From Desulfovibrio sp. JY (lineage in GTDB: Bacteria > Desulfobacterota > Desulfovibrionia > Desulfovibrionales > Desulfovibrionaceae), in assembly GCA_021730285.1 (NCBI GenBank), contig CP082962.1, forward strand, positions 3,100,001 through 3,164,000: a stretch of 64,000 nucleotides of DNA, written 5' to 3'. The position numbers were made by a program, and so were the translations under genes. Below the pieces are notes generated by a model. It worked only from the letters and a program-made list of their open reading frames with translations, was not told where the DNA came from and made no database searches. This document shows positions 1 through 64,000 of the stretch, in pieces (positions within the stretch are counted from its first letter, which is position 1; each line of letters begins with the position of its first letter).

Positions 1-206
1 AAAGTCATGAAAACCCGCGGGACGACATGGCCCCGCCACAAGCATCACGCAAAGGACATGCCAACATGCAAAGCGTGAATGCTCATGTATTTCATATCGT
101 ACCGACCGGTTGCTCCATTTTCGGGGGAAGGGGGGTGTCAGGAATTTTTACAGGGCGTCAAGTCTTGCGCATTGACTTGGCCGGGCGGCTTTGACAAAAA
201 AACAGT

Positions 207-1019
207 ATGGAGAAGCACCCTCGTATCGCATTTCCCCTTGGCCGCTTCTGGCGCTGGCGCGGCCGTGCCGCCCTGGTCGGGGCCGGCTGCCTCGGTTTTG
301 TTGCCGCCGCGCCCGGCGTGGCCCTGGCCGACCCGCTGACCGGGGGCGTGCTCGGCAGCGTTTTGCGCGGCGACGAGTTCACCGGGCCACGCGTCCTCGA
401 CCTGCTCGTGATCGGATTGGTCATCTTCCTGCTTCTGCGCCTGCTGCTCGGCCGTTCGCGCCGTTCCGGCCAAGGCCAGTCGCAGCCGCCCTACGACCGC
501 TCCGGTCCCGCCGAACCCTACGACGCCACGCCGCCGCCGGCTCCCCCGCAACGGGCAAAACGCGACATGTACACCAATGCCCAGGCCACCTGGGATGCCC
601 TGCGCTCGACGCCATCGGCCAAGACCGCGGCCCAGCCCGCCGGCCAACCCCCCGCAGACGCGACGCCGGACGAGGAATTCCTGGCCGGAGCAAAAATGGC
701 CTACGGCCGCATTCTCCCCGCCATCGCCAAACGCGATTTCGACGATCTGGCTAATTTCACCACGCCCGGGTTTCTGGCCAACCTCAAAAACAGCCTGCCC
801 CTGTCGCCGCCGCCCGCGCCGGACATCCTGCTCGTCGAGGCGACCCTGGCCGAACACCGCGAGGAAGGCTCCCAAACCGTCATGGTCGTGGATTACAAAG
901 TGCTCATCCACGAGAAGGACGCCCCCCACAACACCGACCGCTTCGACCACTGGCGCTTCGTCCGCGACAACGCCTCGCCGGGAGCCAACTGGCTGCTCGA
1001 CGCCATGGAGCAACGCTAG
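207..1019 (+). CDS. Tim44-like domain membrane protein
   Basis: The 270-residue product starts with an Arg-rich, hydrophobic signal-like segment (about residues 15-42, ending near ALADPL). A second hydrophobic helix follows at about 72-86 (LLVIGLVIFLLLRLLLG), then a Pro-rich linker to about 125. The C-terminal domain (about 145-268) has the look of the Tim44/TimA-type domain, a small alpha+beta fold found in bacterial membrane-linked proteins of unclear role. The ATG at 207 has no clear Shine-Dalgarno sequence, so the start is uncertain. The gene stands alone, with a structured 500-bp gap after it. The domain assignment rests on overall pattern, and function is unknown. Confidence 0.7.
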   Translation: MEKHPRIAFPLGRFWRWRGRAALVGAGCLGFVAAAPGVALADPLTGGVLGSVLRGDEFTGPRVLDLLVIGLVIFLLLRLLLGRSRRSGQGQSQPPYDRSGPAEPYDATPPPAPPQRAKRDMYTNAQATWDALRSTPSAKTAAQPAGQPPADATPDEEFLAGAKMAYGRILPAIAKRDFDDLANFTTPGFLANLKNSLPLSPPPAPDILLVEATLAEHREEGSQTVMVVDYKVLIHEKDAPHNTDRFDHWRFVRDNASPGANWLLDAMEQR

Positions 1020-1062
1020 GCGTTAGGCGTTCTGCTGGCTGGCGGGCTGACGGGCTGGCGGC

Positions 1063-1140
1063 TGGGGCCCTGCCCCAGGCCCCGGCAGAGGCTCTGCCTC
1101 TGCATTCCGCCGGGGGGCGAGCGCGCCCCCCGTGCCCCCC
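1063..1140 (+). repeat. GC-rich palindromic element downstream of the Tim44-like gene
   Basis: Two back-to-back inverted repeats (around ggggccctgcccc and ggcagaggctctgcctc) are followed by a G6/C6 palindrome and a C-rich tail. The layout resembles the GC-rich elements at 5260, 17853, 56615 and 56911. It lies 44 bases after the stop codon. No T-tract follows the hairpins, so it is not a standard intrinsic terminator. Confidence 0.55.
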
Positions 1141-1205
1141 GTCCGGTGTGCTTTGGTCGGGTGGAGGCGGGGATGGTTGCCGGCAAGGCGGAGAGTGGAG
1201 AAGAT

Positions 1206-1274
1206 GGCGGCGGAATTTGTCGGGACGGTGCATGTCGCTTCGCGACAAGCTCGTCCCAGGCAAATTCCGCCGCC
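1206..1274. repeat. Long hairpin of the cgcttcgcg-core family
   Basis: A perfect 14-bp outer stem (1206-1219 with 1261-1274) encloses a 6-bp stem (1222-1227 with 1252-1257). Inside that is a tip stem gtcgc/gcgac around ttc at 1234-1246. The central tip is shared with hairpins at 5352-5424 and 56781-56849, while the outer arms differ. The rest of the 1020-1515 gap holds only this and the neighbouring palindromes; I see no gene in it. Confidence 0.6.
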
Positions 1275-1359
1275 ACCACGCCGTCGCCCCTGCGGGGCGA
1301 ATGGATATGGAAGAAGACTCTCGGAAGCCTTGGAAGAGTGAGCGCTCTTCGACCCCGTT

Positions 1360-1430
1360 AAGAATTTTTGGGGAGGGTGGGGGTCCGGGGGAGGGAACCC
1401 TTTTTTGCAAAAAAGGGTTCCCTCCCCCGG
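1360..1430 (-). repeat. A/T-cored palindrome with C-rich tail, 3' of the Mop gene
   Basis: A perfect 22-bp inverted repeat (1385-1406 with 1409-1430, two-base loop) is followed on the minus strand by a C-rich run and an aaaaattctt-like tail. It has the same plan as seven other elements in the window. It lies beyond the terminator of the minus-strand Mop gene, oriented palindrome first, then tail, reading away from that gene. Confidence 0.75.
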
Positions 1431-1455
1431 TTCCTTCTCCTCCTCCTCTCCCCAT

Positions 1456-1497
1456 AAAAAAAGCCCGGTCGCCTCGCGAGAGGCGGCCGGGCTTTTG
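1456..1497 (-). terminator. Intrinsic terminator of the Mop genes
   Basis: A near-perfect 17-bp stem (aaaagcccgg... with ...ccgggctttt) with a gcga loop is followed on the minus strand by a run of T. It starts about 20 bases after the stop of the downstream Mop gene. The plus strand has only a short T-run, so termination is mainly minus-strand. Confidence 0.85.
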
Positions 1498-1515
1498 GCT
1501 GGCGCGATAATGCTG

Positions 1516-1725
1516 TTAGTCGGTCACGATCATGACGCTGGTGGCCTTGACCATGGCCTTGACCTTGGCGCCGGCCTTGAGGCCCAGGCCTTCGGCGGAT
1601 TCCTTGGTGATCACGGAAACGATCTCGACGCCGGGGGCGGCTTCGATGACGACCTCGGCGTTGACCATGCCGATGGAAACCTTCTTGACGGTGCCGGGGA
1701 TCAGATTGCGAGCGCTGACTTTCAT
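1516..1725 (-). CDS. mop: Molbindin (Mop), copy 1
   Basis: The 69-residue single-domain protein begins MKVSARNLIPGTVKKVSIG and matches the TOBE/Mop fold. Members of that family assemble into hexamers and hold molybdate or tungstate in the cytoplasm. It differs from the neighbouring copy at only two residues (Ala53 for Ser, Ile66 for Val), and most of the DNA is identical. An AAGGAG sits upstream of the ATG. It lies 42 bases after copy 2 on the same strand and ends before a strong terminator, so the two are probably co-transcribed. Metal storage for the AOR cluster at 20-24 kb is a reasonable inference. Confidence 0.93.
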   Translation of the reverse strand: MKVSARNLIPGTVKKVSIGMVNAEVVIEAAPGVEIVSVITKESAEGLGLKAGAKVKAMVKATSVMIVTD

Positions 1726-1767
1726 GGTATTTCTCCTTGAGTTTTTGGTCGGTTGTTTGCGGCGAAA

Positions 1768-1977
1768 CTAGTCGGTGACGACCATGACGCTGGTGGCCTT
1801 GACCATGGCCTTGACCTTGGAACCGGCCTTGAGGCCCAGGCCTTCGGCGGATTCCTTGGTGATCACGGAAACGATCTCGACGCCGGGAGCGGCTTCGATG
1901 ACGACCTCGGCGTTGACCATGCCGATGGAAACCTTCTTGACGGTGCCGGGGATCAGATTGCGGGCGCTGACTTTCAT
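1768..1977 (-). CDS. mop: Molbindin (Mop), copy 2
   Basis: This 69-residue Mop/TOBE protein is 67/69 identical to the gene that follows it. It is the promoter-proximal copy and has an AAGGAG in front of its ATG. The near-identity of coding DNA and protein indicates a recent tandem duplication or ongoing gene conversion. Like other molbindins it would bind molybdate or tungstate oxyanions; the sequence does not show which metal is preferred. Confidence 0.93.
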   Translation of the reverse strand: MKVSARNLIPGTVKKVSIGMVNAEVVIEAAPGVEIVSVITKESAEGLGLKAGSKVKAMVKATSVMVVTD

Positions 1978-2452
1978 GGAGGTTCTCCTTGTTTTTATGG
2001 TGTTGCGGGGAGGGGCGAGTGCCTGATGCCTTCCTGCCGAAAAACTTTGTCCTCGTGGGAAAAGAGATAAGGCATTTCTAACTCACACGCAAATTATTTT
2101 TTTCGTGTAAGTAGTGTTATTTTTAACATTAAATAAAACAGCATATTAAACTTATTGAAACACGAAAACAATAAAAGCGTGACAGTATGGAAAAGAAAGG
2201 CACTTCCAATTTTGTGGCGAAATATCAGGCTGTTGGAAAGATATTTGGGGGGTCGCATCATGGCGGATTGTTACGAAAAAGTGTCATGAAGGCCTGCGCT
2301 ATGGCCCGGACGGGCTTGGCGGCGATGGTGCGGGGCGGTCCGGCGGGGAGCCGGAGGGTCGGGGAAGGGGCGGGGCCGTTTCCGGCCGTATCCGTGAAGA
2401 CACGGCCGAAAACGGCGACGGGGCTTCTTGCCGTCAGGCAAAAGCGGGCGTG
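1978..2452. other. 475-bp AT-rich gap upstream of the Mop pair
   Basis: The stretch 2080-2200 is conspicuously AT-rich and must hold the promoter of the minus-strand Mop genes. At 2375-2416 an inverted repeat (15-base arms, one mismatch, 12-base loop) lies just beyond the encapsulin stop. It has no T-tract and could be a 3' hairpin of that transcript. I see no gene here. Confidence 0.5.
2101..2167 (-). promoter_or_regulatory. Candidate paired operator upstream of Mop
   Basis: The 8-mer tttcgtgt at 2101-2108 recurs inverted as acacgaaa at 2160-2167, separated by 51 AT-rich bases inside the Mop promoter region. Two inverted half-sites flanking a promoter suggest a regulator. Molybdate/tungstate regulators (ModE or the TunR type known in sulfate reducers) are candidates by context only; I could not compare with a known motif. 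Confidence 0.35.
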
Positions 2453-3256
2453 TTATTTGTTCCGGTCCAGCCGCACCACCACGGTGGGGTCGAGCACCTG
2501 GAAAGTGAATGATTCCAGGAAGAAGAGCGCCACCTTTTCCGTGTCGTGGGAGGAATAGCCGATGGCGATGTCGCCGCCGAGGGTCATCTCCAGGTCGCCG
2601 CCCCGGGTCGAGAGCAGGTAGGCTTCCTCGATAAAGGGGCTGACGATGACTTCGCCGCCGAGCATGGTTTCGAGGTACTGCGACAGCGGATAGCCGCGCA
2701 CGTGTCCCGACAGGGCCACCCACATCTCGGGGCCGACCACCAGGGCGTAAGGGCCTTCCACCGAGGTCTTGCGCAGGGCGGTAAGCCCCTTGGAGACGAC
2801 TTCGGCGATGTCCTCGGGATTGTCGCCCACGCTCATGCGCGACTGGCTGGAGACTTCCGACAGGCCCTTGATGCCGGCCGGGGCGAAGCCGTGATAGAGG
2901 GCCTCTTCCTCGAACCGGACCAGTTTTTCCGCCGCTTCGTCGAGGCCGGCCAGATCGATGTCCTTGCCGCCCCGGGCCGCATTGTCGATTTCGGCGATGT
3001 CCAGGGTGAAGGGCACCTTGACCTCGACCAGCGGTTTGACCTGGTGCAGGCCGTAGGTGATGCCGGAGACGGACTGGGGATGGCTGTAGTCGATGCGGCC
3101 GAGCGGCACGGCGGCGTATTCCCAGCCGAGCGGACCGGTCACGTCCACCACCCGGCGGGCGGAAAGCATGCTGGTCAGCGTCTGGCGGGCGCGGCTGTCC
3201 ACGGCGTCCCAGGCGGCTGCGGTGATGGGGGCGAGATCGCGTTTCAAGATATCCAT
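2453..3256 (-). CDS. enc: Encapsulin shell protein (family 1)
   Basis: The 267-residue protein begins MDILKRDLAPITAAAWDAVD and has the N-terminal arm, the GPLGWEYAAVPLGR region and the later VDVxGP and EAY blocks typical of linocin/encapsulin shell proteins with the HK97 fold. Such proteins self-assemble into icosahedral nanocompartments in the cytoplasm. The gene lies 21 bases downstream of an encapsulated-ferritin gene whose C-terminus carries the family loading peptide, so cargo and shell are co-expressed from one promoter. Length is normal for the family. No protease-type insertion or fusion is seen. Confidence 0.95.
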   Translation of the reverse strand: MDILKRDLAPITAAAWDAVDSRARQTLTSMLSARRVVDVTGPLGWEYAAVPLGRIDYSHPQSVSGITYGLHQVKPLVEVKVPFTLDIAEIDNAARGGKDIDLAGLDEAAEKLVRFEEEALYHGFAPAGIKGLSEVSSQSRMSVGDNPEDIAEVVSKGLTALRKTSVEGPYALVVGPEMWVALSGHVRGYPLSQYLETMLGGEVIVSPFIEEAYLLSTRGGDLEMTLGGDIAIGYSSHDTEKVALFFLESFTFQVLDPTVVVRLDRNK

Positions 3257-3277
3257 GGCGTACTCCCGTAACGGTGC

Positions 3278-3658
3278 TTAACGGTTTCCTTTCAGGCTGC
3301 CGATGCCGAGGGACCCGCCGGAAGTCGCCTTGCCGGCGGGTGCGCCAGCGCCACCTTCACCGCCGGTGGCAGCGCCTTCCAGGGCGGTGATGTCGCCGCT
3401 GGTGAAGAAGTAGGTGCGCATGTTCTCGTCCCAGGCCGGCATGTTGCGGCGCAGCCATTCCAGGCCCATGACGGCGTGTTCGATCTCCTCGTCGCGGTTG
3501 TGGGCCATGATGGCCTTGATCTGGGGATCGGTGGCCGCGGCCACGCGCTGATGGTACCAGTTGATGGCTTCCAGCTCTTCCTTGACGCTGTTGAGCGCCC
3601 GGACGAAATCCCGGTCCTGGGGCGAAAGTTCGGCAACGGGCTCGTGATACTGATCCAT
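3278..3658 (-). CDS. Encapsulated ferritin-like cargo protein (EncFtn)
   Basis: The 126-residue protein aligns closely with the EncFtn family: EELEAINWY near residues 27-35 and HNRDEEIEH at 53-61. By comparison with the Rhodospirillum protein, the ferroxidase residues would be Glu28, Glu58 and His61. A Gly/Ala-rich linker (about 95-115) leads to SLGIGSLKG at 116-124, the classical encapsulin targeting peptide. The product should oxidise Fe(II) inside the shell made by the next gene. A GGAGG lies 7 bases before the ATG at 3658. The reading frame stays open far upstream, but nothing supports a longer start. Confidence 0.95.
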   Translation of the reverse strand: MDQYHEPVAELSPQDRDFVRALNSVKEELEAINWYHQRVAAATDPQIKAIMAHNRDEEIEHAVMGLEWLRRNMPAWDENMRTYFFTSGDITALEGAATGGEGGAGAPAGKATSGGSLGIGSLKGNR

Positions 3659-3668
3659 ACGTCCTCCG

Positions 3669-3691
3669 TATGACCCGTTTGAAACGGTCAT
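3669..3691 (-). promoter_or_regulatory. Inverted repeat in the EncFtn leader
   Basis: The arms tatgacc/ggtcata and gttt/aaac form an 11-bp inverted repeat with one bulged base, ending exactly where the Shine-Dalgarno of EncFtn begins. It could be an operator for an iron- or redox-sensing regulator, or a leader hairpin that controls access to the ribosome site. No similar sequence was noticed elsewhere in the window. Confidence 0.45.
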
Positions 3692-3705
3692 AGTGATAAT
3701 TGCCG

Positions 3706-3735
3706 ACAGTATGCCACAGGCGCGAGGGATTGCAA
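3706..3735 (-). promoter_or_regulatory. Candidate sigma70-type promoter of the encapsulin operon
   Basis: Reading the minus strand, TTGCAA at 3735-3730 is followed after 18 bases by TACTGT at 3711-3706. This would start transcription just ahead of the inverted repeat at 3669-3691. The match is moderate. Confidence 0.35.
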
Positions 3736-3777
3736 CGCCTTGGCCGGAAAAAAGGAAAAGTCCGGGAATGGAGCGGA

Positions 3778-4410
3778 TCAGAGCAGGATAAGGTCCTTGA
3801 GCGTATTGGCGTCGCCGGGGCGCGGCGGATAGAGCGCGGCCAGGGCGGTGGCCAGATCGCCGATGACGGCGGTCAGCGCCTCGCAGGGGCGTCCCTGCCG
3901 GATGCCCGCGGAAAGCGCGGCCGTCCCCGCCTCGAGGATTCGGGGATCGATCCGACCGGCCAGGCCCGTGTCGGGCAGCACGAAGACCAGCCGTTCGAAA
4001 ACGGAAATGTAGATGAGCAAGGCGTTGCGGTCGGCAGTGGCGCAAAGGCCCTGGGCGTAAAAGGCGGCTTGGGCCGCGACAAGCGTTTCGTGGCTGGCGC
4101 GCGGCTTGGAAACGAAAAGTCGTTTGAGAGAGGGCAGGCGTTTGACGGCCTGGAATCCGGCCAGGGCGAACAAGCCGAAATAAAGCAGGAAAAGCCACAT
4201 GCCGCGCGTGCCGAAAACCAGCGCGCAAAGGACGCCGCCCACAAGCCCTAGGGCCAGGCCGCAGGCCAGCTCGGCCTTGGGATAGGAATCGCTGGCCCCG
4301 ACCACCATGGGCACGATCTCGGCCGAGGTCGTGCCCTCGGCCGCGCGCACCGCCGCCACCACTTTTTCCCGGTCCCCGGCGGGCAAAAACGCATTCACCA
4401 GATGACGCAT
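3778..4410 (-). CDS. TPM-domain membrane protein
   Basis: The 210-residue protein starts with a short conserved TPM-like region (AEIVPMVVGASDSYPKAE, about residues 30-47). Two adjacent hydrophobic helices (about 48-65 and 70-86) follow, then a C-terminal soluble domain containing RNALLIYISVFERLVFVLPD. That arrangement matches the smaller TPM/YgcG-related proteins usually encoded beside LemA. It starts 9 bases after the stop of the larger YgcG-like gene, so the two are probably co-transcribed with LemA. The biochemical role of these cassettes is not established. Confidence 0.8.
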   Translation of the reverse strand: MRHLVNAFLPAGDREKVVAAVRAAEGTTSAEIVPMVVGASDSYPKAELACGLALGLVGGVLCALVFGTRGMWLFLLYFGLFALAGFQAVKRLPSLKRLFVSKPRASHETLVAAQAAFYAQGLCATADRNALLIYISVFERLVFVLPDTGLAGRIDPRILEAGTAALSAGIRQGRPCEALTAVIGDLATALAALYPPRPGDANTLKDLILL

Positions 4411-4419
4411 GAGAGCCTC

Positions 4420-5460
4420 CTACCAGCTTCCCGACGAGCCGCCGCCGCCAAAACCGCCGCCGCCCCCGGAGAAGCCGCCGCCTCCTCCACTTCCAAAGCC
4501 GCCGCCCCCGCCGCCGATGAAGAAACCGCCGCCGCCGCCCCGGCCGGAGCTGAACAGAAACGGCCCGATCAGCCCGAGCGCGATGCCGCCCACGCACAGC
4601 AAGGCCAGCATGCCGATCCCCAGGCCGAAAAGCGCGCCCACACCCGGCATGGTCAGGCCGAAGATGCCGGCCCGGGCCGGGGCCGGAAGCCCGGATAATA
4701 CGGCCGTCAGGATGATGGCCAAAATGAAAAGACCGAACACCGCGTTGTCGTCCCCCCCCTTGCCCTTATGGGAGGGCGGGGCCTTGTACTCGCCGCGCAC
4801 GGCCTGCATGATGGCCGAAACGCCGTCCGTGATGCCGGCGTCGAAATTGCCGGTCTTGAATTGCGGCACAATGGCATAGTCGATGATGCGCCCGGACAGC
4901 GCGTCGGTAAGCTTTCCCTCCAGGCCGTAGCCCACCTCGATGCGCACCTTGCGGTCGCCCTTGGACACGAGCAGCAGTACGCCGTTGTCCTTGCCCTTTT
5001 GCCCGATGCCCCAGGCCTCGGCTACTTTGATGGAATACTCCTCCAAGGACTCGCCCTCGAGGGACGGGATGGTCAGCACCACCACCTGGGTCGAATCCGA
5101 ACGCTCGAAATCGGCCAGCTCGGCGTCGAGCCTGGCCTTGGCCTGGGGCGACAGCAACTTGGCGTAATCGTTCACCCGCCCGGTGAGCTTCGGCACCTCC
5201 AACGCCATCGCCGATGTCGTGACGCAAAGGATGAGGAGGGCGAAGATGATGCTGATGAGGCCTCCGGCGGCCAGGGGAGGCGCCGCCTCCCCTGGACCCC
5301 TCCGCCGGGGGGCCGAGGGCCCCCCGGACCCCCCTGACGGGGGGCTCGGGCGCGGGGCGCGGGCCGATGCGCCGGCGCATGCCGCTTCGCGGCAAGCACG
5401 CCGCATGCGCGCCGCGCCCTGCCAGGGCAACACATTGGTTGGGCTACTTATGTCGGGCAT
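4420..5460 (-). CDS. YgcG-family TPM-domain protein with Gly-rich C-terminus
   Basis: The 346-residue frame contains an internal signal-peptide-like helix at about 69-88 (SIIFALLILCVTTSAMA). After it come a TPM domain (about 90-235), two or three membrane segments (about 245-310), and a C-terminal Gly/Phe-rich tail ending GGGGSSGSW, all typical of YgcG. The oddity is the N-terminus. The ATG at 5460 has a GGGAGG in front of it, but the next 65 or so residues are encoded by repeat elements (5260-5424). The signal sequence is therefore far from the start. Either export is impaired or an unrecognised internal start is used. Confidence 0.8.
   Translation of the reverse strand: MPDISSPTNVLPWQGAARMRRACREAACAGASARAPRPSPPSGGSGGPSAPRRRGPGEAAPPLAAGGLISIIFALLILCVTTSAMALEVPKLTGRVNDYAKLLSPQAKARLDAELADFERSDSTQVVVLTIPSLEGESLEEYSIKVAEAWGIGQKGKDNGVLLLVSKGDRKVRIEVGYGLEGKLTDALSGRIIDYAIVPQFKTGNFDAGITDGVSAIMQAVRGEYKAPPSHKGKGGDDNAVFGLFILAIILTAVLSGLPAPARAGIFGLTMPGVGALFGLGIGMLALLCVGGIALGLIGPFLFSSGRGGGGGFFIGGGGGGFGSGGGGGFSGGGGGFGGGGSSGSW
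5260..5345 (+). repeat. GC-rich palindromic element inside the 5' part of the YgcG gene
   Basis: It begins gcctccggcggccagggg, as do the 64-bp repeats and the element at 56615. Two palindromes follow (caggggaggcg/cgcctcccctg and a G6/C6 stem), then a C-rich tail. It runs opposite to the gene it interrupts. The codons it supplies are Pro/Gly/Ala/Arg-rich. Confidence 0.65.
5352..5424. repeat. Long hairpin of the cgcttcgcg-core family
   Basis: The arms gggcgcgg...gcgc and gcgccgcgccc enclose the small palindrome atgcgcc/ggcgcat. A tip gccgc-ttc-gcggc follows, equivalent to gtcgc-ttc-gcgac at 1234-1246 with paired changes in the stem. It lies within the first 40 codons of the YgcG-like frame. 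Confidence 0.5.
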
Positions 5461-5507
5461 GCGCCTCCCAATTCATAACACGCTGAGATTGTACAAGTTG
5501 CCATGAG

Positions 5508-5571
5508 AAGTTTTTGAAGGGGGTCCAGGGGGAAACTTTTTTCAAAAAGTTTCCCCCTGGCCGCCGGAGGC
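5508..5571 (-). repeat. 64-bp palindromic repeat, copy 1, 3' of lemA
   Basis: It is identical base for base to 16673-16736 (inverted) and 48546-48609. It contains a perfect 17-bp inverted repeat (5525-5541 with 5544-5560), the boundary sequence gcctccggcgg on the gene side, and an acccccttcaaaaactt tail. It starts 21 bases after the lemA stop. Confidence 0.85.
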
Positions 5572-5592
5572 ATCTTAACCTCTTTCTCTTCC

Positions 5593-6177
5593 CTAAAATT
5601 TCACCTTGGGCGCTTGTTTGGCGGCCTCGTCGGCCTTGAAGTATTCCTTGGGCTTTAAGTGCAGCATCAGGGAGTTGGTGATGAAATTGGGGAAGGTGCG
5701 AATGGAGGCGTTGTAGATTTCGACGGCCTGATTGTAGCGCTGGCGGGCGACGTTGATGCGGTTTTCGGTGCCCTCGAGCTGGTTTTGAAGGTCGCGGAAG
5801 TTCTGGTCGGCCTTGAGCTGCGGGTAGTTTTCGGCGATGGCCAGAAGGCGCGACAGGGAGGACTGCATTTGTCCCTGGGCCTGCTGGAAGGCGGCCATGG
5901 CCTTGGGGTCATTGAGCGTTTCGGGCGTGATTTTCACCTGCGTGGCCTTGGCCCGGGCGTCGACCACGGCGGTCAGGGTGTCTTTTTCATGGCTGGCGTA
6001 GCCTTTGACCGTTGCCACGAGGTTGGGGATGAGGTCCAGACGGCGTTGCAGGGCCGATTCCACGTTGCCCCAGGCGGCGTTGACCGCCTCCTCGTTGGTC
6101 TGCATCTGGTTGTAGCCGCAGCCGGAGAGGCTGGACAGCATGAGGACGGCGATGAGGAGTCCAAGAAGTCTGGGCAT
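5593..6177 (-). CDS. lemA: LemA family lipoprotein
   Basis: The 194-residue protein has an N-terminal hydrophobic segment ending in a lipobox (LSGC, Cys at about 20). It then has the LemA signature region [19 protein letters not shown] and long amphipathic helices through [18 protein letters not shown]. LemA proteins are membrane-anchored helical bundles, often encoded with TPM-domain proteins, as here. The ATG at 6177 has AAGGAG 8 bases upstream and is preferred over the in-frame codon at 6222. A 64-bp palindromic repeat lies just after its stop. Confidence 0.9.
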
Positions 6178-6268
6178 GGTCGCTCCTTGAGAAAGGGGTG
6201 ATGCTGCCACGCCTATACGCAACGGTGGGGCGTGGCAAGGTTTGGCGGATTTTTCGCGGGATGGGACA

Positions 6269-6934
6269 TCAGCCCATGCGCCCCGCGCCGAGAATCCGGG
6301 AGACGATGTCCCGGGAGTTGGCCTCGGCTTGCAGGTATTCCTCGTGGCTGAGTCCCGCGCCGAGGGCGATTTTCTTGCGGCGTTCCTGGGAGACGAGGTC
6401 GTCCGGGGCGTGGGCGTCGTTGTCGATGACGAGTTTCGCCCCGAAGCGCCGGGCCAGGGCAGCCACGTGGCCGTTGGTCAGGCTATGGCCTTTGCGGGTG
6501 GTGATTTCGAGCGCCACACCGCGTTCGGCGGCCAGTTCCGCCTCTTCCGGGGTGATGAGTCCCGGATGGGCCAGGATGTCCACCCCGGCCTCGATGGCGG
6601 CCAGGTTGGTGCCGGTTTCGACGGGCTCGACGATGGTTTCGCCGTGCACCACCACGATCTGCGCCCCGCGTTCCCGGGCCATTTCGATCAGGTGGGGGAT
6701 CAGCGGCGGCGGCACGTGGGTGATCTCCACCCCGCACAGCACGGTGACGCCGAGAAAGGCCCCGGTTTCGGCCACGAACCGGCCGATGTTGGTGAGGATC
6801 AGGTCCAGGTTGGAGAAGTCGGCGTGGTCGGTCATGGCCATGGCGCGGTAGCCGGCTTTGGCGGCGCGGCGGGCCAGTTCCGAGGGAATGAGTTCGCCGT
6901 CGGAGAAGGTGGTGTGGGTGTGCAGGTCAATCAT
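6269..6934 (-). CDS. PHP-domain phosphoesterase
   Basis: The 221-residue protein starts [14 protein letters not shown], the first metal-binding motif of the PHP family. It continues with AMTDHAD (about 37-43), a VVHGE segment and DILAHPG (about 114-120), and ends with DNDAHAPDD (about 176-184). These motifs supply the metal ligands of a trinuclear hydrolase site, as in histidinol-phosphatase-like and 3',5'-bisphosphate phosphatases. The substrate cannot be told. It begins 4 bases after the stop of the next gene upstream and is probably the last gene of the miaB operon. Confidence 0.88.
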
Positions 6935-6938
6935 GGCG

Positions 6939-7433
6939 TCACATTTTGTATTTGGTGTCGTCGAGGTCGAATTTTTCCAGCAGTTCCGTCCACTTGTCGC
7001 TGTCGTCGCTGGAAAATGCCACCACGGATTCGCTTTTGGCCTCGTTCGCCACCTGTTCGAGCACGGGTTCGGCCACGAGGATGGGGGCCTTGGCTCGCAG
7101 GGCCAGGGCGATGGCGTCCGACGGGCGGCTGTCCACGCGGCGGATGCCGCCTTCCACCTCCAGCTCGATGTCGGCGTAGTAGGTGCCTTCGGCGAGCTCG
7201 GTCACGTGGATGGCCACCACGTGCCCGTCGAGCTTGGCGATCATGTTGAGCAGCAGGTCGTGGGTCATGGGGCGCGGCAGCACCACGTCGTTTAGGGCCA
7301 GGGAGATGGCCATGGCTTCCATGGCGCCGATCCAGATGGGGAGAACGGCTTTTTCCTCCATGTCCTTGAGGATCAGCACGGGGACCTGGGATTCTTCGTC
7401 AAGGGCCAGTCCGAACACTTTCATTTCAATCAT
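6939..7433 (-). CDS. Bifunctional nuclease family protein (DUF151)
   Basis: The 164-residue protein has the family pattern MKVFGLALDEESQVPVLILKD, then LPIWIGAMEAMAI and RPMTHDLL, and the conserved SRPSDAIALALRAKAPI. Members have been described with RNase/DNase activity in plants and are widespread in bacteria as single-domain proteins. An acidic C-terminal tail (about 135-164) is extra. Its start overlaps the end of miaB by 8 bases, so translation is coupled to the tRNA-modification gene. The cellular role is inferred only from the family. Confidence 0.88.
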   Translation of the reverse strand: MIEMKVFGLALDEESQVPVLILKDMEEKAVLPIWIGAMEAMAISLALNDVVLPRPMTHDLLLNMIAKLDGHVVAIHVTELAEGTYYADIELEVEGGIRRVDSRPSDAIALALRAKAPILVAEPVLEQVANEAKSESVVAFSSDDSDKWTELLEKFDLDDTKYKM

Positions 7434-8766
7434 GGTCGGCCTCCGCCTCCCCGATCAGGGAGTGCTTTTTGGCTTGACGGATGCGGGCGCGCACGATCGT
7501 TCCGGCGGCATCCGCAACGCCCGGCAGGGCCATGTTGACGATGCGCCCCCCGGGATCGCGTCCTCGCCAGGAGGGGCCGGTCGGACCGTCCCGGCGGCTG
7601 GCGCCTTCGATGAGGACCTCGGTCGTCCGTCCGACCTGCGCGGCCAGGGTCGCCGTGAGGCGCTCGTCGAGCAGGGCCTGCAACTCGGCCAGACGGGCCG
7701 ATTTGACCTCCTGGGCGATTTTCGGCTCCATGCGCTCGGATACGGTTCCCGGCCTATCACAGTACATGAAGGAGAAGCCGCTATCAAACCCAACCTCACG
7801 CACCAGATCGAGGGTTTGCCGGAAATCGTCGTCGGTTTCACCGGGAAAGCCCACGATGAGGTCCGTGGTCAGGGCGATGTCCGGCCGGGCGCGGCGCAGC
7901 TTGTCCACGAGGAGCAGGTAGGCCGCCCGGTCGTAGCGCCGGCCCATGCGCCTAAGCACCGCGTCGGAGCCGGACTGCACCGGCAGATGCAGGGCCGGGC
8001 ACAGCTCGGGCAGGTCGGCGAAGCGGGCGATGACGTCGTCGCTTAAGTCCTTGGGGTGGGAGGTGGTGAAGCGGATGCGCGCGATGCCCGGTATGGCGGC
8101 CACGGCGTCGAGCAACCGGGCGAAGGACGTGCCGTCGCCGGCGTTGTCGAGGCCGTAGCTGTTGACGTTCTGGCCAAGGAGCGTGATCTCCCGCGCCCCA
8201 CGCCCGGCCAGCGCCTCGCACTCGGCCACGACCGCCGGGAGCCCCCGGGATTTCTGGCGGCCGCGCACGAAGGGCACGATGCAGTAGGCGCAGAAGTTGT
8301 CGCAGCCCTGCATGATGGAGACAAACGCCCGGGGCGGCACCGTATCCTCGGGCCAGGACTGGTCGCGCTCGGGATAGGTTTCGGTGAAATCCAAAAGCGA
8401 CAGGCGAAGCCCGGGTTCGGCGGCAAGGCGGGCAAGCGCCCGGGGCGCGCCGGCGATGCCGTCCGAACCGAAAACGAGGCGCACCATGGGGAAGCGCCGC
8501 CACAGGGCCGGGCCGATCTGCTGGGCCACGCAGCCGCCGACCGCCACGAAGGCGTTCGGGTTGTCCCGGTGGCGGTCGGCGATGCGGCCGAGTTCGCTGG
8601 CCACTTTCTGTTCCGGCTTTTCGCGCACCGAGCAGGTGAAAAGGATGAAGAGCTCGGCCTCTTCCTCCGAAGCGGGCGTGAAACCCAGACTGATAAGCGA
8701 CCGGGTCAGCCAGTCGCCGTCGCCGACGTTCATCTGGCAGCCCATGATGGTGACGTGAAATTTCAT
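7426..8766 (-). CDS. miaB: tRNA-2-methylthio-N6-dimethylallyladenosine synthase MiaB
   Basis: The 446-residue radical-SAM methylthiotransferase adds a methylthio group to isopentenyladenosine-37 of tRNAs that read UNN codons. The N-terminal UPF0004 domain carries the auxiliary-cluster cysteines (MGCQMN at about 8-13, FTCSV and VGGCVAQQ). The radical-SAM motif CDNFCAYCIVP follows, and a C-terminal TRAM domain ends the protein. The frame remains open for 1.9 kb upstream, but MKFHVTIMGCQMN at 8766 matches the family start exactly. It is followed by an overlapping DUF151 gene and a PHP gene. Confidence 0.95.
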   Translation of the reverse strand: MKFHVTIMGCQMNVGDGDWLTRSLISLGFTPASEEEAELFILFTCSVREKPEQKVASELGRIADRHRDNPNAFVAVGGCVAQQIGPALWRRFPMVRLVFGSDGIAGAPRALARLAAEPGLRLSLLDFTETYPERDQSWPEDTVPPRAFVSIMQGCDNFCAYCIVPFVRGRQKSRGLPAVVAECEALAGRGAREITLLGQNVNSYGLDNAGDGTSFARLLDAVAAIPGIARIRFTTSHPKDLSDDVIARFADLPELCPALHLPVQSGSDAVLRRMGRRYDRAAYLLLVDKLRRARPDIALTTDLIVGFPGETDDDFRQTLDLVREVGFDSGFSFMYCDRPGTVSERMEPKIAQEVKSARLAELQALLDERLTATLAAQVGRTTEVLIEGASRRDGPTGPSWRGRDPGGRIVNMALPGVADAAGTIVRARIRQAKKHSLIGEAEADHD

Positions 8767-8970
8767 GATTGCGGTGAGGATAATGCACGACCGTGCGGCG
8801 GTAAAGGGCGGCGCAGGCCCCTTTCCCGGCGGGACGAGGCGAATATGTCGCGGCCGGGAGCCATTGCCACGCCCCGGCCGTGGTGGCATAGCACGTATTG
8901 AGGTGTCGGGCGCGCCACCCCACAACGACGGGCGGTACACGCGTCCGGAAAAAGCGATCGGGAGGCGGAT

Positions 8971-9546
8971 GTGGCAACGACAACGGTTCCTGCGGTCTAC
9001 GACCCGGTTTGGAAAACCATCCATTGGCTCACCGTGGCCCTGGTCCTGGCGCTTCTGGCCATCGGCTGGACCATGTCCGGGGGTGTGCTCTTCATGTGGC
9101 ACGCCTCCCTTGGCGTCACGCTCTTTGTCGTGACGCTTTTGCGGCTTGCCTGGCATGCCGGCCATGTTCCGCCGCCCGTGCCGTCGACGCTTCGGCCCTG
9201 GGAACGCAAGGTGCTCAAGATCGTCCAGGTCCTTTTTTATGTTTTTCTGCTGGCGCAGCCGCTTATCGGCTGGTCCATCTACAGCCTCTCGCCGCGCTAC
9301 ACGCAGTTTTTCGGCCTGGCCTCCCTGCCGAAACTGCCCGGGCTGCTGGCCCTTGGCCATGGGGCGACCCTCCGCGATATCCTCGAAGGCGCGCACGGCA
9401 CGGTGGCCACGCTTTTGGCCGCGCTGTTCGTGCTCCATGCCGGGGCGGCCATGAAGCATCACTTCATCCTGCGCGACAATGTGCTTTTGCGCATGGCCCC
9501 GTCCGCCCTGGGGCCGCTGCTCGATACGCTGCGGGGAAGACGCTGA
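8971..9546 (+). CDS. Cytochrome b561-type membrane protein
   Basis: The 191-residue protein has four predicted membrane helices (about 18-36, 41-60, 82-103, 144-163). Histidines sit at helix ends in the cytochrome b561 arrangement: KTIHWLTV, MWHASLG, EGAHGTV and LHAGAAMKHHF. Such proteins bind two b hemes and pass electrons between quinol and a periplasmic partner or superoxide. It uses a GTG start at 8971 with GGGAGG 6 bases upstream. It is 27 bases from the following exporter and probably co-transcribed with it. Confidence 0.85.
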   Translation: MATTTVPAVYDPVWKTIHWLTVALVLALLAIGWTMSGGVLFMWHASLGVTLFVVTLLRLAWHAGHVPPPVPSTLRPWERKVLKIVQVLFYVFLLAQPLIGWSIYSLSPRYTQFFGLASLPKLPGLLALGHGATLRDILEGAHGTVATLLAALFVLHAGAAMKHHFILRDNVLLRMAPSALGPLLDTLRGRR

Positions 9547-9573
9547 TGGCACGGGCCGGCCGGAGGATTTGGC

Positions 9574-10398
9574 ATGTCTCCCGCGTTGCTGCATGATTTC
9601 GGCTTCATCCTGCTTGGCTTGGGCGTCGGCGCGTACGGCACGCTGATCGGCGCGGGCGGCGGCTTCGTGCTCATGCCGGTGCTGCTGCTGCTCTATCCGC
9701 ACGACTCCCCGTCGCTTCTGACCAGCATTTCCCTGGCCGTGGTCTTTTTCAACGCCGCCTCGGGAGCCCAGGCCTACGGCCGGCTGGGGCGCATCGACTA
9801 CAAGTCCGGGCTGGCATTCGCCATGGCGGCCGTGCCCGGGGCGGTGATCGGCGCGCTTTCGAGCAACTGGGTGCCGCGCCGCGTCTTCGACGTGATTTTC
9901 GGGGTGATCCTGGTCGCCGGGGCGCTTTTTCTCATGGTGCGGCGAAACGGCGCGACAAGTCCCGCCCGGGAGAAGCCCGGGCTTACCCACCGGCGCATCG
10001 TGGAGCATGACGGCGTTGTCCACGAATACGACTTCCGGCTGCGCACGGGCGTCATCATCAGCCTCTTCGTCGGCTACCTGTCGAGCTTTCTCGGCATCGG
10101 CGGCGGCATCATCCACGTGCCCGCCCTGGTCTACATCCTGTCCTTCCCCGTGCATGTGGCCACGGCCACATCCCACTTCATCCTGGCCATCATGGCCCTG
10201 GCCGGCACGCTGACCCACGTCTTCACCGGCGTTTTCGTCCAGGGCGTCCACCGCACGATCTATCTGGCCCTGGGGGCGATGGTCGGGGCCCAGGTCGGAG
10301 CCCAGCTGTCCAATCACCTGAAAGGCCGCTGGATCATCAAGAGCCTGGCCGTGGCCCTGGTCTTCGTCGGAGCGCGCATTCTGTTCCAGGCGCTTTGA
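9574..10398 (+). CDS. TauE/SafE family sulfite/organosulfonate exporter
   Basis: The 274-residue protein has about eight hydrophobic helices and two copies of the family Gly-rich motif, GTLIGAGGGFVLMPVLLL (about 22-39) and SFLGIGGGIIHVPALV (about 170-185). A hydrophilic loop of about 40 residues (EHDGVVHEYDFRLR) separates the halves. The family exports sulfite, sulfoacetate and related anions; sulfite would be a sensible substrate in a sulfate reducer, but that is inference. Confidence 0.87.
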   Translation: MSPALLHDFGFILLGLGVGAYGTLIGAGGGFVLMPVLLLLYPHDSPSLLTSISLAVVFFNAASGAQAYGRLGRIDYKSGLAFAMAAVPGAVIGALSSNWVPRRVFDVIFGVILVAGALFLMVRRNGATSPAREKPGLTHRRIVEHDGVVHEYDFRLRTGVIISLFVGYLSSFLGIGGGIIHVPALVYILSFPVHVATATSHFILAIMALAGTLTHVFTGVFVQGVHRTIYLALGAMVGAQVGAQLSNHLKGRWIIKSLAVALVFVGARILFQAL

Positions 10399-10444
10399 TT
10401 TTCCGAGGGCCTTGGTGACGCCCCAGGGCAACGAAATCGGGGTT

Positions 10445-10473
10445 TTGTCTTGCCGCGGTCTGCCCCTTATTGT
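10445..10473 (+). promoter_or_regulatory. Candidate sigma70 promoter of fumC
   Basis: TTGTCT at 10445-10450 and TATTGT at 10468-10473 are separated by 17 bases. This would give a leader of about 105 bases to the fumC start. It is the best promoter-like match in the 190-base gap. Confidence 0.4.
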
Positions 10474-10588
10474 AACCGCAGTGGCAGGATTCCACGCATC
10501 CCCTGCGTAGCGACGCGGGCTGGATGAGCCTATTCCCGTGCGGCCGTCGAACGGTCGGCGGGCGGGACTGACAAAGGAGGACAGCCGG

Positions 10589-11989
10589 ATGAACGAGCGC
10601 ATCGAAACGGACAGCCTGGGCGAGGTGAAAGTCCCGGCGGACAAGCTCTGGGGCGCGCAGACCCAGAGGTCGCTTGAACATTTCAGCATCGGCGACGACC
10701 TCATCCCGCGCGAGATGATCGGTTCCTACGCCATCCTCAAAAAGGCCGCCGCCCTGGCCAACGCCGAACAGGAGCGCCTGCCCCGCGACGCCATGGCCAT
10801 GATTTGCGCCGTGTGCGACGAGATCCTCGACCACAGGCACGACGACATGTTTCCGCTGCGCGTCTGGATGACCGGTAGCGGCACCCAGTTCAACATGAAC
10901 GTCAACGAGGTCGTCTCCAACCGCTGCTGCCAGCTGGCCGGCACGCCCCTTGGCGGCAAAAAGCCGGTGCACCCCAACGACCACGTCAACATGTCCCAGT
11001 CGTCCAACGACAATTTTCCGACCGCCATGTACATGGCCGCGGCCATGGGCGTGGTGCGCGACCTGCTCCCTTCGCTGACCGGGCTGCGCGACGCCCTGGC
11101 CGCCAAGGCCGAGGCCTGGAAGAATATCGTCAAGATCGGCCGCACCCACCTTCAGGACGCCGTGCCGCTGACCCTTGGCCAGGAGTTTTCCGGCTACGTC
11201 GGCATGCTGGCCGATGACGTGGCCCGTTTGGAGGCGGCCCTTGGCGGCGTCTACGCGTTGCCGCTCGGGGGCACGGCCGTGGGCACGGGCATAAACGCCG
11301 CGCCCGGGTTCGCCGAGGCGGCCATCGCCCACATCGCCGAGCTCACCGGTCTGCCGTTTACCCCGGCGCCCAACAAGTTCACGGTGCAGGGCGCTCATGA
11401 CGCCCTGGTGCAGCTCTCCGGGACGCTTCGCACCCTGGCCGTGTCGCTTTTCAAGATCGCCTGCGACATACGCCTTTTGGCCTGCGGTCCCCGGGCCGGC
11501 TTTTACGAGCTCATCATCCCGTCCAACGAGCCGGGCTCCTCGATCATGCCCGGCAAGGTCAACCCGACCCAGTGCGAGGCCTTGACCATGATCGCCGCCC
11601 AAGTCATGGCCGCCGACGTGGCCGTGGGCTTCGGCGGCGCGGGCGGAATCCTGGAGATGAACGTCTACAAGCCGCTCATCATCTACAACATCATGAAATC
11701 AATCCGCATCCTCACGGACGGCATGCACAACTTCCGCCGCTTCCTGGTGGAGGGCATGGAACCCAACACACGGCGCATCGCCGAGTTCGTCGGCCGTTCG
11801 CTCATGCTGGTCACGGCCCTGTCCCCGGTCATCGGCTACGACAAGGCCTCGAAAATCGCCCATCATGCCATGGAGCACGACCTGACGCTTCGCGAGGCGG
11901 CCATGGAGCTGGGCTATGTGGACGGGGCGGAGTTCGATCGGATCGTGGTGCCGGCCAGGATGACCCAGCCGTTCGTGGCCAAGGATTGA
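10589..11989 (+). CDS. fumC: Fumarate hydratase, class II
   Basis: The 466-residue enzyme interconverts fumarate and malate. It has the class II blocks [39 protein letters not shown] and the signature [15 protein letters not shown], whose loop carries the catalytic serine. The ATG at 10589 follows a near-perfect AAAGGAGG by 8 bases and matches family N-termini ([12 protein letters not shown]). A malic enzyme follows 53 bases downstream, so malate made here can be oxidised to pyruvate. The tetrameric iron-free class is notable in an anaerobe that could use iron-sulfur fumarases. Confidence 0.96.
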
Positions 11990-12042
11990 TCTTTTCCCGG
12001 CCAAACCGTCGCGCAAGCGGCCCAAAGGATGCGAGGTGGCGC

Positions 12043-13674
12043 ATGACCCAGGCAGGCAAACGCGGCAGGGAACTGCTGCTTGATCCGGCGTGCAACCAGG
12101 GAACGGCATTTTCCGAGGCGCAAAAGCAGTCGCTCGGACTGGTGGGGCTGGTCCCGGACGTGACCGAGACCCTCGACAGGCAGCTTGAACGCGTCCGCCT
12201 GCAGCTTGGCCACAAGCATTCGGACATCGACCGCTATATCTATCTGGTGGGCCTGCTCGACCACAACGAGACGCTTTTTTACAAGACCATCATGTCCGAC
12301 CCGGCCCGGTTTCTGCCCATCATCTACGACCCGACCATCGGCGAGGCCTGCCTCAAGTTCGGCCACATCTTCCGCCATCCGCGCGGGCTGTACCTGTCCA
12401 TCGAGCGACGGGGCTCGGTGCGCGAGGTGCTGCGCAACTGGCCGGAAAAGGATGTGCGCTTCATCTGCGTGACCAATGGCGGCCGCATCCTGGGCCTTGG
12501 CGACCTGGGCGCCAACGGCATGGGCATTCCCATCGGCAAGTTGCAGCTCTATACCGCCGCCGCCGGCGTGCCGCCAAAGGGGCTCTTGCCCATGCTGCTC
12601 GACGCCGGCACCAATAACGCCGAGCTTCTGGCCGATCCACTGTACCTTGGACTGCGCAAACCGCGTCCGGCCACGCAGGAACTCTATTCCTTCGTGGACG
12701 AGTTCGTCGCGGCGGTGCAGGAGGTCTTTCCCGGCTGCTGCATCCATTTCGAGGACTGGACGGGCGTGGACGCCGTGCATCTTCTCGAGCGCTACCGGGA
12801 CAAGGTCTGCTGCTACAACGACGACGTGCAGGGCACGGCCGGCATCACCCTGGCCGGGGTGATAAACGCCTGCCGGGCCAAGGGCACGAAGCTTACCGAC
12901 GAATCGTTTCTTTTTCTCGGCGCGGGTTCGGCCGGCGTCGGGCTGGCCAATCTCCTGTGCGCGGCCCTGGTCGACGAGGGCCTTACCCTGGCAGAGGCGC
13001 GGGGCAGGGTGCATATGTTCGACGTGGTCGGGCTGCTGGAATCCTCGCGTACCGATCTGGTGGATTTCCAGAAGCCCTACGCCCATGCCCACGCCCCCAT
13101 GCCGCGAAGCGATTTCGCCAGGGCGGTGGAGGAATTGCGGCCCACGGTGCTGATCGGGGTCAGCACCATGGGCGGGGCCTTTAACAAGGACGTGGTCGAG
13201 GCCATGAGCCGGGTTGGCGACAGGCCGGTCATCCTGGCGCTGTCCAACCCCACCGAAAAGGCCGAATGCACGGCCGAACAGGCCTATGCCTGGAGCGAGG
13301 GCAGGGCGCTTTTCGCCGCCGGCGTCCAGTTCGCGCCGGTGTCGTACAAGGGCCGGACCTTCCTGCCGGGCCAGGCCAACAACTTCTACATCTTCCCGGC
13401 CGTCGGCATGGCCATCTACGCCACGAGAGCCAACCGCGTGACGGACCGGATGTTCATCCGCGCCGCCAGGGCCGTGGCCGAACAGGTGACAGACGCCCAG
13501 CTGACCCAGGGGCTCCTCTATCCGCTCCAGTCCGACATCCTGGAAACCGAGATCAGAACCGCCGCCGCGGTGGCCGGGCTGGTCTTCGACGACGGCCTGG
13601 CCACGGTCGACCGGCCTACCGACATGGAGGCGTTCATCCGCTCCCACGTCTATGTCCCGCGGTACGTTCCATAG
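12043..13674 (+). CDS. NAD-type malic enzyme
   Basis: The 543-residue protein belongs to the large malic-enzyme family (NAD-dependent or malolactic). The N-terminal malic domain has ETLFYKTIM, PIIYDPTIGEACLKFG and VTNGGRILGLGDLGANGMGI. The metal/catalytic block is CYNDDVQGTAGITLAGV, followed by a Rossmann domain with FLGAGSAGVGLANL. It decarboxylates malate to pyruvate with NAD(P) reduction, or in reverse fixes CO2 for anaplerosis. It lies 53 bases after fumC. Cofactor specificity cannot be read securely. Confidence 0.93.
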   Translation: MTQAGKRGRELLLDPACNQGTAFSEAQKQSLGLVGLVPDVTETLDRQLERVRLQLGHKHSDIDRYIYLVGLLDHNETLFYKTIMSDPARFLPIIYDPTIGEACLKFGHIFRHPRGLYLSIERRGSVREVLRNWPEKDVRFICVTNGGRILGLGDLGANGMGIPIGKLQLYTAAAGVPPKGLLPMLLDAGTNNAELLADPLYLGLRKPRPATQELYSFVDEFVAAVQEVFPGCCIHFEDWTGVDAVHLLERYRDKVCCYNDDVQGTAGITLAGVINACRAKGTKLTDESFLFLGAGSAGVGLANLLCAALVDEGLTLAEARGRVHMFDVVGLLESSRTDLVDFQKPYAHAHAPMPRSDFARAVEELRPTVLIGVSTMGGAFNKDVVEAMSRVGDRPVILALSNPTEKAECTAEQAYAWSEGRALFAAGVQFAPVSYKGRTFLPGQANNFYIFPAVGMAIYATRANRVTDRMFIRAARAVAEQVTDAQLTQGLLYPLQSDILETEIRTAAAVAGLVFDDGLATVDRPTDMEAFIRSHVYVPRYVP

Positions 13675-13772
13675 GATCACGGCGATGGGCGGGAGCGCGC
13701 CGTGCGTTCCCGCGTCCTGCCGGCCGGGACATGCCGCTTGTCTGCCCGGGCCGGCGCTGGTAAGGCTGGGGG

Positions 13773-14450
13773 GTGGCCGTAAAATACGAATCCGTCGTGC
13801 CCTGGGGCAGGTCCTTTGACGAATACGTTTCCATGTTCGCCCTGTCGGACGCGGACCTCGACGCCCGCATTCTGGGCTGTGGCGACGGCCCGGCAGCGTT
13901 CAACCATGGCATGAGGAAGCGGGGCGGACGCGCGGTTTCCCTCGACCCGATCTACCGGATGGAGACGGCGGCCATACGCCGACGCATCGATGAAACCTGC
14001 GCCGACGTCCTCGAGCAGACGCGCCGCAACGCGGAGCAGTTCCGCTGGGACAGGATACGGGACCTGGATGCGTTAAGGGATTTGCGCCTTGGCGCCATGG
14101 CCGATTTCCTGGAGGATTTCGAGGCCGGCAAGCGGCAGGGGCGCTATGTCGCCGGCGGCGTGCCGGAGCTGCCCTTTGCGGACGGGGCCTTCGACATCTG
14201 CCTGTCGTCCCATTTCCTGTTTCTTTATACCGACAACCTGACCCTCGACTTCCACTGCCGCGCCATTGACGCCATGCTCCGGGTGGCCGGCGAAGCGCGC
14301 ATCTTTCCCCTCCTCGACATCAATTCCCGGCGCTCCCCCTACGTCGACGCCGTGCTCCGGCGCTACCGGGACAGCGGCCGCGACGTGGCGGAAGTACCGG
14401 TGGACTATGAATTCCAGATCGGCGGCAACGCCATGCTGCGTATCCGCTGA
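13773..14450 (+). CDS. SAM-dependent methyltransferase-like protein
   Basis: The 225-residue protein has a Rossmann methyltransferase pattern. ARILGCGDGPAAFN (about 31-44) corresponds to motif I, AVSLDPIYR to motif II, and LPFADGAFDICLSSHFLFLY (about 133-152) to the motif IV region. A helical insert (about 65-115) separates them. It uses a GTG start at 13773 after a G-rich stretch. The substrate is unknown. It sits between malic enzyme and D-serine ammonia-lyase on the same strand without an obvious functional tie. Confidence 0.7.
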   Translation: MAVKYESVVPWGRSFDEYVSMFALSDADLDARILGCGDGPAAFNHGMRKRGGRAVSLDPIYRMETAAIRRRIDETCADVLEQTRRNAEQFRWDRIRDLDALRDLRLGAMADFLEDFEAGKRQGRYVAGGVPELPFADGAFDICLSSHFLFLYTDNLTLDFHCRAIDAMLRVAGEARIFPLLDINSRRSPYVDAVLRRYRDSGRDVAEVPVDYEFQIGGNAMLRIR

Positions 14451-14522
14451 CGCGGCCTCTTTCGCGGCGTCTTTTTCCCCACCCCGGTTGGCCTCGCGCC
14501 CCGATTGGGCTACCGTTTCCCT

Positions 14523-15794
14523 ATGGAAACCGTGATGGAAGCCGCCCTGCGGGCCGGCAAACCCGTATTCTGGCAAAATCCGCTTCGCCGCCCCGTGGAT
14601 GAGCTGCGTGGGGAGTTGTCCGGAGTGCTGGCCGATATCCGGGCCGCTGCCGCGCGTTTTTCCCGCTTCGCGCCGCTCCTGGCGGACCTGTTTCCGGAAC
14701 TGCGGCCCACGGGCGGCGTGATCGAATCGCAGTTGCTCCCTCTGCCCGAGGCCATCGGTGCCGGCGGGGGCCGCGAACCTGTGTTCCTCAAGGCCGACCA
14801 CCTGCTTCCCGTCGCCGGATCGGTCAAGGCGCGCGGCGGGTTCCACGCCGTCCTGGCCGTGGCCGAGCGGCTGGCGCTCACCTCCGGGCTGCTCGCCGGC
14901 CCGGACGCGGATTCCCGCCTGCTCGGGGAAGGGCGATCCCGGGCCTTTTTCGCCGGCCACACGCTTTCCGTGGGCTCGACCGGCAATCTCGGGCTGTCCA
15001 TCGGCATCCTTGGCCGGGCCCTGGGGTTTGCCGTCACGGTCCACATGTCGGGTGACGCCCGGCCCTGGAAAAAGGAAAAGCTGCGCGAGGCCGGAGCCAC
15101 GGTGGTGGAGCACGCCGGGGACTACGCCGCCGCCTGCGCCACGGCCCGGGCCGCCGCCGCCGGCGATCCGACCAATCATTTCATCGACGACGAGAATTCC
15201 CGCGACCTGTTTCTGGGCTATGCCGTGGCCGGACTGCGCTTGCCGGCCCAACTGCGGCCCCTGGGCATCGTCGTCTCGCCGCAGCGGCCGTTGTGCCTGC
15301 ATCTGCCCTGCGGCGTGGGAGGAGCGCCCGGCGGCATCGCCCTGGGCGCGCGCCTGGCCCTTGGCGACGGGGCCCTGGCCATTTTCGTCGAGCCGGCCGA
15401 GGCCCCGTGTATGCTGCTCGGGCTGGCCACCGGTCGCCACGAGGCCGTGTCCGTCAAGGATATGGGGCTTTCCGGCCGCACCATCGCCGACGGCCTGGCC
15501 GTGCCGCGTCCCTCGGGACTCGTTTGCCGACTGGTTGCCCCCGTAGTCGATGGCGTGTGCACCGTGACCGACGCGGCCATGGCGGGCCATGTCGTCGCCG
15601 CCTGGAAGCGGGCCGGGCTGCGCTTGGAGCCTTCCGCCGCCGCCGCGTTGGCCGGTCCGGCCATGACGCGCGCCGCCGGTCTGCCGCGGCTTGCCGGCAA
15701 GACGGCCAGCCACATCGTCTGGGCCACAGGCGGGGGCATGCTGCCGGACGAGGTGTTCGAGGAAATCCTGGCCATGGGGGAAGGGCAGGGGTGA
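14523..15794 (+). CDS. dsdA: D-serine ammonia-lyase (DsdA-like)
   Basis: The 423-residue PLP enzyme of fold type II would convert D-serine to pyruvate and ammonia. The PLP-lysine motif is PVAGSVKARGGFHAV (about 96-110), and the phosphate-binding loop is SVGSTGNLGLSIG. The HFIDDENSRDLFLGYAVA block and ATGGGMLPDEVF near the C-terminus are characteristic of DsdA. The start is taken at the ATG 14523; a TTG at 14505 and an ATG at 14535 are possible, and no strong Shine-Dalgarno decides. Its stop overlaps the GTG of the next gene by three bases. Confidence 0.88.
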   Translation: METVMEAALRAGKPVFWQNPLRRPVDELRGELSGVLADIRAAAARFSRFAPLLADLFPELRPTGGVIESQLLPLPEAIGAGGGREPVFLKADHLLPVAGSVKARGGFHAVLAVAERLALTSGLLAGPDADSRLLGEGRSRAFFAGHTLSVGSTGNLGLSIGILGRALGFAVTVHMSGDARPWKKEKLREAGATVVEHAGDYAAACATARAAAAGDPTNHFIDDENSRDLFLGYAVAGLRLPAQLRPLGIVVSPQRPLCLHLPCGVGGAPGGIALGARLALGDGALAIFVEPAEAPCMLLGLATGRHEAVSVKDMGLSGRTIADGLAVPRPSGLVCRLVAPVVDGVCTVTDAAMAGHVVAAWKRAGLRLEPSAAAALAGPAMTRAAGLPRLAGKTASHIVWATGGGMLPDEVFEEILAMGEGQG

Positions 15795-16663
15795 TCATAA
15801 GCGCCAGCCGCCGCACGGACATCCCGGCCTTTTATGCCCGCTGGCTACTCAACCGGCTGCGGGCCGGGTTCTGCGAGGTGGTGAGTCCCTTCAACGCCGC
15901 CCAGGTCAGTCGCGTTTCCCTGGCTCCGGAAGACGTCGACGCCATCGTCTTTTGGACCCGCGATCCGCGCCCGCTGCTGCCGCATCTGCCCGAAATGCGA
16001 GCCATGGGCCACGAACCCTTTTTCCTTTTCACCGTGCTGGCCAATCCCCGGGAGCTGGACCCCAAATGCCCGGCCCCGGACGTCTCCGTGCCGGCGTTTG
16101 CCGCCCTGGCCGAAGCGCTGCCGGGCCGGATCACCTGGCGCTACGACCCCATCGTGCTGACGGAAAAAACGCCGCCCGACTGGCATCGGGGCGTCTTTGC
16201 CCGGCTGGCCCGCCGTCTTGCCGGCCTGACCGACCGGGTGGTGGTCAGCTTCATGGAGCCCTATCGCAAGATCGCCAGCCGCATGAAACCCCTGGCCGGG
16301 CAAGGGTTCGCGCCGTTTGCCCCGGACGAGGAGGAACACCTGCGCCTGCTCTTCGATCTGCGCGACATGGCCGCCGCGCACGGCCTGCGGCTTATGACCT
16401 GCTGTCAGCCGGAACTCTATCAGGAAGCGGGCATCACCCCGGCCCGGTGCATCGACCCGGACTGGATCGCCACGCGCCTCGGCAGGCCCCTCGATCTCGG
16501 CAAGGACCCGCACCAACGGCCGCGTTGCGGCTGCGCCCCGAGCAAGGATATCGGCGCCTACGACCGTTGCCTCTTCGGCTGCCGTTACTGCTACGCCACG
16601 TCGAGCTTCGAGCGCGCCCGGGCGGCCTTCGCCCGCCATGACCCCGAAGCGGCGGCGTTGTGA
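15791..16663 (+). CDS. DUF1848 family protein
   Basis: The 290-residue protein begins VIISASRRTDIPAFY and contains VSPFNAAQVSRVSL, FWTRDPRPLL and YDPIV, all conserved in DUF1848. Its C-terminal cluster of cysteines (RCGCAPSKDIGAYDRCLFGCRYCYA) resembles an iron-sulfur binding radical-SAM-like motif placed at the C-terminus, as in the family. The GTG start overlaps the dsdA stop (GTGA), so translation is coupled. No reaction is established for the family. An identical 64-bp repeat starts 9 bases after the stop. Confidence 0.85.
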   Translation: MIISASRRTDIPAFYARWLLNRLRAGFCEVVSPFNAAQVSRVSLAPEDVDAIVFWTRDPRPLLPHLPEMRAMGHEPFFLFTVLANPRELDPKCPAPDVSVPAFAALAEALPGRITWRYDPIVLTEKTPPDWHRGVFARLARRLAGLTDRVVVSFMEPYRKIASRMKPLAGQGFAPFAPDEEEHLRLLFDLRDMAAAHGLRLMTCCQPELYQEAGITPARCIDPDWIATRLGRPLDLGKDPHQRPRCGCAPSKDIGAYDRCLFGCRYCYATSSFERARAAFARHDPEAAAL

Positions 16664-16672
16664 GGGATGTAT

Positions 16673-16736
16673 GCCTCCGGCGGCCAGGGGGAAACTTTTT
16701 GAAAAAAGTTTCCCCCTGGACCCCCTTCAAAAACTT
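16673..16736 (+). repeat. 64-bp palindromic repeat, copy 2, 3' of the DUF1848 gene
   Basis: It is identical to 5508-5571 and 48546-48609. The inverted repeat is 16684-16700 with 16703-16719 (17 bp, loop ga). The orientation relative to the upstream gene is the same as in the other copies. No T-tract follows the hairpin directly; the tail reads cccccttcaaaaactt. Confidence 0.85.
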
Positions 16737-16938
16737 TTCAAGGGGGCGAAATGGTATTGATGACAGGTGCCATTTCTCGTTGCGGTGTTTTTGCATGAGA
16801 AACGGGATGGGGGGAAAGTGCGGCGAACGCCCGGAATTCGGGAATTGCTTCCGCACAGGCGTATGCGATTGGGGTGACTGACTGCCGGGGCCATGGCGTA
16901 AGGCCTCTTCTTGTCGCCTATGGGGCGCGTGGCCTGGG

Positions 16939-17016
16939 GCCGGCGGGCGGTTGGCGGGACGCGAAGGCGTATTCTTCGAATATGCGCCGCGCGCGTCCTG
17001 CCAACCGCCCGCCGGC
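16939..17016. repeat. Long hairpin with a conserved 28-nt core, copy A
   Basis: The arms 16939-16963 and 16992-17016 pair over 25 bp with a single G-T wobble. The tip at 16963-16990 is itself a hairpin (ggcg..tattc with gaatatgcgcc) and is identical, but for one base, to the inverted segment 48329-48356. The arm sequences of the two copies are different. The rest of the 16737-17093 gap has no recognisable gene. Confidence 0.65.
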
Positions 17017-17093
17017 CAGCCAAAGGAAGCAATCGAACCGACGCCGTTCGGTTCGAGCGAATGAAATTTGTCCCCCCCTTGAAAAAGAGGGGG

Positions 17094-17411
17094 TTAGCGG
17101 TTGTTGGCCGCGTAGAGGGCCGCCACTCGGGCGGCGAGGCTTTTTTCTTTTATTTGGCGCATGGGGGACGGGGATTGCTGCGCCTCCTCACGCGGGCTTC
17201 CGGCAGCTTCGGGAAAAGAGCCGTTGGAAGCGATGGCCGTGGACGCCCGCACCGTGGGGACGTTGGTCGTGGCCGCCGGGTCGGCCAGCTTGAAGGGCGA
17301 GGCGAAGCGGTAGCCGCATTCCGGACAGGCCATGAGCATGCCGCCGATGCCGGCGGGAAAACGAAGCGCCTGGCCGCAGCCTGGGCAATGACGCACGGGT
17401 CCCTCGGACAT
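17094..17411 (-). CDS. Small zinc-ribbon-like protein
   Basis: The 105-residue protein carries two CxxC pairs near its N-terminus (CPGC at 9-12 and CPEC at 29-32) with the spacing of a zinc ribbon. A Ser/Pro/Ala-rich, probably disordered tail follows, ending in a short helix (LAARVAALYAANNR). A GGAGG lies 5 bases before the ATG. It is divergent from csaA, sharing the 86-base gap. Similar short zinc-ribbon proteins occur in many proteobacteria without known function. Confidence 0.65.
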   Translation of the reverse strand: MSEGPVRHCPGCGQALRFPAGIGGMLMACPECGYRFASPFKLADPAATTNVPTVRASTAIASNGSFPEAAGSPREEAQQSPSPMRQIKEKSLAARVAALYAANNR

Positions 17412-17497
17412 CCGATCCTCCGATACAGGACGTATTGCAAGAGAAGTACCTGCAAACCCGTGTTTGGTTACAGAATGGCGTGCAACAAGGGAAAGAA

Positions 17498-17833
17498 ATG
17501 ATGGAACAGCTTGTATTTGATGATTTTCTCAAGGTGGATATGCGCGTCGGCCGCATCCTGAGCGCCGAGCCGCTGCCCAAGGCCCGTATCCCGGCCTACA
17601 AGCTGACCATCGATTTCGGCGAGCTTGGCGTCAGAAAGTCGAGCGCCCGCGTCACTAATCTCTATACCGCCGCCGATTTGCCCGGTCGGCAGGTCATCGC
17701 GGTCGTCAATTTTCCGCCCAAGCGTATCGCCGGTTTTTTGTCGGAGGTGCTGGTGCTCGGCCTCGACGGCGAGGGTGGGGTGGTGCTGCTCGAGCCCGAG
17801 CGCGAAGTGGCCCCGGGGCAGCGTGTTTATTGA
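17498..17833 (+). CDS. csaA: tRNA-binding domain protein CsaA
   Basis: The 111-residue single-domain protein (FDDFLKVDMRVGRILSAEPL, then SSARVTNLYTAADLPGRQVIAVVNFPPKRIAGFLSEVLVLG) is a clear EMAP/tRNA-bind OB fold of the CsaA type. These dimers bind tRNA and have been linked to protein export as chaperones. Two ATG codons (17498, 17501) are possible starts; an AAGG lies a few bases before. The gene ends in front of a GC-rich palindromic element shared with the convergent kinase gene. Confidence 0.92.
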   Translation: MMEQLVFDDFLKVDMRVGRILSAEPLPKARIPAYKLTIDFGELGVRKSSARVTNLYTAADLPGRQVIAVVNFPPKRIAGFLSEVLVLGLDGEGGVVLLEPEREVAPGQRVY

Positions 17834-17852
17834 TGCCCGTCAATTCCCGTCA

Positions 17853-17941
17853 AAGGGGGTCCGGGGGGAATTATTTCCCCCGGCGGGGTTCAGGGGCAGA
17901 GCCCCTGGTGGGGTGGTCCCGGAGGGGCGACGCCCCTCCGG
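17853..17941 (-). repeat. GC-rich palindromic element overlapping a gene end
   Basis: The palindrome 17861-17883 has the minus-strand stop codon of the APS-kinase-like gene in its loop. Further stems follow (caggggc/gcccctg; ccggaggggc/gcccctccgg). On the minus strand it ends with the accccctttga tail seen in the other elements. Confidence 0.6.
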
Positions 17942-18515
17942 GCTCTTCGCTCCCCCACCTTCGCAAAAACGCCAATACGGCGTCGCGGCAGGCTTCGATG
18001 GAGAGGTGTTCGGCGTCCACGACGCATTCCGCCTTCGGGTCCTCCTCGAAGGGCACGTCCACGCCGATGACCTGCCCGAGGCCGGGAAACTGCCGGCCGG
18101 TGGTCTTTCGCAGCATGGCCTTGGCGTAGAGCCCGGCCATGACCAGCCCTTCGGGGCGGGCCGCTTCCCGGGCCATGGCCGTGGCCAGGGCGCAACGGAT
18201 GTGCGCCTCGGCAAAGCGGCCCATGAGCGAGCGGGCATACTCGCGCATGGCGCGTTTCGGGGCCGAGGCGTCCATGAGGATGTAGTCGTGGCCGCCGGCG
18301 CGGTACAGTCCGGCCGCCTCCTCGGCAAGGAGCCGGTAGGCCGCTTCGCGTTCGGCCTCGCTGTAGGTGGGCTTGGGGAAGTAGGCCTTGCGCCGGGCGT
18401 CCATCTCCAGATACGCCACGCGGGAGCCGCCGAGGGTCAGCGTTTTTTCCACGGCCCGGGCCACCGCGCTTTTGCCCGATCCGGGCAGTCCCGTGAACCA
18501 CAGCGTGGCGGGCAT
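17871..18515 (-). CDS. APS-kinase-like P-loop kinase
   Basis: The 214-residue protein has the Walker A motif GLPGSGKS (9-16) in an APS-kinase-like setting (TLWFTGLPGSGKSAVARAVE). It also has the ILMDASAPKRAMREYAR segment of that family. The DGDxxR substrate motif of true CysC is replaced by EMDARRKAYFP, so the substrate may not be adenylylsulfate. The last 25 or so residues (after FLRRWG) are encoded by a GC-rich repeat and look acquired. It starts 2 bases after an aminoglycoside-phosphotransferase-like gene, with which it forms a pair. Fusions of such kinase and P-loop domains are known in other bacteria. Confidence 0.75.
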   Translation of the reverse strand: MPATLWFTGLPGSGKSAVARAVEKTLTLGGSRVAYLEMDARRKAYFPKPTYSEAEREAAYRLLAEEAAGLYRAGGHDYILMDASAPKRAMREYARSLMGRFAEAHIRCALATAMAREAARPEGLVMAGLYAKAMLRKTTGRQFPGLGQVIGVDVPFEEDPKAECVVDAEHLSIEACRDAVLAFLRRWGSEEPGGASPLRDHPTRGSAPEPRRGK

Positions 18516-18517
18516 GG

Positions 18518-19630
18518 TCACCTCATGTACCGGTTGAAGTCCTGGCAATCGAACCGGTCGTCCTCGAGCACGTTGACGAGAAAACGCAGGAGTCCCTTGC
18601 GCACCTCGGGCGGATGGCCGGGGTACCATTGGGGCGAGGCCACGACCAGTCCCCGGAAGACGAAAAACGGCGCGATGACGGCAAGGATGTCGTCGTCGCC
18701 CGATTCGCGCAGGTACGTCTCCCAAAACGTCATGTAGAGCCGCTCGAAATCCCCGGTAAGCTTCGGTTCCTTGTACAGCCCGAACAACACGTAGTTGAGG
18801 CTCATGGTGGCCACGTCGTCGGCCGGTTCGCCCCACTGCCCCCGGCTGCGGTCGAGCACGGCGAAGTCGCGTTTTGCGCCGTCTTCCTGGATCAGCACGT
18901 TCCAGGGATGGAAGTCGCCGTGCACCTCGCTTAAGCGGTGGGTGTAGCCGCGAAGCTTCCAGCGCCAGTCGACCACGCGTTTTTCCAGGGCGCAAAACTT
19001 TTCCGGTGGGAACAGCTCGTACGGATGCGGGTAGGCGTCCACCAACCCGAAGATGCATTCCGACGCGCCGATCAAATTGCGCACCCGGCGCAGGTACAGG
19101 TCCGCGTCGTCCTTTTTGACGGCATGCACCCGGGCCAGCCACTTGGCAAATTCCCCGGCCATGCGGACATCCTTGTCTTCCAGGCCTGTTTTCTGGATGC
19201 GTTGCAGATCCAGATAATAGTCGTATCCTTGGGCCTTCTCGCTGATGATGAAAAATTCCTTGGGCGCACTGACCGGCACAAGCCGGTCGTCCCGGTCGAA
19301 ATAGCCGAGCCCGATGGGCCGCACGTGCTTTTCCATGCGCCCGCCGGCCTCGTACTGGAACATCAGGATGGCCGCCCGGTCCCAGTAGAACTGATGCCCG
19401 TACTTGTCGCCGCGCATGATGGACAGCACGCCGTGGCGCACCTCGCCGTCGACCTCGAAATCCAGGCACACCGGCTTGCCGTAGCCGAATTCCTTCATGC
19501 CCTGGCCGCCCGCGCCCATGGCGCACACGCCAAGGAGCCGCGCGCCGTCGCCGAACGCCTCGCGCAAATAGCGCTCCACAGCCTCGGGCCGCACCACGAT
19601 GGGCGTCTTTTCCTCGGTCCCTTTGCGCAT
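18518..19630 (-). CDS. Aminoglycoside-phosphotransferase-fold kinase
   Basis: The 370-residue protein has the APH/choline-kinase catalytic loop VHGDFHPWNVL followed by AVLDRSRGQWGEPADDVA, which supplies the catalytic Asp/Asn and metal-binding Asp. The N-terminal lobe contains FGYGKPVCLDFEVDGEVRHG and a FYWDRAAILMFQYEAG region. The ATG at 19630 follows a GGGGGGAG. It is translationally linked to the APS-kinase-like gene. The substrate is unknown; position behind the AOR/MoaD/ThiF cluster suggests a small-molecule or cofactor role rather than antibiotic resistance, as inference. Confidence 0.78.
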   Translation of the reverse strand: MRKGTEEKTPIVVRPEAVERYLREAFGDGARLLGVCAMGAGGQGMKEFGYGKPVCLDFEVDGEVRHGVLSIMRGDKYGHQFYWDRAAILMFQYEAGGRMEKHVRPIGLGYFDRDDRLVPVSAPKEFFIISEKAQGYDYYLDLQRIQKTGLEDKDVRMAGEFAKWLARVHAVKKDDADLYLRRVRNLIGASECIFGLVDAYPHPYELFPPEKFCALEKRVVDWRWKLRGYTHRLSEVHGDFHPWNVLIQEDGAKRDFAVLDRSRGQWGEPADDVATMSLNYVLFGLYKEPKLTGDFERLYMTFWETYLRESGDDDILAVIAPFFVFRGLVVASPQWYPGHPPEVRKGLLRFLVNVLEDDRFDCQDFNRYMR

Positions 19631-19858
19631 AGCTGGCTCCCCCCGCACCCCCCTCCCTCCCGAAAAATTTTCAAGGGGTATGCGTGAGACGGTAAGTCGG
19701 AACGAGGTGTGGGGGCAAGACGTTTCGGGGAAAAAGGGAGCGAGACGCAATGCGAAAGGCGTGGCGGTCGTTGACGGCCGCAACGAAAAAAAACGGGAGG
19801 GGGGTGAGAATCCTTTCCCCGCCGGGGCTTCCCTGGGAGCCCTGCCGGGCAGGCGCTC

Positions 19859-20086
19859 TCAGCCGCCGCCGACCGCCGGGAACACGCCGACCCGGTCGCC
19901 ATCGACCAGGGGGCGGTCCAGGGGCGAGATGACGCCGTTGACGAAAACGATTTTGACGTCCTCCTCGGCAATGGAGAGCCGCGTGAGAACTTCCAGCACG
20001 GTTTCACCGGGCGCGACGGGAAAGGCGGCCGCGTCGGCCGGGGCGCGATCCGCCAGCGTGGCGTAGCATTTGATCTCGATGGGCAT
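19859..20086 (-). CDS. MoaD/ThiS-type sulfur carrier protein
   Basis: The 75-residue ubiquitin-like protein begins MPIEIKCYATLADRAP and ends GVFPAVGGG. The C-terminal di-glycine is free for adenylation and thiocarboxylation. The preceding gene encodes the matching ThiF/MoeB-type activating enzyme (gap 15 bases). In the context of a tungsten oxidoreductase, supply of sulfur to the pterin dithiolene is the likely role. The 228-base gap to the next gene downstream holds a C-rich stretch and an isolated tail-like sequence (about 19650-19678) of the palindromic elements. Confidence 0.88.
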   Translation of the reverse strand: MPIEIKCYATLADRAPADAAAFPVAPGETVLEVLTRLSIAEEDVKIVFVNGVISPLDRPLVDGDRVGVFPAVGGG

Positions 20087-20101
20087 GGGGGATTCCTCGC
20101 T

Positions 20102-20893
20102 TTACGACGGTTGTGGGCCGTTGCCCCCCTTGCGGACAAGGCTCTCGGGATGTGCGCCGCAAGCGCGGCAATCCGGGTTGCGCCGGACAGGGCTCTTCAT
20201 AAATTCCATGGCCTTTGCGTCAAAAATGAGCAGGTTGTCGCAAAGGAGCTCCCCAGTGCCGGTGAGATACTTCAACACTTCGGTCGCCTGGATGGTTCCC
20301 GTTATGCCGGGCACCGGTCCGAGGAGGCCTTTTTCGGCGCAGGTCGGCGCGCTTTTGGACACGTCGCCCATGACGCACCGGTAGCAGGCGCTTTTTCCGG
20401 GCAGTACGGTCATGGTCTGGCCGACGAACTGCAACACGCCGCCCATGGAAAAGGGGATGCCGGCCAGGATGCAGGCGTCGTTGATCAGAAATTTCGTCTG
20501 GAAGTTGTCCACGCCGTCCACGACGAAATCATAGGGCGCGATGATCTCCCCGATATTCGACGCATCGACCTGCGTCTCGTAGGTCCGCACGCAAATGTCG
20601 GGATTGAGTTTGTTGAGCTTTTCCTTGGCCGAAATAACCTTGGGTCTGCCGATATCCTCCGTGGTGTGGAGAATCTGGCGCTGCAGGTTGGAGCGGTCCA
20701 CGACATCGCAGTCGACGATACCCAGCACGCCGACCCCGGCCGCGGCCAGGTAATAGGCAACGGGTGATCCCAGGCCGCCCGCGCCGATGACGAGCACCTT
20801 CCCCTGCATGATTTTGCGCTGCCCCTCGAGGCCGATCTCCGGCAGGACGATGTGGCGGCCGTAGCGCTCCAGAAACATGGCTTCGGATTCCAT
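20102..20893 (-). CDS. ThiF/MoeB-family adenylyltransferase
   Basis: The 263-residue E1-like enzyme has the nucleotide-binding loop VIGAGGLGSPVAYYLAAAGVG and the DRSNLQRQILH motif with the arginine finger. VDGVDNFQTKFLIND follows, and paired zinc cysteines lie at CYRC and CRAC. It should adenylate the C-terminal glycine of the MoaD-like protein encoded next. The ATG at 20893 follows GGGGAG. The upstream extension of the open frame (to 21025) overlaps the AT-rich gene and is not needed. It belongs to the AOR gene cluster. Confidence 0.93.
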   Translation of the reverse strand: MESEAMFLERYGRHIVLPEIGLEGQRKIMQGKVLVIGAGGLGSPVAYYLAAAGVGVLGIVDCDVVDRSNLQRQILHTTEDIGRPKVISAKEKLNKLNPDICVRTYETQVDASNIGEIIAPYDFVVDGVDNFQTKFLINDACILAGIPFSMGGVLQFVGQTMTVLPGKSACYRCVMGDVSKSAPTCAEKGLLGPVPGITGTIQATEVLKYLTGTGELLCDNLLIFDAKAMEFMKSPVRRNPDCRACGAHPESLVRKGGNGPQPS

Positions 20894-20973
20894 ACGTCTC
20901 CCCGGCATCCAACGTGCCGACAGGGCCGGTTCCGGCGAAAGAAGCGGGCCGGAACAGCGGCCGTGCGAGAGCA

Positions 20974-21438
20974 TTACAAGGCGATGCCTGTCGCGTCTCT
21001 TTTTTTGGGTAAATTCGGTTTCCACCAGGAGTGGAACCGTTGCGAGCCGGTTTTCTCCTGGGTGTGCAAGAGCCTGTCGATCGTATGGAGCACGTCCGAC
21101 TCCGCGGTATCCTTGGCGAAGATATCCTTTAAACAGGGGCCGAGGGATTTGAATTGTTCGGCTTTCAAAGGGTAGAGATGCTCGTGCAGGACGATACTCG
21201 CCGTTTTACGATTGGTCTGTAGATAGTAGTCGTTCACAAACTCAAGGATTCTACATATTTTTATACGATTGTAATTGCAATAGCCAAGGATGAGGTCAAA
21301 ATTGATATATTCGCAGACAGATACGATGTCCAGCCAGGAATGGACGCAAACAACCTGTATCCCCTTCTTCTGCAGGATAGCGATACTCCCCGATGATAAT
21401 GGTTTTTCCTCATGTGTACTTAGAATGTACTTTTTCAT
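20974..21438 (-). CDS. Unknown AT-rich protein, receiver-like pattern
   Basis: This 154-residue protein is not recognised. Codon use is strikingly AT-rich compared with its neighbours. The pattern IQVVCVHSWLDIVSVCEYINFDLILGYCNYNRIK resembles the first half of a CheY-like receiver (beta-alpha-beta with a xFDLIL strand). The phosphorylatable aspartate would be replaced (LILGYCN) and the N-terminal acidic pair is absent. A basic tail (WWKPNLPKKR) follows. It lies between the two MoaD-like genes, in the same direction. The receiver resemblance is a weak inference. Confidence 0.6.
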   Translation of the reverse strand: MKKYILSTHEEKPLSSGSIAILQKKGIQVVCVHSWLDIVSVCEYINFDLILGYCNYNRIKICRILEFVNDYYLQTNRKTASIVLHEHLYPLKAEQFKSLGPCLKDIFAKDTAESDVLHTIDRLLHTQEKTGSQRFHSWWKPNLPKKRDATGIAL

Positions 21439-21498
21439 AAATGCAAGAGAAGGCTGATTGGTCCATTTTGGTTTTTTATGAGGACGTTGCCTGCAGAG

Positions 21499-21789
21499 TC
21501 ATCCCATTTTCTTGAAACCAAGCAAGACGCGATAAGGTCCGGGAACACCCGGAGGAGCCAAGGCGACTCTGTCGCCACCGCACACAACGGCCGAGGACGG
21601 TTGAAAGGCTTTTCCATTCACGAAGATGACCTCGACCATGTCTTCGGCAAGACCCAGCCGGGTGATCAATTCCAGGCCGGAGATCTCGTCGGTAACAGTC
21701 ACGATCTTTGGATTTGTCCAGTTTTTATCGCGAAAATACTTGGATAGTCCCATGAAGGCACGGATTTCGACTGTAGATGACGCCGTCAC
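21499..21789 (-). CDS. MoaD/ThiS-like protein with extended C-terminus
   Basis: The 96-residue beta-grasp protein (TVEIRAFMGLSKYFRDKNW, then VEVIFVNGKAFQPSSAVVCGGDRVALAPPG) resembles MoaD. It lacks a terminal GG: after APPGVPG it continues with PYRVLLGFKKMG. The GTG at 21789 has AAGGAG 6 bases upstream and is preferred over the TTG at 21858. It is the first gene after AOR. Either the tail must be removed for thiocarboxylation or the protein serves another role such as cofactor or metal delivery to AOR; both are inference. Confidence 0.75.
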   Translation of the reverse strand: MTASSTVEIRAFMGLSKYFRDKNWTNPKIVTVTDEISGLELITRLGLAEDMVEVIFVNGKAFQPSSAVVCGGDRVALAPPGVPGPYRVLLGFKKMG

Positions 21790-22100
21790 GCCTTTCTCCT
21801 TGTTGGATGTTCTCGTGTCAGCTTTCCCTGTACGCTCTTTCAAGATCGTCGTGAACAAGATGTTTTTTGTGGTGTCAAGGTATGATTATTAAGTAGAAGC
21901 AATCTGTTGCCATCTGGAGAATATTTGTATCTCTGCTCTCTATATGCAATGGAGGTAAACAGCATCTCCGTTTACCTCCATTGCGAATCGTCCGTGTTCA
22001 GGGGCTCATGCGGACCCCGTGGTATGCCGTTTCCTTCACTGCGGCACGAGGTATTTTTCCCGTGCCGCAGTGTGTTGCGCTCCGTAGCTGGAAAGGCTTG

Positions 22101-23828
22101 CTAGAAGTCGAGCACCGAATCGATTTCCTCGTCCGTGAAGTCCCAGGTCACGTTGTGGGGCGCGCACTCTTCCTCGAAGAACTCGGGCAGCCGGTCCTGG
22201 GCGCTGGTGAGTCCGGCCCGCTTGTTGAAGTCACGCTCGGTGCGCAGGATGCTCTTGCCGAGTTCGACCACGTCGTCCGCCGTCAGGGACAGGCCGTAGC
22301 GCGCGTTGATCATGTCGATCAGCGCGTTGAACCCGTCGGCGATGTCCAGAATGGCGAAAGCGATGAACAGGCACATGCCGGTGCTGTCCACGGCGGCGGT
22401 GGCGATCTGCAGGTTGCGGGACAGCTCCACCTGGCCTTCCTTGCAGAGCGGATCCACGAAGCCGCCGACCTTGAGGATGTTGGTGGCGACGGCGTAACCG
22501 GCGGTATGGTCGGCGCCCATGGGGGTGGTGGCGTAGGTCAGGCCGACGCCCTTGACCGCGCGCGGGTCGTAGGCCGGGATGGCCTGGCGCTTGACCACGG
22601 GCACCCGGGAGAGGCCGTACATCTGGCCGACAGCCGCCGCGCCGCTGCCCATGATCCGGCCCATGGGCGTGCCTTTGCGGATTTCCTTGATGAGTTCGAG
22701 GGCGCCCTTGGCGTCGCCCCAGGGGAGGACGCCGCCTTCCATGGCCACGCCGACAGCCACGGTGACGTCGATGGAATCCACGCCGACGTCATCGCATTCG
22801 CGGTCGGCATAAGCGATCATGTCCAGGTTATCGATGCAGGCGTTGGCGCCGAGCGCCCAGACGGTCTCGTATTCGAAACCGCTGGTGAGGTACTTGCCTT
22901 CCTTGTCATGATAGTGCTGGGAGCAGCGGATGACGCAACCGGCATGGCAGCCGTGGGTGGTCTTGCCGCCGCGGGACTCGATCACTTCCGCCATGGTCTC
23001 GCCACCGATGTCGTTGGCCCACTCGTTGCGGCCGGTGCGGAAGTTCTTGGTGGGCAGGCCACCGGCTTCGTTGAGGATGTTGACCAGGATGTTGGTGCCG
23101 TACTTGGGCAGGCCCTGGCCGGTGACCGGGTGGGTGGTCAAGGCGGAGGTGAAACGCTTGGAGGCGCTCTTGAAGGCCTCGACATCGGCGATGGCGACCT
23201 TGCCCGCGCCGGTGTCGTCGATGACGATGGCCTTGATCTTCTTGGAGCCCATGACGGCGCCCAGGCCGCCGCGTCCGGCGCTACGGATGTTGCTCTGGGG
23301 GTCGGCGAAGGAGATGTTGGCCGCCGTCAGGCGCATTTCGCCGGCCGGTCCGATGATGGCCACACCGACCTTGGCCCCGTATTTTTCCTGCAGGACCTTG
23401 ATGGCTTCGTAGTTGCCCATGTTGATCGTTTCGGCGGGGGCCTCTTCGATGGACACGCCATCCATCGTGATCTTGACGACAAAGAACTTGTCTTCCGCCG
23501 GGATTTCCTCGAAAACAATGGCCTTGATGTCCATCTTGGACATCTTCTGGCCAAAGGTGCCACCGGTGTTGCTCTCTTTGATGCCGCCGGTGAGCGGGCT
23601 TTTCGCGCCGCAGGAAAGCCGGCCGGAGTTGGCCGCGCTCGTGCCGGTCAGATAACCGGGGGCGAAGACGAGCTTGTTGTAATGGCCGAGCGGATGGCAC
23701 GAGGCCTTGACTTCATTGGCCACGAACGTGGAGGTGAGACCGCGTCCAGCCAATCCGGCGTACTTTTCCGGGCATTCCTCGGTGGTGACCTTTTTGGACT
23801 TCATATCCACTCTGATAAACTTGGGCAT
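22101..23828 (-). CDS. aor: Tungsten aldehyde:ferredoxin oxidoreductase
   Basis: The 575-residue protein begins MPKFIRVDMKSKKVTTEECP. It carries AOR N-terminal blocks (NKLVFAPGYLTGTSAANSGR, GGTFGQKMSKMDIKAIVFE), the cluster-binding CHAGCVIRC, and later PMGADHTAGYAV and DSTGMCLFIAF, where the fourth Cys is expected. The family binds a tungsto-bispterin and one 4Fe-4S cluster and oxidises aldehydes to acids with ferredoxin. GGAGGGG precedes the ATG. MoaD-like, ThiF-like and unknown genes follow on the same strand. Length is slightly shorter than the archaeal enzymes (about 605). Confidence 0.95.
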   Translation of the reverse strand: MPKFIRVDMKSKKVTTEECPEKYAGLAGRGLTSTFVANEVKASCHPLGHYNKLVFAPGYLTGTSAANSGRLSCGAKSPLTGGIKESNTGGTFGQKMSKMDIKAIVFEEIPAEDKFFVVKITMDGVSIEEAPAETINMGNYEAIKVLQEKYGAKVGVAIIGPAGEMRLTAANISFADPQSNIRSAGRGGLGAVMGSKKIKAIVIDDTGAGKVAIADVEAFKSASKRFTSALTTHPVTGQGLPKYGTNILVNILNEAGGLPTKNFRTGRNEWANDIGGETMAEVIESRGGKTTHGCHAGCVIRCSQHYHDKEGKYLTSGFEYETVWALGANACIDNLDMIAYADRECDDVGVDSIDVTVAVGVAMEGGVLPWGDAKGALELIKEIRKGTPMGRIMGSGAAAVGQMYGLSRVPVVKRQAIPAYDPRAVKGVGLTYATTPMGADHTAGYAVATNILKVGGFVDPLCKEGQVELSRNLQIATAAVDSTGMCLFIAFAILDIADGFNALIDMINARYGLSLTADDVVELGKSILRTERDFNKRAGLTSAQDRLPEFFEEECAPHNVTWDFTDEEIDSVLDF

Positions 23829-24244
23829 ATCCCCTCCGCTGGTTATGATGGACGTGCAACATTGTTCTCGCATCGACAATCAAGGAGATGAAATTTTTGT
23901 TGGAGGTATGTTGCAGTCCATCCGGTTTATTTTGGATACGAGGCAATCCCCACAGCCGTTTCGAGTCCCCAGCGCCTGGCGGAGAGGCCCTGCGCCGTTT
24001 TCATTCGGTTAAAATTAGCAAGTCTTGAGCCAAAAAAAATATCTATGATATCAATGTGTTGAAATTTTAACTTTGGATTGTTTTGAGAAAACCGGTGCTG
24101 ATTGGCCAGCGGGGAGACGCTGACGGCGACAAAGTGGGGTTTTTTCTATGTTAAATTAAATATTACAACAAGTTCTGGATATGGCAAAAATGACCCAGGC
24201 AATCACTCGTCTTGGGTCAAAAGTAAACGCCAACTCACGACAAT
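23829..24244. other. AT-rich gap upstream of aor
   Basis: About 400 bases without a convincing gene. 24000-24180 is strongly AT-rich and probably contains the minus-strand aor promoter, but I could not single out a clear -35/-10 pair or a sigma54 site. No repeat of the Mop half-site was found here. Confidence 0.4.
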
Positions 24245-24556
24245 GTGCGAATCGTGACGAATACGGGGAGGACGCTCCCGCACGCTTCCGGTGTGGCGGG
24301 TGCCGAACGGGGCCGAGGTGTTTCTGCGCAGGCCGACGTCGTGGCCCTGACCGGCGCATTCTTCACCAACCATGCGTTCGACGGGCTTATCCGTCTGTGC
24401 CGACCCCGGGCCTTTGTGCTCATGCTGGGAGATTTCGTGCCGTTTACGCCGCTGCCCTTCGATCATGGGGGGGGGGGACGCCTTGTGCAAAGCCGTGGTC
24501 TTCGATCCGGAGAAAGTGCTTCGCTGTGTCAGCCAGGGAGGAAATTATCGATAAAT
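24245..24556 (+). pseudogene. Remnant of a DUF364 (putative heavy-metal chelation) gene
   Basis: One frame reads DVVALTGAFFTNHAFDGLI then RAFVLMLGDFVPFTPLPFDHG, the C-terminal Rossmann-like half of DUF364 proteins. After a run of 11 G (24467-24477) the similarity continues in another frame with AVVFDPEKVLRCVSQGG, which is the family end. Loss of one G would join the two. The N-terminal half of the family is absent, and the frame is closed by a TAA just upstream of 24245. It is therefore truncated as well as frameshifted. The resemblance was judged by eye. Confidence 0.6.
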
Positions 24557-24697
24557 TCAGGGGGGAAGCGGCTGACCATGTTCAAGCAACAGCCCTGAGG
24601 CCTGGAGATCGCAGCGCCACAGGGGAATTTTCTCCCGGTTTGGACATCTTGCGTGTCTTGGCGCATGCTGGGCAGCAAAAAAAGTCTGGAGGGTCTC

Positions 24698-25450
24698 ATG
24701 AGCACATTCGTGATTCATCCCATCGTGTTGGGGACCAAGGAATTCGACAAGGGCATGATGACCTACCAGGTCGACTACGGGCAGCCCTACACCATTCCCA
24801 TTTATGGCTGGTACCTGGAAGGGGGCGACAAGCGCATCCTGGTGGACACCGGGGAGATGCGGCCCGTGGTTTCCGCAGCCAGGGAGGCGGCCATCGGGGG
24901 ACCGATCCATACCTTTGCCGAGGGATTGGCCCGCTTCGGCCTGACGCCCGGCGATATCGACGTGGTGGTGCACACCCATCTCCACAACGACCACTGCGAA
25001 AACGACAGCCTGTGCGAAAATGCCGTGTTCTACGTCCACGAAAAGGAATTGGCTCACGCCCGCAATCCGCATCCGCTCGATTACCGCTATAACGAGGAAT
25101 ACATCGAGGACGTGGCGGAAGCCGGGCAGATCGTGACCCTATCCGAGGATACGGAAATCGCACCCGGCCTGCGCATGGTCCATACCCCGGCCCATACGGA
25201 AGGCGGCATGTCCGTGTTCGTGGACACGCCGGCTGGCTCGGCCGTCATCACCGGCTTTTGCGTCATCCGGGAGAACCTTTTCCCGCCCAAATCGGTAACG
25301 GCCCGGGAAATGGAGGTCATCCCGCCCGGGACCTGCCTCAACAGCTACGACGCCTATGACATTGTGCGGCGGATTCGGGACGCGGCGGACATCGTCATCC
25401 CGCTTCATGAGCCGTCGTTTGCCACGGGCGCGCCCATCGGCCTGAAGTGA
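24698..25450 (+). CDS. MBL-fold hydrolase (lactonase-like)
   Basis: The 250-residue protein has the metallo-beta-lactamase motif HTHLHNDHCEN (about 101-111). It also has a later metal ligand region HTPAHTEGGMSVFVDTP, and IPLHEP near the C-terminus. The N-terminal YGWYLEGGDKRILVDTGEM resembles N-acyl-homoserine-lactonase-type hydrolases. A CTGGAGGG precedes the ATG at 24698 by 5 bases; the upstream in-frame codon at 24653 lacks support. The substrate is unknown, and lactone hydrolysis is only a family-level suggestion. Confidence 0.85.
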   Translation: MSTFVIHPIVLGTKEFDKGMMTYQVDYGQPYTIPIYGWYLEGGDKRILVDTGEMRPVVSAAREAAIGGPIHTFAEGLARFGLTPGDIDVVVHTHLHNDHCENDSLCENAVFYVHEKELAHARNPHPLDYRYNEEYIEDVAEAGQIVTLSEDTEIAPGLRMVHTPAHTEGGMSVFVDTPAGSAVITGFCVIRENLFPPKSVTAREMEVIPPGTCLNSYDAYDIVRRIRDAADIVIPLHEPSFATGAPIGLK

Positions 25451-25621
25451 TTGCCCCCGGGGCCTGACCAGGGAGGGGATGTATTATCCCCTCGCGGTGG
25501 ACCGGCCTTCATCTTTCGGTTGGGCGAGGGGCCATGAAGCGGGGAGGGAAGGTGATTTTTCCGCTCCTGTCCATGTCTTCCCGAGAAGGGGGGACGAGTG
25601 TGGGACCAAAATGAGGTGGGA

Positions 25622-25662
25622 TAAAAAACAAGGGGTCGGTCTTTCGACCAACCCCTTGAAAT
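25622..25662 (-). terminator. Intrinsic terminator of tRNA-Arg
   Basis: On the minus strand the stem caaggggttggt/accgaccccttg (one mismatch) is followed by gttttttat. It begins a few bases beyond the tRNA 3' end. Confidence 0.8.
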
Positions 25663-25664
25663 TT

Positions 25665-25741
25665 TGGTGCGCCCGGAAGGATTCGAACCTTCGACCTACG
25701 GATTCGTAGTCCGGCACTCTATCCAGCTGAGCTACGGGCGC
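25665..25741 (-). tRNA. tRNA-Arg (anticodon ACG)
   Basis: The minus strand reads a full cloverleaf: acceptor GCGCCCG/CGGGCGC, D-arm GCTC..GAGT, and anticodon loop CTACGAA with ACG (decoding CGU/CGC/CGA after A34 deamination). The T-arm is GAAGG-TTCGAAT-CCTTC, and CCA is encoded (25665-25667). The first anticodon-stem pair is C-T, a small irregularity. No integrase or target-site duplication is seen nearby, so it is not marked as an island attachment site. Confidence 0.95.
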
Positions 25742-25837
25742 ACGCGAGAAAAAGACTTCTACGCGCCCACCCCGGACCCGTCAATACTTTTTTCCGGGCA
25801 AGGTGTTTTTCCTGGGAAATTTTTCCGCGCGCCCCAT

Positions 25838-25876
25838 GCAAAAGGCCGCCCCGATAGCCTCGGGACGGCCTTTTCA
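25838..25876 (-). terminator. Terminator-like hairpin after the PPIase gene
   Basis: The stem aaaaggccg(tcccg)/(cgggg)cggcctttt, with a seven-base loop, ends in four T on the minus strand, 26 bases after the PPIase stop. The weak T-tract makes it a moderate candidate. Confidence 0.6.
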
Positions 25877-25901
25877 TGCGATCCGTGCCGAAGCGAAGAC
25901 G

Positions 25902-26510
25902 CTATTCGCTGACCACTTCGGCCTTTTCGATGATCACCGGGACCACCGGCACGTTCTCGTGGAAGCCCTTGGTCATGGTCGGCACGGCCTTGATGGCGTC
26001 CACCACGTCCTGGCCTTTGACCACCTTGCCGAACACCGCATAGCCCCAGCCCTGCGGATTTTTGGCGGTGTGATCCAGAAAGCCGTTGTCGGCCACGTTG
26101 ATGAAGAACTGGGCCGTGGCCGAATGCGGATCGGCCGTGCGGGCCATGGCCACGGTATAGGCCCTGTTCTTGAGCCCGTTGTCGGCCTCGTTCTGGATCG
26201 GAGCCTCGGTTGCACGCTCCTTCATGGACTTGTCCATGCCGCCGCCCTGGATCATGAAGCCGTTTATGACACGGTGAAAGACCGTGCCGTCATAATGTCC
26301 CGATTTGACGTACTTGAGAAAGTTCTCAACCGTGATCGGGGCTTTTTCCTTGTCCAGCTCGATGACGATGTCACCCTTGCTGGTTGTCAACTTGACCATG
26401 GGGTTACCTCCCTCGGCCCGGACGACGCCCACGCCGCCCAGGGTTGCGGCCAGAACGCAGCACAGCGCCACAAGCGCCCGCAGCCAAAACCTCCGGCCAA
26501 TTGCCACCAT
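25902..26510 (-). CDS. ppiA: Cyclophilin-type peptidyl-prolyl isomerase, exported
   Basis: The 202-residue protein begins with a signal peptide (about 1-32, [22 protein letters not shown]). A complete cyclophilin domain follows: [32 protein letters not shown] and [17 protein letters not shown]. It catalyses cis-trans isomerisation of X-Pro bonds, probably in the periplasm. The Met after the signal ([12 protein letters not shown]) is the usual start of cytoplasmic relatives. GGAGG lies 9 bases before the ATG at 26510; the longer frame to 26609 lacks support. Confidence 0.92.
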
Positions 26511-26660
26511 AACGTCAACCTCCGGAAAAAAGTTGCATCGCCCTAAGGGAAATTCGCAATTTCGTCGAGTGAAAAATGGAATCGGAAGAGGCCGTTGCCA
26601 TTTTGCCACAAACAGGTCACTGTCACGCCCACTTATAAATCCTCATCCCGGGACAGTGGC

Positions 26661-27008
26661 ATGACCGAGCACAGGAAAGGACAAACCCGCGTCGTCGTCT
26701 ATCCGGACTGGTGCAAAGGCTGCGGCATCTGTGCCGCATTTTGCCCGAAACAAGTACTCGCGCTCGGCCCTGATGGCAAGGCCAGGGTCGTCAACGAGGA
26801 AGCCTGCGTCAATTGCGGCTTTTGCGAGCCGCATTGCCCGGATTTCGCCATCATGGTGGTTCCCGCGAACGGCAACGGCCGTCAAAACGGCCACAAGGAC
26901 GACCACACCGTCCAGCCCCCGGCGCAGGATGCCTGCCTGGGCCCCGAAGCGCCGGACGCGCCCGCCGCGACCGTAACCAAGACGGACGACAAGGAGGGCA
27001 GGCCGTGA
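26661..27008 (+). CDS. korD: 2-oxoacid:ferredoxin oxidoreductase, delta (ferredoxin) subunit
   Basis: The 115-residue protein carries two 4Fe-4S motifs, CKGCGICAAFCPKQ (18-31) and CVNCGFCEPHCPD (49-61), as in the delta subunits of 2-oxoglutarate ferredoxin oxidoreductases. A disordered Asn/Pro/Ala-rich tail of about 45 residues is unusual. It is the first gene of korDABC. Its stop overlaps the GTG start of korA (GTGA). Confidence 0.92.
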   Translation: MTEHRKGQTRVVVYPDWCKGCGICAAFCPKQVLALGPDGKARVVNEEACVNCGFCEPHCPDFAIMVVPANGNGRQNGHKDDHTVQPPAQDACLGPEAPDAPAATVTKTDDKEGRP

Positions 27009-28150
27009 CGCAGCATCTTCGCAAAAAACGGCGCGAGGCCTTCGTGCTCGGCAACGAGGCCGTGGTCGAAGGGGCGCTGGCCGCCGGCTGCTCCTTTTAC
27101 GCCGGCTATCCCATCACGCCGTCCACGGAAATCATGGAGACCATGGCCCGCCGGCTGCCGCTGGCGCCGGACGGCGTCTTTATCCAGATGGAGGACGAGA
27201 TCGCCTCCATGGGAGCGATCATCGGCGCGTCGCTGGCCGGGCGCAAGGCCATGACCGCCACCTCCGGCCCCGGATTTTCGCTCATGCAGGAGCAGATCGG
27301 CTACGCCGCCATGACCGAGACGCCGCTGGTCATCGTCGACGTCATGCGCGGCGGCGCGAGCACGGGACTGCCCACCAGCCCCGGCCAGGGCGACGTGCAG
27401 CAGGCGCGCTGGGGCGCCCACGGCGATCACCCCATCATCGTGCTCTCGGCCACGGACGTGCCCCAGTGCGTGGAAATGACCGTGGCGGCCTTTAATTTCG
27501 CGGAGAAATACCGCACCCCGGTGGTGCTGCTTTTAGACGAAATCACCGCCCACACCCGCGAGAAGATCACGCTGCCGGAACCTGGCGATTTCGAGATCTT
27601 CTCCCGCCTGGTGCCGACCATGCCGCCGGAGTGGTACAAGCCCTATGAGGAGACCCTTCGCGGCGTGCCGCCCATGCCGCCGGTCGGCTCGGGCTACCGG
27701 TTCCACGTGACCGGGCTCACCCACGACCTGCTCGGGTTTCCGACCTCCCGGCCCGAGGAGGTGCGCGCCCTGGTCGAGCGGCAATTCCGCAAGATCGACC
27801 GTTTTTTTCAGGATGTGCAGCTTGTGGAACACGTGGACACGGAAGACGCCGAGGTGCTGGTCGTGGCCTACGGCTGCGTGGCCCGCTCGGCAAGGCTCGC
27901 CGTGAAGCAGGCCCGGGACGTGGGGGTCCGGGCCGGCCTGCTCGTGCTCAATACGCTTTTTCCCTTTCCAAGGGCCCATGTGGAAAAGCTCATGCGGACT
28001 TGCCGGCTGGTCGTGGTGCCGGAGCTCAACGTCGGCCAGATCTCCCGCGAGGTCAAACGGGTCAACGAGGGCTACACCGCCGTGCGCACGATAAACCGCA
28101 TCGACGGCCAGATCATCACCCCGTCGCAGATATTCAAGGAGATCGCCTGA
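27005..28150 (+). CDS. korA: 2-oxoglutarate-type ferredoxin oxidoreductase, alpha subunit
   Basis: The 381-residue subunit contains the family blocks GNEAVVEGALAAGCSFYAGYPITPSTEI, MEDEIASMGAIIGASLAGRKAMTATSGPGFSLM, and GLPTSPGQGDVQQARWG. It carries the pyrimidine and domain II parts of a TPP enzyme oxidising 2-oxoacids to acyl-CoA, CO2 and reduced ferredoxin. The GTG at 27005 follows AAGGAGGG. Its last 11 codons are partly duplicated in the gap before korB. Confidence 0.94.
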   Translation: MTQHLRKKRREAFVLGNEAVVEGALAAGCSFYAGYPITPSTEIMETMARRLPLAPDGVFIQMEDEIASMGAIIGASLAGRKAMTATSGPGFSLMQEQIGYAAMTETPLVIVDVMRGGASTGLPTSPGQGDVQQARWGAHGDHPIIVLSATDVPQCVEMTVAAFNFAEKYRTPVVLLLDEITAHTREKITLPEPGDFEIFSRLVPTMPPEWYKPYEETLRGVPPMPPVGSGYRFHVTGLTHDLLGFPTSRPEEVRALVERQFRKIDRFFQDVQLVEHVDTEDAEVLVVAYGCVARSARLAVKQARDVGVRAGLLVLNTLFPFPRAHVEKLMRTCRLVVVPELNVGQISREVKRVNEGYTAVRTINRIDGQIITPSQIFKEIA

Positions 28151-28209
28151 GGCCGGCCTTGGCTTTCAAACGGAGAATCCCCGTCGCAGATAGCAAGGAG
28201 ATCGCGTGA
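28119..28209 (+). repeat. Direct repeat of the korA 3' end in front of korB
   Basis: The korA terminal segment 28119-28150 recurs at 28179-28209 with a small change (ttc to gc) and one substitution. It includes its own TGA and the AAGGAG that now serves as the ribosome site for korB. A local tandem duplication of about 60 bases explains it. Confidence 0.8.
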
Positions 28210-28210
28210 T

Positions 28211-29047
28211 ATGGCCGAAGTAACGCAGCTTATCCACCAGTACCTGCGCCACAACAAGAAGTTTCCCCTGGTCTTTTGCCCGGGCTGCGGCCACGGCATC
28301 GTGCTGGGGTCCCTCGTGCGCAGCGTCCATGCCCTGGGCCTGTCCAAGGACGAGGTGGTCATCGTGGCCGGCATCGGCTGCTCGGGCCGCATCGCCGCCT
28401 ATGTGGACTTCAACACCGTCCACACCACCCACGGCCGGGCGCTGACCGTCGCCACGGGCATCAAGATGGCCAACCCGGCGCTGACCGTCATCGCGGTCAT
28501 GGGCGACGGCGACGCCTTTTCCATCGGCGGCAACCACTTCATCCATGCCGCCCGGCGCAACATCGGCGTCACGGCGCTGGTGCTCAACAACTTCATTTAC
28601 GGCATGACCGGCGGCCAGTGCTCGTCCACCACCCCCGAGGGCGCCTACACCCACACCAGCCCCATGGGCCAGCCCGAGGCCTCCTTCGACGTGGTCGAGC
28701 TGGCCAGGGCCGCCGGGGCCAGCGGCGTGGCCCGGGGCACGGTCTACCACGTCAAGGCCCTGGACGGACTTATCACCGCCGCGCTTGCCCAGCCGGGCTT
28801 CAATCTGGTCGAGGCGCTGACCCCGTGCTTCACCCAGTACGGCCGGGGTAACGGATTCAAGAACCCGGTGGCCATGTTCCAGTGGCTCAAGGAGCGGGCG
28901 GTGCCCCTCGAGGCCTACGAGAAGCTGGAGCAAAAAGACGGGCGCATCCCCATCGGGGTGTTCGTCAAGCGCGACGTGCCGGGCCTTGAGACGCGCTACG
29001 CCGCCATGTGCCGGGAGTTTCGGGAGAAAAAGGGAGGCGCGGCATGA
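28211..29047 (+). CDS. korB: 2-oxoglutarate-type ferredoxin oxidoreductase, beta (TPP) subunit
   Basis: The 278-residue TPP-binding subunit has FCPGCGHGIVLGSL, the VAGIGCSGRIAAYV block, and the pyrophosphate-binding GDGDAFSIGGNHFIHAARRN. NNFIYGMTGGQ follows. It catalyses decarboxylation of the 2-oxoacid with the alpha subunit. AAGGAG within the duplicated korA end lies 10 bases before its ATG. The stop overlaps the korC start (ATGA). Confidence 0.95.
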   Translation: MAEVTQLIHQYLRHNKKFPLVFCPGCGHGIVLGSLVRSVHALGLSKDEVVIVAGIGCSGRIAAYVDFNTVHTTHGRALTVATGIKMANPALTVIAVMGDGDAFSIGGNHFIHAARRNIGVTALVLNNFIYGMTGGQCSSTTPEGAYTHTSPMGQPEASFDVVELARAAGASGVARGTVYHVKALDGLITAALAQPGFNLVEALTPCFTQYGRGNGFKNPVAMFQWLKERAVPLEAYEKLEQKDGRIPIGVFVKRDVPGLETRYAAMCREFREKKGGAA

Positions 29048-29688
29048 ACGGCGAGGATATGGTGCTGGCCCGCTACGAGATACGGCTGTCCGGGCTTGGC
29101 GGTCAGGGCATCCTGACCATGGGCAAGCTTTTGGGCCAGGGTCTGGCGCTTTACCACGGCTACCACGTGACCCAGACCCAGAGTTACGGCCCCGAGGCCC
29201 GGGGTGGGGCCAGCCGGTCCGACCTCGTGGTCAGTTCCGACCCCATCAGCTATCCCAAGACCGAATACCTGGACCTGCTCGTGGCGTTGTCCCAGGAGGC
29301 GGTCGGCATCTACTACCATTACCTCAAGCCCCGGGGCACGCTGCTTATCGATACGGGGCTGGTCAAGCAGACGCCGTCCAACGTGTTTTTGGGCCTGCCG
29401 TTTACGGCGCTGGCCCGGGACCATGTGGGCGTGCCCCAGTCCACCAACGTGGTGGCGCTTGGCGCGGTGACCTGGCTTTTGCCTTTCGCCAAGCCCGAGG
29501 CCATGCGCAAGAGCCTCAAGGCGGCGTTGCCCGAAAAGATCCGGGCCGCCAATCTCAAGGCCTTCAACCTCGGCTACAACGAAGCCAAGAAGCGCCTGGG
29601 CCAGCCCATCGCCGTGCTCGAGCCCGGCGCCGGCGACGGCCAGGACGAGGAACGCATGGACCTTTGCAACATCATGGCCGAGGACTAG
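29044..29688 (+). CDS. korC: 2-oxoacid:ferredoxin oxidoreductase, gamma subunit
   Basis: The 214-residue subunit begins with EIRLSGLGGQGILTMGKLLG and has the family block QSYGPEARGGASRSDLVVS. LKPRGTLLIDTGLV and NVVALGAVTWLLP follow. This subunit binds CoA-side elements of the KOR/VOR complex. It completes a korDABC operon whose genes are all overlapped or tightly linked. A C-terminal acidic extension (about 195-214) follows the domain. Confidence 0.94.
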   Translation: MNGEDMVLARYEIRLSGLGGQGILTMGKLLGQGLALYHGYHVTQTQSYGPEARGGASRSDLVVSSDPISYPKTEYLDLLVALSQEAVGIYYHYLKPRGTLLIDTGLVKQTPSNVFLGLPFTALARDHVGVPQSTNVVALGAVTWLLPFAKPEAMRKSLKAALPEKIRAANLKAFNLGYNEAKKRLGQPIAVLEPGAGDGQDEERMDLCNIMAED

Positions 29689-29712
29689 GGCAAAGCATTT
29701 GGAAAAGATCGT

Positions 29713-29779
29713 GCGAGCGGGGAAACCCTTATAAAAAGGGTTCTCCCCTCTCGCGCTCTCCCTTTCCGAAACGTTTTTA
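29713..29779 (+). repeat. A/T-cored palindrome with C-rich tail, 3' of korC
   Basis: An imperfect palindrome (gcgag-cggggaaaccctt with aaaagggttctcccc-tctcgc) is followed by ctctccctttccgaaacgttttt. It closely resembles 32092-32156 and 53422-53486, including the preceding atttggaaaaga. It begins 24 bases after the korC stop. The remaining gap to 29957 shows nothing else. Confidence 0.7.
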
Positions 29780-29957
29780 CGTTGCAACTCCGTGTGATCA
29801 CTACCTTTTGGGTTGCGAAAGTTGGGAAAGCCCCTTGAGGGAAAATCTTCGCCCGATCAAGCAGTTCCCACCGTATGTTTTTTTGAGGTAGGGGAAAGGA
29901 AACGGGAGGCGGAAAGGCCGCTGCCGCATCGTTGCAACCCGTAAGGGAGCGCCGTCC

Positions 29958-32069
29958 ATGCATCTGACCGAACACGCCGGCAAGAAGCTTCTGGCCGAGG
30001 CGGGTATCGCTGTTCCGCCGGGCATCGCTTTCGAACCGGGCGAGGTGGACGGCCTTGCGCCGCCTTTTGCCGCGCCCTATTATCTCAAGGCCCAGACTCT
30101 TTCCGGCGGCCGGGGCAAGGCCGGCGGAGTGGTCCGGCTGGAATCGGCCGGGGAGTTGCCCGAAGCCGCCCGAGCACTTTTTTCCCGTCCTTTCGGCGGC
30201 GTTTGTCCGCCTTTTTTGCGCCTGGAGCCGGCGGTTGCCCATGACCGGGCGCTCTATGTGTCCCTGGGCGTGTCCCGGGAGCGCCGGGCGCTGTGTCTGA
30301 CCCTCGCCCGGCAGGGCGGGGTGGACGTGGAGGGGCTGGCCGGCACGCCGGACCTGCTCGTCCTGTCGGTCGTGCCGCCGTTTGTCCCCACGCCGCGCCT
30401 TGTGCGGCGGGCCTTTTTCCATTTTGGATTGGCCCGGGAATGCTACGCGGCCTTTGCCGACCTGCTCGACCGGCTTTTTGCCGCCGTGGCCGATTACGGT
30501 CTGCTCTTGGCCGAAATCAATCCCCTGGCCGTGACGCCGGACGGGCATTTCGTGGCGCTCGACGCCAAGGTGGTCATCGACGACAGCGCGGTGTGCATTG
30601 CTCCCGGGCTGTCCCGCTTCGGCGACGACCGGCTGGCCACGCCGGCCGAGCGGCTGGCCCGGGACCATGGCCTGTCCTTTGTGAGCCTTTCCGGCCACAT
30701 CGGCCTTGTGGCCAACGGCGCGGGCCTGGCCATGGCCACCATGGACGCCCTCGACGTCGCCGGGCTGGCAGCCGCCAACTTTCTGGATTTCGGCGGCACG
30801 GCCGACGCCGCCCGGCTGCGGGCCGCCTTTGACCTCATTTTCGCCGAACCGCGCGTCGCGGCCTGCTGCGTCAACATGTTCGGCGGCATCCTGTCCTGCG
30901 CCGACGTGGCCAAGGCTCTGCTCGAGGCCTTGGGCGACGCGCCGCCGTCGCGACCGATCGTCGTGCGCTTCGCCGGCAACGGCGCGGAGATGGGCGCGGC
31001 GCTGTTGCGTCGCCAGGGCCTGCCCGCGCTGCTCGTGGCCGACGACATGGACCAGGCCGTGGCCTTGCTGTCCGAGGTGGCGCCGGTCGGCCCGCGAAAG
31101 CCGCAGGTCGAAGCGGCGCCGGATCACTGCCGCGAGGTGACGTCCGTCTCCCGGACGCCGGCCGCATCCGGGAGACGCGCGCCGATGCTGCCGTCGCTGC
31201 TCGCCCTCGACGGTGCAAGCGGCGTGCTCGTCCAGGGCATCACCGGCCGGGCCGGGCGGCTGCACGCCAAGCGCATGCGGGCCTACGGGGCCAACGTGGT
31301 CTGCGGGGTGACGCCTTTCCGGGGCGGCACGGCCGTGGACGGGGTGCCGGTCTACGATACCGTGGCCGCGGCGGCCGACGCCCACGACATCGCCCTGTCC
31401 GTCATTTTCGTTCCAGGCATGGGCGCGGCCGATGCCGTGCTGGAGGCGATCGAGGCCGGCGTTCCGCGCATCGTGTGCATCACCGACGGCGTTCCCCAAA
31501 AGGACATGCTGACCGTGCGGGCGGCTCTTTCCGGGCGCGGCATCCTGCTGCTCGGGCCCAACACGCCGGGCATGCTGCTGCCGGGCAGGATGCAGGCGGG
31601 CATCATGCCGGCCGAGCCCTTCATTCCCGGGCCGGTGGCGGTTTTTTCCCGAAGCGGCACGCTGACCTACGAAGTGTGCTCACGCCTTTCGGCGGCCGGC
31701 ATCGGCCAGGCCGTGGCCGCCGGCATCGGCGGTGATCCTTTCGGCGGCGCGGGCTTTGTCGAGCTGTGCGAAATGGTGCGCGACGATCCCCAGGTGCTCA
31801 CGGTGATGGTCATCGGCGAAGTGGGGGGGCGGGCCGAGGAGGATCTGGCCGCCTATGTGGCCGAGACCGCCTATCCCAAACCCGTGGCGGCCTTTGTCGC
31901 CGGCATGACCGCGCCCGCCGGCCGGGCGCTCGGCCATGCCGGGGCGCTGCTCGAACACCCCGGCGGCATCACCGCCAAGATCGCCTGCCTCGAGCGGGCC
32001 GGCATCGCCGTGTGCCCGGAACTCGGCGACGTGGCCGGCGTCATGGCCGGATTGTTGTGTGGCCGATAA
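29958..32069 (+). CDS. Succinyl-CoA ligase, fused beta-alpha (SucC-SucD)
   Basis: The 703-residue protein combines a SucC-like half with a SucD-like half (from about 410). The SucC half (1-400) has an ATP-grasp start HLTEHAGKKLLAEAGIAVP, AQTLSGGRGKAGGV, LLAEINPLAV and NMFGGILSCADVAKAL. The SucD half has VLVQGITGRAG, GPNTPGMLLPG and GHAGALLEHPGG, where His660 would be the phosphohistidine. Most bacteria keep the subunits separate. Placed directly after korDABC, it should convert the succinyl-CoA made there to succinate with substrate-level phosphorylation, or run in reverse. A different acyl-CoA (acetyl-CoA) cannot be excluded. Confidence 0.88.
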   Translation: MHLTEHAGKKLLAEAGIAVPPGIAFEPGEVDGLAPPFAAPYYLKAQTLSGGRGKAGGVVRLESAGELPEAARALFSRPFGGVCPPFLRLEPAVAHDRALYVSLGVSRERRALCLTLARQGGVDVEGLAGTPDLLVLSVVPPFVPTPRLVRRAFFHFGLARECYAAFADLLDRLFAAVADYGLLLAEINPLAVTPDGHFVALDAKVVIDDSAVCIAPGLSRFGDDRLATPAERLARDHGLSFVSLSGHIGLVANGAGLAMATMDALDVAGLAAANFLDFGGTADAARLRAAFDLIFAEPRVAACCVNMFGGILSCADVAKALLEALGDAPPSRPIVVRFAGNGAEMGAALLRRQGLPALLVADDMDQAVALLSEVAPVGPRKPQVEAAPDHCREVTSVSRTPAASGRRAPMLPSLLALDGASGVLVQGITGRAGRLHAKRMRAYGANVVCGVTPFRGGTAVDGVPVYDTVAAAADAHDIALSVIFVPGMGAADAVLEAIEAGVPRIVCITDGVPQKDMLTVRAALSGRGILLLGPNTPGMLLPGRMQAGIMPAEPFIPGPVAVFSRSGTLTYEVCSRLSAAGIGQAVAAGIGGDPFGGAGFVELCEMVRDDPQVLTVMVIGEVGGRAEEDLAAYVAETAYPKPVAAFVAGMTAPAGRALGHAGALLEHPGGITAKIACLERAGIAVCPELGDVAGVMAGLLCGR

Positions 32070-32091
32070 AGATTTGGAAAAGACAAACAGT

Positions 32092-32156
32092 GCGAGAGGG
32101 GGACCCTTTTTGAAAAAAGGGTCCCCCTCTCGCGCTCTCCCCTCCCCAAAACTTTT
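32092..32156 (+). repeat. A/T-cored palindrome with C-rich tail, 3' of the SucC-SucD gene
   Basis: A perfect 20-bp inverted repeat (32092-32111 with 32114-32133, loop ga) is followed by ctctcccctccccaaaactttt. It lies 22 bases after the stop codon, oriented as the other copies. Confidence 0.8.
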
Positions 32157-32236
32157 CACGGTGAAGGGGGAGAGGGATGTATCGGGAAAAGAGAGGGGAA
32201 GTAAATTTACCGTGAGACGGGGGAGCCCGGCGGAGA

Positions 32237-32596
32237 TCAGTTTCCCTTGGGCGCGACCGGTTCGGCCTTGGCGTTTTTCTTCTTGTCGTGCTTGGGCCGC
32301 ACGTAGCCCTTGTACTTGTCCTCGATCTTGTTTTTTTCCTTGGTGAATTCAACCGCATCCGCGGCATGTTCCCGATCCACCCAGGCGCGGTAGCGCGCTT
32401 CGGCCGCATCCGTGGCCGGGTTGGACGGCCCGTGCTCGGCCGGTTCGGCCTTGGCGGCGGGCGTTTTGGGGGACGCGGCGGCGGGCGCTTTGGGGCTTGT
32501 CGCGGCGGCCGGGGCTGCCGGGTCGGCGGCCCGGCTCGGAGAGGGCAGGGCCAAAACGATGGCCGCCAGCATTATCGGCAAGAAAACCTTGTACAT
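32237..32596 (-). CDS. Small exported Lys/Ala/Pro-rich protein
   Basis: The 119-residue protein begins with a signal peptide (MYKVFLPIMLAAIVLALPSPSRA). An Ala/Pro/Lys repeat-like linker follows, then a charged helical C-terminus (ARYRAWVDREHAADAVEFTKEKNKIEDKYKGYV) ending in a Lys-rich tail. GGGAGA precedes the ATG at 32596. It is not recognised as a known family. It is divergent from the histidine kinase, with which it shares a 150-base promoter gap. Confidence 0.65.
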   Translation of the reverse strand: MYKVFLPIMLAAIVLALPSPSRAADPAAPAAATSPKAPAAASPKTPAAKAEPAEHGPSNPATDAAEARYRAWVDREHAADAVEFTKEKNKIEDKYKGYVRPKHDKKKNAKAEPVAPKGN

Positions 32597-32746
32597 GGAA
32601 TCTCCCTGGCGGCATAGGGCCGCGAAGATCATCGTCGAGCGAACTAACCATATTTTACCCGGTCCGGCAATGGCCCGTCGGCCATGCTCCGGGGAACCGC
32701 CCACGCCAGACTGGTCAAGGCCTCGCAACTCCCCTATACTTCGCGT

Positions 32747-34393
32747 ATGGCCGATACCCTACCGCTGTTCGGTGATCCCGCGTTTGTCGGGGCGTTGCTC
32801 GACGCCTCGCCGGACCTTTTTTTCTACAAGGACGCGGCCTCCTTCGTCTACCGGTTTGCCAACAAGGCCTTTTGTGAGCTTTTCGGGCTATCCTTGGAGG
32901 CCGTGGCCGGGCAGACGGATTTCGCGCTTTTCGAGAAGGAAAGCGCCGAGCGCCATCGGCAGGCTGATCTCACCGTTCTGCGTACGGGACGTTTCGGCGC
33001 CTTCGAATACGAGGTGGTGGGCGGCGGGCGGTCGGTTTGGCTCGAGGTGTTCAAGACGCCCGTGCGCGACGCTTCCGGCGGCATACGGGGCATCTTCGGC
33101 ACGGCGCGCAATATCACGACCCACAAGCGGCTCGAAGCGGCGTCCCGAAACGCGCGCCTCGAACTGGAAAAGGATGCGGCCGCCCGGGCCGAGGACCTGC
33201 GCCGCGTCAACGCGGAACTGCGCCGGCAGATGGCCGAACGCAGCAAGGTGGAAAAGGCCCTGGAAGAGTCCCTGCGCACCGTCAATCTGATCTTGGAAAA
33301 CAGCCCCATCGGCATCACCTTCGTTGCCGATCGCGTGGTGCAGCGGGCCAACCCGACCTTTCACGAACTGTTCGCCATGCCCCCGGATACGGTGGCCGGA
33401 CGGTCGACCGCCGATTTCTATCCCGACCGCGAGACCTACGAGGCCTTTGGCCGGGAGTTTTATCCGGTCCTTGGACGCGGGCGGCGCGTGGACACGGTGC
33501 GGCCCATGCGGCGCGCCGACGGCACGGAGTTCTGGTGCCGCATCATCGGCCAGGTGCTTTTCCCGGACAGGCCCCAGGCCGGCTCCATCTGGCTCATGGA
33601 GGACGTGACCGAGCGCCGTCTGGCCGAGGAGGCCACCTTGGCCGCCGAGCGCCTCAAGCGGGAATTCGCGGACAACATGTCCCACGAGGTGCGCACGCCG
33701 CTCAATGGCATCCTGGGCATGGCCGAACTGCTGCTGGCCACCGACCTGACCGAAGAGCAGCGGGGATTGGTGGCGACGCTCAAGGAGTCGGCCGGCAACC
33801 TCACCGAACTTCTGGAAAGCATCCTCGATTTTTCGCGCTTGGACGCCGACTCCGAGGCGACCCGGAATACGCCCTTCAACATCAACAACATCATCCAGGG
33901 CGCGGTCAATTCCTTCGGGTCCTCGGCTCTGCAAAAGGGCTTGTCCCTGACCTGGCGCATCGAGCCCGGCGCGCCGGACATGGTCGTTGGCGATGGGGCG
34001 GGGCTGCGGCGCGTGCTGGCGGCGCTCCTCAGTAACGCCATCAAATTTACGGTCCAGGGCGGGGTGGAGGTGGCCGTCTCTGTGGGCGCGGATTGCCGGG
34101 AAGCGGCACCCGCGGCAACGGACGGGGTGGTCATGGTGTCCTTTGCCGTGCGCGACACGGGCGTCGGCCTGCCCGCCGACCAGTTGGAAACCGTTTTCGA
34201 GCCCTTCCGCCAGGCCGACGGCAGCAAGACCCGGCATTACGGTGGCGCGGGCCTGGGGCTGGCCATCGCCCGGAAAGTGGCCACGGCCATGGGCGGAAGC
34301 CTGACCGTGGAAAGCCTGCCCGGTGGCGGCAGCGTTTTTTGTTTCACCGCGCCGTTCACGTTGCCCCGGGGAGAGGACGCGCCCGCGCCTTGA
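32747..34393 (+). CDS. PAS-domain hybrid-less sensor histidine kinase
   Basis: The 548-residue cytoplasmic kinase has PAS domain 1 (about 10-128), a coiled coil (about 130-178) and PAS domain 2 (about 180-300). A HisKA domain with MSHEVRTPLNG (phospho-accepting His313) follows. The HATPase domain has LLSNAIKFT, DTGVGLP and GGAGLGLAIA. No membrane helices, signal peptide or receiver domain are present, so it should sense a cytosolic or redox signal through PAS. No response regulator gene is adjacent; an AraC-type regulator follows 30 bases later. Confidence 0.92.
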   Translation: MADTLPLFGDPAFVGALLDASPDLFFYKDAASFVYRFANKAFCELFGLSLEAVAGQTDFALFEKESAERHRQADLTVLRTGRFGAFEYEVVGGGRSVWLEVFKTPVRDASGGIRGIFGTARNITTHKRLEAASRNARLELEKDAAARAEDLRRVNAELRRQMAERSKVEKALEESLRTVNLILENSPIGITFVADRVVQRANPTFHELFAMPPDTVAGRSTADFYPDRETYEAFGREFYPVLGRGRRVDTVRPMRRADGTEFWCRIIGQVLFPDRPQAGSIWLMEDVTERRLAEEATLAAERLKREFADNMSHEVRTPLNGILGMAELLLATDLTEEQRGLVATLKESAGNLTELLESILDFSRLDADSEATRNTPFNINNIIQGAVNSFGSSALQKGLSLTWRIEPGAPDMVVGDGAGLRRVLAALLSNAIKFTVQGGVEVAVSVGADCREAAPAATDGVVMVSFAVRDTGVGLPADQLETVFEPFRQADGSKTRHYGGAGLGLAIARKVATAMGGSLTVESLPGGGSVFCFTAPFTLPRGEDAPAP

Positions 34394-34423
34394 CCCTGGC
34401 GTGCCTCCGGGGCATGGAAGGCC

Positions 34424-35251
34424 ATGCCGCGCCGCGCCGCCTCCTTTGCTCCAGAACTGCTGCGTCGTCGGGACGATCCCGACCTGCCCGGGCTCGAGGC
34501 CCGTCTGGCCGCCTACCGTCGGCAGGTCTTTTCCCGCCACATTCACGATGCCTGGTGCGTGGGCCTGATTCTTTCCGGGGCCACGCGGGTCCGGCGGTCC
34601 GGCGGCCTCGGCCGTATCACCGCCGGGGAGACGGCGCTCATCGCTCCGGGCGAGCCCCATGCCTGCAATCCCGAACCGGACGGCAGGCTGGCCTACGTCA
34701 TGTTTTTCCTGGGGCGCGAGGCGGTGCGGCTTGCCGCCATCGGGGACGAGCCGGCCTTTCGCGCCCCGCTTGTGCGGGACCCGCTCCTGGCCGCGCTCCT
34801 GGCCGGGCTCTACCGGGCCATGGCCACACGGCGCTGCCGGTTGGAAAAGCAGTCGCTTTTATGCCTGGCCCTCACGCCTCTTTTTTCCGGGACCGACCGG
34901 CTGCCCCGCCCGTGCGGCCGGGGGCTGGGCCGGGTCCGCGAGTATCTCAGGGAGCATTGGCGCGACAAGGTCTCCCTGGCTGAACTGGCCGCGCTGGCCG
35001 GGCACAGCCCGACCCATGTGCTGCGTCTGTTCAAGCGGGAATACGGCCTGCCGCCCCATGCCTACCAGAACTTCCTGCGGGTGGAGCGGGCCAAGGCGCT
35101 TTTGGCCGGCACGGACCTGCCCGCCGCCGCCGTGGCCCAGGAAGTCGGTTTCGCCGACCAGAGCCATCTGATCCGCACCTTCACGCCCCAGGTCGGGGCC
35201 ACGCCCAACCAGTACCGCTTGTCCCTGCGACGCGCCTTCCCCCGGCCGTAG
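34424..35251 (+). CDS. AraC-family transcriptional regulator
   Basis: The 275-residue protein has an N-terminal AraC-binding cupin domain (HIHDAWCVGLILSGATRVRR, APGEPHACNPE). The C-terminal double helix-turn-helix contains VSLAELAALAGHSPTHVLRLFKREYG, then AAAVAQEVGFADQSHLIRTF and the closing QVGATPNQYR. The sensor region resembles regulators of amino-acid or drug exporters. An EamA-family exporter follows directly, a common regulator-target pairing, so that transporter is a likely target. Confidence 0.9.
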   Translation: MPRRAASFAPELLRRRDDPDLPGLEARLAAYRRQVFSRHIHDAWCVGLILSGATRVRRSGGLGRITAGETALIAPGEPHACNPEPDGRLAYVMFFLGREAVRLAAIGDEPAFRAPLVRDPLLAALLAGLYRAMATRRCRLEKQSLLCLALTPLFSGTDRLPRPCGRGLGRVREYLREHWRDKVSLAELAALAGHSPTHVLRLFKREYGLPPHAYQNFLRVERAKALLAGTDLPAAAVAQEVGFADQSHLIRTFTPQVGATPNQYRLSLRRAFPRP

Positions 35252-35342
35252 TCCCCGGGAAGGGCAATTTCGTTCAATCCTGCCCGGGGCAGGCGTGGCA
35301 TGCCCTCCCGGCGCGGCTTTGAAGCCGTGGGGAGGTTTTGTC

Positions 35343-36257
35343 TTGAAAAACAGCGATAAGGCCGTGGCCGTGGCCCTGGTCGTCACGCTTCTCGCCTGGG
35401 GCCTGTCTTATGTCTGGACCAAGGTGGCGCTTGGGGCCATGGGGCCTTTCACCCTGGTGTGCGTGCGGTTTTCCCTGGCAAGCGGGCTTTTCGGGCTGTT
35501 GTTTTTGGTCACGGGACGGCGGCCGCAGCGGCTGGGCCGGGCCGACCGCTGGCGCATGTTCGTTCTGGCCCTGCTCCAGCCGGTCGGGCATTTCGCCTTC
35601 GAGACCTGCGGGCTGGTGTACACCACGGCCTCGGCCGCGGCGCTGATCGTGGCCGCCATTCCCCTGGCCGTGCTGGCCCTGGCCGCCTGTCTCGGCCGGC
35701 AGCGGGCCGGGGCGGGGGATTTGGCCCGCATCCTCGTCTCGGCCGGGGGCGTTTCGCTGATCATCCTGGGCGGTGGCCAGGGCGGGCTTGGCGGCGGCGA
35801 GCTGGTCGGCGATCTGCTGATGCTGGGGGCGGTTATTTCCACGGCCGGCTACGTGGTGCTGGGCGGGGAGCTCGTGCGCCGCCTGGACGCCCTGACCGTT
35901 ACCTTTGTGCAACTGGCCTGGGGCGCGGTGCTATTTTTGCCGGGTTGTCTGTGGGAAGTCGTCGCGCGGGGCTGGCCGGCTCCCGACGGCAGGCAGCTGC
36001 TGGCGGTGGGAGCCCTCACCGTGCTGGCCGGTTTTGCCGCTTTTTTGTGCTACAATTACGTGCTTTCCCGCCTGAGCCCGGCCCGGGCGGCCCTGTGGCT
36101 CAACGCCGTGCCCGTGGTGGCGGCTGTCGGGGCCTGGGTGACCCTGGGCGAACGTTTGGGAGGCTGGCAGCTTGTCGGCGGCGCGGCCGTGGTCATGGCC
36201 GTGGCCGTGCCCCGAGTCGTGTCCTTGAAGTTCGGAAGATACCGGCGTGTCGTTTAA
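35343..36257 (+). CDS. EamA/DMT-family transporter
   Basis: The 304-residue protein has ten hydrophobic helices and two EamA repeats, with the first helix motif AWGLSYVWTKVALGAM and the second repeat ending AALWLNAVPVVAAVGAWVTLGE. These drug/metabolite transporters usually export amino acids or metabolites. The TTG at 35343, 8 bases after GGGAGG, is the best-supported start; the open frame begins at 35295 without a ribosome site. It follows the AraC regulator by 91 bases and converges with ybeY, overlapping its end by 4 bases. Confidence 0.85.
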   Translation: MKNSDKAVAVALVVTLLAWGLSYVWTKVALGAMGPFTLVCVRFSLASGLFGLLFLVTGRRPQRLGRADRWRMFVLALLQPVGHFAFETCGLVYTTASAAALIVAAIPLAVLALAACLGRQRAGAGDLARILVSAGGVSLIILGGGQGGLGGGELVGDLLMLGAVISTAGYVVLGGELVRRLDALTVTFVQLAWGAVLFLPGCLWEVVARGWPAPDGRQLLAVGALTVLAGFAAFLCYNYVLSRLSPARAALWLNAVPVVAAVGAWVTLGERLGGWQLVGGAAVVMAVAVPRVVSLKFGRYRRVV

Positions 36258-36682
36258 GGGGCCCAGGCATCCGCGTCGGCAACGGCCTGGCAGGCCGCTT
36301 CGGTCAGCCCGTCCATGAGCGGCCCGTGGTCGAACCCGGCCAGATGCAGAAAGCCGTGGGCCAGAAGCCTGGTGAGGTGCCCGGTCGGGTTCTGGCCATA
36401 GAGAAAGGCCTCGCGCACGGCCGTGTCGCGGCTGACGGCCATTTCCCCGAGATAGTCCGGCCGGTCGGGATCGTCGGCCGGGAAGCTCAACACGTTGGTC
36501 GGGCCGCAAAGCCCCAGATAGTCGCGGTTGAGCCGCGCCATTTCCGCGTCGCCCACCAGCCGCAGGTCGAAGTCGCGGCCCGGGAGGTCCAGGGCGGTAA
36601 GGATGCGCCGGCAAAGCGCGCCGAGCTCCCGGCGCGAGACGGGAAGTTCCGGCTGGACGGGCCCGCGCGCCACCCCGATCAT
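36254..36682 (-). CDS. ybeY: Endoribonuclease YbeY
   Basis: The 142-residue protein carries the zinc-binding signature HGFLHLAGFDH (about 109-119) and the preceding NVLSFPADDPDRPDYLGEMAVS typical of YbeY, which takes part in 16S rRNA 3' processing and ribosome quality control. Its ATG overlaps the stop of the HD-domain gene (ATGA). The order phoH-pgpH-ybeY is conserved in many bacteria. Confidence 0.95.
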   Translation of the reverse strand: MIGVARGPVQPELPVSRRELGALCRRILTALDLPGRDFDLRLVGDAEMARLNRDYLGLCGPTNVLSFPADDPDRPDYLGEMAVSRDTAVREAFLYGQNPTGHLTRLLAHGFLHLAGFDHGPLMDGLTEAACQAVADADAWAP

Positions 36683-38950
36683 GCCGCGTGTTCCGCCGCG
36701 TTTTTCGGATCCACGGCGCACACCGGCTCCTCGCGGGTCTTGCCGTTTTTGACCTCGGTCGTCTTGGCGCTCGGGTACTCGATGCGCTGGTGGAAGATGC
36801 CGGTCAGGATGCGGTGGAAGGTCTCGGAAAGCAGGGTCAGGTCCTTGAGCGTGAGCTGGGAATCGTCCAGCTCGCCCTCGGTGTAGATCTTGCGCACGAT
36901 GTTTTGGATATGGCCCTTGATGCGGCTCGGCGTGGGATCGACCAGGGTGCGGCTGGAGGCCTCGATGGCGTCGGCCAGGAGAATCAGCCCGGCTTCCTTG
37001 CTTTGGGGCTTGGGGCCGGGATAGCGGTAATCCTCTTCGCGGATGGGCTCCTCGCCCTTGGCCTCGGCCTGTTCCTTGGCCTTGTGGTGGAAGTAGGCGA
37101 TCAGCGTGGTGCCGTGGTGCTGGCCGATGAGGTCGGTGATCTGCTGGCCCAGGCGATGTTCCTTGGCCAGCTCCACGCCCTTTTTGACGTGGGCGATGAG
37201 GATCAGCGCGCTCATGGACGGGGCCAGCTTGTTGTGCCGGTTTTCCTTGCACGAGATGTTTTCGATGAAATAGTGCGGGCTCTTGAGTTTGCCGATGTCG
37301 TGGTAGAGCGCCGCCACCTTGCCCAGAAGCGGGTTGGCCCCGATGGCCCGGGCTCCGGCCTCCACCATGTTGGAGACGATCAGCGAATGGTGGTAGGTGC
37401 CCGGCGCCTTGACCATGAGCTCCTGCAGGAGCGGCTGCTCGAGGTTTAAAAGTTCCATGAGCCGGAAGCGCGACGTGTAGCCGAAGAGCAATTCCATGAT
37501 GGGCGCGATGCCGACCACGGCCAAAAGCGACAGAAAGGCGGAGAGCGCCACGAAGACGAGGCCCGTACCGGTCACGGCCGGCGTGCTTAAGTCCATGAGA
37601 TTGATGGAAACCCACATGACGCACAGCGCGGCGAAAAGCGGCAGGGTGGCCCTCAGCACCTGGGACCGGGTCTCCGAGCGCTTCATGAGGTAGATGTAGA
37701 TCATGGAACCGACGAAATAGTAGCAGAAGGCGCCGATGCCGCCGAAGACCATGTTGGAGGCCAGAAAGGCCAGGATGAGGCTGACGAAGATGCACAGGCG
37801 CTTGGAGAAAAAAAGCGCCAGGATGCCCGCCGCCCCGGCCATGGGCAGGCTGAAGGCGAAATAGAGCGCCCGCGTGCCCTCGGGCAGCCCGCTGCCGCCC
37901 GGCAGCGTGACCACGTCGGCCATCTTGGCCAGCAGGCCGAAAATCACCAGGATCACGGCCAGAAACATCCAGTCCGTGTTGCGCAGGCGCTTGACGCCGG
38001 TGCGCTCCAGGGACGCGTAGAGCACGGCCAGAAACATCAGGCACATGCCGAAGATGCCAAGGGCCCGCAGCATGTTGTAGGAGCCCTTGCGGTGGGAGTA
38101 GAGGGCTTGCAGCTTCAGCTGCTGGACGGGGCCCACGCGCTCGCCCTGGCGCACGATGACTTCGCCCTTCTTGATGATGTAGTAGAGCGGCTCCACGGCC
38201 TGGCTGATTTCGCGGCGGCGGGACTGGGTCGTCTCCTGGTTGAAGGTCATGTTCGGGGCGATGAAGGGATTGACCAGGGTGTAGACGGCCTTGCGCACCC
38301 GGAAGGGTTTGTTCATGGACACCTTGAGCATGTGTTCCATGTCGTCCTTGACCTGCTTGATGTCCTTGATGTCGCGGGTGTCCATGCGCAGCGTTTCCAT
38401 CATGGACGGCAGGTCGCGGATGAGAACGCCGTTTTTGTACGGCGCGAAAAGGGCGGCGGAGGCCACCACGCCCTGTTCGTAATTCTACTTGAGCCAGGGC
38501 AGGACGTCCTGGTCGATCAGGTTCTTGAAGCCGTCCTGGCGCCAGACCTCGATGATCTCGCCGCCGATTTCGGTGTTGAGGTTCTCGGCGATCTGCCAAC
38601 GCAGCTTGTCCAGGTCCTCGCCGCCGGCGGTGCGCACCGAGGTCAGGATATCGTCCACGTTTTTGGCCAGGGCCTCGTAGGGCAGCGGGCTGACGTCGAA
38701 AACAGGGGGTTGGGACTGGGCCACCTGCTCGCGTTTGCGGCTGGTGGACTCCACGTCCTCGATCTGGAGGTTCTGGTCGGCGGCCACGTCCTGGGTCGCG
38801 ATTTCGCCGGCGGTGAAGATCTTGACGGAATTATCGAGCCCGAGCCGGGCGATGAAACTCAGGGCAAAGACAATGGCCAAAAAGAAGACGAACCCCGGCA
38901 GCCCGTTGGCCGTGACCGCGCAGCATACGGCCTGCGCGCCGGGATGGCTT

Positions 38951-39937
<987 letters not shown>

Positions 39938-40030
39938 GGTGTCACGAAGCGGTTACGGTCAAATGCCGCGCGTATGGCCCGTGTCCGCACCTAATACAAC
40001 GCGGCGACAAGTACAAGCGGATGGCGACAT

Positions 40031-41557
40031 TCATGACGGTTCCCGCAATATTTCCAAGTGTGGGTCCGGGGCGACCCGCAACGTTTCCAACAGATTGTTC
40101 ACGGTCACGCGCCCCGTGGCCGCGCCCCTGACGCGCCGCACGTCGGCCACCTTGGCCAGCATGACGTCGGCCGCGCCCGCCTTGCCGGCAAAACTGGCCA
40201 GGGCCGCCAGTCCCGCCGCTTCGAGCAGGCTTCGCCTGGGCACCTCCCGGCCGGGATGGTCCCGGCGCAGGATGACATGGGCTCCGGGCCCGCCCGCCGC
40301 GTGCAGCCACAGGTCGAAGGGGCTGGCCTTGCGCAGAAGCTGCTCGCCGGCCTTGGCGTTTTTGCCGCGAAGAACCAGGAAACCGTCGGAGGTGCGGTAG
40401 ACGTTGGCCGCAATGCCCGAGACGATGGCGGGTGTTGGGGGCGCGGGCGTTTTCGTGCCCGCGACGTGTTCCCGACCTTGTAAGTATTTTTTGGCGACTT
40501 GCAAGTCCCCCCGGCGCTTGGCGATGGCGGTGAGCCCCCGTTCGCCCTTTGCCGCCAAATGATAGAGCTTTTGCATGTTGCCAAGCACCGAAAGCGACGG
40601 GTCCAGGGCAAGCTCCCGACGGCCGCCGTCCGGGGTGGTCACGGAAAGTGCGTGAAGTTTGGCCTGCTTATCCAAAACGTGCAGTTGCGCCGCGATCAGG
40701 TCGGCGTCGGCGCGCCGGGCGATAAAGGCCCGCATGCGCGCCTCGTCGGCGTCGAGTTTGGCCAGGGCCTTGGTCAGCCGGCGTTTGCCGGCCGTCCGGG
40801 CGGCGGATTGGGGCGCGGCTTCCCGCCCCGACACCTCGCCGAAGGCCAGCGGTTCGCCAAAGGCGGCGGCCGCGGCCAGCGCCGAGGAAAAGGCGCGCAC
40901 CTCCCGGCCGCCTTTGGACCCGTCCGGCCAGGACACGGGCCAGACGGCCTCGGGCTCGCCGTTTTTCATTTCCACGAAAGCGCCTGCCGCCGTCTCGCTT
41001 TGGAGGCTGGCATAGACGGCCTGGGCCTGCTCTATGGGCAGCCCGGCCAGCCGGCGTCGCAGGGCCGGGGAGAGCTGGGGATTGTCCCGCCATATCTCGG
41101 GGTCGGTCAGCACAGCCGCAAGCGGCGGCCAGGAGAGCCGGTCGTCGGCGGGAGGCGACGGGGCGTCGGCCAGACGGGGAAAGGACCGGGGATCGAGGAC
41201 GAGGCAGGGGCCTTCCCCGGTCAGGACCAGCGTCAGGACGCGGTGGGGCCAGTCGGCGACGACGCCGGCCACCCGTCGTCCGCGCAGGTGCTTGCGCAGG
41301 CGCATGGCCGCTTCCGGGGCGCGTTCGGGCTGGTTGGTCTTCAGGGGCGAGAGAAACAGGAAGAAACGCCCCGTACCGTACCTGACGTGGAGGTACAGGG
41401 TCTTTTTCCCCCCGACCACGGCGGGATCGCCGCCGGGCGGCATGTACAACGCCAGGGAGATGACGTTGGGGCTTGGCAGAAAGATCTTTTCCACCCGGGC
41501 TCCGGGCAGGACCCGAGCCAGTTCCCGGGCCAGGGAGCGAAAAAAGACGGCCTCCAT
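40031..41557 (-). CDS. rqcH: RqcH/NFACT family protein
   Basis: The 508-residue protein has the NFACT-N start (MEAVFFRSLARELARVLPGARVEKIF), a helical middle (about 250-345, SVLGNMQKLYHLAAKGERGL) and the NFACT-R domain (YRTSDGFLVLRGKNAKAGEQLL, FDLWLHAAGGPGAHVILR). RqcH recruits tRNA-Ala to stalled 50S subunits and adds alanine tails to nascent chains. The N-terminal domain here contains more substitutions than Gram-positive forms, so activity is inferred. A DksA-like gene lies 100 bases upstream on the same strand. Confidence 0.88.
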   Translation of the reverse strand: MEAVFFRSLARELARVLPGARVEKIFLPSPNVISLALYMPPGGDPAVVGGKKTLYLHVRYGTGRFFLFLSPLKTNQPERAPEAAMRLRKHLRGRRVAGVVADWPHRVLTLVLTGEGPCLVLDPRSFPRLADAPSPPADDRLSWPPLAAVLTDPEIWRDNPQLSPALRRRLAGLPIEQAQAVYASLQSETAAGAFVEMKNGEPEAVWPVSWPDGSKGGREVRAFSSALAAAAAFGEPLAFGEVSGREAAPQSAARTAGKRRLTKALAKLDADEARMRAFIARRADADLIAAQLHVLDKQAKLHALSVTTPDGGRRELALDPSLSVLGNMQKLYHLAAKGERGLTAIAKRRGDLQVAKKYLQGREHVAGTKTPAPPTPAIVSGIAANVYRTSDGFLVLRGKNAKAGEQLLRKASPFDLWLHAAGGPGAHVILRRDHPGREVPRRSLLEAAGLAALASFAGKAGAADVMLAKVADVRRVRGAATGRVTVNNLLETLRVAPDPHLEILREPS

Positions 41558-41657
41558 GGAAGTTGTCCGATGCGCCGGTCAGCGCGCCCGGCGGGCGGGT
41601 TGCGGGCGCGGGGGGTGGAACAGGAACATGATCCGGCGGCGAAGGAGCAAAGCGGGG

Positions 41658-42020
41658 TTAGTCCCCGCGCAGGTTCTCGTCGGCTTCCTGCTTGCTTTTG
41701 CACTTGATGCAAAGCGTGGTGACGGGACGGGCCTTGAGCCTGGCCACGCTGATGTCCTCGCCGCACTCCACGCATTCGCCATAGGTGCCGTCGTCGATAC
41801 GTTCAAGGGCTTCCTTGACCTTCTTGATGAGCCGGCGTTCGCGGTCGCGCAGGCGCAACGTGAAAGCCCGGTCGGACTCGGCCGTGGCCCGGTCGGCCGG
41901 GTCGGCGTAGACTTCCACGGTGTCGGTCATGTCCTCGATGGTCTCCTCGCCTTTCTTGAGGATATCCTGGAGCATGCCGTTTAAAAGTTCCCGGAAAAAT
42001 TCGACATCCTTGGGATCCAT
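41658..42020 (-). CDS. dksA: DksA/TraR-family zinc-finger protein
   Basis: The 120-residue protein has a coiled coil (about 5-75; FRELLNGMLQDILKKGEET, then RDRERRLIKKVKEALERI) and the C-terminal zinc finger CVECGEDISVARLKARPVTTLCIKCK. This is the DksA arrangement that enters the RNA polymerase secondary channel. Tip acidic residues are plausible (DTVEVYADPADRATAESDR). GGAGG precedes the ATG. The 180-base gap upstream separates it from the divergent GGDEF gene. Confidence 0.93.
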   Translation of the reverse strand: MDPKDVEFFRELLNGMLQDILKKGEETIEDMTDTVEVYADPADRATAESDRAFTLRLRDRERRLIKKVKEALERIDDGTYGECVECGEDISVARLKARPVTTLCIKCKSKQEADENLRGD

Positions 42021-42202
42021 GCGGTCCTCCTGGGTCTGGGCCTGCCGGCTCCGACTTTGAAATTGACTTCCCTACCGCAAACCTTCCGCGAGGTAAAGGG
42101 GGTGGTATCCCGGCGGGCGCGTCCTTGCCTGGCGCGGCCCACCCTTGTTAGAAGAGGCGACCGTCGCGCGCCGCGCAAGGAAACCACGCCCAAGGAAACG
42201 CC

Positions 42203-43273
42203 ATGGAACAGCCCTGCCCGGAGTCCGTCTGTGATGTCCACAACCTCTGTCAGCACCTCAACAAGATGGGGTGCGGCAGGGAAACGGCATGGCTCGCGGT
42301 GACCCTTTTCGTGCGCGATCTGGTGCAGCATTTTTCCCTTTTTTCCGATGCCGGCAAGCAGACCATGCAACAGCTCGTCTTCGACGCGCTGGCCCGGCGC
42401 GACCCGTCCGTGGAGCATCTGCAGCACGTGGTGCGGCGCCTGGAAGAACACCTCACGGACAACGCCAGGACGGCGGCTTTGCAAGAGGCCCTGGAATCGG
42501 AAAAGGCCGCCGCCGACTCCCTGGCCGAGTCCGTCAGTGATTTTCTCAAGGATTCCCTGGAGTCGGAGCAGGAGCGCGGCCGGTTGTTGCGCCACTTCGG
42601 CAAGGACGCCATGGACACCCTCGGCAGCGGTGACGACCATGCGGTCATGCTGCCGAGGCTGCGCACCCTGGTGACGGAGATGCTCGCCCATTACCGGGAG
42701 GAGGCCAAGACCTGGGAACGCAAGGCTGCGGCCCTGGAACAGGCCATGCTGGTCGACCCGCTGCTCACGCCCCTGCACAACCGCCGTGCCCTGGACGAAC
42801 ACCTCCGCCAGGCCCTCGACGCCGCCGACAGGGACGGCCGTCCCCTGTCCGTGCTCATGATCGACGTCGACCGCTTCAAGACCGCTGTCAACGACGCCTA
42901 CGGCCATACCGTGGGCGACGACGTGCTGCGCACCCTGGCCAAGATCGTCGGCGGCCATGCCGCCCGCCATGGCTGGTTCGCCGCCCGCTACGGCGGTGAT
43001 GAGCTGATCCTGGTGGCCCCCCTGGACGGCGAGGCCGCCTCGATCCAGGCCGAAGCCATCCGGCTGGCCGTGGCCCGCTACGAGTTTCGGCCGCGCATCG
43101 ACGGCCGGCTGACCGAGGCCGCCATCCACTTCACCGTCTCCATCGGCGTGGCCGCCTACGCGCCCGGCATGACCGCGCGGGAGCTTGTCGACGCGGCGGA
43201 TCGGGCCATGTATCGGGTCAAGGGCACGGGCCGCAACAATGTGGCCCGGTTTGCCTCCCTCGGCGCGGGTTGA
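42203..43273 (+). CDS. GGDEF-domain protein (diguanylate cyclase candidate)
   Basis: The 356-residue protein has a Cys-containing N-terminus (CPESVCDVHNLCQHLNKMGC), a long helical region (about 60-190) and a GGDEF domain. The domain has DPLLTPLHNRR, VLMIDVDRFKTAVNDAYGH and the active loop RYGGDELI (Gly264-Leu268). The Leu in place of Phe is tolerated in active enzymes. It would make c-di-GMP. The N-terminal cysteines could bind a metal or sense redox, as inference. No membrane segment is present. Confidence 0.9.
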   Translation: MEQPCPESVCDVHNLCQHLNKMGCGRETAWLAVTLFVRDLVQHFSLFSDAGKQTMQQLVFDALARRDPSVEHLQHVVRRLEEHLTDNARTAALQEALESEKAAADSLAESVSDFLKDSLESEQERGRLLRHFGKDAMDTLGSGDDHAVMLPRLRTLVTEMLAHYREEAKTWERKAAALEQAMLVDPLLTPLHNRRALDEHLRQALDAADRDGRPLSVLMIDVDRFKTAVNDAYGHTVGDDVLRTLAKIVGGHAARHGWFAARYGGDELILVAPLDGEAASIQAEAIRLAVARYEFRPRIDGRLTEAAIHFTVSIGVAAYAPGMTARELVDAADRAMYRVKGTGRNNVARFASLGAG

Positions 43274-43447
43274 AACGACCTGTCACGCTTTGTCCGGCTC
43301 GCCGGAACTTCCCTTTTCATGTAAAGTAGGTATGCTGTCATTTGGTTGCCATCGAAACGTACGCGGCCAGCCGTCATGGTCGCCTCTCCCGGTTTCCGGG
43401 ATCGTCCGGGGACCGGGACGTGTAACCATCCCCATCAGGAGGGAATC

Positions 43448-44008
43448 ATGAGCGAAAAGGAATGCGCCTATTATCGCACCCTGTATGAAGTGGCCAAAGG
43501 CATCAATTCGAGCCTGGAGCCCGTCACGGTGCTTCGGGCCATCGTGGAGCAGGTGGCCAGGGCCCTTGACGCCAAGGCCTGCTCCATCCGCCTTCTGGAC
43601 AAGAAGGGGAAGACGCTTCTGGCCAGCACCTCGTATGGCTTGAGCAAGGGCTACCTGCGCAAGGGGCCGGTCGAAGTGGCCAAAAGCAAGCTGGACCAGG
43701 AAACCCTGGCCGGCAATATCGTCCAGATCAAGGACGCCGGTTCCGATTCCCGCTTCCAGTATCCCGAGGCCGCCAAGGAAGAGGGCATCGCCTCGGTCAT
43801 GGCCCTGCCGCTGACCGTCGAGGGACGCGCGATAGGCGTGCTTCGCCTCTATTGCGACAAGGTTCGGGAGTTCGAGGAAGGCGAGGTCCACTTCGCCACG
43901 GCCATCGCCAACCTAAGCGCCATCGCCATCGAGAACGCCCGGCTGCATCAGGCGCTCAAGACCGATTACGAACTGCTCACGGCCTACGATTACACCATCC
44001 ACGAGTAG
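43448..44008 (+). CDS. GAF-domain sensor protein
   Basis: The 186-residue protein is a single GAF domain ([29 protein letters not shown] through [50 protein letters not shown]) with a short C-terminal helix and no output module. CAGGAGG precedes the ATG. It is 14 bases upstream of gap, so it is probably co-expressed and might relay a redox or metabolite signal. This gene pair recurs in relatives to my recollection, but that was not checked. Confidence 0.85.
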
Positions 44009-44022
44009 CGGGAGAAGCCCTT

Positions 44023-45039
<1,017 letters not shown>

Positions 45040-45064
45040 TTCCCCCATAGAATCGACCGTCACG

Positions 45065-45098
45065 GGCGGGAAGGCATACGTGCCTTCCCGCCTTTTTT
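45065..45098 (+). terminator. Intrinsic terminator of gap
   Basis: A perfect 12-bp stem (ggcgggaaggca/tgccttcccgcc) with tacg loop is followed by six T, 25 bases after the gap stop. Confidence 0.92.
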
Positions 45099-45138
45099 AT
45101 GGCCTGTGGACCGATAGCTGTTTTTATCTTCAAAATAT

Positions 45139-45167
45139 TTGACTATCAAAAAATAATTCAATAAAGA
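45139..45167 (+). promoter_or_regulatory. Candidate promoter of the metal ATPase
   Basis: TTGACT at 45139-45144 and TAAAGA at 45162-45167 are 17 bases apart in a locally AT-rich stretch. The -10 match is weak. A metal or MarR-type operator may overlap it, but no clear inverted repeat is visible. Confidence 0.35.
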
Positions 45168-45203
45168 TTCTTTCGCATAAAGACGTTTTGCAAGGAGTTG
45201 TCC

Positions 45204-47114
45204 ATGATCGGACGCTTTTCCAGCCTCGGGGCGTACAAGGGGCTTTTCACGCTGCGGGAATTTTACCGGTGCATGGCCGGCGGCGGGCTGGCCCTGGCCG
45301 CTTTCGTCGTCGGACAGGCGGGAGGGCCGCTGTGGCTGGCCGTGCTGCTGGGATTGGCTTCGGTGGCGATCAACGGCTTGCCCATCGTCATCGAGGCGGC
45401 CAGGGGGCTTTACGAGCGCCGGATCAACGTGGACGAGCTGGTGAGTCTCGCCATCGTGGCCACGCTTATCCAGGGCGAGGTGCTGGCCGCCGCGGTCATA
45501 AGTTGCATCATGACCCTCGGGTCGCTGATCGAAGAGGCGGTCAGCGACGGAGCCCGGCGGTCCATCGAAGGGCTCGCCGCGCTTTCGCCCCAGGAAGCGG
45601 TACTGGTGACCGACGACGGGGCCGAACGCACGGTGTCCGTAGCCGATATCCGCCTGGGCGACATCGTGCTCGTACGCCCGGGCGAGCGCATCCCGGTCGA
45701 CGCAGTCATCGAGTCCGGGACGACGGCCGTGGACGAGTCGGCGCTGACCGGCGAATCGCTCCCCCGCGAGCGCCGTCCCGGCGAGGCCATCCTGGCCGGC
45801 ACGCTCAACTACACCGGCCGTATCACGGCCCGGGCCGTCAAGGTGGGCGAGGACACCACCTTCGGCAAGGTGGTGAAGCTCGTGGTCGCGGCCGAGGCCG
45901 GCAAGCCCCGGGCGGCGCGCATCGTCGACCGCTATGCCCGCTGGTTCACGCCGCTGGTGCTTTTGGCGGCGGGGCTAGCCTGGCTTTTTTCCGGCCAGCT
46001 GGACCGGGCCGTGGCCGTGCTGGTGGCCGGCTGTCCCTGCGCGCTTCTCATGGCCGCACCTACGGCCACGGTCGCGGCCGTCGGCCGGGCGGCCCGGCGC
46101 GGCATCCTCATCAAGGGCGGGCAGTTCCTGGAAGAAGCGGGCCGGGCCGATGTGGTCCTTTTCGACAAGACCGGCACCCTGACACTCGGCCGGCCGGCCG
46201 TGACCGAGGTCGCTTCGGCCGAGGGGGAATCGGCGACGGAGGTCATCGGCTGCGCCGCCTGCCTGGAGCGGGAAAGCTCCCATCCGCTGGCCGCAGCCAT
46301 TTGTGACGAGGCCCGGCGTTTGGGCCTTGAGCCGGCCGCGCCCGAGTCCATGTCCGCCGCCGTCGGCCTGGGGCTTCGCGGCAGGGTGGCCGGCAAGGCC
46401 GTGGAAGTGGGCAGCCCGGAGATGGCCGGCGGCGCGGAAACGCTCCCGCCACCGCTGCGGGAATGTCTGGCGGCCATTCGGGAGCGGGGGGCAACGGGGC
46501 TGGTGGTGCGCCGGGACGGCGAGGCCATCGGCGTCATCGGCGTGGCCGACGCGACCAAGGGCATGGCCGCCCGTGCTGTGGCGGCGCTGCGCGAACTCGG
46601 CATCAAAACCATCGGCATCCTGTCCGGGGACCACGAGAAGGCCGTGGCCGCGCTGGCCGGCCGGGTCGGCGTCACCGATGTGTGGGCGGGCCTTGCCCCG
46701 GGAGACAAACTCGATATCCTGTCCCGGTTTCAGGAGCGGGGCGGTCGGGTGCTTTTTGTCGGCGACGGGGTCAACGACGCCCCGGCGCTCGCCCGGGCCA
46801 ACGTGGGCGTGGCCATGGGCGCGGTGGGCTCGGACGTGGCCCTGGAGACGGCCGACGTGGCGCTAGCCGACGACGACATCGCCAAACTGCCGTTTCTCAT
46901 CCATCTGGGCCGGCGCATGACACGGCTTATCGGCGTCAACATCGGCCTGGGGCTCCTCTTCAACTCCGTGGCCATCCTGGGCGGGGCCTACGGCTACCTG
47001 TCGCCGGTCGCGGCCGCGATTTTCCATAACGTGGGGTCGGTGGTGGTGGTGCTGTCCTCGGCCAGCCTCGCCCTCACCAGGGAGCCGGACCTTTTTGCCG
47101 GCAAGGAGGCCTGA
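45204..47114 (+). CDS. P1B-type heavy-metal ATPase
   Basis: The 636-residue pump has the actuator motif DESALTGESLP and the ion-binding CPC (Cys277-Pro-Cys279) in AGCPCALLMAAPTA. Other motifs are the phosphorylation DKTGTLT (Asp321), the SSHPLA histidine-proline motif and GDGVNDAPALA. CPC occurs in Cu, Zn, Cd and Pb exporters. There is no N-terminal HMA or Cys-rich metal domain, and the protein begins near the first helix. AAGGAG lies 6 bases before the ATG at 45204. A MarR regulator follows 6 bases later and probably controls it. Metal specificity cannot be read from motifs alone. Confidence 0.93.
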   Translation: MIGRFSSLGAYKGLFTLREFYRCMAGGGLALAAFVVGQAGGPLWLAVLLGLASVAINGLPIVIEAARGLYERRINVDELVSLAIVATLIQGEVLAAAVISCIMTLGSLIEEAVSDGARRSIEGLAALSPQEAVLVTDDGAERTVSVADIRLGDIVLVRPGERIPVDAVIESGTTAVDESALTGESLPRERRPGEAILAGTLNYTGRITARAVKVGEDTTFGKVVKLVVAAEAGKPRAARIVDRYARWFTPLVLLAAGLAWLFSGQLDRAVAVLVAGCPCALLMAAPTATVAAVGRAARRGILIKGGQFLEEAGRADVVLFDKTGTLTLGRPAVTEVASAEGESATEVIGCAACLERESSHPLAAAICDEARRLGLEPAAPESMSAAVGLGLRGRVAGKAVEVGSPEMAGGAETLPPPLRECLAAIRERGATGLVVRRDGEAIGVIGVADATKGMAARAVAALRELGIKTIGILSGDHEKAVAALAGRVGVTDVWAGLAPGDKLDILSRFQERGGRVLFVGDGVNDAPALARANVGVAMGAVGSDVALETADVALADDDIAKLPFLIHLGRRMTRLIGVNIGLGLLFNSVAILGGAYGYLSPVAAAIFHNVGSVVVVLSSASLALTREPDLFAGKEA

Positions 47115-47120
47115 TCCGCC

Positions 47121-47534
47121 ATGGAGCATGAAAAGCTCACCCGATTGCTCATTGCCTTTTACGAGAAGTTTTCGTCCTGGGAGCATGGGGTGGTCAAGGA
47201 AAGCGGGCTGACGTTGCCCCAGATGCACACCTTGGAGATTCTCGGGGCCGACGGCGACCTGCGCATGACCGAGCTTGCCGCCAGGATGGGGGTGACGACC
47301 GGGTCGCTGACGGTGTTGGTGGACAGGCTGGAGCGGGGCGGATTCGTGGCCCGCCGGCCCCACGAGACGGACCGGCGTTCCATCCGTGTGGGGCTGACTC
47401 CCGAGGGCGAGCGGCTTTTCACCGAGCATCATGCGCTGCACGCGAAGCTGACGAGCGAAATCCTGTGCGACCTCTCGCCCGAAGAGGCGGACCAGTTCGC
47501 CGGCATGCTGGAGCGAATTACGGCTTGCCTGTGA
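47121..47534 (+). CDS. MarR-family transcriptional regulator
   Basis: The 137-residue winged-helix protein has LTLPQMHTLEILGADGDLRMTELAARMGVTTGSLTVLVDRLERGGFVARRPHETDRRS, a textbook MarR DNA-binding region and wing, flanked by dimerisation helices. It follows the ATPase gene by 6 bases in one operon, so it likely regulates metal export or its own operon. No metal-binding Cys/His cluster is evident. Confidence 0.92.
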   Translation: MEHEKLTRLLIAFYEKFSSWEHGVVKESGLTLPQMHTLEILGADGDLRMTELAARMGVTTGSLTVLVDRLERGGFVARRPHETDRRSIRVGLTPEGERLFTEHHALHAKLTSEILCDLSPEEADQFAGMLERITACL

Positions 47535-47569
47535 TGGGAGGGATGCCAGAGGCATCCCTCCTCCGATTC

Positions 47570-47932
47570 TTATCGGCCGGAGGATTCCTTGCGGCCGAGG
47601 CCCTCGGCGAGCAGGGACACGGCAAGCGTGTTCATGCTGACGCCTTCGGCCTCGGCCTGCCGGGCCAGTTTGGCGTGCAGGCTTTTGGGTGTGCGCAGGT
47701 TGAACTTGCCCGAGACCGGGCCGCCGCTGCCGGGCTCCGGAAGTTCGCGGCCGTCCTCCTGGTAGACGGCAATGACGCTCTCAAGCGCATCGCGTCCGTT
47801 CAGGAGGGCCTCCTCAGGCGTTTCGCCGTCGGACATGACGGCCCCTGGAAAATCCGAGAAAACAATCAGCCAACCGCCGCCATCTTCTTCGGTGAGCGGC
47901 GTGAGGGTGAAGGGATAGCCGTGAAAATCCAT
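47570..47932 (-). CDS. hicB: HicB-family antitoxin
   Basis: The 120-residue protein has the HicB partial RNase-H-like fold start (YPFTLTPLTEEDGGGWLIVFSDFPGAVMSDGETPEEAL). A C-terminal ribbon-helix-helix-like DNA-binding part (SGKFNLRTPKSLHAKLARQAEAEGVSMNTLAVSLLAEGL) follows. Its start overlaps the stop of hicA (ATGA). It would neutralise HicA and autoregulate the pair. Confidence 0.92.
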   Translation of the reverse strand: MDFHGYPFTLTPLTEEDGGGWLIVFSDFPGAVMSDGETPEEALLNGRDALESVIAVYQEDGRELPEPGSGGPVSGKFNLRTPKSLHAKLARQAEAEGVSMNTLAVSLLAEGLGRKESSGR

Positions 47933-48183
47933 CAGGAAGCACCTCCCTGCGTTGTCGCTGCATCGAGGAGCGCCACAAACCGTTTGATATAGATCGGTTT
48001 GATCGGTCGGTGGGCAGGCACGGAAGCTTCGCCGGGCATTCCCGGAAAGGAGAAGACGACGTGGCTACCACCGCGTCGGCGGATAGTCAGTCCGAACCGC
48101 CGCGCCAGGGTTTCCATGTCCTCAATGCGCCAGTCGCGAGGATTGGCGCGCATCCGGGCCAGTATTTTGTCCGCGTTGCCCAT
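47932..48183 (-). CDS. hicA: HicA-family toxin (mRNA interferase)
   Basis: The 83-residue double-stranded-RNA-binding-like fold protein contains the conserved core RRRGGSHVVFSFPG with the catalytic His. HRPIKPIYIKRFVALLD follows. HicA toxins cleave mRNA; the antitoxin is encoded immediately downstream. The ATG at 48183 lacks a clear Shine-Dalgarno, and a TTG at 48216 is an alternative. An N-terminal extension (about 25 residues) is longer than in minimal HicA. Confidence 0.88.
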   Translation of the reverse strand: MGNADKILARMRANPRDWRIEDMETLARRFGLTIRRRGGSHVVFSFPGMPGEASVPAHRPIKPIYIKRFVALLDAATTQGGAS

Positions 48184-48299
48184 GGGAGATAGTACCGCAT
48201 CTGGGGCCAAAAACAAGAGGTGGACGGCTTTGTATGGAAAGAAGTCGGGAAAGGCAGGTGTGCTGGTCGGTTGATCGGTTGGTTAGCTGGTGGCTGGCT

Positions 48300-48383
48300 G
48301 GTCGGCGGGGCAGGGCGCGCGGCCGTGTGCGGCGCATATTTGAAGAATACGCCTTCACGCCCGCGCGCCCTGCCCCGCCGACC
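48300..48383. repeat. Long hairpin with a conserved 28-nt core, copy B
   Basis: The arms 48300-48322 and 48361-48383 pair perfectly over 23 bp. The enclosed segment 48329-48356 is the inverted match (27/28) of 16963-16990. The arm sequences differ from copy A while pairing is kept. The rest of the 48184-48545 gap has no recognisable gene. Confidence 0.65.
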
Positions 48384-48545
48384 CTGGACACGCGACCCAT
48401 CAGTCTGTTGTGAAAGTCCTCTTTCGCAGGCTGCTGTAGATTTTTGCTGGAATGGAAAAAGTCAATATCGGCAGAAAGAAGCCTCAATGAAGCTTGGAAC
48501 GGTAGTCTGCTACGCTTGGGAACAAATATTTTTTTGTCCCTTTGA

Positions 48546-48609
48546 AAGTTTTTGAAGGGGGTCCAGGGGGAAACTTTTTTCAAAAAGTTTCCCCCTGGCC
48601 GCCGGAGGC
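48546..48609 (-). repeat. 64-bp palindromic repeat, copy 3, 3' of an acyl-CoA synthetase gene
   Basis: It is identical to 5508-5571 and to 16673-16736 inverted. The palindrome is 48563-48579 with 48582-48598. It starts 23 bases after the stop of the minus-strand synthetase, in the common orientation. Confidence 0.85.
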
Positions 48610-48632
48610 GTTCCTTCCTCCCTCACCCCTTT

Positions 48633-50306
48633 CTACCGCATCGCTTCGGGGAACAGCTTGGCCCCCAGCTCGCGCAGCTTGTATTTCTGCACCTTGCCGC
48701 TGGTGGTCAGGGGGAATTCCTTCACGAAGGCGATGTATTTCGGAATCTTGTGCCAGGCGATCTGGCCCCGGCAGAAGTCGCGCACTTCCTCGGGCTCCAT
48801 GGCGACGTCCTTTCGAAGGATGATGTAGGCGCCCACTTCCTCGCCGTACTTGCGGCTGGGGACGCCGGCCACCTGGACGTCGGCGATGCCGGGCATGGTG
48901 TAGAGGAACTCCTCGATTTCGCGGGGATAGATGTTTTCGCCGCCCCGGATGATCATGTCCTTGATGCGGCCGGTGATGGCCACGTAGCCGAACTCGTCCA
49001 TGACGCCAAGGTCGCCGGAATGCAGCCAGCCGTCCTTGTCGATGCATTTGGCCGTGGCTTCGGGGTTGTTGTAGTAGCCCTTCATGGCGTTGTAGCCGCG
49101 ACAGCACAGTTCGCCCTGCTTGCCGCGCTCCATTTCCACACCCGTTTCCGGGTCGGCCACCTTGACTTCGACGTGGGGGAAGGCCCGGCCCACGCCCTCG
49201 ACCCGGTAATGGTAGGGGTCGGTGACGTCGGTCTGGGTCATGCCGGGCGAACTTTCGGTCAGCCCGTACACGCTCGTGATTTCCTTCATGTACATCTTCT
49301 CGGTCACCTGCCGCATGGTCTGGGTGGGACAGACCGAGCCGGCCATGATGCCGGTGCGCAACGACGAGAAGTCGAATTTCGGGAAGAGCTTGTGCTCCAG
49401 GATGGCGATGAACATGGTGGGCACGCCGTAGATGGCCGTGCACTTTTCCTGTTCGATGCTCATCATGGAATGCACCGGGTTGAAGACCTCGGTAAAAACC
49501 ATGGTGGTGCCGTGGTTGACGCAGGCCATGACCCCGAGCACGCAGCCGAAGCAGTGGAACAGCGGCACCTGGACGCACAGTTTGTCATTGTGCGTGAAGC
49601 GCTGTCGCTGGCCGATGGAGTAGCCGTTGTTGACGATGTTGTGGTGGCTCAGCATGACGCCCTTGGGAAAACCGGTGGTTCCCGAGGTGTACTGCATGTT
49701 CACCACATCGTGGCAGGTGAAGGTGGCCTGCCGGGCACGCAGGTCCTCGTCGGTGACGGTGCGGGCCAGGCCCAGGATCTCGGGGATGGAGTACATGCCC
49801 CGGTGCTTTTCCACGCCCAGGAAGCAGACGCGCTTCAGGTGCGGGAAGGTCTCGCTTTTAACGGCCCCGCGCTGCATGGTGCGCAGTTCCGGGGCCAGGC
49901 CGTAGAGGATCTCGATGTAGTCCGAGTCGCGGAACCCATTGGTGATGAAGATGTTTTCCGCTTCGGAGTTGGTCATCAGGTACTTGAGCTCGTTGCGCTT
50001 GTAGGCGGTGTTGACCGTGAGCAGCACGGCCCCCATCTTGGCCGTGGCGAACATGAGCGCCACCCAGAAGGGCACGTTGGTGGCCCAGAGCGCAACTTTC
50101 TCACCCTTTTCGATGCCAAGCGCGATAAGCCCCTTGGCCAGCTCGTCGGTCAATTCGTCGAACTGTCGCCAGGTCAGCCGGTAGTCCCGGTCCACGTAGA
50201 CCACGGCTTCCTGATCCGGGTATTTGGCGGCCGTCTGGTGGAGCAGCTCGCCGAGCGTCAGGTCGAAAAGCGGCGGCTCGTGCAGTGGAGGAGGCACAAA
50301 GGTCAT
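48633..50306 (-). CDS. AMP-dependent acyl-CoA synthetase (ligase 1)
   Basis: The 557-residue adenylate-forming enzyme has the P-loop-like MQYTSGTTGFPKGVMLSHHN and SVYGLTESSPGMTQT. GWLHSGDLGVMDEFGYVAITGRIKDMIIRGGENIYPREIE and the catalytic lysine region TTSGKVQKYKLRE follow. It is closest to medium/long-chain fatty acyl-CoA ligases. The ATG at 50306 has AAAGGAG 9 bases upstream. The HTH-cupin regulator gene lies 16 bases upstream on the same strand, so regulator and enzyme form a unit mirrored by 51107-53414. Confidence 0.92.
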   Translation of the reverse strand: MTFVPPPLHEPPLFDLTLGELLHQTAAKYPDQEAVVYVDRDYRLTWRQFDELTDELAKGLIALGIEKGEKVALWATNVPFWVALMFATAKMGAVLLTVNTAYKRNELKYLMTNSEAENIFITNGFRDSDYIEILYGLAPELRTMQRGAVKSETFPHLKRVCFLGVEKHRGMYSIPEILGLARTVTDEDLRARQATFTCHDVVNMQYTSGTTGFPKGVMLSHHNIVNNGYSIGQRQRFTHNDKLCVQVPLFHCFGCVLGVMACVNHGTTMVFTEVFNPVHSMMSIEQEKCTAIYGVPTMFIAILEHKLFPKFDFSSLRTGIMAGSVCPTQTMRQVTEKMYMKEITSVYGLTESSPGMTQTDVTDPYHYRVEGVGRAFPHVEVKVADPETGVEMERGKQGELCCRGYNAMKGYYNNPEATAKCIDKDGWLHSGDLGVMDEFGYVAITGRIKDMIIRGGENIYPREIEEFLYTMPGIADVQVAGVPSRKYGEEVGAYIILRKDVAMEPEEVRDFCRGQIAWHKIPKYIAFVKEFPLTTSGKVQKYKLRELGAKLFPEAMR

Positions 50307-50322
50307 AAGGTGGCTCCTTTCG

Positions 50323-50901
50323 TTATTGCGGGATGTACAGCACGGCGTAGATGTCGGTTCTTTCCGCGTTGCCGCAGCCGACATAGTGGGGCACCACCGA
50401 GTTGTAATAGATGGAGTCGCCGGGGGCGAGGACATGGCGCTCGTTGCCCAGGATCACTTCCAGCTCGCCGGTAACGACCACGATGAATTCCTCGCCCTCG
50501 TGGGAGGACAGCGGTTTTTCGGCCGCGGCGTCCTCGTCGGGGTAGACCTCGATGAAAAAGGGCTCCATGTGGCGATCGGTCTTGCCCCGGCCCATGGAAT
50601 GGTAGCGGAAGGCGGCGCGTTTGCCCCGGGCCTTTCTGAGCACGGCGTCGTCCTCGGCTCTGTCAACCCGGCAGGTCAGGCACACATCGCCGTCCACGGC
50701 GTCGTCCATGAAGGTGCCCAGGCGCTGGCCCAGGGCCAGGGCTATCTTGAGTAGGGGGCCGATCGAGGGAGTTACGTCTTCTTCTTCCAGGGCGGTCAGG
50801 AAATCCACGGAAAGGCCCGTGCGCCGGGAAAGTTCCTCGCGGGAAAGCTCCTGGCCCTCGCGGTACGTGCGAATGCGATCACCAAGCTTTTTGTCGCTCA
50901 T
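50323..50901 (-). CDS. HTH-cupin transcriptional regulator 1
   Basis: The 192-residue protein has an N-terminal XRE helix-turn-helix (LGDRIRTYREGQELSREELSRRTGLSVDFLTALEEE) and a C-terminal cupin (SSHEGEEFIVVVTGELEVILGNERHVLAPGDSIYYNSVVPHYV). Such regulators sense a small ligand in the cupin barrel. It is divergent from a similar protein at 51107; the 205-base gap between them must hold both promoters. Its likely target is the downstream acyl-CoA synthetase. Confidence 0.9.
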   Translation of the reverse strand: MSDKKLGDRIRTYREGQELSREELSRRTGLSVDFLTALEEEDVTPSIGPLLKIALALGQRLGTFMDDAVDGDVCLTCRVDRAEDDAVLRKARGKRAAFRYHSMGRGKTDRHMEPFFIEVYPDEDAAAEKPLSSHEGEEFIVVVTGELEVILGNERHVLAPGDSIYYNSVVPHYVGCGNAERTDIYAVLYIPQ

Positions 50902-51106
50902 GGCTCCCTCGTTGGTAGAATCTGAAGTAAGGTGGGGCGGAAATGACGGCACAGCCCCGTGAAGCAGCTTCCATAGCCCAAGGTTTGGCGAAATTCCAGC
51001 CGTTTTTGCATGTCCCTGGCCGTGAAAAAAAATTGACAAGCCCCTTTGACGTGCGAAAAGACGGGGAGGCGCGAGTGCATTTAAAACATCAGGCAAGGGG
51101 ACTCTC

Positions 51107-51667
51107 ATGAGCAAGGAAATCGGACCCGTGCGGGAAATCGCCATGCGGCTGCGCGGCATCCGCGAAGTGACGGGTTTCACCATGGAGCAACTGGCCGAGG
51201 CCACGGGCGTTTCGGCGGACCAGGTGCTGCTGTACGAGACCGGGGAAGAAGAAATTCCGGTCAGCTACCTTTACGAAGTGGCCAAGGCGGCCGGCGTCGA
51301 CCTTACGGCGCTCTTGACCGGCGGCGAGGCCCACCTGCACGCCTATTCCCTGGTGCGCGACGGCAACGGCCTGTCCGTGGACCGGCGCAAGGCCTATAAG
51401 TACCAGTCCCTGGCCTACCGGTTCCACAAGCCGCTCATGGAGCCGTTTCTGGTCACGGTGCCGCCCAAGGCCGAGTCGGAGATGGAATTCAACCGGCACC
51501 TGGGCGAGGAATTCATCTACATGCTGCGCGGCCGCATGGAAGTGCGCCTCGGCGACGAGGTGCTTACCCTCGAACCCCATGATTCCCTGTATATTTCCTC
51601 GCGCACGCCCCATGCCATGCGGGGACTCGACGACACGGAAGCCGAATTCCTCGACGTGATTATCTAG
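51107..51667 (+). CDS. HTH-cupin transcriptional regulator 2
   Basis: The 186-residue protein has the same XRE (MRLRGIREVTGFTMEQLAEATGVSADQVLLYETGEEE) plus cupin (HLGEEFIYMLRGRMEVRLGDEVLTLEPHDSLYISSRTPHAM) layout as the divergent regulator. The two are clearly diverged, so this is an old paralogous pair. AAGGGGAC precedes the ATG. A second acyl-CoA synthetase follows 94 bases downstream. Confidence 0.9.
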   Translation: MSKEIGPVREIAMRLRGIREVTGFTMEQLAEATGVSADQVLLYETGEEEIPVSYLYEVAKAAGVDLTALLTGGEAHLHAYSLVRDGNGLSVDRRKAYKYQSLAYRFHKPLMEPFLVTVPPKAESEMEFNRHLGEEFIYMLRGRMEVRLGDEVLTLEPHDSLYISSRTPHAMRGLDDTEAEFLDVII

Positions 51668-51761
51668 CCGGGCGCCGATTGCCCATGCGGTGTCCGGCCG
51701 AGCCGATCCATGCCAAAGCGTTTCACGCGACACCAACCTATTGCCCTTGGAGCCCAAGACC

Positions 51762-53414
51762 ATGCCTGTCGCCAAACTGCGACCCAAAACGTATCGTGAA
51801 CTGCTGGAGACCGTGTCCGTCTCCGTGCCCGAAAACTATAATTTCGCCTTCGACTTCCTCGACACCGAGGCCGCCGCGGACCCGACCCGCCCGGCCATGA
51901 TCCATATCGACAAGGAGGGCAACCGCCGGGATTTCGACCTGGCCTTTTTCAGCAAGGAATCTGCCCGGCTGGCCAACGCCTTCAAGGACGCGGGGCTCAA
52001 GAAGGGCGACCGCGTCATGGTCATCCTCTACCGCCGGCTGGAGTGGTGGGTGACCATGCTGGCGCTGCACAAGCTCGGGGCCGTGCCCGTGCCCTCGCCC
52101 AACCTGCTTACCCCCCACGACATCGATTTCCGGGTCAATTATGCCGGCATCAAGGCCCTCATCGCCGAGGATTCGGTCGTCTCCCGGGTGGAGGACGCCC
52201 GGCCGACCTGCCCGACGCTTTCCGTCCTCATCCATGTGGGCGAGGCCCCCATGCCGGCGGGCTGGCTCGACTACGAAACCATCCGCGCCGCCGCTTCGGA
52301 CGTTTTTCCCCGGACCCCCGACGCCCCCGGCGGCAAGGACACGCTGCTCATCTTCTTCTCCTCCGGCACTACCGGCATGCCCAAGATGGTGGAGCACACC
52401 CACGCCTACGCCCTGGGCCACATGCCCACCGGCGTCTACTGGCACAACCTGGAGCCCGGCGACATCCACCTCACCGTGGCCGACACCGGCTGGGGCAAGG
52501 CCGTGTGGGGCAAGTTCTACGGCCAGTGGATGGCCGGGGCCACGATCTTTGTCTGGGACTTCCGAGGCAAGTTCCATCCGGCGGAGTTGCTCGAGATCAT
52601 GAGCAAGCACAAGGTCACGACCTTTTGCGCCCCGCCCACGGTCTACCGCTTTCTCATCCGCGAGGACCTGAAGAAATACGACCTGTCGGCGCTTCGCTAC
52701 TGCACCACCGCCGGCGAGCTGTTAAACGACGGCGTGTTTCGGGCCTGGAAGGAGATCACGGGGCTGCCCATCTACGAAGGCTACGGCCAGACCGAAACCT
52801 GTCTGCAAATCGCCACATTTCCCTGCATGGAGCCCAAGCCCGGTTCCATCGGCCGGCCGGCCCCGGGCTGGAACGTGACGCTCCTTGACGAGGAGGGGCA
52901 CACCTGCCCGACGGGCGTGGAAGGCGAAATCTGCATCGGGCTCGAGGACGACAAGAACGTCGGGCTCTTCGCCGGCTACCTGCTCGAGCCGGCAAAGACC
53001 GCCTCGGTCGTGGTCAACGGCTACTACCACACGGGCGACAAGGCCTGGATGGACGAGGACGGCTACTACTGGTTCCTCGGCCGCACCGACGACCTCATCA
53101 AGTCGAGCGGCTACCGCATCGGACCGTTCGAGGTGGAAAGCGCGCTCATCACACATCCGGCCGTGGTCGAGGCGGCGGTGACCGGCGTGCCCGATCCCGT
53201 GCGCGGCCAGGCGGTCAAGGCCACGGTGGTTTTGGCTTCCGGGTTCGACCCGTCCGACGAGCTGGCCAAGGAGTTGCAAAACCACGTCAAGAAGGAGACC
53301 GCGCCCTACAAGTATCCGCGTGTCATCGACTTCGTGGACGAACTGCCCAAGACCATCAGCGGCAAGATCAAACGAGCCGAGATCCGCGCCCGCGACGCGA
53401 ATAGGGAGATATAA
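51762..53414 (+). CDS. AMP-dependent acyl-CoA synthetase (ligase 2)
   Basis: The 550-residue adenylate-forming enzyme has IFFSSGTTGMPKMVEHTHAY, then GYGQTETCLQIATFP and the hinge GRTDDLIKSSGYRIGPFEVESAL. The catalytic lysine region KTISGKIKRAEIR follows. The ADTGWGKAVWGKFYGQWMAGA block points to the medium-chain acyl-CoA synthetase / acetyl-CoA synthetase-like group, different from ligase 1. The substrate is not determinable. It follows an HTH-cupin regulator and ends at an A/T-cored palindrome. Confidence 0.92.
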   Translation: MPVAKLRPKTYRELLETVSVSVPENYNFAFDFLDTEAAADPTRPAMIHIDKEGNRRDFDLAFFSKESARLANAFKDAGLKKGDRVMVILYRRLEWWVTMLALHKLGAVPVPSPNLLTPHDIDFRVNYAGIKALIAEDSVVSRVEDARPTCPTLSVLIHVGEAPMPAGWLDYETIRAAASDVFPRTPDAPGGKDTLLIFFSSGTTGMPKMVEHTHAYALGHMPTGVYWHNLEPGDIHLTVADTGWGKAVWGKFYGQWMAGATIFVWDFRGKFHPAELLEIMSKHKVTTFCAPPTVYRFLIREDLKKYDLSALRYCTTAGELLNDGVFRAWKEITGLPIYEGYGQTETCLQIATFPCMEPKPGSIGRPAPGWNVTLLDEEGHTCPTGVEGEICIGLEDDKNVGLFAGYLLEPAKTASVVVNGYYHTGDKAWMDEDGYYWFLGRTDDLIKSSGYRIGPFEVESALITHPAVVEAAVTGVPDPVRGQAVKATVVLASGFDPSDELAKELQNHVKKETAPYKYPRVIDFVDELPKTISGKIKRAEIRARDANREI

Positions 53415-53421
53415 AGGGGAT

Positions 53422-53486
53422 GCGAGAGGGGAACCCTTTTTGAAAAAAGGGTTCCCCTCTCGCGCTCTCCCTTCCCAAAAACTTTT
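53422..53486 (+). repeat. A/T-cored palindrome with C-rich tail, 3' of ligase 2
   Basis: A perfect 20-bp inverted repeat (53422-53441 with 53444-53463) is followed by ctctcccttcccaaaaactttt. It begins 7 bases after the stop. It faces the element at 53512-53569 from the convergent gene. Confidence 0.8.
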
Positions 53487-53511
53487 AGCGGGGACAGTCT
53501 GTTATCGTTGA

Positions 53512-53569
53512 AAGTCTTTGGAAAGGGGGCCCGGGGGGAGAACCTTTCTTCAGAAAGGTTTCCCCCCGG
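53512..53569 (-). repeat. A/T-cored palindrome with tail, 3' of the phosphoribosyltransferase gene
   Basis: On the minus strand the stem ccggggggaaacctttct/agaaaggttctccccccgg (one bulge) is followed by gccccctttccaaagactt. It corresponds position by position to the 64-bp repeat, with paired changes in the stem. It starts 7 bases after the stop codon. Confidence 0.75.
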
Positions 53570-53576
53570 TTACGTC

Positions 53577-54674
53577 TTAAAGCACTTTCATTAAGCGCGG
53601 ATTGACATGGAAGGCCCGGCCGGTCTTGGCCAGGTCGGCCCCGCCGACGCGCACGATGTCGGCCGTGGCGGCGTAGGATTTGAACAGCCCGCCGATGCCG
53701 AGCGATGCGAAGAGCCTTGGGTGTTCGCGTCGGGCCGCCGCGAAGGCCGCCACCTTCTCCAGGTTTCCGAAACCGCTCGAAAGCACGATATCCACCTTGT
53801 CATGTCCGGCCGCGTCGAGCGCCCGGCGCACGGCCAGGGCGCTGGCCACGGTGACGCCGGGACCGGTCTGATAGGTGCGCCCGTCGAAGGCGACGCCTCC
53901 CTGCCCGAGGCATTCCCCGGCCGTGTCCAGGCGCACGCCGTCGAGGCGTCCGTCAAGGGCTTTGGCCGTGTCCAGGGAATCGTCGACCTCGTGGTTGAAG
54001 GTGTCGACCAGGGCGATGCGGGGACAGGAGCGTTCGATGTGCCGGTCGAAGGCGATGGTGGCCTCGCGCGTGGCGTGCTCCCGGCCGACGCGGGAAGCAA
54101 AGGCCAGGACGAGCGCGTGGGGAATGGTGCCGACGCCCTGGGACAGTCCGGCGGCCCTGGCTCCGGCGTCCGTGGCGCAGGAATCGAAGCCCGCGCTGAC
54201 GGCGGCCTGGCAAAACGCTTCCTCCCGCGACCAGTGCCAGTGGCGCGCGCCAAAATACATCAGCGGCGTGTCCGGCAGCAGTTCGCGGATGGCGGCGGCC
54301 TTGGCCGCGACCTCCCGCGTCGTGGGCTCGGGCAGGCCGCAGGCAAGCGACGTGGCGGCGCTGACGATGCCGAGATAGAGCGTTTCCAGCTCGATGAAAT
54401 CCAGAAGTGGCCCGGTAATGTGCATGACCGGCTCGAGGGGCGAAAAATCCGCGCCCTCGGGCAGGGCGAGGATTTCCCCGCCATGGTCGGCCAGGGGCGA
54501 AAAGGCCCGGAACACGGCCACGGCTTCGTCTATGCCGGCGAACTTTCCCGGTCCGTCCCGGAAAAACACCTGCATGGTCGCGATGGGATTGAGGCCTTCG
54601 GCCTCCAGGATCTGCCGGGATCGAAGGAAGTATTTGTCCGCATAGGGCTGCGGGCTTTCGGGCAGCGTGTACAT
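53577..54674 (-). CDS. Nicotinate phosphoribosyltransferase-like protein
   Basis: The 365-residue protein belongs to the short COG1488 type: YADKYFLRSRQILEAEGLNP, then MHITGPLLDFIELETLYLGI, MYFGARHWHWSREEA, VDTFNHEVDDSLDTAKAL and DIVLSSGFGNLEKVAAF. These enzymes make nicotinate mononucleotide from nicotinate and PRPP, though substrate is not certain. ATG 54674 is preferred to the TTG at 54716, but no strong ribosome site decides. A small membrane-protein gene lies just upstream. Confidence 0.85.
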   Translation of the reverse strand: MYTLPESPQPYADKYFLRSRQILEAEGLNPIATMQVFFRDGPGKFAGIDEAVAVFRAFSPLADHGGEILALPEGADFSPLEPVMHITGPLLDFIELETLYLGIVSAATSLACGLPEPTTREVAAKAAAIRELLPDTPLMYFGARHWHWSREEAFCQAAVSAGFDSCATDAGARAAGLSQGVGTIPHALVLAFASRVGREHATREATIAFDRHIERSCPRIALVDTFNHEVDDSLDTAKALDGRLDGVRLDTAGECLGQGGVAFDGRTYQTGPGVTVASALAVRRALDAAGHDKVDIVLSSGFGNLEKVAAFAAARREHPRLFASLGIGGLFKSYAATADIVRVGGADLAKTGRAFHVNPRLMKVL

Positions 54675-54706
54675 AATACTTATTTTATCCTTTAATGGCA
54701 GGTGGT

Positions 54707-54874
54707 TCAAGGGCAATGCGGCCGATTCGGGTGTTTTTCTTTCTTTTCGTGACCATTGGAGCGGAAAAGACGCCAGTCGCGGCTGTTCCTGAACCGGGGC
54801 AGCCAGCGCATGGCCACGAGCGCCGCCAAAAGCAGCAGCAGATAGAGCAGATGCAGCAGGTCCGAACGGTCCAT
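54707..54874 (-). CDS. Small single-helix membrane protein
   Basis: The 55-residue protein has one membrane helix (LLHLLYLLLLLAALVAMRW, about 6-24) followed by a basic, polar tail (FRNSRDWRLFRSNGHEKKEKH). GGAGG lies 5 bases before its ATG. It begins 17 bases after umuC and could be part of the SOS-type operon, or an independent small protein. No family is recognised. Confidence 0.55.
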   Translation of the reverse strand: MDRSDLLHLLYLLLLLAALVAMRWLPRFRNSRDWRLFRSNGHEKKEKHPNRPHCP

Positions 54875-54891
54875 GAGGCCTCCGGGAACGG

Positions 54892-56178
54892 TCAGCCGGC
54901 GGTCACCACGGGCAGTTCGGCCCAGACGGTGGTGTAGCGCGGGGAGCGCATGTTCTGGCGCATGGCCCAGGATTGCCCCGTGGCCGCGGCTCCCTGGGCG
55001 GCGCAGCGCAACGTGTCGCGGCCCCATTTGGCGTTTATGGCGTCCAGGGTGGCCATGAGCCGGGCATCGCGGGCCGCGTTTGCCGGCTCGGGGTCGAGCA
55101 GGGAAAGCTGGCGGCCGGATTCGCGCTCGAGGCCGGTGAGGATCACCCCGGCCTTCTTGTAGCGCTGGCCGGGCCGGAAGATGCCGGACAGGGCGGCTTG
55201 GGCCAGGGCGATGAGCGTTGCGGTGTGGGCCGTGGGCGATTTGGGCGCGGCGGCGGCGATGTCGGAAGAGGGCGGGCGTCCCGAGGCGTCGGCATAGGTC
55301 CGGACGTAGACTTCGATTCCCCCGGCCACGAGGCGCCTTGCCCGCAGACGGGCGGCCGCCCGGGCGACATAGGAGGCCACGGCCTCAGAGAGCGGCTCCA
55401 GGGTCGTCACCGCCTCGCCGAAGGAGCGCGAGGACATGAGCGTGCGCGGCGGCGGCGGGGCCTTTTCCAGGTCGATGCAGGAAAAGCCGCGCAGTTCGAG
55501 CTGGGTGTGCACGCCCTGCACGGTCATGTGCCGGCGCACGAACACCTGGGGCAGGTCGCGAAACTGCTGGGCGTTGACCACGCCGAATTTGGCCAGCTTT
55601 TCCCCGTGGCGGCGGCCGATGCCCCAGACCTCCGCAACCGGCACGCTTTCGAGCAGGGGGGCAGGATCGGGCCAAGCCGAAAAATCGAACACCCCGCCGC
55701 ATTCCGGCCGCATCTTGGCCATCCTGTTGGCCAACTTGGCCAGCGTCTTGGTAGGGCCGATGCCAACGGAAACCGGGATGCCCGTCCAACGGCCGACCGT
55801 CTCCTTGATGCGGCGGGCATGGTCGCTCGCGTCGCCGGGAAGCCCGGTCAGGTCCAGGAATGCCTCGTCGATGGAATAGATCTCCAGGCTTGGGGCCATG
55901 CGGGTCAACACGCTCATGACCCGGGCCGACATGTCGCCGTAGAGGGCGTAATTGGAGGAAAAAACCGTCACCCCCCGGCGGGCGAAAAGGTCCCGGCACT
56001 TGAAGGCCGGCGCGCCCATGGGTACTCCCGCCGCCTTGGCTTCGGCCGAGCGGGAGATGACGCAGCCGTCGTTGTTGGAAAGCACCACAATGGGTTTGCC
56101 CTGAAGCGACGGCGCGAAGACCCGCTCGCAGGAGGCGTAGAAGTTGTTGCAGTCGACCAGGGCGAAAACCGTGGGCAT
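54892..56178 (-). CDS. umuC: DNA polymerase V catalytic subunit UmuC
   Basis: The 428-residue Y-family polymerase has FALVDCNNFYASCERVFAPSL with the first catalytic Asp. VVLSNNDGCVISRSAEAK, EIYSIDEAFLDLTGL with the catalytic Asp-Glu pair, and VSVGIGPTKTLAKLANRMAK follow. The C-terminal UmuC-specific region contains GQRYKKAGVIL and QLSLLD (a clamp-binding-like motif). The ATG at 56178 lies 8 bases after the umuD stop. It performs translesion synthesis with cleaved UmuD. Confidence 0.95.
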   Translation of the reverse strand: MPTVFALVDCNNFYASCERVFAPSLQGKPIVVLSNNDGCVISRSAEAKAAGVPMGAPAFKCRDLFARRGVTVFSSNYALYGDMSARVMSVLTRMAPSLEIYSIDEAFLDLTGLPGDASDHARRIKETVGRWTGIPVSVGIGPTKTLAKLANRMAKMRPECGGVFDFSAWPDPAPLLESVPVAEVWGIGRRHGEKLAKFGVVNAQQFRDLPQVFVRRHMTVQGVHTQLELRGFSCIDLEKAPPPPRTLMSSRSFGEAVTTLEPLSEAVASYVARAAARLRARRLVAGGIEVYVRTYADASGRPPSSDIAAAAPKSPTAHTATLIALAQAALSGIFRPGQRYKKAGVILTGLERESGRQLSLLDPEPANAARDARLMATLDAINAKWGRDTLRCAAQGAAATGQSWAMRQNMRSPRYTTVWAELPVVTAG

Positions 56179-56185
56179 GGGGGCG

Positions 56186-56608
56186 TTACGCCTTGTGGAT
56201 GATGTAGGTGACCACGCCCCAGACCTCGAAGGACGCCTCGGGGCCGACGGCCACCGGCGCATAGTCGGGATTTTCGGGCACAAGCAATATCTGGCCGTTT
56301 TTGCGTCGCAGCCGTTTGACCGTCAGCTCGCCGTCGAGGGCCGCGATGACGATGTGCCCGTCGCGGGGTTCCACGGCCCGGTCCACCACCAAAATGTCGC
56401 CGGACGCCACCCCGGCGTCACGCATGGAATCGCCGTCCACACGCACGAAAAAGGTGGCCGCCGGATGGCGCACCAGTTGCTCGTTGAGATCGAGCTTCTT
56501 GTCGATGTAGTCCTCGGCTGGCGACGGAAATCCCGCCTGGACCGTGGACAGGTAGAGCGGCAGCCCCAGCTCCGCGCGCCGCTCGAACCCGAATATTGCA
56601 AGTTTCAC
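56186..56608 (-). CDS. umuD: UmuD-type S24 autopeptidase
   Basis: The 140-residue protein has the self-cleavage site QAG (Ala25-Gly26), catalytic Ser61 in DGDSMRDAG and Lys98 in GELTVKRL, as in UmuD. RecA-stimulated cleavage gives the form that joins UmuC. The start is a GTG at 56608. Its GGAGG Shine-Dalgarno is the edge (gcctcc) of a GC-rich palindromic element inserted upstream. No LexA-type operator was recognised upstream. Confidence 0.95.
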   Translation of the reverse strand: MKLAIFGFERRAELGLPLYLSTVQAGFPSPAEDYIDKKLDLNEQLVRHPAATFFVRVDGDSMRDAGVASGDILVVDRAVEPRDGHIVIAALDGELTVKRLRRKNGQILLVPENPDYAPVAVGPEASFEVWGVVTYIIHKA

Positions 56609-56614
56609 TTGAGT

Positions 56615-56690
56615 GCCTCCGGCGGCCAGGGGCGGCTCCGCCTCCCCTGGCCCCTACCGCCGGGGGGCCCTTGGCCCCCCGGACCCCCCA
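56615..56690 (+). repeat. GC-rich palindromic element abutting umuD
   Basis: It begins gcctccggcggccagggg like the 64-bp repeats. A stem caggggcgg/ccgcctcccctg-like follows, then a G6/C6 palindrome and a ccggaccccccataaagctttt tail. It lies between the presumed umuD promoter and the umuD start, running opposite to umuD. Confidence 0.65.
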
Positions 56691-56780
56691 TAAAGCTTTT
56701 AAGGGATTTTTGCCGTCTGCTACCCTAAAAGAGCGCTCATTTTCTGTCCATTCCCGTTGCGGCGCTTCGCCGCTGGCGCG

Positions 56781-56849
56781 GTTGTCGCCGCAATCGCGTC
56801 CGGCGTCGAGGCGCGAAGCGTCTCGTGCCGCCGGCCGATTGCGGCGACA
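56781..56849. repeat. Long hairpin of the cgcttcgcg-core family
   Basis: A perfect 15-bp outer stem (56781-56795 with 56835-56849) encloses inner stems and a tip containing, inverted, gcttcgcg. It is the third member of the family seen at 1206 and 5352, with a different outer arm. The 56609-57008 gap contains only these elements and no gene. Confidence 0.5.
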
Positions 56850-56910
56850 AACATCCCTCGTCCCGTCCCGTCCTCTCCCGACTTCACCGCCGCCCACCAT
56901 CCCAACCCGG

Positions 56911-57004
56911 GAAAAGGGGGTCCGGGGGACATCAAGTCCCCCGGCGGAGAGGTGCAGGAGAGGCGGAGCCTCTCCTGCCGGGTCCAGGGCGGAGCCCCTG
57001 CCTC
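56911..57004 (-). repeat. GC-rich palindromic element 3' of the SRAP gene
   Basis: It contains palindromes ccgggggac/gtcccccgg (56922-56944), aggagaggcgg/gcctctcct and agggc/gcccct. On the minus strand it ends acccccttttccc. It follows the SRAP stop by a few bases, in the orientation shared by the A/T-cored copies. Confidence 0.6.
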
Positions 57005-57008
57005 CACG

Positions 57009-57626
57009 CTATCCCGCAACCAGCTGCAACTCCGGGGGCGGCGTGGCCAGAAGCGGGGCCACGTCCTGGCGTTCGGTCAGGAGCGGATCGAGCCAGTCCC
57101 TGAAAATCTCCGGCGGCAGGATGAGCGGCATGCGGTCGTGGATGGCGGCCATGGCGGAGGCGGCGGGCCGGGTGAGGATGGCCACGGTGTCGCGGGCCTC
57201 GCCTTCCGGGGTAAGGGTGCGTTCGTAGATGCCGGCCAGGGCCATGACGGGCGTTTCGGGCAAGGTGGCGAAAAAGCGGGTTTTGCCGCCGCCCGGGTCC
57301 GTGCGCCATTCGTAGAAGCCCTGGGCCGGCAACAGGCAGCGACGGTAGCGGATGGCGCCCCGGAAGGAGGGTTTGTCCAGGACGGTTTCGGCCCGGGCGT
57401 TGATCATGGGGCGCAGGGGCCGGTCGGATGTGGCGAAGGAGGGGAGAAATCCCCAACGAAACAGGCCGGCCATGTGTCGTCCGGTTTGCCGGGCGGCGAA
57501 GATGCCCTCGACGAGTTCGCCGGGGAAGATTTCCGGCCGGTCCGGGATGTTTTGGGGCATGTCCGGCACGCCCATGGCTTCGGCCACCAGGCGTCGCGGC
57601 ACAGCCAGGGCGAATCTGCCGCACAT
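57009..57626 (-). CDS. SRAP-domain protein (YedK/HMCES family)
   Basis: The 205-residue protein has the catalytic Cys2 directly after Met (MCGRFAL), INARAET, the active-site QGFYEWR with Glu, and IHDRMPLIL with the conserved His. SRAP proteins crosslink to abasic sites in single-stranded DNA and shield them. The initiator Met must be removed for activity. It lies beside umuDC, forming a small DNA-damage tolerance neighbourhood. Confidence 0.95.
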   Translation of the reverse strand: MCGRFALAVPRRLVAEAMGVPDMPQNIPDRPEIFPGELVEGIFAARQTGRHMAGLFRWGFLPSFATSDRPLRPMINARAETVLDKPSFRGAIRYRRCLLPAQGFYEWRTDPGGGKTRFFATLPETPVMALAGIYERTLTPEGEARDTVAILTRPAASAMAAIHDRMPLILPPEIFRDWLDPLLTERQDVAPLLATPPPELQLVAG

Positions 57627-57853
57627 GGTGTGTCCTCCTTATGTGTGGGGCGCGATCATGGCAGTCCGGTCCCGGGCTGGCAAGGAGGCGGAAACGCCGA
57701 AGGAGCGGCCCGTCTTTTGCTAAGGGGGGAGTGATAAAACCGACCAATAAGCAGTGCAATGCGCCAATTCGCCGCAAATACGAATGTTTTTGGCCAACCG
57801 AAGGGGAAGGCCGGGATGGTGGAGCGCTATTTTATAACAAAGTCAAACGCCGC

Positions 57854-57872
57854 ATGACCGCATGACCGCATG
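57854..57872 (+). promoter_or_regulatory. Tandem start-codon repeat ahead of the HD-GYP gene
   Basis: The 8-mer atgaccgc is repeated at 57854 and 57862, and then the true start atgaccgt follows at 57870. Each of the first two ATGs gives the minimal frame ATG ACC GCA TGA, whose stop overlaps the next start. No Shine-Dalgarno is evident. Stop-start coupling through two three-codon frames is possible. Confidence 0.5.
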
Positions 57873-58856
57873 ACCGTATTGCCGCCGCCGCCGCTCGACC
57901 CGGGAAGCGAATACCAGCCTATTCCGCTGACGCATCTCTTCGCCCATGCCGCCGGGGACTTCGAACTCTATCTGCGCCATGGCGACACCCACACCCTTTT
58001 CGCCCATAGCGGCGAGGCGGTCACCCGGGATCGGCGCAGGCTTCTGGCGGAATATGGCGTGTCGGTGGTCTACATCCACCAGGAGGAGCGGGAGCGCTAC
58101 CGGGGCTATATGCGGCGGCACCTGGGCGAGGCGCTGTTGTCCCCGGACATGGCGACCGAGCACAAGGCGGCGGTTTTTTATCACAACTGCTGCGACATCG
58201 TCCGGGATCTGCTGCGCACGCGGCTGCCCCAGGGCGTTTCCGAAAGGCACGGCCGGCTGTTCGGGGCCTACGTGCGCGACTGCGTAAACTTTTTGGCCAC
58301 CGAGGCGGGGCTTGCCCGCATAGGGACGCTCATGTCCCATGACTACGACGTCTACAGCCATGGGGTGCATGTCTTTGTCTACACGCTGTTTCTGCTCAAG
58401 TCCCTGGGCCTGCCCAAACCGGCGCTGATCCAGGCCGGGGTGGGGGCGCTTTTGCACGACAGCGGCAAGGAAGCGGTGGACGTCTCCATCCTGCGCAAGC
58501 CCGGCCGCCTGATGCCCGAGGAATTCCTGGCCATCCGGGAGCATCCCGCCCTCGGCGTGCGCTATTGCCGGCCGCTTTCCCTGTCGCGCCTGGCCCGGGA
58601 GTGCATCCTCATGCACCACGAAAAGATGGATGGACGGGGCTATCCCGGCGGCCGTTCCGGCGAGGCCGTGCCCCTGCACGCCCGGGCCGTGTCCCTGGCC
58701 GACGTCTACGACGCGCTGACCTCCAGGCGCGTCTACGCCGATGCGGTACGCCCCTTCGAAGCGCTTTCCATCATGCGCCACGAGATGGCCGGCTCCTTCG
58801 ACCTCGAACTCTACAAACGTTTTGTCATGCTTTTAAGCGGCGCGGCCTTGTTGTGA
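57870..58856 (+). CDS. HD-GYP domain phosphodiesterase
   Basis: The 328-residue protein has an N-terminal DUF3391-like region (about 15-100) and an HD-GYP domain. That domain has HDSGKEAVDV (His196-Asp197), HPALGVRY and HHEKMDGRGYPGG (His249/250, GYP motif). VSLADVYDALTSRRVYADA follows. Such enzymes hydrolyse c-di-GMP to GMP. The start lies at the third unit of an 8-bp tandem repeat. It is probably co-transcribed with the potassium channel gene 62 bases on. Confidence 0.92.
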   Translation: MTVLPPPPLDPGSEYQPIPLTHLFAHAAGDFELYLRHGDTHTLFAHSGEAVTRDRRRLLAEYGVSVVYIHQEERERYRGYMRRHLGEALLSPDMATEHKAAVFYHNCCDIVRDLLRTRLPQGVSERHGRLFGAYVRDCVNFLATEAGLARIGTLMSHDYDVYSHGVHVFVYTLFLLKSLGLPKPALIQAGVGALLHDSGKEAVDVSILRKPGRLMPEEFLAIREHPALGVRYCRPLSLSRLARECILMHHEKMDGRGYPGGRSGEAVPLHARAVSLADVYDALTSRRVYADAVRPFEALSIMRHEMAGSFDLELYKRFVMLLSGAALL

Positions 58857-58917
58857 CGGCGCGGGTGGTTGCGGCCGGGTCGGGGATCGCGTAGCCGGGA
58901 AGACAGGGAGGAGTCGC

Positions 58918-59613
58918 ATGGTCCAGCCGCCGATCAACGCCACCATCGCGCCGTCGCGTTCGGGCAATCGCTTCCATATCCTGCTTGGCGCCCTTTTGGC
59001 CCAGATCGTTGCCTCGCCGTTTTTGACGGGTCCGGGCACGGACGTGTTCCAGGACATCTTTTTCCTGATTCTGCTCATTGCCTCCGTCCATGGCGTGCGC
59101 CACAGCCGGCTCTATCCCGTCATCCTGGGGCTTACGATCGCAAGCGTCTTCGGCGTCATGGGAAAGCACCTCATCGGGGGGATTTTTTGGAATTTGTCCT
59201 GTGACGCCCTGGGCGCGGCGGTGGTCTTTCTGGCGGGCGTCGCGCTGTCGCTGTATCTGGCCCGGCAACGCCGGGTCAATCTGGATACCGTGCTGGGAGG
59301 GCTTTGCGTTTACCTCTTTATGGGCGCCATGTGGTTTCTGCTCTACGGCTTTGTGAACAAGGTCATTCCCGATGCGTTCGCCTTCACGGTCCACCACGGT
59401 CCCCTGTCGCAGGAGATGACCGATCGCCTGCTCTTTTTCTTCAGCTACGTGACGCTCATGACCATCGGCTACGGCGACATCGTGCCGCTTTCCCCGGTGG
59501 CCCAGGTCATCGCGATTCTGGAAGGGTTGCTCGGCCAGTTCTACCTGGTCTTTTTCATGGCCCGGCTGGTGGGGCTGCACGTGGCGGCCAGGCAGGGCGA
59601 TCCCGAAACGTAA
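58918..59613 (+). CDS. Potassium channel-like membrane protein
   Basis: The 231-residue protein has about six hydrophobic segments, the last two forming an ion-channel module with the K+ selectivity filter TIGYGD (from Thr182). The first four helices resemble a small transmembrane bundle without voltage-sensor arginines. There is no RCK or cyclic-nucleotide domain; the protein ends just after the inner helix. It follows the HD-GYP gene. Gating signals are unknown. Confidence 0.88.
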   Translation: MVQPPINATIAPSRSGNRFHILLGALLAQIVASPFLTGPGTDVFQDIFFLILLIASVHGVRHSRLYPVILGLTIASVFGVMGKHLIGGIFWNLSCDALGAAVVFLAGVALSLYLARQRRVNLDTVLGGLCVYLFMGAMWFLLYGFVNKVIPDAFAFTVHHGPLSQEMTDRLLFFFSYVTLMTIGYGDIVPLSPVAQVIAILEGLLGQFYLVFFMARLVGLHVAARQGDPET

Positions 59614-59617
59614 TGGA

Positions 59618-60184
59618 CTAGCTTTCGCGCGCCAGGCGGTCGCACAGGCCGAAGGCGCGCACCAGCTCGGCCACGGCCGGCGGCACGAGGGGTTCCCAGG
59701 GACCTCCCTGGGCCATGAGACGCCGCACATCCGTGCCGGAAATGCCCTTGTCTTCTTGCGCCACCTCCCACAGTACCTCGATACGCAGTCCCAGTTCCTG
59801 GAAATAGGCGCGTTTGCGCCGTCCCCAGTCGTCGTAGATGGTCAGGAAGAAGACTGCGTCGAGGGGGACGTAGAAGCGGTAGAGCTCCGGAAAGCTGATA
59901 GGGAAGGGCACCACCGTGAAATCGGCCGGGTCCGTCCCCGCCGCGGTCAGGGCGGCCCGGACCATGGCCTGGCGCTCGAAGTAGGTCAGGGGATTGGCGG
60001 CCGGGGCCGAGCGTTTGGCGTCGGCCGCTTCGCTACGGGTGTGGGACGGATCGGGGTTGGTGATGCCGACCACCAGATGGCGGCAGCGTTCGCGCCCGGC
60101 CAGCAGGTAGCGCAGGTGGTCGTTGTGGAGCACCTGGAATCGGCCGTGGATCACGCCGACGTCGACCGGGTGGAGCGCGTTCAT
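59618..60184 (-). CDS. Nucleotidyltransferase (NMN adenylyltransferase-like)
   Basis: The 188-residue protein has the Rossmann nucleotidyltransferase motif GVIHGRFQVLHNDHLRYLLAG (about 10-30), the equivalent of GRFQxxHxGH. The closing ISGTDVRRLMAQGG replaces the usual ISSTxxR. Family members of this size (NadM type) make NAD from NMN and ATP. Its ATG overlaps the stop of the phosphoglycerate-mutase-like gene (ATGA). A different nucleotide substrate remains possible. Confidence 0.82.
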   Translation of the reverse strand: MNALHPVDVGVIHGRFQVLHNDHLRYLLAGRERCRHLVVGITNPDPSHTRSEAADAKRSAPAANPLTYFERQAMVRAALTAAGTDPADFTVVPFPISFPELYRFYVPLDAVFFLTIYDDWGRRKRAYFQELGLRIEVLWEVAQEDKGISGTDVRRLMAQGGPWEPLVPPAVAELVRAFGLCDRLARES

Positions 60185-61494
60185 GGCTCCTCCAGGCGCA
60201 TGGGGGTTACCGGCCCGGGATAGCAGGCCGGCGGCCGGGGCGTGTCGCGGATGCCGGCCAGCCGCGCCCGTTCCAGGCCGTTTAGAATCAGATAGGGCAG
60301 TTCGTGCCCGCGTACGCAGCCAAGACAGCCGCCGGCGGCCGCGATCTCGTCGAAGCGCGTCACCGCGTCCACCCGCTGCCCCTGGCCGTGGAAAGTCAGC
60401 GGCACGGGCTCGCCGCCGTGGATGAGCGGGCCGCAGGAGGGCGTGGAGTGGTCGGCCGTGACCACGAACAGGATGTCGGGGTCGCCGAGCAGCGGTCCGG
60501 CCGCCCGGCCGATGGCCGCGTCCAGGGCCTCGATGACCGCCCGCTTGGCTTGCGGGTCCTTGGTGTGGGCGGCCACGTCCGGGGCCTTGGTGTGGACGTG
60601 GATAAATCCGTAGTCCGCCGCCGCCTTGGCCGCCAGGGTGAGCCGCTTTTCCAGGTCGGCCCCGGGATCGGCGGTGTCGGGCGTGGCCAGGAAATCGAAG
60701 CCGAGGGCCCGGGCCAGTCCGGCGAACAGCGTGCCCGAAGTGATGGAAAGCGGGCGCAGGCCGAAACGTTCGACAAAGGGCGGCAGGTCCCGCCTGCACC
60801 CGGCCCGCTGGGTGACCAGGGCGTTTATGGGCGTCAGTCCGGCCGCCCGGCGCGCGCGGTTGACGGGATGGTCGCCGAGCACGCGCCAGGCGTGGAGCAA
60901 ATACGCCTTGAGCACCCGGGCGGTATGGGCCGCCGCTGCGTCCGCGCCGGCCATGGGCTCGGGCTCGGGCACGAACAGCCCGTCCACCATGGGGTTGGTG
61001 TCCGTCACCTCGGGGCTGACGTCGCCGTCCAAGGTCAGCACGCCGAAAAGCCCCTTGTCCGGGTGCAGGCGCACGGTCGTGCCCTCGAAGGAAAATTCGG
61101 CCACGGCGGCGAACAGCGCGGCCGCCTCGTCCGGGGAGGGCTTTTCGGGCTTGTCGCGGAAAAGGCGCAGGCAGCCGTTTTCCGCCCGCGCGTTGCAGAA
61201 ATGGGTCAGCAGGCAGACCGTGTCCGGCCCCGGGGAAAGGCCCATGCCGAGCGCCTCAAGGTAGCCCCGGCCGGGAAACTCCCCGGGCGCGTAGCCGAAC
61301 ATGGCGAAATGGGCATTCTCGCTGGGCAGGGCCTGGCCGAGAAAGCCGGCGTGGTAGAGGCCGTTGGCCCCGGAGGCGGCGATGCGGTCAAGATGCGGCG
61401 TGACCGCCGCCTCAAGCGGGGTGCGGCCGCCAAGGACGGCATGAGAGCGGTCGCCCAGGCCGTCGAGGACCACGAGCACGCAACAGCGAGGCAT
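60181..61494 (-). CDS. 2,3-bisphosphoglycerate-independent phosphoglycerate mutase-like (ApgM type)
   Basis: The 437-residue alkaline-phosphatase-superfamily protein starts CVLVVLDGLGDRSH (first metal Asp) and has TPHLDRIAASGANGLYH. IHVHTKAPDVAAHTKD and VVTADHSTPSCGPLIHGGEPVPLTF supply further ligands. This is the archaeal-type cofactor-independent mutase family that also includes phosphonate-linked paralogs. It is translationally coupled to the nucleotidyltransferase gene, which is unusual for a glycolytic mutase and leaves room for another substrate. Confidence 0.8.
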   Translation of the reverse strand: MPRCCVLVVLDGLGDRSHAVLGGRTPLEAAVTPHLDRIAASGANGLYHAGFLGQALPSENAHFAMFGYAPGEFPGRGYLEALGMGLSPGPDTVCLLTHFCNARAENGCLRLFRDKPEKPSPDEAAALFAAVAEFSFEGTTVRLHPDKGLFGVLTLDGDVSPEVTDTNPMVDGLFVPEPEPMAGADAAAAHTARVLKAYLLHAWRVLGDHPVNRARRAAGLTPINALVTQRAGCRRDLPPFVERFGLRPLSITSGTLFAGLARALGFDFLATPDTADPGADLEKRLTLAAKAAADYGFIHVHTKAPDVAAHTKDPQAKRAVIEALDAAIGRAAGPLLGDPDILFVVTADHSTPSCGPLIHGGEPVPLTFHGQGQRVDAVTRFDEIAAAGGCLGCVRGHELPYLILNGLERARLAGIRDTPRPPACYPGPVTPMRLEEP

Positions 61495-61597
61495 CAGCGG
61501 TCGCGCCTTCGGCCGTATCGGCTCATATGATAAAAAAGCGGGTTGTGCATCGGGATTACCACTTTGCCTTTTTCCGACCAGGGCCGCAAGGTAGGAT

Positions 61598-62257
61598 ATG
61601 CTTTTCGACCTGCATGTGCATACCGAACTTTCGCCGTGCAGCCGGCTGCCGGTTGCCGCGATCCTGGCCAACGCCCGACGGCTTGGGCTCGACGGGGTGT
61701 GCCTGACCGACCACGACACCATGGCCGCCGGCCGCCGTGTGCGGGAAGGCGCGCAGGACGACGGGCTGTGCGTGATCATCGGCATGGAGTACGCCACGCC
61801 CGAAGGGGACATCCTGCTTTTCGGGCCGTTCGAGGGGCTGCGTCCCGGGCTTTCGGCCCGCGAGGTCCTGTCACTGGCCCCGGCGGTTGGCGGCGTGGCC
61901 GTGGCCGCCCATCCCTTCCGGTCCTGGCGTCCGGCCGGGCCGGGGATTTTGCGTCATGAACGGCTGCTGGCCGTGGAGGTGGAAAACGGGCGTAACCGGC
62001 CCGAGGAAAACCTGGCGGCCCGCCGTTTCGCCGCTGACAGGAACCTGCTGGCGGTCTGCGGCTCCGATGCCCACAGCCTGGAGGAGCTCGGTCGCGTGCC
62101 GGTGCGGATCGAGGCCACGGTGCGCTGCCGGGGTGATTTCGTGGCCGCGCTTCTGGCCGGTAACTGCCGTTTGGTCGGGGATTTGCCGCATTGCGGGGCT
62201 GTCGCCAGCCCCAAAGATCGGCGGGATCGGCCCGGGACGGCGGCGTGCACGGTCTGA
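61598..62257 (+). CDS. PHP-domain phosphoesterase 2
   Basis: The 219-residue protein has MLFDLHVHTELSPCS, then CLTDHDTM, IIGMEY, VAAHPFRSW and VCGSDAHSLEELG, the metal-binding motifs of the PHP family. It is related to but distinct from the protein at 6269. Substrate is unknown. The C-terminal tail (DRRDRPGTAACTV) looks unstructured. The divergent mutase gene shares the 103-base promoter gap. Confidence 0.87.
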   Translation: MLFDLHVHTELSPCSRLPVAAILANARRLGLDGVCLTDHDTMAAGRRVREGAQDDGLCVIIGMEYATPEGDILLFGPFEGLRPGLSAREVLSLAPAVGGVAVAAHPFRSWRPAGPGILRHERLLAVEVENGRNRPEENLAARRFAADRNLLAVCGSDAHSLEELGRVPVRIEATVRCRGDFVAALLAGNCRLVGDLPHCGAVASPKDRRDRPGTAACTV

Positions 62258-62687
62258 CTGCGGTGTTTTGACGCTGTTATAGTAGAAACGCCCTATTCCC
62301 GGGAAGGCTGAACGCATCCATCTTGAGAGGAGCGGATCTTTCCATGGTAGTGGTGGGGCGCCTCATCTTTGTAAAATGATGCGCTTGTTCCCCTCTCGCC
62401 TCCCGTCATCGCAGCTATTCCCCTCATTCCCCAAGTTTCCTTTTTCTGCAGTCTTCATTTCTCCTTCTCCCACGCTTCGAAAACGAGCCAAGGGATCTTT
62501 GACCTATGCCTGAATGGATTGGCTTCCGTGACCGCTTGTCGGGGCTCACTGTTACGTGATGCAATCCCGGCGGCCTTCGTTAGAGCAAAATTCATGGATG
62601 GTGTGATGGTTATTTACGGGGGTGCACCTTTTTTGTTATAATCGATTCAATCTGTTTTTTATGTTCATTGTGACAAAGGAAAAAAAG
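62258..62687. other. 430-bp gap of atypical composition
   Basis: From about 62330 the base composition becomes clearly less GC-rich than the rest of the window. A small hairpin (gcgcctcat/atgatgcgc) lies at about 62355-62382. No gene was recognised. The region ends with the promoter of the AT-rich receiver gene. Confidence 0.4.
62613..62642 (+). promoter_or_regulatory. Promoter of the AT-rich receiver gene
   Basis: TTTACG at 62613-62618 and a perfect TATAAT at 62637-62642 are separated by 18 bases. The leader to the ATG at 62688 is about 40 bases and includes AAAGGA. It is the best consensus -10 noticed in the window. Confidence 0.55.
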
Positions 62688-63401
62688 ATGGGAAAAGTCA
62701 AGAATATTATTATAGCTGACGATGAAGCGGAGTGCAGAGAAGAATTTACTTCCAGGCCTGAGCATTTTAAGGTTCTCGAAGTTGATAATGCAAATAATCT
62801 TGTTGATGAACTCAAGAAGCTATTTGCAATAAATCAAAGTCCAGACCTTGTGTTGCTTGATATTTGGCGGCCTGCTGACCGTATACCGCCTGATCAGGCG
62901 GAGCGTGAAGACCGTGCCAAGAAAAGTTTACAGGATTTGACCGCTCAATTGGAACTGACACGCAGTATTGTTAAGGAGGCATGGATTCCACGAGGCTTTC
63001 ATGTCCTCAGTGAAATTCGTAAAGAGTGGCCTGATCCAACGGAATTGCCTGTCGCCCTGTATTCCAAGCGCGGCTACTTTTTAGCTACCCCTGAGCAATT
63101 GGAGCAAGTTGAGAACCAAAATGCACATTGGATTCTCAAGAATGATGAGAATGAGTTTTTCGAGTACGTGCAAGACCGCATCGATCGCCTTGTTGGCATT
63201 TACAAAAAGAACAGGAAGACGAAAAAACAAATTTTCAAGATGCGTATTATTTCAATTTCTGCAATTTTTATATCAATTGCTGTTCTGGCCCTCTTCGTCG
63301 GGAAGCATCTTCTTGGAGCGAATTCTTTCCCAGAAACAGTGGCCTCGTGTATTCTGAGCGTCATTTTGACATATGGCCTTGACCGCCTCCTCTTGCGCTG
63401 A
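62688..63401 (+). CDS. Membrane-anchored receiver-domain protein
   Basis: The 237-residue protein has a receiver-like domain. The acidic residues are Asp11-Asp12-Glu13, the phosphoacceptor is probably Asp58 (LVLLDIW), then Ser126 (ALYSKRG) and Lys151 (WILKNDE). A helical insert of about 50 residues lies after Asp58. Two C-terminal membrane helices follow (about 186-208 and 215-232), with no DNA-binding or enzymatic output. AAAGGA precedes the ATG at 62688. Codon use is AT-rich and unlike its neighbours, suggesting horizontal gain. A partner kinase is not adjacent. The function is unknown. Confidence 0.72.
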   Translation: MGKVKNIIIADDEAECREEFTSRPEHFKVLEVDNANNLVDELKKLFAINQSPDLVLLDIWRPADRIPPDQAEREDRAKKSLQDLTAQLELTRSIVKEAWIPRGFHVLSEIRKEWPDPTELPVALYSKRGYFLATPEQLEQVENQNAHWILKNDENEFFEYVQDRIDRLVGIYKKNRKTKKQIFKMRIISISAIFISIAVLALFVGKHLLGANSFPETVASCILSVILTYGLDRLLLR

Positions 63402-63494
63402 ACCGTAAGGGAGAAAGACGGGAGCGGATGAACTGGAGGGCAAAGTCCGTTCGACAACGCGCGAGGCTTCTTCTCCAGGCGCCTGCCGCCTCTT

Positions 63495-64000
63495 TTAAAA
63501 CGACGACAAGATTCCCACCACCGTTCCGGTCATAAGCGAGGCCAATACGCCGGCCACCAAGGCGCGCCCGCCAAGGGCCGTGATCTCGTGCTTGCGCGAC
63601 GGGCAAAGCGAGGTGAGCCCGGCGAGCAGGATGCCCACGCTGCCGCAGTTGGCGAAGCTGCACATGGCATAGGTCATAATCAGGCGGCTGTGCTCGGAAA
63701 GCGCCCCGGCCGGCAGCTTGGCCATGTCGATGAAGGCGATGAATTCGTTGAGCACGATCTTGGTCCCCAGCAGCGAACCGGCCGTGGCGGCTTCGGCCCA
63801 GGGCACGCCGAGCAGCCAGGCCGCCGGGGCCAGCAGGAAGCCGAGCATGCGCTCGAGGGTCAACGGCGCGCCGGCCACTTCCGGAAAGAGCGCAAGCATG
63901 ATGTTGGCCAGCTTGACCAGGGCCACGAACACAAGCAGCGTGGCCACGATGCTCCAGAAGAGCTTCAGCCCGTCGGCCGTGCCCGAAACGATGGCGTCCA
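63495..64000 (-). CDS. nupC: Concentrative nucleoside transporter, C-terminal part
   Basis: The frame is open to the window edge, so the start is missing. The visible 168 residues (from DAIVSGTADGLKLF) contain the C-terminal Nup block: LLGTKIVLNEFIAFIDMAKLP, MTYAMCSFANCGSVGILLAG and LGGRALVAGVLASLMTG. All are conserved in NupC/CNT proteins, which import nucleosides with H+ or Na+. It converges with the receiver gene. Confidence 0.92.
   Translation of the reverse strand, partial: DAIVSGTADGLKLFWSIVATLLVFVALVKLANIMLALFPEVAGAPLTLERMLGFLLAPAAWLLGVPWAEAATAGSLLGTKIVLNEFIAFIDMAKLPAGALSEHSRLIMTYAMCSFANCGSVGILLAGLTSLCPSRKHEITALGGRALVAGVLASLMTGTVVGILSSF

Follow-up and report, generated by a model that had tools for sequence, protein, structure and literature searches.

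Eight A/T-cored palindromes lie in the window, the whole 64,000-nucleotide stretch of Desulfovibrio sp. JY contig CP082962.1 analyzed here, and they raise the question of whether such repeats act as RNA structures at the 3' ends of genes. An earlier note on this DNA had proposed selection for an RNA structure at mRNA 3' ends and had set this against random mobile repeats.

Elements in the window and their anatomy

All eight palindromes were present in the sequence, each 3' of a co-oriented predicted gene and with its tail directed outward, as the earlier note had described. When the C-run and AAAACTTTT tail were taken as the 3' side, the strands of the elements in coordinate order were -, -, +, +, +, -, +, and -. 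The distances from the co-oriented predicted stop to the edge of the covariance-model match were, in the same order, 83, 24, 12, 19, 19, 26, 3, and 3 nt; hairpin coordinates were taken from our own hairpin scan. Also as described, seven of the eight lay within 26 nt of the stop and the element at 1360 lay past a conventional terminator.

The element at 1360 (family D; positions 1359 to 1432, hairpin 1370 to 1445, minus strand) follows a small TOBE-domain gene (1516 to 1725, minus strand), with the conventional intrinsic terminator of that gene (A-tract, hairpin, and T-tract; 1459 to 1496, minus strand) in between. Its hairpin forms one end of a dispersed mosaic repeat of about 390 bp (1057 to 1452), the inner part of which was also found without D. 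Family A elements at 5498 to 5568 (hairpin 5525 to 5560, minus strand), 16676 to 16746 (hairpin 16684 to 16719, plus strand), and 48537 to 48606 (hairpin 48563 to 48598, minus strand) follow a LemA-family gene (5593 to 6177, minus strand), a DUF1848 gene (15791 to 16663, plus strand), and an AMP-binding-enzyme gene (48633 to 50306, minus strand), respectively. On the plus strand, a family E element (29708 to 29783, hairpin 29711 to 29756), which is B-like with an offset core/stem, follows a POR-domain gene (29044 to 29688), and a family B element (32089 to 32161, hairpin 32089 to 32136) follows a CoA-ligase gene (29958 to 32069). The eight elements are thus not independent, since those at 5508, 16673, and 48546 are copies of family A and those at 32092 and 53422 are copies of family B.

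The elements at 53422 and 53512 were considered as independent small hairpins, and this was rejected; they are halves of one composite of about 155 bp (53418 to 53573), with a B unit on the left (plus strand, hairpin 53416 to 53469), a C unit on the right (minus strand, hairpin 53534 to 53567), and middle tails that can pair. The composite fills the space between a plus-strand gene that ends at 53414 and a convergent minus-strand gene that ends at 53577. What the earlier note described as a separate copy for each of these genes is a single composite with a hairpin at each gene end. Related units with G/C cores were also present. One, with the frame GCCTCCGGCGGCC...GGACCCC (5260 to 5301, plus strand), faces a downstream gene start and lies tail-to-tail with the A element at 5498 to 5568, and a mosaic of such relatives fills a gap at 56615 to 57003, partly as a dispersed repeat of about 245 bp (56758 to 57003).

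The common plan of a unit is a long stem with a G-rich 5' arm and a C-rich 3' arm, followed by a C-run able to begin a second hairpin. In many cases the tail is interpretable as the first (5') arm of this second, weaker hairpin, or it pairs with the other tail in composites. At the curated Rfam thresholds only a tRNA passed in the window, and no element fell into a known RNA family; a lax Rfam search matched the elements at 1360 and 32092 below threshold, in every case to miRNA families.

Copies and families in the genome

A covariance model was built from seven of the eight window hairpins, without tails, and used to search the whole genome. Among the best 150 of 1,802 candidates, 149 had E values below 1e-7, and these matches fell in at least 147 distinct places (two places were matched on both strands). 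In 864 kb of the same genome (the window and 40 further stretches), A/T-core hairpins were intergenic in 72 of 73 cases versus 312 of 1,224 for other hairpins. A census of 984 kb yielded 137 units at 101 sites in five families, A to E (139 before L014 and L034 were left out for overlap). A single unit was detected at 65 sites, and all 36 pairs were joined tail-to-tail, most of them combining C with B or E. An insertion sequence has split three composites (L002, L010, and L019), and their halves account for six of the 101 sites. All 13 copies of one IS110-family insertion sequence lay inside the C half of a composite, although two of the 13 share flanks and may be one event. The mosaic repeat at 1057 to 1452 had at least 39 other long matches in its own genome (73 to 89% identical) and many copies in the sister genome, G011; among the 39 matches listed, 15 include the D hairpin, and the majority of the rest are confined to about 1060 to 1300.

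By these properties, the elements look like dispersed, modular REP/BIME-like repeats, and thus like a further variety within an established class rather than a new system. A non-exhaustive literature search found no description of them, and no Desulfovibrio appeared in the available portion of PMC12306157. The contention that these are not random mobile repeats was thus half right: their placement is not random (see below), but they are high-copy dispersed repeats that form composites and are targeted by an insertion sequence.

A REPIN driven by a RAYT was rejected. Y1 transposase genes (PF01797) numbered zero in the present genome (G000) and in G009, G010, and G012 and one in G011, and across 12 genomes their number did not track that of the elements. 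The REP tetranucleotides were rare (GTAG in 12 and CGTC in 5 of 137 units, with 34 nt searched on the 5' side). It is still conceivable, if rather unlikely, that the elements are selfish REPIN- or MITE-like sequences, nonautonomous and of no use to the host, that spread through a trans-acting enzyme and are tolerated only where harmless, in convergent gaps and at transcription-unit ends. The number of copies and families, the tail-to-tail pairs, which resemble REP dimers, the membership of D in a mosaic repeat, and the targeting of composites by an IS110-family element, as described for REPs in the portions of that literature available, are all in keeping with such an origin; the lack of a Y1 transposase in G000 and G010 is not.

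Position and orientation relative to genes

Genes were called with our own gene caller, retrained, and terminators with a scan that was likewise our own. The hairpin lay between -40 and +90 nt of a co-oriented stop at 90 of the 101 sites, with a median of 13 nt. Sites were found in 43 of 103 convergent, 51 of 632 tandem, and 1 of 99 divergent gene pairs (three of the convergent and three of the tandem sites being halves of the split composites), so copies are not equally frequent 5' of genes, in agreement with the earlier proposal. With element length subtracted, tandem gaps had a median of 193 nt with an element versus 34 nt without one, and gaps under 40 nt made up 5 of 51 versus 302 of 581 (P = 1.7e-9). 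The elements avoid operon-internal gaps and sit at transcription-unit ends. Of the 27 single co-oriented copies in tandem gaps, 26 left more than 50 nt to the start that follows.

The claim of a uniform orientation was sustained only in part. Single copies in tandem gaps were co-oriented in 27 cases and anti-oriented in 9, with 11:0 for A, 5:0 for C, 7:4 for E, 3:4 for D, and 1:1 for B. Three of the five C units are halves left by composites that the insertion sequence interrupts, so the strict orientation is convincing for family A alone, and in single A/T-cored A units it argues against repeats that are merely tolerated. Moreover, the rule is partly built in, since convergent genes with a tail-to-tail composite between them will appear to obey it in every case. 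In tandem gaps either half of a composite may be the one at the stop codon, as selfish repeats would have it. Neighbors of the remaining exceptions carry Pfam domains in 6 of 10 cases, including those at all four anti-oriented D units, which indicates that those exceptions are real.

The enrichment in convergent gaps and the symmetry of composites would also suit sites acting at the DNA level, at which perfect A/T-centered palindromes, by cruciform extrusion or by binding gyrase or a nucleoid protein, would take up supercoils where transcription units converge; A/T-rich centers ease such extrusion. We consider this improbable, since single A units in tandem gaps are oriented and the elements lie about 13 nt from stop codons.

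Eight of 15 pairs in tandem gaps end 14 to 44 nt upstream of the next start codon, where a promoter would hardly fit, if at all, and six of the nine anti-oriented singles point at a start no more than 37 nt away. A strict terminator so near a start would silence the gene unless a promoter lay inside the element.

Stem and tail pairing

In family A, all 112 stem cells were paired, with 17 compensatory changes, and none of 500 shuffles reached the pairing observed in A, B, C, or D; the stem register was picked for best pairing, which biases this test toward pairing. The claim that stems differ while pairing is kept was accordingly correct as to pairing, but among the window elements stems are shared by the three A and by the two B copies. 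Templated repair can maintain palindromes in perfect form, so pairing is not proof of selection on RNA. In the A and D tails, pairing of the C-run with a downstream stretch yields a stem of 5 bp or more in 26 of the 38 units that have a recognizable loop (2 of 40 lacked one) versus 265 of 760 shuffles. In 28 C-B/E composites, tail-tail pairing reached -21.9 kcal/mol versus -11.1 kcal/mol in shuffled tails, only slightly better than that of tails swapped between sites (155 of 5,000 permutations were equally good).

Related genomes

Alignable flanks were absent at 20 of 27 G000 sites and 4 of 11 G011 sites. At all seven sites alignable with G011 the element was kept, and no empty site was found among them; such retention is not what selfish repeats without a host role would predict. 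In one of the seven, the composite at 53418, an A element stands in place of the B half, and this swap accounts for the low element identity there. Elements and flanks were about equally identical at three sites, elements were more so at two, and a C-E composite was less alike than its flanks (0.85 versus 0.97). Since element identity is not consistently above that of flanks, sequence conservation alone is no argument. A D site at 69862 to 70306 was a candidate for presence in G000 only in a gene-based comparison with G011 (3 shared, 1 not, and 35 neither); this was rejected, as the flank-based comparison found D there.

In G010, a same-plan element or a conventional terminator was present at 11 of 27 ends orthologous to element-bearing ends versus 7 of 50 ends at which G000 has neither (P = 0.012); for same-plan elements alone the values were 8 of 27 and 7 of 60, which was not significant (P = 0.063). 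One end with a miscalled gene was left out (28 to 27). The same-plan relatives at these ends have G/C cores, from which it follows that the A/T core is not essential at this place, a further point against a DNA-level role. Hairpin cores in G010 are of the GATCAT, GTCAC, or GATGAT type versus the A/T core here, with the gene-end place and the GCCTCCGGCGG...GGACCC frame shared. Taken together, all A-plan units located in tandem gaps in G010 were oriented 23:14. At the end of the gene at 48633, G000 and G011 have an A element and G004 has, by eye, a T-tailed hairpin. In G018, of another genus, the gene on the hairpin side had the same orientation in 12 of 24 cases, several with unclear tails (three hairpins near contig ends were left out of 27), and the orientation rule was not evident there. 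A family A sequence 99% identical over 68 bp occurs in an other-genus genome in which longer alignable stretches are about 68 to 76% identical, which favors selfish spread.

Conventional terminators at element ends

Elements were carried by 105 of the 398 gene ends examined. At the stricter threshold, 1 of 105 element ends had a conventional terminator within 150 nt and outside the element, versus 51 of 293 others. When element masks were lent to the other ends, their conventional terminators dropped to 13.2 of 293, and the depletion is therefore partly due to lack of space. With elements excised, the counts were 7 of 105 versus 51 of 293 (P = 0.006) and, at the looser threshold, 11 versus 60 (P = 0.025); that the deficit survives excision also tells against repeats without a host role. 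No T-rich tract directly follows the main stem, and families A to D have a C-run there instead; two composites have TTTTT after the middle stem.

That the elements are strict intrinsic terminators without a U-tract and with no part in mRNA protection seems very improbable. Relatives can use conventional terminators at the same ends, as at the gene at 48633, and terminator function has been proposed for clusters of hairpins close to stop codons (in the part of PMC8355165 available), yet pairs that leave 14 to 44 nt to the next start and the position of the D element at 1360, right after a strong conventional terminator, are hard to reconcile with that function.

Proposed role

With a probability only slightly above one-half, we favor REP/BIME-like repeats, here without the REP tag or a RAYT, that act in RNA at mRNA 3' ends. 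The initial proposal of selection for RNA structure is supported in part, by 3' location, scarcity in divergent and operon-internal gaps, pairing, persistence in G011, and fewer conventional terminators, and is weakened by the dispersed nature of the repeats and the partly built-in orientation rule. The element would be transcribed from the upstream gene, and its first stem would fold directly behind the terminating ribosome. The hairpin cluster might stall or release RNA polymerase, with or without Rho, and might then bar 3'-5' exonucleases and so fix the mRNA 3' end; composites could serve both convergent genes at once. More tentatively, the repeats may constitute a self-spreading terminator system, in which a bidirectional 3'-end module lacking a U-tract displaced conventional terminators at many gene ends of the lineage, with a species-variable core and a constant place and frame.

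Should the elements end or protect transcripts, some of the terminators in these bacteria would come from spreading repeats instead of having evolved singly, and prediction programs that require a T-tract would overlook them. The function of REP-like repeats in 3' regions has long been debated and can be tested here, and the copies at orthologous gene ends that share a frame but differ in core provide a natural experiment.

Comparison with known systems

According to the available portions of PMC3733652 and PMC1525189 (see also PMC3116915), REP, BIME, and REPIN sequences are likewise high-copy extragenic palindromes (more than 100 copies), found downstream of coding regions, mostly in convergent or unidirectional gaps, in opposite-orientation pairs able to fold together, and as targets of IS110-family insertion sequences. 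The elements here differ in having no GTAG or CGTC tag as a rule and no Y1 transposase in the genome; in their stems of about 16 to 20 bp or more, A/T core, and tail of a C-run and second pairing region; and in a core type that varies between species at the same gene ends. They share with Rho-independent (intrinsic) terminators a strong hairpin just past the stop, a place at transcription-unit ends, and conventional terminators at some orthologous ends, but they lack a T-tract directly after the main stem and form high-copy sequence families. Desulfovibrio desulfuricans G20 is tabled among genomes rich in T-tailed terminators (62%) in the part of PMC1852404 available. The clusters in the accessible text of PMC8355165 similarly have two or more hairpins near the stop codon but are built on short hairpins with stems of 2 to 10 bp, whereas the elements here have longer stems and are members of repeat families. 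In Neisseria and Pasteurellaceae, uptake-sequence terminators also place a repeated sequence family in inverted repeats at gene ends (PMC1852404, same part); in the elements described here, the repeated unit is the whole hairpin.

The eight elements and their repeat families

The window spans positions 3100001-3164000 of a single-contig genome (G000) of 4,686,982 bases. The A/T-cored palindromes reported in the earlier note, at 1360, 5508, 16673, 29713, 32092, 48546, 53422 and 53512, were all present, and each followed the same plan of a long stem with a T5/A5-type centre, a C-run, and then AAAACTTTT or a similar sequence. Their claimed 3' placement and shared relative orientation were likewise recovered, since all eight lay behind a predicted co-oriented gene, with stop-to-element distances, in order, of 83, 24, 12, 19, 19, 26, 3, and 3 nt. 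An Rfam search of the eight elements returned no fitting family. Each of the A elements 16676 and 48537 shares its intergenic gap with a long, near-perfect inverted repeat (16938-17017 and 48300-48383, respectively; arms of 26 and 28 nt, spacers of 28 nt). A dispersed repeat of about 245 bp at 56758-57003, with many copies in the sister genome (G011), belongs to a mosaic of G/C hairpins that fills a gap.

The genome was sampled as 40 evenly spaced 20-kb stretches plus 160 kb around the window (984 kb, with two overlapping stretches left out), and units, each a hairpin with its tail, were detected with profile models of five families, A to E, family E being B-like. The sample held 137 units, grouped into 101 sites; 43 units belonged to family E, 34 to C, 23 to A, 20 to B, and 17 to D. 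One unit was detected at 65 sites and two at 36; all 36 pairs were arranged tail to tail and measured 171.5 bp at the median, and 28 of them joined C with B or E. A mosaic repeat of about 390 bp ended in D in 15 of the 39 other long matches listed, and D was missing from most of the others.

Pairing was counted over distinct stems, of which family A provided seven sequences. Stem variation in family A consisted of paired changes only (17 cells, none broken). Compensatory, one-sided, and broken cells numbered 15, 5, and 7 in family B; 7, 6, and 6 in family C; and 7, 2, and 1 in family D. The observed pairing was attained by none of 500 shuffles in each of families A, B, C, and D.

Location and orientation relative to genes

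Retrained gene calls placed 44 of the 101 sites between convergent genes, 51 between tandem genes, and 1 between divergent genes, the remaining 5 being at the ends of stretches. Six of the sites, three convergent and three tandem, were halves of composites (two units tail to tail) split by an insertion sequence, whose own gene was then the neighbor. Per gene pair, the share with a site was 43/103 for convergent, 51/632 for tandem, and 1/99 for divergent pairs. The hairpin was found at a co-oriented stop codon in 90/101 sites (median, 13 nt), and 107 of 109 stop-to-hairpin distances fell between -30 and +35. Tandem gaps with a site extended a median of 193 nt beyond the element, compared to 34 nt in those without one, and therefore operon-internal gaps are avoided.

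Because composites are symmetric, orientation could be tested only on single units in tandem gaps, where co-oriented and opposed units numbered 11:0 for A, 5:0 for C (including three halves of composites split by the insertion sequence), 7:4 for E, 1:1 for B, and 3:4 for D. A frame search of G000 found units of the A plan facing stops in 15/16 cases when the core was A/T and in 3/9 when it was G/C, the other 6/9 facing starts; the G/C-core unit at 5260-5301 and the A element at 5498-5568 exemplify this contrast. In the relative G010, however, G/C-core units faced stops in 53/68 cases, and therefore the side is not generally determined by the core; A-plan units in its tandem gaps were 23:14. 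A genome of another genus (G018) had A/T-core hairpins of its own that followed the same plan (25 intergenic and 2 genic in 307 kb), with the hairpin-side gene co-oriented in 12/24, although tails were unclear in several and at least one exception (L137:3540) was judged by eye to be half of a tail-to-tail pair. Thus, the single orientation proposed earlier holds in the window and mostly in G000 but is not a law of the class. The A/T-core stems of G018 (loci L143:8045 and L141:12349) were of their own CTTTTGTGAACAAAAG type but had the same C-run and AAAACTTT tail, and some lay a short distance upstream of start codons.

Conservation at orthologous gene ends

Scanning with a hairpin model at E <= 1e-4 gave at least 149 matches in G000, at least 150 in G011, 17 to 93 in each of the other 12 genomes of the genus (presumably Solidesulfovibrio), and 0 to 132 in 10 genomes from the family's other genera; at this threshold, 15 of 16 genomes from other families of the order had none. 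Syntenic blocks of G011 were 90 to 94% identical to G000, and the element was kept at 7/7 alignable sites, with an A element replacing the B half in the counterpart of 53418-53573. In G010, a G/C-core stem with the same frame (GCCTCCGGCGG...GGACCC or a close variant) was present at the B end 53414 and at four A-type ends (5593, 16663, 48633, and L033_761). In G004, which we take to be Desulfovibrio magneticus RS-1, the end of 48633 had a T-tailed hairpin and that of 16663 a G/C hairpin followed by GGACCCC; inspection by eye of the ends of 5593 and 53414 revealed no same-plan element.

Rule-based classification of the 27 element ends with a G010 orthologue gave an A-plan element at 8, a conventional terminator at 3, and neither at 16, the rules overlooking some terminators visible by eye. 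The A plan occurred at 8/27 element ends versus 7/60 others (P = 0.063), and either structure occurred at 11/27 element ends versus 7/50 of the ends having neither in G000 (P = 0.012).

Conventional terminators and the likely role

The terminator comparison used gaps of 80 bp or longer and counted T-tailed hairpins that lay outside the element and within 150 nt of the stop; one was present at 1/105 element ends versus 51/293 other ends (3/105 versus 59/293 at a looser threshold). Three further matches at element ends overlapped elements, two being the middle stem of a composite. Giving the other ends element masks lowered their rate to 13.2/293. With elements excised and flanks joined, the counts were 7/105 versus 51/293 (P = 0.006) and, at the looser threshold, 11/105 versus 60/293 (P = 0.025). 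Since short convergent gaps reduce the chance of a hit at element ends, we read this as moderate evidence that conventional terminators are rarer there.

The position of the elements, their avoidance of operons and of gaps between divergent genes, and the presence of conventional terminators at some of the orthologous ends lead us to favor a function in RNA, at the 3' ends of mRNAs. That 8 of the 15 pairs in tandem gaps extend to 14 to 44 nt before the next start codon argues against the elements being pure terminators and leaves room for an interpretation as selfish repeats.

An insertion sequence within the repeat and comparison with REP elements

One IS110-family insertion sequence had 13 copies in G000 (L119-L131; for example, in L002 from about 915), and the tested copy contained Transposase_20 and DEDD_Tnp_IS110 domains. 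All 13 interrupted the C half of a composite at one shared position in the C tail, with the remaining C tail across from the insertion in 13/13 and a B or E half there in 12/13; two copies had common flanks. The insertion sequence is a candidate for a bridge-RNA-guided choice of target. A published account describes IS110-family elements in Pseudomonas and Sinorhizobium with every copy in REPs (PMC1525189).

Filing the present elements as REP was rejected because, as a rule, they lack the REP tag and because no RAYT gene was found in G000. Nevertheless, in copy number, pairing, location, and insertion sequence targeting, the class resembles REP/BIME repeats.
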